64,000 nt of DNA from Archivesica marissinica. Its lineage: Eukaryota > Mollusca > Bivalvia > Venerida > Vesicomyidae. Below, one piece after another: positions 1-64,000 of this stretch. Numbering within the stretch: position 1 is the stretch's first letter; each line of letters opens with the position of its first letter. The position numbers were made by a program, and so were the translations under genes. Location: positions 101,064,722-101,128,721 of the forward strand of contig CM026390.1 in the NCBI GenBank assembly GCA_014843695.1, written 5' to 3'. A model generated the notes under the pieces. That model worked only from the letters and a program-made list of their open reading frames with translations. It was not told the DNA's origin and made no database searches.

Positions 1-296
1 TTGGAGGCACTGCGTGTACGTATAATTGGATGGGTTTTTCCACTTTTATAGACATTTACATTCAGGAATCGAATCGTTGAATACAATTTGGCTCTTGTCG
101 ATATTTTTTCTTCCCAGTATTTCTTAATCGCAGAGTGAAGTTTAGATTTCCATTCTTCTTTTGAACATTGGTTGCTTAGAAGATATATGGCTTCAGGAAG
201 TTCATATTTGCATAAAAGTTTATCGATTTCAATGAACCAGCTGCTACTACCTTTGTTTTTTACTGTCAGTTGACGTATAGCGATACGTTTCTCTCA
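1..296 (-). mobile_element. LINE (non-LTR retrotransposon) ORF fragment, runs off window start
   Basis: Read on the - strand, about 296..1 is one open frame of about 98 codons with no stop before the window edge. It includes VKNKGSSSWF, IDKLLCKYELPEA, EWKSKLHSAIKKYW and SGKTHPIIRTR. This W..I..L..Y.LP, WK..V...YW, HP..R layout resembles the region after the reverse transcriptase in CR1/L2-like LINE ORF2 proteins, before the terminal zinc knuckle. That is recognition by eye, not a search. It is not part of the + strand gene: it lies antisense inside an intron and is cut off on its upstream side by the array at 297. A stop (TGA) sits just upstream at about 296. It is probably a dead 5'-truncated insertion. 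Confidence 0.65.
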
Positions 297-712
297 GGGT
301 GATTGGCCATGTTGCATATATTCCAGGGCCATAAAACACCAGGGCGATTGGCCATGTTGCATATATTCCAGGGCCATAAAACACCAGGGTGATTGGCCAT
401 GTTGCATATATTCCAGGGCCATAAAACACCAGGGCGATTGGCCATGTTGCATATATTCCAGGGCCATAAAACACCAGGGCGATTGGCCATGTTGCATATA
501 TTCCAGGGCCATAAAACACCAGGGTGATTGGCAGTGTTGCATACATTCCAGTGCCATAAAACACCAGGGTGATTGGCTATGTTGCATATATTCCAGGGCC
601 ATAAAACACCTGGGTGATTGGCTATGTTGCATTTATGCCAGGGCCATAAAACATCAAGATGATTGGCCATGTTGCATATATTCCAGGGCCAAGACACCAG
701 GATGTTCAGTCT
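297..712. repeat. 46-bp minisatellite, about 9 copies
   Basis: The unit begins GGGTGATTGGCCATGTTGCA and continues with TATTCCAGGGCCATAAAACA. Its core, ATGTTGCATATATTCCAGGG, is nearly the same as the core of the next array (850-1494), so the two share an ancestor. Degenerate copies reach about 800. The open frames across it on the - strand are by-products of the periodicity. Confidence 0.93.
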
Positions 713-849
713 GGTTGCATAATTTAGGTCATGCATGTATAATATGTCTATATTTTTATAACACCAGGATGATCAACCTTACTGCATACATTCCAGGGAC
801 ATGCACGATATGATTATAATTATATATATAATAAAAACATCAGTAATAT

Positions 850-1494
850 GTTACATTTATTCCAGGGCCATGCATGTACAATATGTTACATTTATTCCAG
901 GGCCATGCATCTACAATATGTTACATTTATTCCAGGACCATGCATGTACAATATGTTACATTTATTCCAGGGTCATGCATCTACAATATGTTACATTTAT
1001 TCCAGGACCATGCATGTACAATATGTTACATTTATTCCAGGACCATGCATGTACAATATGTTACATTTATTCCAGGACCATGCATCTACAATATGTTACA
1101 TTTATTCCAGGACCATGCATGTACAATATGTTACATTTATTCCAGGGTCATGCATCTACAATATGTTACATTTATTCCAGGACCATGCATCTACAATATG
1201 TTACATTTATTCCAGGGCCATGCATCTACAATATGTTACATTTATTCCAGGACCATGCATGTACAATATGTTACATTTATTCCAGGACCATGCATGTACA
1301 ATATGTTACATTTATTCCAGGGTCATGCATCTACAATATGTTACATTTATTCCAGGACCATGCATGTACAATATGTTACATTTATTCCAGGACCATGCAT
1401 GTACAATATGTTACATTTATTCCAGGACCATGCATCTACAATATGTTACATTTATTCCAGGACCATGCAGTACAATATGTTACATTTATTCCAG
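850..1494 (+). repeat. 35-bp minisatellite carrying the exon 1 splice acceptor, about 18-19 copies
   Basis: The unit contains ACATTTATTCCAG followed by GACCATGCATGTAC. Every copy therefore holds a pyrimidine-rich 3' splice site, TTTATTCCAG|G, identical to the acceptor used by exon 1 at 1493-1494. The last copy is 34 bp. All three forward frames are stop-free across the array. The acceptor at 1425 would add exactly 69 nt in frame to exon 1, so alternative acceptor use could lengthen the protein. The true acceptor is assigned to the last copy because the VWC sequence starts there. Confidence 0.93.
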
Positions 1495-1628
1495 GGTCAT
1501 GCACATATAATGGGGAGCAGTATCCTGATGGTTCGGACTGGGAAATTTTAGCATGTACAAAGTGTGTGTGTACTGACGGGCAACATTCCTGCTACCCAGT
1601 GGATTGTCCACCGGTCGTCTGTGCCGAG
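1495..1628 (+). CDS. FRAS1: FRAS1-like exon 1 of window: VWC module a, first part
   Basis: Acceptor TTTATTCCAG|GG, donor GAG|GTATGC; phase 1 in, phase 0 out. The product reads [15 protein letters not shown] then [21 protein letters not shown]. This is the typical VWC start: C-x-Y-x-G-x2-Y-x-D-G, then a CxxCxC cluster and spaced cysteines. Seven cysteines are in this exon and the closing CCPVC is in the next. The acceptor is the last copy of a 35-bp tandem array whose units all carry the same splice-site motif. The codon split at the start needs one base from an upstream exon outside the window, so this is not the first exon. Confidence 0.9.
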
Positions 1629-4600
1629 GTATGCAATGATGTAGACTACAGCAAAGTTTAATATAAACATTTTTATTGGGAATTTGATTCAAAGAAATAT
1701 GTTCCCTATAATACCCCAAGTGCTTAAAGAAGATGTCTTTACTGTTATCAAGTACTGGTTAACCGTTGGAGCCTGCCCAGGAAGGTGTTGTTAGGTAAAC
1801 TGCCCTCCGACGATATAGCCCAAAATGGTGCTGATGCAGGCGTAAAACCCGAAATATAAAATAAATTTACTGTTATCTGTAGCAGGTGTCATTTACTGAA
1901 ATTATTATCAAAATGTAATGCCCTGTCAGAGAGATGATCCATATAATATTCCTGTATAATCCTGGCTTAATGCTGGAGGAGGTAGAAACATACTTTAAAT
2001 ATCTGTCTAATGACCTGTGATTGTGTTACAGGAACATGGGAATGGAATCTGTGACAGGTGTATTTCATATTCAACTTGTGTCTTACAGAATGCAGTATTA
2101 GAAAGAGTATCCGATTCATGCTGTCCCGTCTGTCATAATCCTAATACAACATGCAGGCAAGGTGACATCGAATACAAGGTAAGGTTATAGTATAACATGC
2201 AGGCAAGGTGACATCGAATACAAGGTAAGGTTATAGTATAACATGCAGGCAAGGTGACATCGAATACAAGGTAAGGTTATAGTATAACATGCAGGCAAGG
2301 TGACATCGAATACAAGGTACAGTTATAGTATAACATGCAGGCAAGGTGACATCGAATACTAGGTAAGGTTATAGTATAACATGCAGGCAAGGTGACATCG
2401 AATACAAGGTAAGGTTATAGTATAACATGCAGGCAAGGTGACATCGAATACAAGGTAAGGTTATAGTATAACATGCAGGCAAGGTGACATCGAATACTAG
2501 GTAAGGTTATAGTATAACATGCAGGCAAGGTTACATCGAATACAAGGTAAGGTTATAGTATAACATGCAGACAAGGTGACATCGAATACAAGGTAAGGTT
2601 ATAGTATAACATGCAGGCAAGGTGACATCGAATACAAGGTAAGGTTATAGTATAACATGCAGGCAAGGTGACATCGAATACTAGGTACGGTTATAGTATA
2701 ACATGCAGGCAAGGTGACATTGAATACAAGGTAAGGTTATAGTATAACATGCAGGCAAGGTGACATTGAATACAAGGTACAGTTGTAGTATAACATGCAG
2801 GCAAGGTGACATCGAATACAAGGTAAGGTTATAGTATAACATGCAGGCAAGGTGACATCGAATACAAGGTAAGGTTATAGTATAACATGCAGGCAAGGTG
2901 GCATTGAATACAAGGTAAGGTTATAGTATAACATGCAGGCAAGGTGACATCGAATACAAGGTAAGGTTATAGTATAACATGCAGGCAAGGTGACATCGAA
3001 TACTAGGTACGGTTATAGTATAACATGCAGGCAAGGTGACATTGAATACAAGGTAAGGTTATAGTATAACATGCAGGCAAGGTGACATTGAATACAAGGT
3101 AAGGTTATAGTATAACATGCAGGCAAGGTGACATTGAATACAAGGTACAGTTATAGTATAACATGCAGGCAAGGTGACATCGAATACAAGGTAAGGTTAT
3201 AGTATAACATGCAGGCAAGGTGACATCGCATACAAGGTAAGGTTATAGTATAACATGCAGGCAAGGTGACATCGAATACAAGGTACAGTTATAGTATAAC
3301 ATGCAGGCAAGGTGACATCGAATACAAGGTACAGTTATAGTATAACATGCAGGCAAGGTGACATCGAATACAAGGTAAGGTTATAGTATAACATACAGGC
3401 AAGGTGACATCGAATACAAGGTAAGGTTATAGTATAGCATGCAGGCAAGGTGACATCGAATACAAGGTAAGGTTATAGTATAACATGCAGGCAAGGTGAC
3501 ATCGAATACAAGGTAAGGTTATAGTATAACATGCAGGCAAGGTGACATTGAATACAAGGTAAGGTTATAGTATAACATGCAGGCAAGGTGACATTGAATA
3601 CAAGGTAAGGTTATAGTATAACATGCAGGCAAGGTGACATTGAATACAAGGTAAGGTTATAGTATAACATGCAGGCAAGGTGACATTGAATACAAGGTAA
3701 GGTTATAGTATAACATGCAGGCAAGGTGACATCGAATACAAGGTACAGTTATAGTATAACATGCAGGCAAGGTGACATCGAATACAAGGTAAGGTTATAG
3801 TATAACATGCAGACAAGGTGACATCGAATACAAGGTTATAGTATAACATGCAGGCAAGGTGACATCGAATACAAGGTTATAGTATAACATGCAGGCAAGG
3901 TGACATCGAATACAAGGTTATAGTATAACATGCAGGCAAGGTGACATTGAATACAAGGTTATAGTATAACATGCAGGCAAGGTGACATCGAATACAAGGT
4001 TATAGTATAACATGCAGGCAAGGTGACATTGAATACAAGGTTATAGTATAACATGCAGGCAAGGTGACATCGAATACAAGGTACAGTTATAGTATAACAT
4101 GCAGGCAAGGTGACATTGAATACAAGGTAAGGTTATAGTATAACATGCAGGCAAGGTGACATCAAATACAAGGTAAGGTTATAGTATAACATGCAGGCAA
4201 GGTGACATCGAATACAAGGTAAGGTTATAGTATAACATGCAGGCAAGGTGACATTGAATACAAGGTAAGGTTATAGTATAACATGCAGGCAAGGTGACAT
4301 TGAATTCAAGGTAAGGTTATAGTATAACATGCAGGCAAGGTGACATCGAATACAAGGTAAGGTTATAGTATAACATGCAGACAAGGTGACATCGAATACA
4401 AGGTTATAGTATAACATGCAGGCAAGGTGACATTGAATACAAGGTTATAGTATAACATGCAGGCAAGGTGACATCGAATACAAGGTAAGGTTATAGTATA
4501 ACATGCAGGCAAGGTGACATCGAATACAAGGTTATAGTATAACATGCAGGCAAGGTGACATTGAATACAAGGTTATAGTATAACATGCAGGCAAGGTGAC

Positions 4601-7600
4601 ATCGAATACAAGGTTATAGTATAACATGCAGGCAAGGTGACATCGAATACAAGGTACAGTTATAGTATAACATGCAGGCAAGGTGACATCGAATACAAGG
4701 TAAGGTTATAGTACAACATGCAGGCAAGGTGACATCGAATACAAGGTACGATTATTAATACAACATGCAGGCAAGGTGACATTGAATACAAGGTAAGGTT
4801 ATTAATACAACATGCAGGCAAGGTGACATTGAATACAAGGTAAGGTTATTAATACAACATGCAGGCAAGGTGACATTGAATACAAGGTAAGGTTATAGTA
4901 TAACATGCAGGCAAGGTGACATCGAATACAAGGTTATAGTATAACATGCAGGCAAGGTGACATCGAATACAAGGTTATAGTATAACATGCAGGCAAGGTG
5001 ACATTGAATACAAGGTTATAGTATAACATGCAGGCAAGGTGACATTAAATACAAGGTAAGGTTATAGTATAACATGCAGGCAAGGTGACATCAAATACAA
5101 GGTTATAGTATAACATGCAGGCAAGGTGACATCGAATACAAGGTAAGGTTATAGTATTACATGCAGGCAAGGTGACATTGAATACAAGGTAAGGTTATAG
5201 TATAACATGCAGGCAAGGTGACATCGAATACAAGGTAAGGTTATAGTATACCATGCAGGCAAGGTGACATCGAATACAAGGTACGGTTATAGTATAACAT
5301 GCAGGCAAGGTGACATTGAATACAAGGTAAGGTTATAGTATAACATGCAGGCAAGGTGACATTGAATACAAGGTAAGGTTATAGTATAACATGCAGGCAA
5401 GGTGACATCGAATACAAGGTAAGGTTATAGTATAACATGCAGACAAGGTGACATCGAATACAAGGTTATAGTATAACATGCAGGCAAGGTGACATTGAAT
5501 ACAAGGTTATAGTATAACATGCAGGCAAGGTGACATCGAATACAAGGTAAGGTTATAGTATAACATGCAGGCAAGGTGACATCGAATACAAGGTTATAGT
5601 ATAACATGCAGGCAAGGTGACATTGAATACAAGGTTATAGTATAACATGCAGGCAAGGTGACATCGAATACAAGGTTATAGTATAACATGCAGGCAAGGT
5701 GACATCGAATACAAGGTACAGTTATAGTATAACATGCAGGCAAGGTGACATCGAATACAAGGTAAGGTTATAGTACAACATGCAGGCAAGGTGACATCAA
5801 ATACAAGGTACGATTATTAATACAACATGCAGGCAAGGTGCCATTGAATACAAGGTAAGGTTATTAATACAACATGCAGGCAAGGTGACATTGAATACAA
5901 GGTAAGGTTATTAATACAACATGCAGGCAAGGTGACATTGAATACAGGGTACGGTTATTAATACAACATGCAGGCAAGGTGACATTGAATACAAGGTAAG
6001 GTTATTAATACAACATGCAGGCAAGGTGACATTGAATACAAGGTAAGGTTATTAATACAACATGCAGGCAAGTTGACATTGAATAAAAGGTAAGTTTAGT
6101 GCAAATGCCTGGGTTCTGATTACCTGATTCCACATGTAGGTAATATAGAAGATGATGTTACATGTATTTTAATGTACTAGCAGGCAAGGCAACATAGAAA
6201 AAGTTTAGAAATAGTACTTTCTATATTGGAGACAGGATGTATTGATGGAGAACTGATACAGTGAACTATAGTCTTGTTTTGTGGAGAATAGTTGCATTGT
6301 GAGGTTCTGTGATGTGTACTTTTAGACTACGTGGAAGTCGTGATAGCGCAGTGGATGCACGTTCGCTTCAGGTGCGAAAGGTCCGGAGTTAGAGTCCTGC
6401 TGGAGCCGTTACGATTGTGCCATTAGGCACGGCATTTAAATTCCACGTTGCCTCTTCTCTCTCCCTCGTGGCGATGGATTCCATCAGGAATGAAGTCTCG
6501 AGAGTGATTAATATAAGTTGAAATAACTTATTTCGCAATCGAGCTAAAATAAATTTATATAAACTACTTCTAGATGAAACTTGTTCTACTTTCACTTTCC
6601 TCTGTTAGATATGGATGCACACCACTGTATTTTCTCCTTCTTCGCGCTATGGTAAATCGATAAACTGTCACAGTCAAATTCTCAGTTCCAAACAAGATCG
6701 ACATTTACTGCATGCAGTTCTGTAAACTCCAGGGCTGCTGCTTGCTGTTAGACACAAGTAAGTCATGGCATCTCCATCAAAGTTTTTCACAATTTTCAAA
6801 TGTAAACAAACACCGGTTAAAAATGGAGTGCATAGGGATCATAGCTGTCATGTAGGGCTGTTTACTCATCAATGCGCTGGAGCGAGTAGTACTGAAATAA
6901 ATGCACAAAAAGTCTTCTTCAAATGAGCACAAATGCCACAGATGCACCACAATCACAGTAAGAAATGCAAACAGTCTCTGGTTCTACAGTAAAACATCAT
7001 CAAATTATGGTCTGCTTGATTGTAAAAACTACTTTCTAGGATACAACGACCCAGAACCAATTCCCCAGTGGGGTCACACGATATATGGAGGGAGAATTAG
7101 ATTTTCTACATTTTGTGCCTCATTTATTTGCAGACTGGAGAGCAATGGAACCGAGACCCGTGTACACTGTGTGTATGTATCGGTGGTACTGTAGTGTGTA
7201 CAGTGAGGGAATGTATGGATCACATCTTCTGTAGCATGGTATGTTCTCTCCCTCCCTCAAACACCGTGTGTATGTATCGGTGGTACTGTAGTGTGTACAG
7301 TGAGGGAATGTATGGATCACATCTTCTGTAGCCTGGTATGTTCTCTCCCTCCCTCGAACACTGTGTGTATGTATAGGTGGTACTGTAGTGTGTACAGTGA
7401 GGGAATGTATGGATCACATCTTCTGTAGCCTGGTATGTTCTCTCACTGTGTCATCCCGTCTCACACCCTCTCCCTCCCTCAAACACTGTGTGTATGTATA
7501 GGTGGTACTGTAGTGTGTACAGTGAGGAAATGTATGGATCACATCTTCTGTAGCCTGGTATGTTCTCTCACTGTCTCATCCCGTCTCACACCCTCTCCCT

Positions 7601-10600
7601 CCCTCAAACACTGTGTGTATGTATCGGTGGTACTGTAGTGTGTACAGTGAGGGAATGTATGGATCACATCTTCTGTAGCCTGGTATGTTCTCTCATTGTC
7701 TCATCCCGTCTCACACCCTCTCCCTCCCTCGAACACTGTGTGTATGTATAGGTTGTACTGTAGTGTGTACAGTGAGGGAATGTATGGATCACATCTTCTG
7801 TAGCCTGGTATGTTCTCTCACTGTCTCATCCCGTCTCACACCCTCTCCCTCCCTCAAACACTGTGTGTATATATCGGTGGTACTGTAGTGTGTACAGTGA
7901 GGGAATGTATGGATCACATCTTCTGTAGCCTGGTATGTTCTCTCCCTGTCTCATCCCATCTCACACCCTCTCCCTCTCTCAAACACTGTCTCATCCCATC
8001 TCACACCCTCTCCCTCCCTCAAACACTGTCTCACACCCTCTCCCTCCCTCGAACACTGTGTGTATGTATAGGTGGTACTGTAGTGTGTACAGTGAGGGAA
8101 TGTATGGATCACATCTTCTGTAGCCTGGTATGTTCTCTCCCTGTCTCATCCCATCTCACACCCTCTCCCTCTCTCAAACACTGTCTCATCCCATCTCACA
8201 CCCTCTCCCTCCCTCAAACACTGTCTCACACCCTCTCCCTCCCTCGAACACTGTGTGTATGTATAGGTGGTACTGTAGTGTGTACAGTGAGGGAATGTAT
8301 GGATCACATCTTCTGTAGCCTGGTATGTTCTCTCACTGTCTCATCCCGTCTCACACCCTCTCCCTCCCTCAAACACTGTGTGTATATATCGGTGGTACTG
8401 TAGTGTGTACAATGAGGGAATGTATGGATCACATCTTCTGTAGCCTGGTATGTTCTCTCCCTGTCTCATCCCATCTCACACCCTCTCCCTCCCTCAAACA
8501 CTGTGTGTATGTATCGGTGGTACTGTAGTGTGTACAATGAGGGAATGTATGGATCACATCTTCTGTAGCCTGGTATGTTCTCTCCCTGTCTCATCCCATC
8601 TCACACCCTCTCCCTCCCTCGAACACTGTGTGTATGTATAGGTGGTACTGTAGTGTGTACAGTGAGGGAATGTATGGATCACATCTTCTGTAGCCTGGTA
8701 TGTTCTCTCCCTGTCTCATCCCATCTCACACCCTCTCCCTCTCTCAAACACTGTCTCATCCCATCTCACACCCTCTCCCTCCCTCAAACACTGTCTCACA
8801 CCCTCTCCCTCCCTCGAACACTGTGTGTATGTATAGGTGGTACTGTAGTGTGTACAGTGAGGGAATGTATGGATCACATCTTCTGTAGCCTGGTATGTTC
8901 TCTCACTGTCTCATCCCGTCTCACACCCTCTCCCTCCCTCAAACACTGTGTGTATATATCGGTGGTACTGTAGTGTGTACAATGAGGGAATGTATGGATC
9001 ACATCTTCTGTAGCCTGGTATGTTCTCTCCCTGTCTCATCCCATCTCACACCCTCTCCCTCCCTCAAACACTGTGTGTATGTATCGGTGGTACTGTAGTG
9101 TGTACAATGAGGGAATGTATGGATCACATCTTCTGTAGCCTGGTATGTTCTCTCCCTGTCTCATCCCATCTCACACCCTCTCCCTCCCTCAAACACTGTG
9201 TGTATGTATAGGTGGTACTGTAGTGTGTACAGTGAGGGAATGTATGGATCACATCTTCTGTAGCCTGGTATGTTCTCTCCCTGTCTCATCCCATCTCACA
9301 CCCTCTCCCTCTCTCAAACACTGTCTCATCCCATCTCACACCCTCTCCCTCCCTCAAACACTGTCTCACACCCTCTCCCTCCCTCGAACACTGTGTGTAT
9401 GTATAGGTGGTACTGTAGTGTGTACAGTGAGGGAATGTATGGATCACATCTTCTGTAGCCTGGTATGTTCTCTCACTGTCTCATCCCGTCTCACACCCTC
9501 TCCCTCCCTCAAACACTGTGTGTATATATCGGTGGTACTGTAGTGTGTACAATGAGGGAATGTATGGATCACATCTTCTGTAGCCTGGTATGTTCTCTCC
9601 CTGTCTCATCCCATCTCACACCCTCTCCCTCCCTCAAACACTGTGTGTATGTATCGGTGGTACTGTAGTGTGTACAATGAGGGAATGTATGGATCACATC
9701 TTCTGTAGCCTGGTATGTTCTCTCCCTGTCTCATCCCATCTCACACCCTCTCCCTCCCTCAAACACTGTCTCATCCCGTCTCACACCCTCTCCCTCTCTC
9801 AAACACTGTCTCATCCCATCTCACACCCTCTCCCTCCCTCAAACACTGTGTGTATGTATCGGTGGTACTGTAGTGTGTACAGTGAGGGAATGTATGGATC
9901 ACATCTTCTGTAGCCTGGTATGTTCTCTCACTGTCTCATCCCATCTCACACCCTCTCCCTCCCTCGAACACTGTGTGTATGTATCGGTGGTACTGTAGTG
10001 TGTACAGTGAGGGAATGTATGGATCACATCTTCTGTAGCCTGGTATGTTCTCTCACTGTCTCATCCCATCTCACACCCTCTCCCTCCCTCGAACACTGTG
10101 TGTATGTATAGGTGGTACTGTAGTGTGTACAGTGAGGGAATGTATGGATCACATCTTCTGTAGCCTGGTATGTTCTCTCACTGTCTCATCCCGTCTCACA
10201 CCCTCTCCCTCCCTCAAACACTGTGTGTATGTATAGGTGGTACTGTAGTGTGTACAGTGAGGGAATGTATGGATCACATCTTCTGTAGCCTGGTATGTTC
10301 TCTCCCTGTCTCATCCCATCTCACACCCTCTCCCTCCCTCAAACACTGTCTCATCCCATCTCACACCCTCTCCCTCCCTCAAACAGTCTCACACCCTCTC
10401 CCTCCCTCGAACACTGTGTGTATGTATAGGTGGTACTGTAGTGTGTACAGTGAGGGAATGTATGGATCACATCTTCTGTAGCCTGGTATGTTCTCTCACT
10501 GTCTCATCCCGTCTCACACCCTCTCCCTCCCTCAAACACTGTGTGTATATATCGGTGGTACTGTAGTGTGTACAATGAGGGAATGTATGGATCACATCTT

Positions 10601-13600
10601 CTGTAGCCTGGTATGTTCTCTCCCTGTCTCATCCCATCTCACACCCTCTCCCTCCCTCAAACACTGTGTGTATGTATCGGTGGTACTGTAGTGTGTACAA
10701 TGAGGGAATGTATGGATCACATCTTCTGTAGCCTGGTATGTTCTCTCCCTGTCTCATCCCATCTCACACCCTCTCCCTCCCTCGAACACTGTGTGTATGT
10801 ATAGGTGGTACTGTAGTGTGTACAGTGAGGGAATGTATGGATCACATCTTCTGTAGCCTGGTATGTTCTCTCCCTGTCTCATCCCATCTCACACCCTCTC
10901 CCTCTCTCAAACACTGTCTCATCCCATCTCACACCCTCTCCCTCCCTCAAACACTGTCTCACACCCTCTCCCTCCCTCGAACACTGTGTGTATGTATAGG
11001 TGGTACTGTAGTGTGTACAGTGAGGGAATGTATGGATCACATCTTCTGTAGCCTGGTATGTTCTCTCACTGTCTCATCCCGTCTCACACCCTCTCCCTCC
11101 CTCAAACACTGTGTGTATGTATCGGTGGTACTGTAGTGTGTACAATGAGGGAATGTATGGATCACATCTTCTGTAGCCTGGTATGTTCTCTCCCTGTCTC
11201 ATCCCATCTCACACCCTCTCCCTCCCTCAAACACTGTGTGTATGTATCGGTGGTACTGTAGTGTGTACAATGAGGGAATGTATGGATCACATCTTCTGTA
11301 GCCTGGTATGTTCTCTCCCTGTCTCATCCCATCTCACACCCTCTCCCTCTCTCAAACACTGTCTCATCCCATCTCACACCCTCTCCCTCCCTCAAACACT
11401 GTCTCACACCCTCTCCCTCCCTCGAACACTGTGTGTATGTATAGGTGGTACTGTAGTGTGTACAGTGAGGGAATGTATGGATCACATCTTCTGTAGCCTG
11501 GTATGTTCTCTCACTGTCTCATCCCGTCTCACACCCTCTCCCTCCCTCAAACACTGTGTGTATATATCGGTGGTACTGTAGTGTGTACAGTGAGGGAATG
11601 TATGGATCACATCTTCTGTAGCCTGGTATGTTCTCTCCCTGTCTCATCCCATCTCACACCCTCTCCCTCCCTCAAACACTGTCTCATCCCATCTCACACC
11701 CTCTCCCTCCCTCAACACTGTCTCATCCCGTCTCACACCCTCTCCCTCTCTCAAACACTGTCTCATCCCATCTCACACCCTCTCCCTCCCTCAAACACTG
11801 TGTGTATGTATCGGTGGTACTGTAGTGTGTACAGTGAGGGAATGTATGGATCACATCTTCTGTAGCCTGGTATGTTCTCTCACTGTCTCATCCCATCTCA
11901 CACCCTCTCCCTCCCTCGAACACTGTGTGTATGTATCGGTGGTACTGTAGTGTGTACAGTGAGGGAATGTATGGATCACATCTTCTGTAGCCTGGTATGT
12001 TCTCTCACTGTCTCATCCCGTCTCACACCCTCTCCCTCCCTCGAACACTGTGTGTATGTATAGGTGGTACTGTAGTGTGTACAGTGAGGGAATGTATGGA
12101 TCACATCTTCTGTAGCCTGGTATGTTCTCTCACTGTCTCATCCCATCTCACACCCTCTCCCTCCCTCGAACACTGTGTGTATGTATCGGTGGTACTGTAG
12201 TGTGTACAGTGAGGGAATGTATGGATCACATCTTCTGTAGCCTGGTATGTTCTCTCACTGTCTCATCCCGTCTCACACCCTCTCCCTCCCTCGAACACTG
12301 TGTGTATGTATAGGTGGTACTGTAGTGTGTACAGTGAGGGAATGTATGGATCACATCTTCTGTAGCCTGGTATGTTCTCTCACTGTCTCATCCCGTCTCA
12401 CACCCTCTCCCTCCCTCGAACACTGTGTGTATGTATAGGTGGTACTGTAGTGTGTACAGTGAGGGAATGTATGGATCACATCTTCTGTAGCCTGGTATGT
12501 TCTCTCACTGTCTCATCCCATCTCACATCCTCTTCCTCCCTCAAACACTGTCTCATCCCGTCTCACATCCTCAAACACTGTCTCATCCCGTCTCACACCC
12601 TCTCCCTCCCTCAAACACTGTCTCATCCCATCTCACATCCTCTCCCTCCCTCAAACACTGTCTCATCCCGTCTCACACCCTCTCCCTCCCTCAAACACTG
12701 TCTCATCCTGTCTCACACCCTCTCCCTCCCTCAAACACTGTCTCACACCCTCTCCCTCCCTCGAACACTGTGTGTATGTATAGGTGGTACTGTAGTGTGT
12801 ACAGTGAGGGAATGTATGGATCACATCTTCTGTAGCCTGGTATGTTCTCTCACTGTCTCATCCCGTCTCACACCCTCTCCCTCCCTCGAACACTGTGTGT
12901 ATGTATAGGTGGTACTGTAGTGTGTACAGTGAGGGAATGTATGGATCACATCTTCTGTAGCCTGGTATGTTCTCTCACTGTCTCATCCCGTCTCACACCC
13001 TCTCCCTCCCTCAAACACTGTGTGTATGTATAGGTGGTACTGTAGTGTGTACAGTGAGGGAATGTATGGATCACATCTTCTGTAGCCTGGTATGTTCTCT
13101 CACTGTCTCATCCCGTCTCACACCCTCTCCCTCCCTCAAACACTGTCTCACACCCTCTCCCACCCTCGAACACTGTGTGTATGTATAGGTGGTACTGTAG
13201 TGTGTACAGTGAGGGAATGTATGGATCACATCTTCTGTAGCCTGGTATGTTCTCTCACTGTCTCATCCCGTCTCACACCCTCTCCCTCTCTCAAACACTG
13301 TCTCATCCTGTCTCACACCCTCTCCCTCTCTCAAACACTGGCTCATCCCACATCACACCCTCTCCCTCCCTCAAACACTGTCTCATCCCGTCTCACACCC
13401 TCTCCCTATCTCAAACACAGTCTCATCCCATCTCACACCCTCTCCCTCCCTCAAACACTGTCTCATCCCATCTCACACCCTCTCCCTCCCTCAAACACTG
13501 TCTCATCATGCCTCACACCATCTCCCTCCCTCAAACACTGTGTGTATGTATCGGTGGTACTGTAGTGTGTACAGTGAGGGAATGTATGGATCACATCTTC

Positions 13601-16600
13601 TGTAGCCTGGTATGTTCTCTCACTGTCTCATCCCGTCTCACACCCTCTCCCTCCCTCAAACACTGTGTGTATGTATAGGTGGTACTGTAGTGTGTACAGT
13701 GAGGGAATGTATGGATCACATCTTCTGTAGCCTGGTATGTTCTCTCACTGTCTCATCCCGTCTCACACCCTCTCCCTCTCTCAAACACTGTCTCATCCCG
13801 TCTCACACCCTCTCCCTCCCTCAAACACTGTGTGTATGTATCGGTGGTACTGTAGTGTGTACAGTGAGGGAATGTATGGATCACATCTTCTGTAGCCTGG
13901 TATGTTCTCTCACTGTCTCATCCCGTCTCACACCCACTCCCTCCCTCAAACACTGTGTGTATGTATCGGTGGTACTGTAGTGTGTACAGTGAGGGAATGT
14001 ATGGATCACATCTTCTGTAGCCTGGTATGTTCTCTCACTGTCTCATCCCGTCTCACACCCTCTCCCTCCCTCAAACACTGTGTGTATATATCGGTGGTAC
14101 TGTAGTGTGTACAATGAGGGAATGTATGGATCACATCTTCTGTAGCATGGTATGTTCTCTCACTGTCTCATCCCGTCTCACACCCTCTTCCTCCCTCAAA
14201 CACTGTCTCATCCCATCTCACATCCTCTCCCTCCCTCAAACACTGTCTCATCGCTTCTCACTCCCCTCTCCCTCCCTCAAACACTGTCTCATCACATCTC
14301 ACTCCCCTCTCCCTCCCCTCTCCCTCCATTAAACACTGTCTCATCGCTTCTCACACCCTCCCCCAGTGTTATAGGTGTAGCATATTTACCCACTGATTTC
14401 CCTGTTTAAATGTTTAGAATGGTGTTATAGATATAGCATATTTATCAACTGATTTCCCTGTTTAAATGCTTAGAATGGGGTTTTAAATGTAGCATATTTA
14501 TCCACTGATTTCCCTGTTTAAATGTTTAGAATGGTGTTTTAAATGTAGCATATTTATCAACTGATTTCCCTGTTTAAATGCTTAGAATGGGGTTTTAAAT
14601 GTAGCATATTTATCAACTGATTTTCCTTTTTAAATGTTTAGAATGGTATTTTAAATGTAGCATATTTATCAACTGAATTTCCTTTTTAAATGTTTAGAAT
14701 GGTATTTTAAATGTAGCATATTTATCAACTGATTTTCCTTTTTAAATGCTTAGAATGCTGTTTTAAATGTAGCATATTTACCCACCGGAAGCATAATAAT
14801 GTCGTAAAATGTAATATTACTGAATTGAACCATTTATACTTACAATTGTGGTAAATGCAGCGATCTTTATTAAGTTTTAATGTTGAAATAACTGAAACAA
14901 ATTAAAGTACTTAACTGTAATTTGATGAAGCAGTATGTAATTTGACAAATTCTGACGAATTTATTATTTCTAATGATTGTGCAAATGTTACCAGGTTCAG
15001 AATAAGTAATTTTCGTTAAGATGTCTTAAATACCATTTTTAGGATTGACTTGCCGTGATCGTAAAATATACTTTGATGGTTTAATATATTGAACTGATAT
15101 GCAACAAGTATAGAGTATAATGATCACAAGGCGAGGAAAGTGCTCGTAAAAATGTAGTATTATATGGCAATAAAAAGTATATGTTTATCTGGTAAGTTTA
15201 TAAAATGCTGTATTTTAATATTTTGCGATACATAATGTTAACCACTCAATGTAGTCTAGGGATGATATGTCTCATTTTAAATGGCAGACTTTGAATGTTT
15301 TTTTATTGATTGACAGATGTTAACCCTTAAAATGCTGAATAAATTGGAAGAAATGTGCAAGCAACTTAGATCTAGATCAGATCAGGATCTATATTGTTTG
15401 CTATTGCTATTCTGCCTAGTCGGCTCCACTATTCGAATAGCAAACAGCATAGATCTAGATCAGATCAGGATAGCATAGATCTAGATCAGATCAGGATAGC
15501 ATAGATCTAGATCAGATCAGGATAGCATAGATCTAGATCAGATCAGGATCTATATTGCTTGCCTAGTCGGCTCCACTATCCAAATAGCAAACAGCATAGA
15601 TCTAGATCAGATCAGGATCTATACTGCTTGCTATACTGCCTAGTCGGCTCCACTATCCAAACAGCATAGAACCTGGTCAAAATGTGCCATCTGATCTGGC
15701 TCTGTTTGCAAAAATGAATATACTCGTATCCAGCACAATAAGGGTTAAACACATACATGGTATATCAAACATGAGTATGTTTTGATTTAAGGGCACCATG
15801 ATGTACGGCTAAACCCATTACACATGTTTTCTGTCCTACAAACATGATAATTTTGTTGCATTACAACACTGATAATTGATATCACTGATACTGCAAAGGA
15901 AACATTTCTTGTGTAGAGGTTAGCACGCTCACTTCTCACTAATGCAGCCTGGGTTAAAGTTTAAACTTTATTTATTTTACAACGATTGCGAAGCAAGTTC
16001 TAACAACTTATATTAATCACTCTCGTTGGCGCGGATGAAAGCGGTTATGTGGTCATTTGTATGGGAGGAAACCGGAGTACATGGAGAAAGCCTACCTGTC
16101 CGATCTGGCGACCACTGTACCATCCCACATACTTCCCGGTCCGAGGATCAAACCCGGGTTGCATTGGTGAGAAGCGAGCGCGCTAACCACTGCACTAATC
16201 GGACAACCTGGGTTGGATCCTCGGACTGGGAAATATGTGAGATAGTATGGTGGTCACTAAATCAGACAGGTTGATTTCCTCATACACAAATTACCGTATA
16301 TACGCTTTGATCCGCACCAACGAGGTTGATTAATATAAGTAGTTAATGCTTGTTTAGCAATCGTTGTAAAATAAATAAAGTTTAACTTTTTTTTAAAGGA
16401 AATAATTTTTGTATAGATATCTTCCAAAAGTTGTGTTTTAGCCAGTACATGTACCTGTATACCAAAGTTGTAAATTTGTTGTTTGTATGTATGCATACTG
16501 TTCTATACATGTTTATATCATGCTACAGGGCGATATGAAGGTCACAAGGCAAGGTGAATGTTGTCCGGAATGTGTGCCAAGAACTGGAATATGTAGCAAC

Positions 16601-19600
16601 ACTGAAACAGTGCAGTACAGCAATGATATCTGGAACACATCTAGTTGCGACTACTGCATTTGCAACAATGGGCAAGTGCAATGCCATACAGCTACCTGTG
16701 AAAACATTGTCTGCTTTAAGGTACAGCTTACGTGATACATTCTGTTGAGGTAAAGGGGTGCAACAGCTTACGTGAGGCATTCTGTTGATGTAAAGGTGTG
16801 CAACAGCTTACATGATATATTCTGTTGAGGTAAAGGTGTGAAACAGCTTACGTGATACACTCTGTTGAGGTAAAGGGGTGCAACAGCTTACGTGATACAT
16901 TCTGTTGAGGTAAAGGTGTGCAACAGCACTCTGTTGAGGCAAAGGGGTGCAACAGCTTACGTGATACATTCTGTTTAGGTAAAGGTGTGCAACAGCACTC
17001 TGTTGAGGTAGAGGGCAACAGCTTATGTGATACATTCTGTTTAGGTAAAGGTGTGCAACAGCACTCTGTTGAGGTAAAGTGGTGCAACAGCTTATGTGAT
17101 ACATTATGTTGAGGTAAAGGTGTGCAACAGTTTACATGATACATTCTGTTGATGTAAAAGTGTGCAACAGCTTACGTGATACATTCTGTTGAGGTAATGG
17201 TGTGCAACAGCTTACGTGATACACTCTGTTGAGGTAAAGGGGTGCAGCAACTTACATGATACATTCTGTTGAGGTAAAGGGGTGCAACAACTACATGATA
17301 CATTCTGTTGAGGTAAAGGGGTGCAACAGCTTATAACTTGAAATACGTTGTCTCCGTAAAAAAGCAACAAATATGCATGATGGGGTCTGTTAGGTATCAA
17401 TGGGGTCCACCAGGAACGAGGTCTCAATGGGGTCCATCAGGAACGAGGTCTCAATGGAAGTCCAAGGAACAAGGTCTCGATGGAAGTCCATCAGGAACGA
17501 GGTCTCGATGGAGTTTGTCAGGAACGAGGTCTCGATGGAAGTCCATCAGGAACGAGGTCTCAATGGAAGTCCATCAGGAACGAGGTCTTGAGAGCGATTA
17601 AACTAATGTTGTAAGAACTTATTTAACAATCTAGTTATAATAAATGTGTATAAGCTTAATACCCACAAGGTAGATATAATACATTAGGACTAGTGACATG
17701 CGGGATTACTTCCTTACTGTGTATGTACAAACAAGTCGTGCTGTGAGGAATGTCCGTAACCCTTTCCCTCATAGAAGCACCTCATGACGCCATTACCAAT
17801 ATGACATACATTAACCCTTTCCCTCATAGAAGCACCTCATGACGCCATTACCAATACGACATACATTAACCCTTTCCCTCATAGAAGCACCTCATGACGC
17901 CATTACCAATATGACATACATTAACCCTTTCCCTCATAGAAGCACCTCATGACGCCATTACCAATACGACATACATTAACCCTTTCCCTCATAGAAGCAC
18001 CTCATGACGCCATTACCAATACGACATACATTAACCCTTTCCCTCATAGAAGCACCTCATGACGCCATTACCAATACGACATACATTAACCCTTTCCCTC
18101 ATAGAAGCACCTCATGACGCCATTACCAATACGACATACATTAACCCTTTCCCTCATAGAAGCACCTCATGACGCCATTACCAATACGACATACATTAAC
18201 CCTTTCCCTCATAGAAGCACCTCATGACGCCATTACCAATACGACATACATTAACCCTTTCCCTCATAGAAGCACCTCATGACGCCATTACCAATACGAC
18301 ATACATTAACCCTTTCCCTCATAGAAGCACCTCATGACGCCATTACCAATACGACATACATTAACCCTTTCCCTCATAGAAGCACCTCATGACGCCATTA
18401 CCAATACGACATACATTAACCCTTTCCCTCATAGAAGCACCTCATGACGCCATTACCAATATGACATACATTAACCCTTTCCCTCATAGAAGCACCTCAT
18501 GACGCCATTACCAATATGACATACATTAACCCTTTCCCTCATAGAAGCACCTCATGACGCCATTACCAATATGACATACATTAACCCTTTCCCTCATAGA
18601 AGCACCTCATGACACCATTACCAATACGACATACATTAACCCTTTCCCTCATAGAAGCACCTCATGACGCCATTACCAATACGACATACATTGACAATGT
18701 AGTAGCCAAACCAATGTTCATAATAAGGCCAGAATCTCATGTAGTCCCAGTAATATATATGGAGGTGGGATAGATATGGCGACTACTTATCCACTGCATG
18801 ATAGCTAAATGGCTGTCGTTTGTATGCAGATATAATAGTATATTAACCTAAACCTCTATGAAGGAAAGGGTTAAACATTACCAGTAATATCTATGGAGGT
18901 CGGATAGATATGGCGACTACTTATCCACTGCATGATAGCTAAATGGCTGTCGTTTGTATGCAGATATAATAGTATATTAACCTAAACCTCTATGAAGGAA
19001 AGGGTTAAACATTACCAGTAATCTCTATGGAGGTCGGATAGATATGGCGACTACTTATCCACTGCATGATAGCTAAATGGCTGTCGTTTGTATGCAGATA
19101 TAATAGTATATTAACCTAAACCTCTATGAAGGAAAGGGTTAAACATTACCAGTAATATCTATGGAGGTCGGATAGATATGGCGACTACTTATCCACTGCA
19201 TGATAGCTAAATGGCTGACGTTTGTATGCAGATATAATAGTATATTAACCATTAACCTAAATCTCTATGGAGAAAAGGATTGCTACTATTTAATTGTTTT
19301 TACTTTAATGCATGTTTTTGTGTTTCTAGGAAGAAGTGCTGGTTCAACTTCCTGGAACATGTTGTCCACAGTGTATCATACCTTCGTCCTGTGAATTTGC
19401 TGGTCAGGTTTACTCGGTAAGATGTTGTTCATGACTCTGCACTGTGTATTTGCTTGGTCTGTCAGGATACATACCTCTGTACTGTGTATTTGCTTGGTCT
19501 GTCAGGATACATACCTCCGTCCTGTGTATTTGCTTGGTCTGTCAGGATACATACCTCTGCACTGTGTATTTGCTTGGTCTGTCAGGATACATGACTGTAC

Positions 19601-22600
19601 TGTGTATTTGCTTGGTCTGTCAGGATACATACCTCCATCCTGTGTATTTGCTTGGTCTGTCAGGATACATGACTGTACTGTGTATTTGCTTGGTCTGTCA
19701 GGATATATACCTCTGTACTGTGTATTTGCTTGGTCTGTCAGGATACATACCTCTGTACTGTGTATTTGCTTGGTCTGTCAGGATATATACCTCTGTACTG
19801 TGTATTTGCTTGGTCTGTCAGGATACATACCTCCTTCCTGTGTATTTGCTTGGTCTGTCAGGATACATACCTCTGTACTGTGTATTTGCTATGTCTGTCA
19901 GGATACATACCTCTGTCCTGTGTATTTGCTTGGTCTGTCAGGATACATACCTCTGTCCTGTGTATTTGCTTGGTCTGTCAGGATACATACCTCCGTCCTG
20001 TGTATTTGCTTGGTCTGTCAGGATACATACCTCTGTACTGTGTATTTGCTTGGTCTGTCAGGATACATACCTCTGTACTGTGTATTTGCTTGGTCTGTCA
20101 GGATACATACCTCCTTCCTGTGTATTTGCTTGGTCTGTCAGGATACATACCTCCGTACTGTGTATTTGCTTGGTCTGTCAGGATACATACCTCTGTACTG
20201 TGTATTTGCTTGGTCTGTCAGGATACATACCTCTGTCCTGTGTATTTGCTTGGTCTGTCAGGATACATACCTCCGTCCTGTGTATTTGCTTGGTCTGTCA
20301 GGATACATATCTCCGTACTGTGTATTTGCTTGGTCTGTCAGGATACATACCTCTGTACTGTGTATTTGCTTGGTCTGTCAGGATACATACCTCTGGCATG
20401 TTGATTATTTTACCAGATATATAGAGAATATTAGGTTACTGTCTTATAAATTTTAATTTATTAGGCGAGCTGGAGAAAATATTCAAGGCGAGGCTCTGTT
20501 GAGCCTTGTATTCTTTCGGCGACGGAGCATAGTAATTTAAAATTTAATAAGACATTAGCCTAATAATCTATTTATCCTATTTTCTGATAACAATCTATTT
20601 ATCATATCTTCTGATAACAAAGAAGTTTTAAAGACGAAAGATTACCGAATATTCATGACCTTAAGTTTATCATACCATCTCTGAAAATATGATGTCACAC
20701 ACACAGTGTTATGACGTCATAAATTAGGCACTGACTAATAAAGACATGGTTATTATTCAGGCCTTTGTTTACCATTATTACGCATGAAGGTAGAATAAAT
20801 AACACTATGGCCAGCTATATTTATATTTTTTTTGTCCAGATATATTTATACCTTGAACAGATATAGTTTTATTTTCATCGGATATATTTATGCCAGATGT
20901 ATTCATGTTTTCACCAGATATATTTATGCCAGATGTATTCATGTTTTCACCAGATATATTTATGCCAGATGTATTCATGTTTTCACCAGATATATTTATG
21001 CCACATATATTAATGTTTTCACCGGATATATTTATGCCAGATGTATTCATGTTTTCACCGGATATATTTATGCCAGATGTATTCATGTTTTCACCAGATA
21101 TATTTATGCCAGATGTATTCATGTTTTCACCGGATATATTTATGCCAGATGTATTCATGTTTTCACCGGATATATTTATGCCAGATGTATTAATGTTTTC
21201 ACCAGATATATTTATGCCAGATGTATTTGCTCTATTCAGGATGGAGAAAGATGGATGGCTGATGACTGTTCAGTTTGTAACTGTGACTCTGGGAAAACAG
21301 ACTGCTATGCTCAAAATTGTCCTGCATGTCCTGTTGGCACAAGGTCTATAGCCATGCCCGGGGAATGTTGTGGTACATGTCGTAGAGGTAGGTTCCAGTT
21401 TATAAGTTATCGTATTGTTTAAGATGCTACACTCCATGCCAGATCAATAACAGTTAAAGTTTAAACTTTATTTATTTTACAATGATTGCGAAGCAAGTTT
21501 TAACAACTTATATTAATCACTCTCGTTGGCGTGGATGAAAGCGTATATGTGGTCTTTAGTGTGGGAGGAAACCGGAGTACCCGGAGAAAACCCACTTGTC
21601 CGATCTGGCGACCACCGTACCAACTCACATACTACCTGGTCCGAGGATCGAACCCGGGTTGCATTGGTGACTGAGTACAAGATGAAAGACATTGTCTCAT
21701 ACTTTATAATATAATTATGTGAATTCATAGCTCTTAGGAATGATGTCCCATATGGTCCGTGCCAACCTTTGGAGTGATGTCCCATGTGGTCCTTGTCCAC
21801 CTTAGGAGTGATGTCCCATTGGTCCTTGTCCACCTTAGGAGTGATGTCCCATGTGGTCCTTGTCCACCTTAGGAGTGATGTCCCATGTGGTCCTTGTCCA
21901 CCTTAGGAGTGATGTCCCATGTGGTCCTTGTCCACCTTAGGAGTGATGTCCCATATGGTCCGTGCCAACCTTTGGAGTGATGTCCCATGTGGTCCTTGTC
22001 CACCTTAGGAGTGATGTCCCATGTGGTCCTTGTCCACCTTAGGAGTGATGTCCCATATGGTCCATGTCCACCTTAGGAGTGATGTCCCATATGGTCCATG
22101 TCCACCTTAGGAGTGATGTCCCATGTGGTCCTTGTCCACCTTAGGAGTGATGTCCCATGTGGTCCTTGTCCACCTTAGGAGTGATGTCCCATGTGGTCCT
22201 TGTCCACCTTAGGAGTGATGTCCCATATGGTCCATGTCCACCTTAGGAGTGATGTCCCATGTGGTCCTTGTCCACCTTAGGAGTGATGTCCCATATGGTC
22301 CGTGCCAACCTTTGGAGTGATGTCCCATGTGGTCCTTGTCCACCTTAGGAGTGATGTCCCATATGGTCCATGTCCACCTTAGGAGTGATGTCCCATGTGG
22401 TCCTTGTCCACCTTAGGAGTGATGTCCCATGTGGTCCTTGTCCACCTTAGGAGTGATGTCCCATATGGTCCATGTCCACCTTAGGAGTGATGTCCCATGT
22501 GGCCCTTGTCACCTTAGGAGTGATGTCCCATGTGGCCCTTGTCAACCTTAGGAGTGATGTCCCATGTGGCCCTTGTCAACCTTAGGAGTGATGTCCCATG

Positions 22601-25600
22601 TGGTCCTTGTCCACCTTAGGAGTGATGTCCCATGTGGTCCATGTCCACCTTATGAGTGATGTCCCATGTGGTCCTTGTCCACCTTAGGAGTGATGTCCCA
22701 TGTGGTCCTTGTCCACCTTAGGAGTGATGTCCCATGTGGTCCTTGTCAACTTCAGGAGTGATGTCCCATATGGTCCATGCCAACCTTTAGAGTAATGTCC
22801 CATGTGGTCCATGCCAACCTTTGGAGTGATGTCCCATGTGGTCCTTGTTCACCTTAGGAGTGATGTCCCATGTGGTCCATGTCCACCTTAGGAGTGATGT
22901 CCCATGTGGTCCATGCCAACCTTTGGAGTAATGTCCCATGTGGTCCATGTCAACTTCAGGAGTGATGTCCCATGTGGTCCATGTCCACCTTAGGAGTGAT
23001 GTCCCATCTGAGTGATGTCCCATGTGGCCCTTGTCCACATTTGGAGTGCTGTCCCATGTGGTCCATGTCAGCTATTGGAGTGATGTCCCATGTGGTCCAT
23101 GTCAACTATTGGAATGATGTCCCATGTGGTCCATGTCAACTATTGGAGTGATGTCCCATGTGGTCCATGTCAACTATTGGAGTGATGTCCCATGTGGTCC
23201 ATGTCAACTATTGGAGTGATGCCCCATGTGGTCCATGTCAACTATTGGAGTGATGTCCCATATGGTCCATGTCAGCTATTGGAGTGATGTCCCATGTGGT
23301 CCATGTCAACTATTGGAGTGATGTCCCATGTGGTCCATGTCAACTATTGGAGTGATGTCCCATGTGATCCGTGTCAACTATTGGAGTGATGTCCCATGTG
23401 GTCCATGTCAACTATTGGAGTGATGTCCCATGTGGTCCATGTCAACTATTGGAGTGATGTCCCATGTGGTCCATGTCAGCTATTGGAGTGATGTCCCATG
23501 TGGTCCATGTCAACTATTGGAGTGATGTCCCATGTGGTCCATGTCAGCTATTGGAGTGATGTCCCATGTGGTCCATGTCAACTCTTAGAGTGATGTCCCA
23601 TGTGGTCCATGTCAACTATTGGAGTGATGCCCCATGTGGTCCATGTCAACTATTGGAGTGATACCCCATGTGGTCCATGTCAACTATTGGAGTGATGTCC
23701 CATGTGATCCTTGTCAACTATTGGAGTGATGTCCCATGTGGTCCATGTCAACTATTGGAGTGATGTCCCATGTGGTCCATGTCAACTATTGGAGTGATGT
23801 CCCATGTGGTCCATGTCAACTATTGGAGTGATGTCCCATGTGGTCCATGTCAACTATTGGAGTGATGTCCCATGTGGTCCATGTCAACTATTGGAGTGAT
23901 GTACCATGTGGTCCATGTCAACTATTGGAGTGATGTCCCATGTGGTCCATGTCAACTATTGGAGTGATGTCCCATGTGGTCCATGTCAACTATTGGAGTG
24001 ATGCCCAATGTGGCCCTTGCATGTTTATATTAAATGCAGTTTGTTTCATCCAGTCCATTGTATCAGCACACGACTAATGGGACACAACTCAAAGTAATTG
24101 TGCATCCACCACAGGGAAGTTACATCCCTTTTTAGAATGCATTGTAATGTGTACTTATCTATACATAATAGATTACATTTATGAGCAGTGATGAAATACA
24201 TGAGTTATAAATATTGATTTATGAGCAATGACTACATACTGAATGTTGGGTACAGCTACTAGATGCTTTCATAGTAGATTATCTCTGTCCTTTTGGCTTG
24301 TGAACTGTAATATATTATAAAGAAAAATCACAGATCTCAAGTGGATGGGGGGAAACATTTTGCCCCATTGTGGGGGATACTTCACATATATGGGCTGGTG
24401 TAAAAGTTGTTAGTTTGATGTAAGTAGAATAATCAGTCATGACTGGTACATGTATTGTTTAAACCGATTTTGATCCATCAACAATAGTTGTATGACAGCA
24501 CAGAAGCCGGTCACAAGCTATTTGAAAGTCTATAGTGTGCTATATCTATATGTATCCAGAAGCCGGTCACAAGCTATTTGAAAGTCTATAGTGTGCTATA
24601 TCTATATGTATCCAGAAGCCGGTCACAAGCTATTTGAAAGTCTATAGTGTGCTATATCTATATGTATCCAGAAGCCGGTCACAAGCTATTTGAAAGTCTA
24701 TAGTGTGCTATATCTATATGTATCCAGAAGCCGGTCACAAGCTATTTGAAAGTCTATAGTGTGCTATATCTATATGTATCCAGAAGCCGGTCACAAGCTA
24801 TTTGAAAGTCTATAGTGTGCTATATCTATATGTATCATAGGTATAGCAGTATGAGATATATTGAACACTATAGATTCTCAAATAGCTTGTGACCGGCTTG
24901 ATTGTTGATTGTCACAGTCCCTGCAACATGCAGTTATACATGTACCTCTAGGATCGTTAGAGCATCTTCAACCTGCTTCCAAACTTTAGTTTCTGTATGA
25001 TCTGTTAGAATTATTCTTTCTTCATCGTATCCCTCATTGTTAGCTGTTGTATGATCTGTTAGAATTATTCTTTCTTTATCTTATTCCTCATTGTTAGCTG
25101 TTGTATGATCTGTTAGAATTATTCTTTCTTCATCTTATCCCTCATTGTTAGCTGTTGTATGATCTGTTAGAATTATTCTTTCTTTATCTTATCCCTCATT
25201 GTTAGCTGTTGTATGATCTGTTAGAATTATTCTTTCTTTATCTTATCCCTCATTGTTAGCTGTTGTATGATCTGTTAGAATTATTCTTTCTTTATCTTAT
25301 TCCTCATTGTTAGCTGTTGTTTGCATTGTGTTTATCTATTATTACAGTAGAATGTAGCCCTGAGTGTGCCGATTGCCAGATGTCGGCACCGGATAACTGT
25401 ACGGTATGTACAAATACCAAGCTATACGTACAAGATGGCCGCTGTCTGCACACATGCAGGATGGGCTTCTATCCATCACCATCAGGTCTGTGCCAGTCCT
25501 GTCACGAGACATGTTATACGTGTCTAGAGGGGACCCAGTACCACTGTGAGATGTGTCAGCCGGGACTCATGTGGAAGCACGGGGAGTGCGTGACTCAGTG

Positions 25601-28600
25601 CGGGCTCGAATACTACCTCCAGAATGGCAGATGTCTAGGTATGTAAACAACTGCATTGCGAGACTCTTTCTGTTGCCATTTATGTATTTGTAAAATATAA
25701 ATGTATCTTAAATATCTGAGATTATATTATGCTTTCTTTGGGAATAATGAAACTTGTATTATATGACCTATGACCTTTTCAATATATTATTAAAACTGGA
25801 AATAAGTTTCTCTTCAAAATCAATTTCAGACTGTGCAACTTCATGTAAAAGTTGTAACGGACCGAGACCAAATCAGTGTGTCTCCTGCACGAACCCCGGC
25901 CAGGTCATCTTCCATGGCGGATGTCTCGACAAATGCCCCGATAACTTCTATATTAGAAGCGGAAAATGTATAGGTAAACACTCACTGGATTGTACTGTGT
26001 CAATGGTACAGTCATTTCTATTTATTACTTAGATGCAAATTTTAGCCGATTTGTTTACCGTTATTTGCCTACCACAATACATGTACTGTCTACCACCCAG
26101 TTCGATATGCTGTGTTTTCCAGTCTGATATTACATTTGCTAGTTTGATATGATCACGAGCCTGTATCAAACCAGAAAAATTCCGTATCATCACTACCGTA
26201 TTTAGCTATGTATAGTGCGCACATTTCTTACTGAAATCCTCATCCATTTTATCTACTGCGCATTATACACCAGTACAGACATCAGGACATTTTTTTTCGG
26301 ACCAAAATTGACCAATATTTCATGAAATTCGACCCGAACGGCCCCACAGTCATTCTATAATTTGTTACATTCGACAAACGTTATAAACTAGCTATTAAAA
26401 CCAGTTGCCGATAGTCTATATAAATAAATGAAATGAATAAGACCACAAAATTAGCATATATTGCGTTTATTTTGGCAAACTTTGAAGAATTTAATTGAAA
26501 TTACTAAATGCATAAAAAATGGCGATTTGATAACATCACATGGTTTTATCGTATGTAATATTTCCCGTACTTTTCGCGTACCTCGCCGCATAAAGCCTTC
26601 GTACGATATCATAGAGGTAAAGAAACTTTGTAATTATAGCTTATTTGATTTAAAGCGACATTACATTGCAAAAAGCAAATAAAATGCATTTGTTCACGTA
26701 TAAATGCACAGCTACTACACATTCTTCTGAATACATTATAACACTAACATTGAATCAATAGACAGTGTTTTTGGTATATAAACTTTAACAGTGAAAGTAG
26801 AATTTCATATAACGGGTATCCGCGCTCCTGAATTGACGTCTGTTTGTCATTGGAGTCAATACTAAACACGCGATTCTTTCGATTAGAGATAATTTGACTA
26901 AGAGTAGTCTACAAATAAATATGCATAGGCACACATGTTTGATATCACGGTAAGTAAATATGTACCACACCTCGTGTTATTCACGATAAACGTGTTGTAT
27001 TACGCATGCATGTCGACCCTATTTACATTATTTTGTTATGTCAACAAACCGCGTATACGACGTTTGTTTATTTGTTGAAATGCTCAGTTTTTGAGGCAAA
27101 TATTTGGAAAAGAATTATACCATATAATAGCAAATTACATTCTGCAGACATTTGCGTTTTCACCGATGTAGTGTCGCTTTAATATACCGTATGTTTTTAA
27201 ATACGACATGATTAAAGACACGATGTGTTGGTTATTTTTACGGGAAATATTTACTAGTACAATGCATTGCATAAAAATTTTGGCTGCAGTATTTCAATTG
27301 TTTGTAGCGATAATTAATTTCGACAAACCATTCACAATGGGACCCAGTTAATTAGGTAGGCTACGCGTGTTGAGAATTTTGATCATCTGCTGACATGTTT
27401 GAGAACATGTTGAGATGTTTGAGAACGATATGCATGTAATTTTCATGAAATCATGCCTGAGTGCATTACCGTTCCTCGAGTGCTTAATATAAGTTGTAAA
27501 AATCACGGAGCACAATTTTTAGCGATTATTGAGAAATGTTAAATTTTGACTTGGAAAATTGCGTTTTTCACGTGCGCAGTATACATCGGAACTCAGTTTT
27601 CCCCCCGATTTTCGTGCCAAATCGTGGGTGCGCATTATACACGATAGTGCACTATACATAGCTAAATACGGTAGTTTCTGAGAAAAAAAACGCATGCGCA
27701 CTCAGTGCTAGTTTGTTTACTTCCGTAGCGTACCAGTATGTCAAACAGAAAACAGATGTTTGTAGTTTTGTGGTAATATTTCAATCGTTTTCGTGTAATT
27801 TCGTATCTATTTCATTAATTGTGATTTATTCCTGATAAATGGATAATGGAGAGCATCTACAAATTCATGTTCGTATCAAATTCGGTCTCAGGTTGATATC
27901 AAGTTACCTCAGATTGATATCTATACCGATATCTCAGGCTGATATCAAGTTACCTCGGATTGATATCTATACCGATATCTCAGGCTGATATCAAGTTACC
28001 TCGGATTGATATCTATACTGATATCCCAGGCTGATATCAAGTTACCTCGGATTGATATCTATACCGATATCTCAGGCTGATATCAAGTTACCTCGGATTG
28101 ATATCTATACTGATATCCCAGACTGATATCAAGTTACCTCGGATTGATATCTATACTGATATGAAACTAACCACGTAATAACCTACGTATTCACTAGTGC
28201 CCTTATGTACATAAATCACTATAGGGACATGAAAGTACATACTGTCCGATTAGCGCAGTGGTTAGCGCTCGCTTCTCACCAATGCAACCCAGGTTCGATC
28301 CTCGGACCGAGAAGTATGTCAGATGGTACGAGGATCAACACAGTGTTAAACAATATATGTATGACCTCATTGTAGCGTGCCATCCGACCTGTAAGACGTG
28401 TACACCGGACGGTTCAGCATGTGCATCGTGCTGGCAGGGTGGATATTTGCATTTAGGACAATGTGTAACCAGGTGCTCAATTGGTTACTATGCCAACATG
28501 GACGGATCTTGCTTACGTAAGACAGGTTTCAATAAATATGTTGATAGCTTTTTTAAGGGCATTTGTCAAATCTCAAGTTTTTGTTCTCAAGAATCTACAA

Positions 28601-31600
28601 ACGTGATCCAATAATGCAATTGTCAGTACAGACTTACAACATGGCCCTACCTTGTCCAGTATATATCCTGCTACTAATTTCCTTGTATTTTCATGAAAAT
28701 GGCCATTTAACATTACTCTTTTTAAAATGTAAAAAGTTTTAAAGTTATGAACATGTCCATAAAGATGGAAACAAAATCATGAAGTTCTAGTTGGTAACAT
28801 GACTTTCCAACAGAAATAAATTGTGTAAATAAATATCTATTGTGGTTTATTTTTAGACTATCCCCGCTATTCCTACTATTGGCATTACATACCTATACAG
28901 CTTCCCATAGATTTAACTTTTACTTTTAATTATCCTTACACAGCCTGTCATCCAGCGTGTGAGTCATGCAGTGGAGGATACAGTAAGAACTGCACTTCCT
29001 GTTACCCTGGTTCCCGGATCAGCAAGAAGGGAAAGTGTCGGAGTTTGTGTGAGAAGGGGACGTATCTGTCTGTGGATGGAACTTGTAGGGGTAAATACAC
29101 GTATTGTATTTAGTTTCATACCAGCAACGTCTTCCCCACCTGTAACAATAAAGGCATGCAATGTCTTCCCCACCTGTAGCAATAAAGGCAAGCAATGTCT
29201 TCCCCACCTGTAGCAATAAAGGCAAGCAATGTCTTCCCCACCTGTAACAATAAAGGCAAGCAATGTCTTCCCCACCTGTAGCAATAAAGGCATGCAATGT
29301 CTTCCCCACCTGTAGGCAAAGGCATGGTTTTTGTAAGTGATGAAGAACAATGAAGGTTTGTACATACACATGGACTGGTGTAGTATTGTGAGAATAAACC
29401 GTATTCAGATAGAAACGATGAAATACTCATCTTTTTTATTTTACATACAAGGTAGATAAAACAGTGCACCAGTAGATAATGACAAAAATGGGAGAAACTG
29501 AAAGGATTAATCTATCATTTCCGACAAATATCAATTTTATTTTCATACATGAGACCTGTCAAGTGTGATGCAGACTTCCTAACAAATCGATCACTATGTC
29601 CTTACTGTTAATATATAATACTTACAAACTTGGTAATACTGAACATTACAATACTGTTTGCAGAATGTGAGAGCGGCTGTTCGGAATGTCATGAAGCCTG
29701 GAGTGGTGGAACTTCCATTTGTAGTGCTTGTGAGATGCGAGACGTCGTGCCGTCTGGTAGTGAATGCCTCAAAAAGTGCCAACATGGTCAATTCCAGGAA
29801 TTCAAAGTCTGTAAAGGTATTTCATTAATAATCATTGTACTATTACTGGTCTGTTTGTACTATTACTGGTCTGTTTATATCCCCCCCCCCACACACACAT
29901 ACCCAACCCCGTTCTGAGGAGCATGTACTTATAGGTATACAAAATGTTTGTCAGTCTGTTTGACTGTCAGTCAGTAGATTCCCTCTTGTCTACTTAATTA
30001 CTAGAGAACTGTTTGATCTACTTAAAGTATTTAGGTATAAACAAAACTTAAGATAAAAACTAAGCCAATTTGGATTGGGATATTGTAACCTTATTGATGT
30101 TGGCATAAGTGTTATTTTAGACCTTCTCTAGTAAAAACTTTCTGTCCAATAACCTCAACTTTTGTCCTACTTTTACATACATTATATAATAAATAAAGGT
30201 ATGATTTGATTTAAGGTGATATTTTTTTGTTTACTCCAGATTGTGGAGACAACTGCTTAGCATGTACATCGCCAACTCGATGCACGAAATGCACGGGTAA
30301 CATGCTGCTGTACCACGGACTATGTGTAGAACGCTGTGCACAGGGACAGTTTGAGGATGGATTATCATTGTCATGTAAAGGTACAAATACAAATCATCTA
30401 CATCAACATCTCTCATTGCTTCAGCATCTACACCAACATCTCTCATTGCTTCACCATCTACACCAACATCTCTCATTGATTCATCATATACACCAACATC
30501 TCTCATTGCTTCATCATGTACACCAACATCTCTCATTGCTTCAGCATCTACACCAACATCTCTCATTGCTTCAGCATCTACACCAACATCTCTCATTGCT
30601 TCATCATATACACCAGCATCTCTCATTGCTTCATCATGTACACCAACATCTCTCATTGTTTCATCATGTACACCAATATCATCTCTCATTGCTTCATCAT
30701 GTACACCAACATCTCTCATTGCTTCATCATGTACACCAACATCTCTCATTGCTTCAGCATCTACACCAACATCTCTCATTGCTTCATAATCTACACCAAC
30801 ATCTCTCATTGCTTCATCATCTACACCAACATCTCTCATTGCTTCAGCATCTACACCATCATCTCTTATTGCTTCAGCATCTACACTAACATCTCTCATT
30901 GCTTCATCATCTACACCAATATCATCTCTCATTGCTTCATCATCTACACCAACATCTCTCATTGCTTCATAATCTACACCAACATCTCTCATTGCTTCAT
31001 CATTTGCACCAACATCTCTCATTGCTTCATCATCTACACCAACATATCTCATTACTTCATCACCTTCACCAACATCTCTCATTGCTTCATCATCTACACC
31101 AACATCTCTCATGGCTTCATCATCTACACCAACATATCTCATTACTTCATCACCTTCACCAACATCTCTCATTGCTTCATCATCTACACCAACATATCTC
31201 ATGGCTTCATCATCTACACCAACATGTCTCATTGCTTCATCATTTACACCAACATCTCTCATTGCTTCATCATCTACATCAACATCTCTCATTGCTTCAT
31301 CATCTACACCAACATCTCATTGCTTCATCATTTACACCAACATCTCTCATTGCTTCATCATCTACACCAACATATATCATTGCTTCATCACCTTCACCAA
31401 CATCTCTCATTGCTTCAGCATCTACACCAACATCCCTCATTGCTTCATCATGTACACCAACATCTTACATTGCTTCATCATCTACGCCAACATATCTCAT
31501 TAGTTCATCACCTTCACCAACATCTCTCATTGCTTCATCATCTACGCCAACATATCTCATTAGTTCATCACCTTCACCAACATCTCGCATTGCTTCATCA

Positions 31601-34600
31601 TCTACACCAACATCTCTCATTGCTTCATCATCTACATCTCTCATTGCTTCATCATCTACACCAACATCTCAATGCTTCATCATTTACACCAACATCTCTC
31701 ATTGCTTCATCATCTACACCAACATATCTCATTGCTTCATCACCTTCACCAACATCTCCCATTGCGTCAGCATCTACACCAACATCCCTCATTGCTTCAT
31801 CATATACACCAACATCTTACATTGCTTCATCATTTACACCAACATCTGTCATTGCTTCATCATCTACACCAACATATCTCATTAGTACATCACCTTCACC
31901 AACATCTCTCATTGCTTCATCATCTACACCAACATCTCTCATTGCTTCATCATCTACACCAACATTTCCCATTGCTTCATCATCTACACCAACATCTCTC
32001 ATTGCTTCATCACCTTCACCAACATCTCTCATTGCTTCATCACCTACACCAACATCTCTCATTGCTTCATCATCTACACCAACATCTCTCATTGCTTCAT
32101 CATCTACACCAACAGCTCTCATTGCTTCATCACCTTCACCAACATCTCCCATTGCTTCATCATCTACACCAACATCTCTCATTGCTGCATCACCTACATC
32201 AACATCTCTCATTGCTTCATCACCTTCACCAACATCTCCCATTGCTTCATCATCTACACCAACATCTCTCATTGCTTCATCACCTTCACCAACATCTCTC
32301 ATTGCTTCATCATCTACATCAACATCTCTGATTGCTTCATCACCTTCACCAACATCTCTCATTGCATCATTATCTACATCAACATCTCTCATTGCTTCAT
32401 CACCTTCACCAACATCTCTCATTGCTTCATCACCTACACCAACATCTCTCATTGCTTCATCATCTACACCAATAGCATCTCTCATTGCTTCATCACCTAC
32501 ACCAACATCTCTCATTGCTTCATCATCTACACCAATATCATCTCTCATTGCTTCATCATCTACACCAACATCTCTCATTGCTTCATCATCTACACCAACA
32601 TCTCTCATTGCTTCACCTTCACCAACATCTCTCATTGCATCATCATCTACATCAACATCTCCCATTGCTTCATCACCTTCACCAACATCTCCCATTGCTT
32701 CAGGAAGTATTATATGGAATATGATTATTCTTCTCTAATGGAGGATATCAATTGAGTTTGCTTGTTGCAGATTGCAGTAAGGACTGTTTACGATGCTACG
32801 GAGTGGAAGATTGTAGCGTGTGTGATAGCGGTACATTTCTCAAGAATAACTACTGTGTAACAGCGTGTGGGCAGGACTATATGCCAAACATGGAAACCAT
32901 GGAATGCCAGCGTAAGTCAGTCTTCTCACAGTGCTAATGACTTGTATTGGTGTGTGGGTGGGGGTTATATGCCAAACATGGAAACCATGGAATGCCAGCG
33001 TAAGTCAGTCTTCTCACAGTGCTAATGACTTGTATTGGTGTGTGGGTGGGGGTTATATGCCAAACATGGAAACCATGGAATGCCAGCGTAAGTCAGTCTT
33101 CTCACAGTGCTAATGACTTGTATTGGTGTGTGGGTGGGGGTTATATGCCAAACATGGAAACCATATATGCACTATGAGGAACCAGTGTAGGCTGATGTAA
33201 ATGAGAACTTTGGTTGTTTAAGGAAAGCGTGATAAAGTCATACATGTCTTGATTAAGTACAGGAATGACGTGTGACTCGACCAAGTGCAGTTATACCGTA
33301 GTATGAATCCTGTATCAATCAACATTCGGTTCATTCATTTTTACCATGATATTCTGTCCTGCATTAACCCTTTCAACACCACAGGCCTCTAAATAGGCTT
33401 ACAAAAAAGTGTAGATCCAGATGAGTCGGCTCACGAGCCATCTCATCAGGATCTGCACTTTTTGCAAGTAATATTACTATTTTTAGGGAAAAAATTACCC
33501 ATTTTGATAAATGAACTGATCCAAATGTAATTTTCTTATTAATTTATTGATCTAAAAATATCATGGACCAGTTCATGTCAGTTACTTGGTGTTGAATGGG
33601 TTAACTAGCCTTTGTAGTCTCCCTCTAATAAAATGTATTTCGATCGTAGGTAATAGTGCTTCTCCAGTGTTCAAGGTTTTGAACCATGTACAGAGTGAGG
33701 ATGGAGGCATCACACCACTACACCTGGGATTGTTCTACATAGCAGACGCAGATACAGCCCAGGAAAATCTGTTTGTTACCTTAGTAACACCACCTACTAA
33801 TGGTGAACTTATGATGGTGATTGAGGGCCGGGATGTAGAGATCACAGCTGGTGTTAATGTGAGTGTGGCCGACCTCATGATTGGCAAGGTCAGGTTCAGG
33901 CACCATGCTGGGAATGCTCTCAAAGGTAAGGCAGGAATCTGTTCTATTCCACCATAATATCAATACCTAGTCAATTTAAATGTATCACTGTTAGTATGAT
34001 ATTAATTTAAAGACGCTTTACGTACACTGAACAAACTTAACCAAGCGTTAATGAACAAGATGAGAACAAGATGAGAACAGCGATTCATCATCGATCATGC
34101 AATGAATGATGTATCGCTACCATACATGTGTTGTTCACATGACTACTATTATAATGTCTACTATGTCCGATTAGCGCAGTTGTTATCGCGCTCGCTTCTC
34201 GCCAATGCAACCCGGGTTCGATCCTCGGACTGGGAAGTATATGAGATGGTACGGTGGTCGCCAGATCGGACAGGTGGGTTTTCTAGGGGTACTCCGGTTT
34301 TCGTCCCACATGAATGACCACATCTACGCTTTCATCCGCGCAAAAGAGTGATTAATATAAGTTGTTAGAACTTTCTTCGCAATCATTGTAAAATAATAAA
34401 GTTTAAACTTTATGATAAAAAGCTTCATTCTTTAATATTTTCTGAAGCTTTGCCAGACAAATCAATTACTGATAGATCAATCAGGAAAAGCTCTGCTCTG
34501 TTGAATGCTATACAAACATGTGTAGAATCTGCAGATTGGGCTGAAGTAAGCTTCTTGTTTAATGGAGAAACAGACTGGTTTACATATAGTATGTCATGTT

Positions 34601-35566
34601 ATCTAAATGATACTGCATGAAATGCATAATTTCTATTCATGTAGGGAAAGCTGTTCTTCAAGTCAGTGACACTCAGTTGACCAGTGATCTAGGTGATCTG
34701 TACTTCCAAGCAGTCCTGCCATCAGCCATTGCAATAGCAACCAGGTCGTTGTTAATAGCAACAGAGGATGATATAGCTTACATAGAACCTGGTGTTTTAA
34801 ATCTCACCTCGCTGGCACATCCAGAGAGTGTCACAGTCACAGTGCTTAAAGGTATGTGTAATTGTTTGAACATTTAAGAATAGAAGGAAAACATATTTCT
34901 GTTGTATGGCATGTAGATTATGTTGGCTGTCCGATTAGCGCAGTGGTTAGCGCACACGCTTCTCATCAATTCAACCCGGGTACGATCCTCGGACCGGGAA
35001 GTATGTGAGATGGTATGGTTGTTGCCAGATTTGACAGGTGTGTTTTCTCCAGGTACTCCGGTTTCCTCCCACATGAATGACCACATTTACGCTTTCATCT
35101 ATGCCAACGAGAGTTATTAATATAAGATGTTAAAACTTGCTTCGCAGTCATTGTAAAATAAATAAAGTTTAAAAAAAACATTATGTTAATGTTTTGATGA
35201 CAGTTTAATATCAGAAATTCAATATTGTACATCTCTATTTAAAACTACATGTATTCTATATAGCATCTTTATATATGTATATATTTGTGTATACATGTAT
35301 GTATATATTTAGCTTAGTTTATAAAAAAATATTTTAGCTCGATTGCGAAACAAGTTCTTACAACTTGTATTAATCATTCTCGAGACCTCAATCCTGATGG
35401 AATCCATCGCCACAAGGGAGAGAGAAGAGGCAATGTGGGATTTTAATGCTTTGCCAAAGGGCACAATAGTAACGGCTCCAACGGGACTCGAACTCCAGAC
35501 TTTTCGCACCTGAAGCGAACGCGCTACCACTGCCTTATCACAACTTCCATGATGTACATATTTATG

Positions 35567-35599
<33 letters not shown>

Positions 35600-38500
35600 G
35601 TATGTATATATTTATGTATATATGTATGTATATATTTATGTATATATGTATGTATATATATATGTATATATATTTATGTATATATGTATGTATATATGTA
35701 TGTATATATTTACAATAATTATTCCTGGAGCTATGTTGAGTCCGATACAATCCAAAGTTCATACGATTCTCTGGATTGAGTCTGCAACAATTTACACAGA
35801 CCCGTAGCCACACTGAGGCACACTGAGGCAGTTGCCTCGGTTAAAAGTTCCAAAGCAAAAAGGAAATAAGAATTAAAATACAAAAAATATCCATTTGCTG
35901 TATAAAATGTTGACTGCTAGAGAGCTAAAAGGTCAGTACATAATTATACGTCTAAACTCATTAAATCAGAAAATCGCGTCTATACCCCAACAATTTTAAG
36001 GGGGAACATGTCCCCGGACCCTCCTCTCCCTAGATTGCCTTGGTTGAAATTTGCCTCTGGCTACGGTACTCTGGCTACGGTACTCTGGCTATGGTACTCT
36101 GGCTACGGTACTCTGGCTATGGTACTCTGGCTACGGTACTCTCGCTACGGTAGTCTGGCTATGGTACTCTGGCTACAGTACTCTGGCTACGGTACTCTGG
36201 CTACAGTACTCTGGCTATGGTACTCTGGCTACGGTACTCTGGCTACGGTACTCTGGCTACAGTACTCTGGCTATGGTACTCTGGCTACGGTACTCTGGCT
36301 ACGGTACTCTGACTACGGTACTCTGGCTATGGTACTCTGGCTACGGTACTCTGGCTATGGTACTCTCGCTATGGTAGTCTGGCTATGGTACTCTGGCTAC
36401 AGTACTCTGGCTACGGTACTCTGGCTACAGTACTCTGGCTATGGTACTCTGGCTACGGTACTCTGGCTACGGTACTCTGGCTACGGTACTCTGGCTATGG
36501 TACGGTACTCTGGCTATGGTACTCTGGCTATGGTACTCTGGCTATGGTACTCTGGCTATGGTACTCTGGCTACGGTACTCTGGCTACGGTACTCTGGCTA
36601 TGGTACTCTGGCTATGGTACTCTGGCTACGGTACTCTGGCTATGGTACGGTACTCTGGCTATGGTACTCTGGCTACGGTACTCTGGCTATGGTACTCTCG
36701 CTACGGTAGTCTGGCTATGGTACTCTGGCTACAGTACTCTGGCTACGGTACTCTGGCTATGGTACGGTACTCTGGCTATGGTACTCTGGCTACGGTACTC
36801 TGGCTATGGTACGGTACTCTGGCTATGGTACTCTGGCTATGGTACTCTGGCTACGGTACTCTGGCTACGGTACTCTAGCTACATTACTCTGGCTACGGTA
36901 CTCTAGCTACGGTACTCTGGCTACGGTACTCTGGCTACGGTACTCTAGCTATGGTACTCTGGCTACGGTACTCTGGCTACGTACTCTGGCTACAGTACTC
37001 TGGCTACAGTACTCTGGCTACGGTACTCTGGCTACGGTACTCTGGCTACGGTACTCTGGCTACGGTACTCTGGCTACGGTACTCTGGCTACGGTACTCTG
37101 GCTACGGTACTCTGGCTACGGTACTCTGGCTACGGTACTGTTACAGAGCATGTGTTTCTGCCTGTTCCTATCCATTTTTTTAAAACTTTATTTCTTTTAC
37201 AATGATTACGAAGCAAGTTTTAACAACTTATATTAATCACTCTCGCGCATATGAAAGCGTATATGTGGTCAGTCATATGGGAGGAAACCAGAGTACCCGG
37301 AGAAAGCCCACCTGTCTGATCTGGCGACCATCGTACCATTTCACATACTTCCCGGTCCGAGGATCAAACCCGGGTTGCATTGGTGAGAAGTGAGCGCGCT
37401 GACAACTGCGTTAATCGTACAGCCACTCTGAGGTGTGTGTGCTAACCACTGCGCTAATCAGCCATACATTCATGTATGTATACGGCAATCAGCCATACAT
37501 TCATGTATGTATACGGCAATCAGCCATACATTCATGTATGTATACGGCAATCAGCCATACATTCATGTATGTATACGGCAATCAGCCATACATTCATGTA
37601 TGTATACGGCAATCAGCCATACATTCATGTATGTATACGGCAATCAGCCATACATTCATGTATGTATACGGCAATCAGCCATACATTCATGTATGTATAC
37701 GGCAATCAGCCATACATTCATGTATGTATACGGCAATCAGCCATACATTCATGTATGTATACGGCAATCAGCCATACATTCATGTATGTATACGGCAATC
37801 AGCCATACATTCATGTATGTATACGGCAATCAGCCATACATTCATGTATGTATACGGCAATCAGCCATACATTCATGTATGTATACGGCAATCAGCCATA
37901 CATTCATGTATGTATATGGCAATCAGCCATACATTCATGTATGTATACGGCAATCAGCCATACATTCATGTATGTATACGGCAATCAGCCATACATTCAT
38001 GTATGTATACGGCAATCAGCCATACATTCATGTATGTATACGGCAATCAGCCATACATTCATGTATGTATACGGCAATCAGCCATACATTCATGTATGTA
38101 TACGGCAATCAGCCATACATTCATGTATGTATACGGCAATCAGCCATACATTCATGTATGTATACGGCAATCAGCCATACATTCATGTATGTATACGGCA
38201 ATCAGCCATACATTCATGTATGTATACGGCAATCAGCCATACATTCATGTATGTATACGGCAATCAGCCATACATTCATGTATGTATACGGCAATCAGCC
38301 ATACATTCATGTATGTATACGGCAATCAGCCATACATTCATGTATGTATACGGCAATCAGCCATACATTCACGTATACGGCAATCAGCCATACATTCATG
38401 TATGTATACGGCAATCAGCCATACATTCACGTATACGGCAATCAGCCATACATTCATTCATGTATACGGCAATCAGCCATACATTCACGTATACGGCAAT

Positions 38501-41500
38501 CTTTCTTTGCTCCTTCTAGGTCCAAACCATGGGACACTGTACAACAGCAATTTACAAACCACAGTACGAAATTTCTCTCTTAGAGATTTGAGGTCAGGGT
38601 TGATAGGGTACAAGCATACGCCTAAGGGCCAGACCGGTGCAGATACTGTTCTTCTACAAGCGTCTGATGGGTTCCATATCATCACATTCCTCTTCAGCAT
38701 AGAAGTGAGAAAAAAGGTTTGTATCTGCATCTGTTGATGATCACTGAAAACCAAGGAATCAATAATATATACTGTGTGTGTGTGTGTTATTACATTTATA
38801 TATCGTCGCTACCGGTTGTCCATATGAGCGATGCCTCCTGAAGAGATTAGTCATTTTAGATTTTGGAAGACAGTGCATTGATACAGACAGACCCATTCCA
38901 GAATCTCCTCTGGTACTTTACATACACGGTGTAAATCACCGACACTAGACCTCGGTTTTAAGTCGTCCTATCTCTAAAGACCGTTACAGACCGGGGATCG
39001 AACCTGCGATCTCTGGATTCGGAGTCCAATGTCTTAACCACTGACCCGTCTGTGAAATACTGTGTGTGTGTGTTTTACGTTTATTTATCGTCGCTACCGG
39101 TTGCCCATATGAGCGACGCCTCCTGAAGAGATTAGTCATTTTAGATTTTTGGCAGATAGTGCAATGATACAGACAGAGATCCATTCCAGAGTCTCCTCTG
39201 GTTCTTTTACATGCACGGTGTAAAGCACCGACATGAGACCTCGGTTTAACGTCCCGTCTGAAAGACTGTTAATTTTATTAGGGTCAGACGGGGGATCGAA
39301 CCTGCCATCCCTGGATTATCAGTCCAAATACTATGTGTAATGCACCAGTCATTTGTAGCCCTGGCACCTTGAGTAGTTGAAGGGATTAGTGGGGCTGAAG
39401 TGATGGACTTGCTGAAATATCCCCATAGTGCCTGATTGTTACCGTAGGGTAGGGATACCAAAAGGCTTGCTTAATAGCAAAATTCCAAAACAAGTTTCAT
39501 AAAATATGGTATGAAATTACCACTCATGTAAGATTACCACAGTAACAACAAAAATTTGAAGGAAAAAATATGTTTCTGTTTGCCAGTATATGTTTGAGCC
39601 TTATTACATTAAATTACATCTGTACGCCATAGTAAATAGTCCCTGATAATCAAACAACTTCACACAAATCATCGACACAATATTTTTAATGACTGTATTC
39701 TACTAGTTCTGATGTGTAGATGCCCAGAATTGTTCTGATGTGTAAAAGCCCAGTTATGTTTCAAATAACTAGGATCTGCTGCGTTAAAAAGAAACTGTGA
39801 ACATTTGTGTTTAATATGGTACATTTTAGGAAAATCGTGGCCCAGTATTGATGCGCAACCAGGTTGGCCATGTTGTCCTTGGAGACATGTTGCAGATCTT
39901 ACCTGACCTCCTGATGGCCAAGGTCATCACTGGTTCCCAGAGAGAGGAAGTAGTTTACACACTTGTTCCCCCGCTCAATAATCCATTAGAAGGTAAGAAG
40001 ATGTCATGACATATATTGACATAGAAAAAAATCAGTATAAAATTAGTAGATAGATGATACAGAATGGCGATCTATCAAAGATGGTATGTCGAGAAAAAGT
40101 ATTTAAATAGGCCAAAACAATGGAAAAACAGTTTCATTAAGCCAGTGAGTCACAGGCACCAGACACAATTTGTTTTGTGTCCTATGATCATATAGCAAGT
40201 ACTATTTAGCCATAGGCAGGGCCCGCGCTGGCAATAGCCAGAGTAGCTATTGGCTAAAATATGGCTAAATTGGCTAATAAAAACTCAGTTTGGCTAAAAT
40301 GATAAAAACAACAAAAATCTGTAAAATATTCGAAAATTGGAAATTGTGATCAAAGAAATAATAGATATTTACCATATGCCATGGCATTTATTATATTTAA
40401 TAATATACTATAAAAACTCTGTTTGTGAAAAATGGCGCACGCCGGAATTGGCTAAAGGAAGCACAAATTTGGCTAAAAATAATTGGCTACAAAATTTGTT
40501 TGTGCCTGTGCAGTGAGTGAAAGTTCCTACAACATTGTTTTTGTTGATATTGAATATGGAAATAATAGGTTTTCTTATATGCAGCAATACAGCTGTACTA
40601 GAACTTAGTTACACTTCCATAGCAACTAATGATCTCTTGCTAATTTAAGTTTGTGATATACAAATGTTTCTTATGTATACTTGTATAGGAGAGATAATGA
40701 TGGTGGTACCAATCCCGCCCAATGGTGTAGGTCACGGCTGGGAAGACCTTGGTGATGGAAATATGGCGGCCAGAATGACGAGATTCTTGCAGAGAGACAT
40801 AGATGAGGGAAGGATCTGGTACAAGAATAAGGGGAATGCGGCCCTTACTGATGTCATCAAATTTGAGGTATTGTCATGTTCATTTCAATAAAAGGTAATA
40901 TTTCAAATTCAAGTAATTGAACATACATTGGTACAGTGATGTCACAAAGAAATGCAGCAGTTATTGACTCTGCCTTAGTTTGAATTAATTGTATATTACC
41001 CTATGACAGGTAGCAGATATTGATTCTGCCTTAGTTTGAATTAATTGTATATTACCCTATAACAGGTAGCAGATATTGACTCTGCTTTAGTTTGAATTAA
41101 TTGATTATTACCCTATGACAGGTAGCAGATATTGACTCGGGATAGTTTGAATTAATTGTATATTACCCTATGACAGGTAGCAGATATTGACTCATCCTTA
41201 GTTTGAATTAATTGTATATTAACCTATGACAGGTAGCAGATATTGACTCTGCCTTAGTTTGAATTAATTGATTATTACCCTATGACAGGTAGCAGATATT
41301 GACTTGTCCTTAGTTTGAATTAATTGTATATTAACCTATGACAGGTAGCAAATATTGACTCTGCCTTAGTTTGAATTAATTGATTATTACCCTATGACAG
41401 GTAGCAGATATTGACTGCCTTAGTTTGAATTAATTGTATATTACCCTATGACAGGTAGCAGATATTGACGCTGCCTTAGTTTGAATTAATTGTATATTAC

Positions 41501-44500
41501 CCTATGACAGGTAGCAGATATTGACTCTGCCTTAGTTTGAATTAATTGTATATTACCCTATGACAGGTAGCAGATATTGACTCAGCAGCAAGTGTATTAA
41601 CGGACCAAACATTCAAGATTACTGTGAGAGAAAAGAAAACCCGGGGTCCAATGACCCACCCAACTCTCACTGATGGGGCCAGACTGGGAATTAGGGTATG
41701 TAATTACTGAAATATCAACATGTTTATTACTGATTACATGTATTACTTAAGAAATAATAAGTATCAACCGTGATATATCGCCTTCGGCCTTCGTGATATA
41801 TCGCCTTCGTGATATATTTCTATGCATAAGAACTTCAAACGGTATATCACGGTTGATACTTATTATTTTGATTCTAACACGACTTACTTCTAATAATTTT
41901 AGACGAGAAAGGAGTATTTTCTTCAAACACCGTGCATTTGGCTTTTGAAATTTCCTCCCACGTAAGGGGTGATGATGTTATTTTTTATGGAAAATATCAA
42001 TCTAGTGCATAAATGAACAAAAGTTGTAACTGATCAATAATTTTATTTATTTTGTCAAATAAAGCTGTACAGAATAGTAACTGAAACGTTACTTAACAGA
42101 AAAACAAGATGGACAAGAGATTATCTGATCCTAAAAATAGCTCACTTCCGCGAATTCCCACGGTAGTATTTACAAACATCACGTGACTTTCATTCATAAA
42201 ACTTTACACGCATTGTATAAATGGAATATCCAAAACACGGTGCGCGCGCAGCTTAGTTCAAGGTAGGTATATCGCAGAATAACCCGAGGTAGATTTTACT
42301 CTTTAAGTATGTATGTTATTAGCTGGGTTGTGTTAGAATAGTATTTAACCAAACATGAACCTAATCAATGCTGTATATGATTTATTTGTCTATGTACTAT
42401 GAAGCTTATGTATAAGTATGATGTATTGTGTATGTTGTTGAAAGCAGCAGCTGCAGTGTATTTATGTATAAGTAGGATGTATTGTGTATGTTGATGAAAG
42501 CAGCAGCTGCAGTGTATTTATGTATAAGTATGAGGTATTGTGTATGTTGATGAAAGCAGCAGCTGCAGTGTATTTATGTATAAGTATGAGGTATTGTGTA
42601 TGTTGATGAAAGCAGCAGCTGCAGTGTATTTATGTATAAGTATGAGGTATTGTGTATGTTGATGAAAGCAGCAGCTGCAGTGTATTTATGTATAAGTATG
42701 AGGTATTGTGTATGTTGATGAAAGCAGCAGCTGCAGTGTATTTATGTATAAGTATGAGGTATTGTGTATGTTGATGAAAGCAGCAGCTGCAGTGTATTTA
42801 TGTATAAGTATGAGGTATTGTGTATGTTGATGAAAGCAGCAGCTGCAGTGTATTTATGTATAAGTATGAGGTATTGTGTATGTTGATGAAAGCAGCAGCT
42901 GCAGTGTATTTATGTATAAGTATGAGGTATTGTGTATGTTGATGAAAGCAGCAGCTGCAGTGTATTTATGTATAAGTATGAGGTATTGTGTATGTTGATG
43001 AAAGCAGCAGCTGCAGTGTATTTATGTATACGTATGAGGTATTGTGTATGTTGATGAAAGCAGCAGCTGCAGTGTATTTATGTATAAGTAGGATGTATTG
43101 TGTATGTTGTTGAAAGCAGCAGCTGCAGTGTATTTATGTATACATATGAGGTATTGTGTATGTTGATGAAAGCAGCAGCTGCAGTGTATTTATGTATACG
43201 TATGAGGTATTGTGTATGTTGGATGGTTGTACATGGAAGTATGATGTATTGTGTATGTTGGATGGTTGTACATGGAAGTATGATATATTGTGTATGTTGA
43301 TGATTCTACATGCATGGCCACCATGCTTGGATGGTTGTACATGGAAGTATGATGTATTGTGTATGTTGGATGGTTGTACATGGAAGTATGAAGTATTGTG
43401 TATGTTGGAATGTTGTACATGGAAGTATGATGTATTGTGTATGTTGGATGGTTGTACATGGAAGTATGATGTATTGTGTATGTTGGATGGTTGTACATGG
43501 AAGTATGATGTATTGTGTATGTTGGATGGTTGTACATGGAAGTATGATGTATTGTGTATGTTGGATGGTTGTACATGGAAGTATGATGTATTGTGTATGT
43601 TGGATGGTTGTACATGGAAGTATGAGGTATTGTGTATGTTGGATGGTTGTACATGGAAGTATGATGTATTGTGTATGTTGGATGGTTGTACATGGAAGTA
43701 TGATGTATTGTGTATGTTGGATGGTTGTACCTGGATGTATGATGTATTGTGTATGTTGGATGGTTGTACATGGAAGTATGATGTATTGTGTATGTTGGAT
43801 GGTTGTACATGGAAGTATGATGTATTGTGTATGTTGGATGGTTGTACCTGGATGTATGATGTATTGTGTATGTTGGATGGTTGTACATGGAAGTATGATG
43901 TATTGTGTATGTTGGATGGTTGTACATGGAAGTATGATGTATTGTGTATGTTGGATGGTTGTACATGGAAGTATGATGTATTGTGTATGTTGGATGGTTG
44001 TACATGGAAGTATGATGTATTGTGTATGTTGGATGGTTGTACATGGAAGTATGATGTATTGTGTATGTTGGATGGTTGTACATGGAAGTATGATGTATTG
44101 TGTATGTTGGATGGTTGTACATGGAAGTATGATGTATTGTGTATGTTGGATGGTTGTACATGGAAGTATGATGTATTGTGTATGTTGGATGGTTGTACAT
44201 GGAAGTATGATGTATTGTGTATGTTGGATGGTTGTACATGGAAGTATGAGGTAGTGTGTATGTTGGATGGTTGTACATGGAAGTATGATGTATTGTGTAT
44301 GTTGGATGGTTGTACATGGAAGTATGATGTATTGTGTATGTTGATGATTCTACATGCCACCATGCTTGGATGGTTGTACCTGGTGTCTTCCACTACTACA
44401 TCAAGCTAACCAAGGAGCACGACCAAACACATGGACACAAACATGAAATGCTTCAATTACTTACAGGTAATGGAAAACCAGCTGGTTCCTATTACAGCTG

Positions 44501-47500
44501 CCAGTCTGAGCTTCACAGACCGGGATACAGGCCCAGCAAGCATTCGGTTTACTATTACACGTGCATTGGGGCCATACGATGGCTTTGTAGAACACATGGA
44601 GCGACCCACCCAGGCTGTTAACAGTTTCACCCAGGATGATGTGAACAATAACAGGATTATTTATAGACCTCCGCAGCTGGAATTTGGCTATAAGGAGAGA
44701 GAAGTCTTCTTTTATTTCACAGGTACATTTGTACATATCTTAACTTAACTTAATCCTCTTCACCCCGGTTGGGGTATAGGGCCTTCACCACTGCTCTCAA
44801 CTTGGACCGGTCCGTTGCTGCTGCCTTGGCTTCCCCCCCAGGACAGTCTGCTTCGGCGCAGCTCACTGTCCAGAGTCCTTCGCCATGTCGTAACTGGTCG
44901 ACCTCTTTTCCATGTGCCCTGTGGATTCCAATCCAGTGCTTGGCCTGCTATGTTGGGCTGGTCTCGTCGTAGAGTGTGCCCTATCCACCGCCACTTCCTC
45001 TGTTTGTACATATAATGAACAATTATTTTCAGGGCATGTAATCATACCACAGGGTGTTGATATAACATTGGCAGTTTCAGTATTATAATTACCATGTGCA
45101 AAAGGTCCAGAGTTTGAACCCCGCTGGAGCCGTTATGATTGTGCCCTTAGGCAAGGCATTTAAATTCCATGTTGCCTCTTCTCTCTCACTTGTGATGATG
45201 GATTCAATCAGGAATGAGGTCTCGAGAGTGATTAATATAAGTTGTAAGAACTTGTTTCGCAATGGAGCTAAAATTTATTTGTATAAACTAATTAGCATGT
45301 TGATATTATAATGTCCTAGGGAAGAATGGTACTACGTCCAACTGGGTTATCCTCTATAAATAATGAATTTACTTACTTACAATTGCTGAAAATATGTACT
45401 GTAGGTCGTCATGAATTTAGTAGGTCAAGAATTAGCACACATGTATCCATGGTATATATAAATTACCAATGTTAAATCTGCAAGTTTAATGATTCACTAT
45501 CGCATGTAATCGAAATAACATGCCAAAATATTACTCGCGTAGAAATATTTCATTTTATAGTATTAAATTGCGCCTTGTATAAATCTAGCTCTAATTTCAT
45601 CTTCTCCCTTATCTAATATAAACTATCTTCTCCCTTATCTAATATAAACTATCTTCTCCCTTATCTAATTAATATACACTATCTTCTCCCTTATCTAATA
45701 TAAACTATCTTCTCCTATATCTAATATAAACTATCTTCTTCCCAGTAAATATTCGCTTGCATCCGTTTACAATATCATTCCTGGAAAACGTTTCTAAAAT
45801 GATTCCTATTATAAAAAACCTATCATATTTATTTTACCACAGTGGCAGATGAAGAGGTTGGTGTACCAGTCCAGGAACTAAAATTCTCCATAATTCTGGT
45901 ACCAGTCAATGACAAACACCCAAGATTTGTCACCCCTGTTCCACGGCTTCGGGTATCACAGGGCGGTAGCATTCCCATAGGTCAATCAGTCGTGGGTGTT
46001 GTTGATGAAGACACGCCCATTTCTGACCTAATGGTGACATTGACAAGGGCCCCACATAACGGCAAGCTGGAGAAGGTTGAGAACACTCTAAGAGTTGTTG
46101 TACAACAAGGTTAGTTAACTGTATGTACTTCCATGTGGCCAATACAGGCTGCTTAGTGCAGGTGACCTCTTAACCCGTTACTCCACATAAACGCCATACA
46201 ACACCATTATAGCTTCCCACATATAGATGCCATTCCACGCCATTATCTATTACCATAGTTATTGAATCTGGAGTATGTTGTGCAGTGAGCCAGCTGCTTA
46301 TCAGCAGTATGGAGATCAAATGAGTAATTGACCTCTTCTATTGTGGAGTAAAGGGTTAATGTATATGTGGATACTCCGGGTTGGTATCAAGCCGTAGTAT
46401 TGTACATTATATATTGGGTAATTGCTTTCATGTATTGACAGTATATGCAATCCTTCATAGTTTCTTCCCATCATAATTTAGTAATGCTATAAACTTAGCA
46501 CGATCCTCTATTGTGAGGCACGTAGCATGATCCTCTATTGTGAGGCACTTAGCACGATCCTCTATTGGGAGGCACTTACCACGATCCTCTATTGTGAGGA
46601 ATTTAGCATGATCCTCTATTGTGAGGCACTTAGCATGATCCTCTATTGGGAGGCACTTAGCACGATCCTCTATTGTGAGGCACTTAGCATGATCCTCTAT
46701 TGTGAGGCACTTAGCACGATCCTCTATTGGGAGGCACTTAGCATGATCCTCTATTGTGAGGAACTTAGCATGATCCTCTATTGTGAGGCACTTAGCATGA
46801 TCCTCTATTGGGAGGCACTTAGCATGATCCTCTATTGTGAGGAACTTAGCACGATCCTCTATTGTGAGGCACTTACATTTGTATGTCCCTGTAATCTTAC
46901 ACGCATGTGAAAAGTTGATCATTGTAATCCTATACGTATATTATGGAATTTAAAACATCATTTGCGTGCAAATGCCGAAAAAGGGTGTGAAAGTAATTTT
47001 ATAGGTACAAACAGCTTTTGTGGAGAAGGATCAATATACATACGGATCTGTAGTAATACAGGTAATCCAGGGATCCCCCGGCTGAGAGTGATTAATATAA
47101 GTTGTAAGAACTTGTTTCGCAATTGAGCTAAAATAAATTTTTATTGATTAACTTATCTAATTACTCTGGTTCTTTGAATGAAATATAATTTGTTCATGAT
47201 CGTATTATCATGAACATATGATGACGTTTTTATTCAATTAAGTAGTAAAGTGTTTATCTACATTCATTTCAATATATGAAATGCATGCCCTTTGATGCAG
47301 GTGATACATTCACATACTCCGAGGTTGAGTTGAACTTGTTCCAGTACCAGCATGACGGCTTCGACGGGCTGTATGATACCATGCAGTTGTCTGTCAGTGA
47401 CGGAGAGCATTCTACATCTACATCCATCGATATCTCAGTGATGAAAGTGGACCAGTCTGCTCCTTACATGTTGCCGTCTGCTACTTGTAGACTGGTTGTT

Positions 47501-50500
47501 AGGGAAGGTTTGTGCATACTTTTGTCTCTATTAGTACCATGGTGATGAAAGAGAACCAGTCAGCTCTTTATATGTTGCCATCAGCTACATGTAAGCTAAT
47601 TGTTAGGGAAGGTTTGTGTCATACTTGTATCTCCATTTGTAACACAGAGATAGAAAGTGGACCAGTCTGTTTCATACATAATCTCTATCTACTATTTCTA
47701 GACTGGTTGTATTTTGCATTTATATTATGTTTGTAATGATAACATAATGACGAAAGTGGACCACAGTCTGCACCTTACATGTTGCCGTCTGCACCTTACA
47801 TGTTGCCATCTGCACCTTACATGTTGCCGTCTGCACCTTACATGTTGCCGTCTGCACAGTGTCCATTAGGCATTTTGATTAGGGTTCTAATTTAAGTACC
47901 GTATACTATAAATATATGTTCCAGTGCATATATTACACCTCGTATATTTTACTATCTGCTTCAGGCCATGTGTTGTGGAAGTCGTGATAGCGTATTGGTA
48001 GCACGTTCACTTCAGGTGCGAAAGGCTCAAAGTTTGTGCACCACTGGAGCCATTACGATTGTGTCCTTAGGCAATGCATTTAAATTTCATTTCGCAATCA
48101 AGCTAAAATAAATTTGTATAAACTAGGCCATGTGTTAATGTGGTTGCAAACAGAGGATTGCACTATGAGTGGTTAATTCAGATACACAATAGACTATTTT
48201 CTTGTTATTTTCAGGAACATCGGAAAATGTGGCGAGACAGATTCTTGCCTTTGTCGATAACGATGATCAAGACTATAGTCTCGACATCATGCTCACCATA
48301 GAAACCACCCATGGAAAACTGTTGCTAAGCAATGAACGTGTCATGCTCCGTGACGTTTTTACACAGGCGGATATTAATAACAATCAACTGAGGTATTGCA
48401 GAATATTTTAGTTTAAACATTATTTATTTCAGTATTTGTACATGTGATCAAGAAATGAACATTTTACATATAATTTAACAGCAGTAGACTGAAAGGGATT
48501 AGAACGAAAGAAAACTTATATAGTTCTTCTCCCTATCAATTGATTGATATACAATAGGCAGGAGAATAATATATACAATAGGCAGGAGAATAATATATAC
48601 AATAGGCAGGAGAATAATATATACAATAGGCAGGAGAATAATATATACAATAGGCAGGAGAATAATATATACAATAGGCAGGAGAATAATATATACAATA
48701 GGCAGGATAATAATATATATAATAGGCAGGAGAATAATATATACAATAGGCAGGAGAATAATATATACAATAGGCAGGAGAATAATATATACAATAGGCA
48801 GGAGAATAATATATATACAATAGGCAGGAGAATAATATATACAATAGGCAGGGGAATAATATATATAATAGGCAGGGGAATAATATATATAATAGGCAGG
48901 GGAATAATATATACAATAGGCAGGAGAATAATATATACAATAGGCAGGAGAATAATATATACAATAGGCAGGAGAATACTATATACAATAGGCAGGAGAA
49001 TACTATATACAATAGGCAGGAGAATAATATATACAATAGGCAGGAGAATAATATATACAATAGGCAGGAGAATAATATATACAATAGGCAGGAGAATAAT
49101 ATATATACAATAGGCAGGAGAATAATATATACAATAGGCAGGGGAATAATATATATAATAGGCAGGGGAATAATATATACAATAGGCAGGGGAATAATAT
49201 ATATAATAGGCAGGGGAATAATATATATACAATAGGCAGGAGAATAATATATATAATAGGCAGGGGAATAATATATACAATAGGCAGGAGAATAATATAT
49301 AATAGGCAGGGGAATAATATATACAATAGGCAGGAGAATAATATATATAATAGGCAGGAGAATAATATATACAATAGGCAGGAGAATAATATATACAATA
49401 GGCAGGAGAATAATATATACAATAGGCAGGGGAATAATATATACAATAGGCAGGAGAATAATATATATAATAGGCAGGGGAATAATATATACAATAGGCA
49501 GGAGAATAATATATACAATAGGCGGGAGAATAATATATATAATAGGCAGGAGAATAATATATACAATAGGCAGGAGAATAATATATACAATAGGCGGGAG
49601 AATAATATATACAATAGGCAGGAGAATAATATATACAATAGGCAGGAGAATAATATATACAATAGGCAGGAGAATAATATATACAATAGGCGGGAGAATA
49701 ATATATACAATAGGCAGGAGAATAATATATACAATAGGCAGGAGAATAATATATACAATAGGCAGGAGAATAATATATACAATAGGCAGGAGAATAATAT
49801 ATACAATAGGCAGGAGAATAATATATACAATAGGCAGGAGAATAATATATACAATAGGCAGGAGAATAATATATACAATAGGCAGGATAATAATATATAT
49901 AATAGGCAGGAGAATAATATATACAATAGGCAGGAGAATAATATATACAATAGGCAGGAGAATAATATATACAATAGGCAGGAGAATAATATATATACAA
50001 TAGGCAGGAGAATAATATATACAATAGGCAGGGGAATAATATATATAATAGGCAGGGGAATAATATATATAATAGGCAGGGGAATAATATATACAATAGG
50101 CAGGAGAATAATATATACAATAGGCAGGAGAATAATATATACAATAGGCAGGAGAATACTATATACAATAGGCAGGAGAATACTATATACAATAGGCAGG
50201 AGAATAATATATACAATAGGCAGGAGAATAATATATACAATAGGCAGGAGAATAATATATACAATAGGCAGGAGAATATATATACAATAGGCAGGAGAAT
50301 AATATATACAATAGGCAGGGGAATAATATATATAATAGGCAGGGGAATAATATATACAATAGGCAGGAGAATAATATATATAATAGGCAGGGGAATAATA
50401 TATATACAATAGGCAGGAATAATATATATAATAGGCAGGGGAATATATATGGGGGTTTTTGGGGGGTTTATACATAGGCAGGAGAATATATATATAATAG

Positions 50501-53500
50501 GCAGGAGAAAATATATACAATAGGCAGGAGAATAATATATACAATAGGCAGGAGAATAATATATACAATAGGCAGGGGAATAATATATACAATAGGCAGG
50601 AGAATAATATATATAATAGGCAGGGGAATAATATATACAATAGGCAGGAGAATAATATATACAATAGGCGGGAGAATAATATATATAATAGGCAGGAGAA
50701 TAATATATACAATAGGCAGGAGAATAATATATACAATAGGCGGGAGAATAATATATACAATAGGCAGGAGAATAATATATACAATAGGCAGGAGAATAAT
50801 ATATACAATAGGCAGGAGAATAATATATACAATAGGCGGGAGAATAATATATACAATAGGCAGGAGAATAATATATACAATAGGCAGGAGAATAATATAT
50901 ATATATATAACAATGCAAATACCTGAAGTCTATTCTAGGTATATGCTAAAGAATTTCAGAAGTTATTGTATTAGTGAGTCAATAGTTTTGAATGTTAAAA
51001 GGAAAATGGTTAATATTTAAAGGAATATTTGAAGAACGTTCAAGAACATGAACTATCAAATCGGAGCACGAGAAGAAGAGATTAGTATAGAGAAGGTGGT
51101 TGAATAGGATCAGTTTTATTCGTAAATAGTCGATATTTTAACACCTTGTCAATATCATTTTTATTCACCTCATTTTATAAGGTGGCAGGTTTATCAGCCC
51201 GATAACAGATCAATGTCGTGTTTTTCACAATTAATTACCAAATTTTCTCCACATTATTTCAATGTCGGATAGATAACAGATATATGACCGATATGCTGTG
51301 CATGCTGACTGGGTCAGATATATGACCGATCTGCTGTGCATGCTGACTGGGTCAGATATATGACCGATATGCTGACTGGGTCAGATATATGACCGATATG
51401 CTGTGCATGCTGACTGGGTCAGATATATGACCGATCTGCTGTGCATGCTGACTGGGTCAGATATATGACCGATATGCTGTGCATGCTGACTGGGTCAGAT
51501 ATATGACCGATATGCTGTGCATGCTGACTGGGTCAGATATATGACCGATCTGCTGTGCATGCTGACTGGGTCAGATATATGACCGATATGCTGTGCATGC
51601 TGACTGGGTCAGATATATGACCGATATGCTGTGCATGCTGACTGGGTCAGATATATGACCGATATGCTGTGCATGCTGACTGGGTCAGATATATGACCGA
51701 TATGCTGTGCATGCTGACTGGGTCAGATATATGACCGATCTGCTGTGCATGCTGACTGGGTCAGATATATGACCGATATGCTGTGCATGCTGACTGGGTT
51801 AGATATATGACCGATATGCTGTGCATGTTGACTGGGTCAGATATATGACCGATCTGCTGTGCATGTTGACTGGGTCAGATATATGACCGATATGCTGTGC
51901 ATGCTGACTGGGTCAGATATATGACCGATCTGCTGTGCATGCTGACTGGGTCAGATATATGACCGATATGCTGTGCATGCTGACTGGGTCAGATATATGA
52001 CCGATATGCTGTACATGCTGACTGGGTCAGATATATGACCGATATGCTGTGCATGCTGACTGGGTCAGATATATGACCGATCTGCTGTGCATGCTGACGT
52101 GGTCAGATATATGACCGATATGCTGTGCATGCTGACTGGGTCAGATATATGACCGATATGCTGTGCATGTTGACTGGGTCAGATATATGACCGATCTGCT
52201 GTGCATGTTGACTGGGTCAGATATATGACCGATATGCTGTGCATGCTGACTGGGTCAGATATATGACCGATCTGCTGTGCATGCTGACTGGGTCAGATAT
52301 ATGACCGATATGCTGTGCATGCTGACTGGGTCAGATATATGACCGATATGCTGTACATGCTGACTGGGTCAGATATATGACCGATATGCTGTGCATGCTG
52401 ACTGGGTCAGATATATGACCGATCTGCTGTGCATGCTGACGTGGTCAGATATATGACCGATATGCTGTGCATGCTGACTGGGTCAGATATATGACCGATA
52501 TGCTGTGCATGCTGACTGGGTCAGATATATGACCGATATGCTGTGCATGCTGACTGGGTCAGATATATGACCGATATGCTGTGCATGCTGACTGGGTCAG
52601 ATATATGACCGATATGCTGTGCATGCTGACTGGGTCAGATATATGACCGATCTGCTGTGCATGCTGACGTGGTCAGATATATGACCGATATGCTGTGCAT
52701 GCTGACTGGGTCAGATATATGACCGATATGCTGTGCATGCTGACTGGGTCAGATATATGACCGATATGCTGTGCATGCTGACTGGGTCAGATATATGACC
52801 GATATGCTGTGCATGCTGACTGGGTCAGATATATGACCGATATGCTGTGCATGCTGACTGGGTCAGATATATGACCGATCTGCTGTGCATGCTGACTGGG
52901 TCAGATATATGACCGATATGCTGTGCATGCTGACTGGGTCAGATATATGACCGATATGCTGTGCATGTTGACTGGGTCAGATATATGACCGATCTGCTGT
53001 GCATGTTGACTGGGTCAGATATATGACCGATATGCTGTGCATGCTGACTGGGTCAGATATATGACCGATCTGCTGTGCATGCTGACTGGGTCAGATATAT
53101 GACCGATATGCTGTGCATGCTGACTGGGTCAGATATATGACCGATATGCTGTACATGCTGACTGGGTCAGATATATGACCGATATGCTGTGCATGCTGAC
53201 TGGGTCAGATATATGACCGATCTGCTGTGCATGCTGACGTGGTCAGATATATGACCGATATGCTGTGCATGCTGACTGGGTCAGATATATGACCGATATG
53301 CTGTGCATGTTGACTGGGTCAGATATATGACCGATATGCTGTGCATGTTGACTGGGTCAGATATATGACCGATATGCTGTGCATGCTGACTGGGTCAGAT
53401 ATATGACCGATATGCTGTGCATGCTGACTGGGTCAGATATATGACCGATATGCTGTGCATGCTGACGTGGTCAGATATATGACCGATATGCTGTGCATGC

Positions 53501-56500
53501 TGACTGGGTCAGATATATGACCGATATGCTGTGCATGCTGACTGGGTCAGATATATGACCGATATGCTGTGCATGCTGACTGGGTCAGATATATGACCGA
53601 TATGCTGTGCATGCTGACTGGGTCAGATATATGACCGATCTGCTGTGCATGCTGACTGGGTCAGATATATGACCGATATGCTGTGCATGCTGACTGGGTC
53701 AGATATATGACCGATCTGTCGATATGCTGTGCATGCTGACTGGGTCAGATATATGACCGATATGCTGTGCATGCTGACTGGGTCAGATATATTGACCCTC
53801 GGATAGATCTAATAAAAGTAGATCCCATAGACAACATTGAGTGCACAAATGTAATAAGGTTTAACGCTTTCCTTCATAGAGATTTAGCTTAATATACTAG
53901 TATATCTCCATACAAACGACAGCCATTTAGCTATCATGCAGTGGATAAGTAGTCGCCATATCTATCCCACCTCCATAGATATTACTGGGACTACATAGAG
54001 ATTTAGGTTAATATACTAGTATATCTCCATACAAACTACAGCCATTTAGCTATCATGCAGTGGATAAGTAGTCGCCATATCTATCCCACCTCCATAGACA
54101 TTACTGGGACTTAATAGAGATTTAGGTTAATATACTAGTATATCTCCATACAAACTACAGCCATTTAGCTATCATGCAGTGGATAAGTAGTCGCCATATC
54201 TTTCCCACCTCCATAGATATTACTGGGACTACATGAGATTCTGGGCTTTATTATGAACATTGGTTTGACTACTACATTGTCAATGTATGTCATATTGGTA
54301 ATGGCGTCAAGAGGTGCTTCTATGAGGGAAAGGGTATTGTAATGATGGTTCTCAGCATAAAGCAGGGTCTGTGGAATTTATTGCAACTCTCCTAACTTTG
54401 GCTATTTCAGTTTCCTGGCTGATTCGGAGATTGGTAAGAAAGCAGTGACTGAGGTTCTCTCTTTCAACGTAACAGACACAAGTGGAAATGTTCTCCCGAG
54501 CCAGACACTCACTGTACTCATTCAACCGGACAACAACCTCCCACCAACCGTCAAGGTCACACTTGGTGTGAAGGTAGAGTATTTTGTTTTGTTTCCCTAA
54601 GATTTGTTTGAAATATATGTATATACATATATAAAAATGTACATACATATATTTCAAACAAATCTTAGGTATATAAGAGTCTAATATTGATTACTGTTAG
54701 TTGCATCTCATATAAGTATCATATGGTTTATGTTAATGATCACATGCATTTATGTATAATTATGTACTTGTATGTGCTTTGTCTTCGAGAAAATAAAAAA
54801 AGATTTGTTTGAAATGCTGATTCCCACATTGCAGATAAATTTGTGTATTATAATATTAAAGCGACACATCGGTGAAAATGCAGATATCTGCAGAATGTAA
54901 TTTCCTATTATATGGTATAATTATTTTTCCAATATTTGCCTCAAAAATTGAGTATTTCAACAATTAAGCGCGGTTTGTTGACATAACAAAATAATGTAAA
55001 TAGGGTTGACATTCATGCGTAATACAATGCGTGCATCCTGAATAACACGATTTATCGTACAGATTTACCGTTATATCTTACATTTGTGCCTATGCATATA
55101 TATTTGTAGACTAATCTTAGTTAAATTATCTCTAAACGAAAGTATTGCGCGTTTAGTATTGACTCCAATGACAAACAAATATCATTTCAGGAGCGTGGAT
55201 GACCGTTATATGAAATACTACTTTCACTTTTGAAAGTTTGTCGACCACAAAAACACTGTTTATTGATTCAATGTTAGTGTTCGAATGTATTGAGAAGAAT
55301 TTGTAGTAGCAATGCATTTATATGTGAAAACTTGCAATTTATTTGCTTTTTGCGATGTAATGTCGCTTTAAACTTATTGTTAGTGTAATGTATTGCAGGT
55401 TGAAGAAGGAGGACAAATAAGTTTGACTTCAGAAAACATTCATGTATCTGACCCTGACTCTGTACTAGATGAACTTATTGTTGTCATAGAAACACAGCCA
55501 GGATTTGGGGTCATCAAGGACATTGCACCAGGTTGGCCAGAAAATACATGTAGTACATTATTTAATAGATTTTAAAGTTTATTTATTTTACAACGATTGC
55601 GAAGCAAGTTTTAAAAACTTATATATTAGTCACTCTCGTTGGCGTGGACGAAAGCATAAATGTGGTCATTCGTGTGGGAGGAAACCGGAGTACCTGGAGA
55701 AACCCACCTGGCGACCACCGTACCATCTCACATACTTCCCGGTCCTAGGTTCGAACCCGGGCTGCATTAGTGAGAAGCCAGCGTGCTAACCACTGCGCTA
55801 ATCGGACAGCCTAAATAGAATTTGAATGAATTATATTAGTTTCATCTCCCTTCAATATTTATTTCACTAAATGTTGTGCATAGCTTGAAACAGTATTTAA
55901 GAGCAAAATATCATCCAGTTTAACAATAAATCTGGGGGTAACAAAGCAACATATAATGTCAGTATTTATGGTGAAATTAGGTAATATTCTGTACACAAAT
56001 TATGTACACAAAGTCAAATTTTACACTTGTGTACCTACAACTGGTTGGCTATTGCGTTGTGAGTACCTGCAACTGGTTGGCTATTGCATTGTGAGCACCT
56101 GCAACTGATTGGCTATTGCATTGTGAGTACCTGCAACTGATTGGCTATTGCATTGTGAGTACCTGCAACTGATTGGCTATTGCGTTGTGAGTACCTGCAA
56201 CTGATTGGCTATTGCATTGTGAGTACCTACAACTGATTGGCTATTGCGTTGTGAGTACCTACAACTGATTGGCTATTGCATTGTGAGTAGATCTACCTAC
56301 GATTGATTGGTTATTGCATTGTGAGTACCTACAACTGATTGGTTATTGCATTGTGAGTACCTACAACTGATTGGTTATTGCATTGTGAGTACCTACAACT
56401 GATTGGTTATTGCATTGTGAGTACCTACAACTGATTGGTTATTGCATTGTGAGTACCTACAACTGATTGGCTATTGCATTGTGAGTACCTACAACTGATT

Positions 56501-59500
56501 GGCTATTGCATTGTGAGTACCTACAACTGATTGGATATTGCATTGTGAGTACCTACAGCTGATTGACTATTTCATTATGAGTATGTACAACTGACTTACC
56601 TTGTTTTCTCATGGGGAATAGAATCTCATAAAGTGTTTGCGTGCTTCAGTGCACTTGTCATAATTCGTTACATCTATCAGGTATTGTACGTGTTTGGTAA
56701 TTCCAGTTGAAGGATCTGAAATGCTGGAAGATAGACTGGTTGTCTCATTTCCTGTTCAAGATCTTCACAATCAGTACATCATCTACGTCCAGTCTGACCA
56801 CCTGAACAAGGAACCAGTCAGAGACAGCTTACTGTTCCATGTTGAAGATGGAAAGAATAGGTCACCTTCTCAAAGACTCAGTATTTTGATAGAGGTGAGT
56901 TTAAATGTTTCAGTTTGTCATTGTGGTTACAGAGTTGAAGTCATTAATTGTTGTTGTACATTGTTTGTTCAGCTTGTGTATTTGCAGCAGCATGGTTCCC
57001 ACAGACAGAAAAATGATGAGAAATCTGGGAAAATTGAAGATAAAAATCCAGGTCTGGAAAAATCAGGAAATTTGAAAATTTAGGAAATAATCAAGAAAAA
57101 ATCAGCAAATTCTATTTTGTAATGCGAAGGATCGTGAATACCATTGATTGTCATGATTTTGCCACGTAATCTATGATTACGCTAACTGGAATAGGGTCGA
57201 TCATGTGCCTGGTTTATTTATGTTGTTACCATGCATGCTGTCAGTTTCATAGGAAAAACCGTTTGTAAATTGACATTAATCTTCATAGCTCATATTGATG
57301 TCATTTCTATCATAAGGTACAGCATTAAATGCTTTCCTACCAGTTGTGTATTTATGTTTACAGCCTGTAAATGATGAAGCACCATCAGTCGTTACCGAGC
57401 AGGTGTTTGTACAGGAGGGTCAGCGAGTGCTGGTTACCAATTCCTCTGTCTATATCACCGACTTGGATACTCCCAACGACCGTCTCACCATCACGATACA
57501 CACTCCACCACAACACGGTAAGCACACTCTACCACAACTGTGGTAAGCACACTCTACCACAACATGGTAAGTACACTCTACCACAACGTGGTAAGCACAC
57601 TCTACCACAACATGGTAAGCACACTCCACCACAATGTGGTAAGCACACTCTACCACAACATGGTAAGCACACTCCACCACAATGTGGTAAGCACACTCTA
57701 CCACAACATGGTAAGCACACTCTACCACAACGTTTTAAGCACACTCTACCATAACACTGTAAGCACACTCCACCACAACACGGTAAGCACACTCTACCAC
57801 AACACGGTAAGCACACTCTACCACAACATGGTAAGCACACACTACCACAACATGGTAAGCACACTCTACCACAACATGGTAAGCACACTCTACCACAACA
57901 CGGTAAGCACACTCTACCACAACATGGTAAGCACACTCTACCACAACATGGTAAGCACACTCTACCACAACATGGTAAGCACACTCTACCACAACATGGT
58001 AAGCACACTCTACCACAACACAGTAAGCACACTCTACCACAACACAGTAAGCACACTCTACCACAACACGGTAAGCACACTCTACCACAACATGGTAAGC
58101 ACACTCTACCACAACACAGTAAGCACACTCTACCACAACACGGTAAGCACACTCTACCACAACATGGTAAGCACACTCTACCACAACATGGTAAGCACAC
58201 TCTACAACAACATGGTAAGCACACTCTACCACAATGTGGTAAGCACACACTACCACAACATGGTAAGCACACTCTACCACAATGTGGTAAGCACACTCCA
58301 CAACAACATGGTAAGCACACTCTACCACAACACGATAAGCACACTCCACCACAATGTGGTAAGCACACTCCACAACAACATGGTAAGCACACTCTACCAC
58401 AACACGGTAAGCACACTCTACCACAACGTGATAAGCACACTCTACCACAATGTGGTAAGCACACTCTACCACAACATGGTAAGCACACAAAGTCACTGTA
58501 TTTGTATTGCCACATTTATCGGATTTTTATCACCTTGTGTAATTTTCAATATATACTTAACAATGTTTAAACATTATAATTTTACGGTTATTTCTTAGAA
58601 TTTTATTATTGATGACACCTTCGCTTAATCAGTATACCCACGATCTCTTCTCGCCTACATTTCTCACTCTCTTTGCTAACCTTGCCCTGTCTTTGTGTTG
58701 ATATTTAATGTTTATGCGATTTAGCTATATAAAAGACATTATTTTATGTTCGTACATTGTATTGCTAACATATATTGATCTATAACTATATAAGGTTATT
58801 GTCTTAAAATTGTTAAAAATAAATTGTACAAGATATGTACAGCAGCTTCCTGCTGTTCTAGTTTAGTTTAAACAATATTTTATTCAAGAATAGTACATAA
58901 CATAGGAATAGTTGCAACAGTACAGTTAGGATTGGGAGAACAGTTACATTGTTTGCACACTGGATCTCTGTTGTTTATATTCAATGACTTTGTATCTTAA
59001 TTTATACCTGAATATCTTAGTTTTAATTTAAATATTTTAGGTATTTTGAGAAAGAAAAGTTCACAATTGCAGTCAGCCAGTGGTGTAACTACCTTACAGA
59101 AGGATGCTGTCTTTACATATAAGGTATGTAGTCCAACATAGTCAATGAATTATGTAACTAACGTTCATGTATTGTAGATTAAGTCATAATTAGTCAATAA
59201 CCAATCATATTGAGTGATTTGTGTAACCTGCATTGTACATGCAATTGTACGGTAAGATTACCTGTCTAAGATTAAAAGCTATACATGTATATATGATCAT
59301 GAAATTAATAGGGAAAGAATACAGACGGATCTGTAGTCCAGTGGTAACATGATGGACTGGTAATCCAGTCGCAGGTTCGAGCCCCGTCTGACCCTAATAA
59401 AATTAACAGTTTTTCAGATGGGACTTAAAACCGAGGTCTCGTGTCGGTGCTGTACACCATGCACGTAAAAGAACCAGAGGAGACTCTGGAATGGGTCTCT

Positions 59501-62500
59501 GTCTGTATCATTGCACTATCCTCCAAAAATCTACAATGACTAATCTCTTCAGGAGGCGTCACTCATATGGGCAACCGGTAGCGACGATAAATAAACGTAA
59601 AACACACAAGGGAAAGACTTAATTTCAGTTTTATTCCAAAACACATATAGGTTGTCCAACACGTAGCTAAAAATGCAAGTACTTCTGGTTAGAAATTAAA
59701 ATATTGCCAATGAAACTACCCAACTTCGTACTTTTAGTTTTTTTGAACGATGAACTTTATCTGTTCTGCTGGTGTTGAACAAATTTCATTAAATTTATCA
59801 CATAACTTTGCTTGTATTCAGTGTCATACATTCATATCATTATTTCTTATATGAACACACGTGTAATTACACCTCGAAGGATTCTGATTGGTTGAGAGAA
59901 TAATGCTTAGAATTTGTACATAACATTAATGGTAAGACAAGCTATGATTTAAAGGAAGTCTTGACGCAATTATAACGCTGTTCAAATCATAAATATAATG
60001 CTGCTTTGCATAGTGACGTCACAACAATTTAGTGACGTCACAACAATTTAGTGACGTCATGACAATTTAGTGACATCACAACAATTTAGTGATGTCACAA
60101 CAATTTAGTGATGTCACAACAATTTAGTGATGTCATGACAATTTAGTGACATCACAACAATTTAGTGATGTCATGACAATTTAGTGATGTCATGACAATT
60201 TAGTGACATCACAACAATTTAGTGATGTCATGACAATTTAGTGATGTCATGACAATTTAGTGACATCATGACAATTTAGTGACATCACAACAATTTAGTG
60301 ATGTCATGACAATTTAGTGACATCACAACAATTTAGTGACATCATGACAATTTAGTGACGTCATGACAATTTAGTGATGTCACAACAATTTAGTGACGTC
60401 ATGACAATTTAGTGATGTCATGACAATTTAGTGATGTCACAACAATTTAGTGATGTCATGACAATTTAGTGACATCACAACAATTTAGTGACGTCATGAC
60501 AATTTAGTGATGTCATGACAATTTAGTGATGTCATGACAATTTAGTGACGTCACAACAATTTAGTGATGTCACAACAATTTAGTGACGTCATGACAATTT
60601 AGTGACATCACAACAATTTAGTGACGTCATGACAATTTAGTGATGTCATGACAATTTAGTGATGTCATGACAATTTAGTGATGTCACAACAATTTAGTGA
60701 TGTCACAACAATTTAGTGACGTCATGACAATTTAGTGATGTCATGACAATTTAGTGACGTCATGACAATTTAGTGACATCACAACAATTTAGTGACGTCA
60801 TGACAATTTAGTGATGTCATGACAATTTAGTGATGTCATGACAATTTAGTGATGTCATGACAATTTAGTGACATCACAACAATTTAGTGACGTCATGACA
60901 ATTTAGTGACGTCATGACAATTTAGTGATGTCATGACAATTTAGTGATGTCATGACAATTTAGTGACGTCACAACAATTTAGTGATGTCATGACAATTTA
61001 GTGATGTCACAACAATTTAGTGACATCATGATAATTTAGTGATGTCACAACAATTTAGTGACGTCATGACAATTTAGTGACATCATGACAATTTGCGCTG
61101 ACACTTGGCACTAAAATGAAAGTTCCAACGTTATTTTTTAAAACGAGAGCGCCATGGTAATGTGATGAAAAGGATTGTACACTCGTTATGATTTCATACC
61201 ATGTTTTATAATACGAGTTTTATAAAATATGGTATGAAATCACTACTCATGTAAAATCCTATATATATATATACAAATCAAAGCCCATTTATTGATTTTA
61301 TATTAATAGAAGAAAATGTTGGTGTGATCCGGATATAGAATCTGTTTCCATAATTGTTGTTGGCACTGTGTAACGTATATCTAGTGTGACATTATATTTG
61401 TAGAATATACTAGATGAATTGATCCTGTACCTACATGATGGGGATGAGGTCACGGTCGACTCCTTCTCTCTCACAGTGTCTGATGGCAACTTCACAGATA
61501 CACACAGGATCCCCGTCATCATAGGCCTGATCAATGATGAAACCCCACGAGTGAAGATTAACAGGGGATTAACGATACATGCAGGTAAGAATATGTGATG
61601 ATTAACAGGGGATTAACTGTACATGCAGGTAAGAATATGTGATGATTAACAGGGGATTAACTGTACATGCAGGTAAGAATATGTGATGATTAACAAAGGA
61701 TTAATGGTACATGTAGGTATAATGTTGTGATGATTAACAAAGGATTAATGGTACATGTAGGTATAATGTTGTGATGATTAACAAAGGATTAATGGTACAT
61801 GTAGGTATAATGTTGTGATGATTAACAAAGGAGTAATGGTACATGTAGGTATAATGTTGTGATGATTAACAAAGGATTAATGGTACATGTAGGTATAATG
61901 TTGTGATGATTAACAAAGGAGTAATGGTACATGTAGGTATAATGTTGTGATGATTAACAAAGGATTAATGGTACATGTAGGTATAATGTTGTGATGATTA
62001 ACAAAGGATTAATGGTACATGTAGGTATAATGTTGTGATGATTAACAAAGGAGTAATGGTACATGTAGGTATAATGTTGTGATGATTAACAAAGGAGTAA
62101 TGGTACATGTAGGTATAATGTTGTGATGATTAACAAAGGAGTAATGGTACATGTAGGTATAATGTTGTGATGATTAACAAAGGAGTAATGGTACATGTAG
62201 GTATAATGTTGTGATGATTAACAAAGGAGTAATGGTACATGTAGGTATAATGGTGTGATGATTAACAAAGGAGTAATGGTACATGTAGGTATAATGGTGT
62301 GATGATTAACAAAGGAGTAATGGTACATGTAGGTATAATGTTGTGATGATTAACAAAGGAGTAATGGTACATGTAGGTATAATGTTGTGATGATTAACAA
62401 AGGATTAATGGTACATGTAGGTATAATGTTGTGTTGATTAACAAAGGATTAATGGTACATGTAGGTATAATGGTGTGATGATTAACAAAGGAGTAATGGT

Positions 62501-63982: not shown

Positions 63983-64000
63983 GTAAGTCAACTTTATCGG

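Follow-up and report, generated by a model that had tools for sequence, protein, structure and literature searches.

The window analysed here is a stretch of 64,000 nucleotides of Archivesica marissinica DNA (C5:101064722-101128721, in an assembly of 1.54 Gb), and the gene that hosts its tandem arrays is the bivalve ortholog of FRAS1, with VWC and Cadherin_3 domains (Pfam). The closest named protein is a Mercenaria mercenaria FRAS1-like protein (76% identity over the part searched); identity to other bivalves is 55% for Mya and 54% for Dreissena. Exons were called by tblastn of Mercenaria FRAS1 on the window extended by 40 kb at either end, together with GT/AG signals, and residues 2-2235 of that protein run nearly continuously over 38 kept exon matches. 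One further exon, 73382-73625 (Mercenaria residues 1964-2039), lies outside the kept matches and was read by eye. The resulting model has 39 exons, 31 of them inside the window, and 78 splice sites, 62 of them inside it. The Mercenaria protein used begins in exon 1495-1628, so we infer the acceptor 1494/1495 from phase, the VWC domain and an AG. A candidate exon at 34449-34545 was discarded, since the match to Mercenaria FRAS1 continues past it uninterrupted. The FRAS1 region contains 2,000 N, which were left unchanged. Viral contigs scanned with one FRAS1 exon yielded no relative.

Tandem arrays at FRAS1 and myosin splice sites

TRF detected 84 arrays, which make up 57% of the 144 kb FRAS1 region. 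We counted an array as straddling if it crossed a splice site by at least 4 nt on both sides, and as abutting if its edge lay within 30 nt of a splice site. Eight of the 62 splice sites in the window are straddled, in eight introns (six donors and two acceptors), as are two donors, 64599 and 73625, just past its downstream end, so that 10 of the 78 FRAS1 sites are straddled overall (Table 1). The original prediction had placed nine arrays across splice sites, in at least eight introns and with different units. TRF and reading of the sequence bore out the eight introns, and the units do differ from one FRAS1 intron to another; eight of the nine arrays straddle, the one at 16723 merely abuts its donor, and a tenth, at 19435, had been missed. 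The unit of the 16723-17333 array carries GAG/GTAAAG decoys (..TTGAG/GTAAAG.., with the slash at the splice position) and the exon ends in ..TTTAAG/GTACAG, the exon end not being copied beyond the splice core. Aligned with its own exon end, the 19435-20395 array scores 33; no other exon end gives more than 19. The unit of the compound array at 7164-14358 contains 75 exon nt, and a 21-nt array at 47766-47857, after the 47436-47667 duplication, contains exon-like sequence by eye.

Table 1. FRAS1 exons and tandem arrays at or near their splice sites, in window coordinates
Feature	Position	Strand	Basis
Minisatellite, 35-nt unit (9 exon nt), straddles inferred acceptor 1494/1495	845..1503	+	TRF, sequence reading
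FRAS1 exon (VWC)	1495..1628	+	Pfam VWC, tblastn; first exon of Mercenaria protein used
FRAS1 exon (VWC part), donor 2178	2089..2178	+	tblastn, splice signals
Minisatellite, 46-nt unit (31 exon + 15 intron nt), ~88 copies, straddles donor 2178	2148..6098	+	TRF, reading
FRAS1 exon (VWC-like), donor 7238	7134..7238	+	tblastn, splice signals
Compound minisatellite, basic units of 97/125 nt arranged in higher-order blocks, straddles donor 7238	7164..14358	+	TRF, reading
FRAS1 exon, donor 16720	16529..16720	+	tblastn, splice signals
Minisatellite, ~40 nt, abuts donor 16720, edge 2 nt into intron	16723..17333	+	TRF
FRAS1 exon, donor 19416	19330..19416	+	tblastn, splice signals
Minisatellite, 40-nt unit, diverged copy of end of exon 19330-19416	19435..20395	+	alignment
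Minisatellite, abuts acceptor of exon 21240-21387 (12 nt)	20837..21227	+	TRF
Minisatellite, abuts acceptor of exon 25348-25638 (27 nt)	24994..25320	+	TRF
Short two-copy repeat, 18 nt past donor 29816	29835..29876	+	TRF
Minisatellite, 30-nt unit, 12 nt past donor 30380	30393..32702	+	TRF
FRAS1 exon (Cys-rich), donor 32911	32771..32911	+	tblastn, splice signals
Minisatellite, 88-nt unit, 3.3 identical copies, straddles donor 32911	32878..33164	+	TRF, reading
Minisatellite, abuts acceptor of exon 38520-38716 (27 nt)	37456..38492	+	TRF
Minisatellite, 56-nt unit (17 exon nt), straddles acceptor 41566/41567 of exon 41567-41695	40956..41583	+	TRF, reading
FRAS1 exon	41567..41695	+	tblastn, splice signals
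FRAS1 exon (Cadherin_3/CSPG), donor 47507	47301..47507	+	Pfam, tblastn, splice signals
Tandem duplication, 104 nt, 2.2 copies plus remnants, straddles donor 47507	47436..47667 (whole 47436..47857)	+	TRF, reading
FRAS1 exon, donor 57517	57364..57517	+	tblastn, splice signals
Minisatellite, 24-nt unit, ~41 copies, straddles donor 57517	57499..58488	+	TRF, reading
FRAS1 exon, donor 61584	61404..61584	+	tblastn, splice signals
Minisatellite, 44-nt unit, 26 copies, straddles donor 61584	61551..62695	+	TRF, reading

Other repeats share the FRAS1 introns. The sequence ..ATGTATGTCATATTGGTAATGGCGTCAAGAGGTGCTTCTATGAG.. recurs in several introns in both orientations, like a dispersed mobile element carrying its own minisatellite; copies lie at window coordinates 54200-54320, ~18650-18760, -22003 to -21893 and 98414-98524, and at 1079-1334 of locus L041, with internal tandem units at some places (17757-18692, 18747-19258 and 53875-54240). 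At 24501-24900, six perfect 56-nt units are followed within ~60 nt by a partial inverted copy (by eye), and this array could fold back on itself. Several SINE-like sequences, which we take to be tRNA-derived, occur in both orientations (~6330-6560, 15950-16240, 28240-28310, 34160-34400, 34910-35000 and 47980-48120). Farther downstream in the FRAS1 region, at ~100360-103030 (L009), open stretches resembling a LINE-type endonuclease/reverse transcriptase were seen by eye.

The comparison genes were all myosins, whose head exons were located genome-wide (at least 74 matches, from 65 of 265 candidates). Many of these matches are near-identical copies and some exons are near-duplicates, such as L034 and L035, both of which are free of border arrays. 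The sample comprised four regions and 39 short loci, giving 84 exons and 168 splice sites with borders set by a profile (70 homologs) and splice scores rather than by transcripts; those bearing arrays were read by eye. TRF arrays cover 11-34% of the four regions. Twelve myosin junctions are straddled, in genes on several chromosomes: seven donors (L028, L037, L054, L058, myoC14 and two in myoC4) and five acceptors (L055, L056, myoC5a and two in L038). On reading, the acceptor of L044 proved to be a mis-assigned border, and its removal lowered the script count from 23 to 22. The 22 straddled junctions are spread over seven large contigs (C2, C3, C4, C5, C7, C9 and C14), and junction arrays are not confined to FRAS1.

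At C5:100.28-100.32 Mb (L018-L021) a muscle-type myosin has one exon in triplicate (profile positions 174-202) and another in duplicate (145-171); these repeated exons have no border arrays and look like mutually exclusive exons. Identical match scores recur at C5:39.95-40.19 Mb, where several near-identical myosin genes are clustered. At C18:57969556-57970428 (L061), within a chromosome-sized contig, there is a COX1 copy with an open frame of 291 residues when four TGA are read as Trp (table 5), either a nuclear mitochondrial insert or a misjoin.

Array density at exon borders

The comparison of array edges with randomised positions, which had been proposed genome-wide, was made on 246 splice sites, 78 from FRAS1 and 168 from myosins, and arrays were enriched at them. 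In the null model (2,000 permutations) units were placed uniformly, with whole-exon positions forbidden. Pooled, 22 of the 246 sites were straddled against 13.1 expected (P=0.009), 28 were abutted within 30 nt against 9.6, and 50 were straddled or abutted against 22.7, neither of the latter two counts being reached in any of the 2,000 permutations. For FRAS1 alone the corresponding figures were 10 of 78 against 4.8 (P=0.01), 11 against 3.9, and 21 against 8.7 (0/2,000). The myosins alone gave 17 abutted sites against 5.6 and 29 straddled or abutted against 13.8; their straddling excess was not significant (12 vs 8.25, P=0.10), and a 19-locus myosin subset showed none (4 vs 4.2). None of the 2,000 permutations attained the combined count of the first myosin set or of the pooled myosins; in the 19-locus set that count had P=0.039. 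Under five TRF settings, on the sense strand, straddling counts were 19-23 against 5.8-10.4 and abutting counts 24-28 against 4.9-10.5, so that the figure of 22, at its own setting, should be accurate to about one; no array lay wholly inside an exon under these settings, with 13-28 expected.

Arrays therefore straddle borders or lie within 30 nt of them about twice as often as under uniform placement, an excess that is real but modest; it is strong for abutting arrays and modest for straddling ones. That exon borders carry more arrays than random intronic positions is thus borne out in FRAS1 and, independently, in the myosins. The suggestion that they are preferred seeds gains modest support for straddling arrays, whose counts are modestly raised overall and within the null in the myosins.

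Could chance alone have produced this pattern? Where 11-57% of a gene region lies in arrays, some units must overlap splice sites even if borders are not special. Of the 22 straddled sites the uniform null already accounts for 13.1, and of the 50 sites in the combined count for 22.7; it also accommodates straddling in the myosins. About half or more of the striking cases consequently need no special cause. The combined counts, however, speak against pure chance, as does the density profile, for which each array was collapsed to one unit: array edges reached 4.26/kb at 0-30 nt into the intron (straddling being 2.25 per kb-equivalent), and density was 1.0, 1.1, 1.15 and 0.88/kb at 30-60, 60-120, 120-240 and 240-480 nt, a flat background. 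Among unstraddled real sites, 14 of 108 donors and 13 of 115 acceptors were abutted, five to six times the frequency at random unique intronic points (575/25,884), and we consider chance by itself quite improbable. The same profile gives no support to the idea that introns lengthened by transposons account for the excess, and an origin at a composition step likewise found no support (GC step of 0.087 across intronic arrays vs 0.088 at random points).

Decoy sites in unique intronic sequence were seldom abutted (2/56 decoy donors and 9/264 decoy acceptors; real vs decoy sites, Fisher P=0.0001). A tentative reading, which we hold to be possible though not the leading one, is that borders are a general hotspot of minisatellite birth in bivalves, where real splice sites in transcribed DNA would raise tandem duplication about two- to six-fold within ~30 nt, affecting about a fifth of sites. 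With equal reserve, the little effect at decoys would tie such a hotspot to real splice sites, the GT/AG motif aside.

Alternatively, arrays may drift toward exons as the intervening unique DNA is deleted or absorbed, with exons halting the process. Such erosion would suit the finding that 25 of 27 abutting arrays are not detectably derived from an exon, as if they had begun in the intron; with only two exon-derived cases, the abutting class may have another cause than the straddling one. Gaps between neighbouring arrays are also mildly short (1.68/kb below 30 nt, 1.86/kb at 30-60 nt and 0.6-1.2/kb beyond), yet they show no pile-up like that at exons, and the edges of abutting arrays are spread from -3 to 29 nt from the splice site, with no fixed stopping distance. 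Moreover, 15 of the 22 straddling arrays have copies beside the junction that are at least 88% identical to it, from which it follows that those arrays started at the junction. Although erosion may contribute to the abutting class, it is an unlikely explanation of the whole.

Splice-site copies and their likely use

In seven donor arrays GT is retained in 280 of 291 scored non-functional copies, and in the five of these inside the window in 176 of 184 (including 69/74 at 2148-6098, 46/46 at 7164-14358 and 35/38 at 57499-58488), which makes the earlier estimate of about 200 extra donors a fair one. The 30 or more extra acceptors estimated at the same time come to slightly fewer, with 18 and 10 counted in the two FRAS1 acceptor arrays.

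Are these extra sites of use to the gene? It had been suggested, as one possibility, that such arrays serve as U1 snRNP landing pads that suppress premature polyadenylation. More broadly, repeated donors or acceptors might be selected as U1/U2 landing pads, for exon definition or against premature polyadenylation. The retained GT would agree with this, as would the greater length of junction arrays (median 763 nt vs 312 nt for other arrays, P=0.007). However, divergence at donor positions is similar to that at neighbouring positions within an array, and the conservation of decoy donors is neither clearly better nor clearly worse than that of their neighbours. In addition, acceptors are straddled as well as donors (8 and 15, respectively, by script over the 246 sites, including the mis-assigned acceptor of L044). 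The most enriched class, abutting arrays, is not clearly enriched in donor-like motifs: no unit of 27 reached a sense score of 5, and at score 3 or above there were 3 of 14 at donors, weak motifs that count in favour of function, and 0 of 13 at acceptors, with shuffles giving 1.4 each. Other intronic units gave 0 of 106 at score 5 and 4 of 106 at score 3 (shuffles 6.0). This motif test is a weak one, since only 4 of 15 donor-straddling units reach a sense score of 5 (7 reach 3). We regard a selected function as very improbable, and the landing-pad proposal is not supported. A motif-driven origin of the arrays likewise found no support, given the lack of enrichment of donor-like motifs in other intronic units and the few arrays that abut decoy sites.

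The other part of that proposal, that such arrays are simply tolerated, is supported by the protein and by the lack of arrays wholly within exons. In tblastn, Mercenaria FRAS1 crosses eight of the ten straddled FRAS1 junctions without an extra repeat unit; the remaining two, 1494 (at the protein start) and 73625, rest on reading. Since no repeat unit enters the protein at these eight junctions, the outermost site, carried by the copy that adjoins the exon body, is probably the splice site used. Copies nearer the exon tended to be closer to the functional unit in 14 of the 18 junction arrays scored (negative rho; only junction arrays were scored), with a strong gradient at 2178, at 61584, in L028 and in one L038 array; at 61551-62695 the copies nearest the exon are the most like the functional junction (rho -0.78). 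Copy identity is equal in junction arrays and other arrays, and together with the greater length of the former this would fit tolerated growth or preferential retention.

Mirages in a mollusc and the origin of the border excess

The arrays had been thought to represent no described class. Tandem repeats spanning exon-intron boundaries have, however, already been named in amphioxus, where these "mirages" are described in the available text of two reports from Adh3, the globins BflGb6/BflGb9, TnC and PGBD5 (PMC3087553, PMC3902484). RT-PCR there suggested normal splicing (PMC3087553), and the Adh3 mirage is reported to show somatic instability (PMC3087553, PMC3902484). Other traits ascribed to mirages are polymorphic copy number and a concerted evolution of the cluster that passes over its boundary copies. 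Clam units likewise span the exon-intron boundary, at 22 of 246 sites, and do so at both 5' and 3' splice sites (by the script counts given above). Compared with the amphioxus cases, as far as the text of those reports extends, the clam is a mollusc, has up to ~90 copies in an array and ~9% of its sampled splice sites affected, and adds an abutting class and a measured excess over the intronic background. Among the papers listed by our literature searches, none was seen to report mirages in molluscs or a measured excess of arrays at splice sites. The clam junction arrays belong to the known class of mirages; what is new is their scale in a mollusc and the border-specific excess.

Three other systems bear comparison. 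Human examples such as UBC and VCX3A, with tandem-repeat introns bearing dual-specific AG/GT splice sites (Duan et al., 2024, PMC10809524), share with the clam arrays splice sites inside tandem repeats and a tolerance of expansion, which splicing removes; the UBC-type intron is embedded in the repeat and has a length that is a multiple of the unit, whereas a clam intron has one end in the array and the other in unique sequence. Among FRAS1 introns we found none with both ends straddled by one array; in intron 81845-83035 the array at 81864-82985 has edges 18 and 49 nt from the intron ends. Introns can also be gained when AGGT undergoes tandem genomic duplication, as in potato RdRp (PMC4974935); this too involves a tandem duplication that includes the splice-site core, but it makes a new intron from exon, while the clam arrays sit at borders with Mercenaria-like protein junctions. 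In C. elegans the intronic minisatellite CeRep25B, found close to alternative exons (PMC4039745), is similarly over-represented near splicing decisions; in contrast to the clam arrays with their own local units, it is one dispersed family with one sequence.

One amphioxus mirage is reported to have been aberrantly assembled in the draft genome (PMC3087553), and the clam arrays might likewise be collapsed or duplicated reads. We hold this to be extremely improbable because 22 junctions on seven large contigs are involved, and the arrays that cross them differ in unit and have variant copies scattered among the others.

The explanation that we favour, and consider probable, is that these are bivalve mirages in which neutral minisatellite growth is tolerated at junctions, with a border-specific bias of birth or retention in addition. 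We read the border excess as such a birth or retention bias rather than as selection for extra splice sites. The process would start with a tandem duplication that happened to cover an exon-intron border, against a genome background of very frequent minisatellite births in introns. A duplication within an exon would damage the protein and be lost. One across a splice site would survive, since it leaves an intact copy joined to the exon body and the nearest splice site is used, the remaining copies becoming intron. The site used would be that nearest the exon body, the first donor or the last acceptor, as exon definition would favour. Slippage or unequal exchange could then expand and homogenise the array. 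In this scheme we infer which site serves in RNA, that exon definition accounts for the choice, and what causes the excess.

Mirages have so far been reported, in the text of those papers that was available, from a handful of lancelet genes. With ~9% of sampled splice sites inside an array and ~20% inside or touching one, the clam offers many natural experiments, which bear on how the spliceosome chooses one donor among dozens of near-identical copies, on a possible link of tandem duplication to splicing or transcription, and on whether arrays feed intron sliding or gain. They also carry a warning for gene prediction, in that junction copies can be mistaken for exons, and FRAS1 of Solemya velum seems to be an example. 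When 17 FRAS1-type proteins were searched for tandem repeats, this predicted protein (P0135) was the only one with a duplication, of 27 residues (within residues 1876-1936), which opens the exon homologous to 69927-70192 and replaces the preceding exon. It looks like a duplicated acceptor misread as protein, and hints at mirages elsewhere in bivalves.
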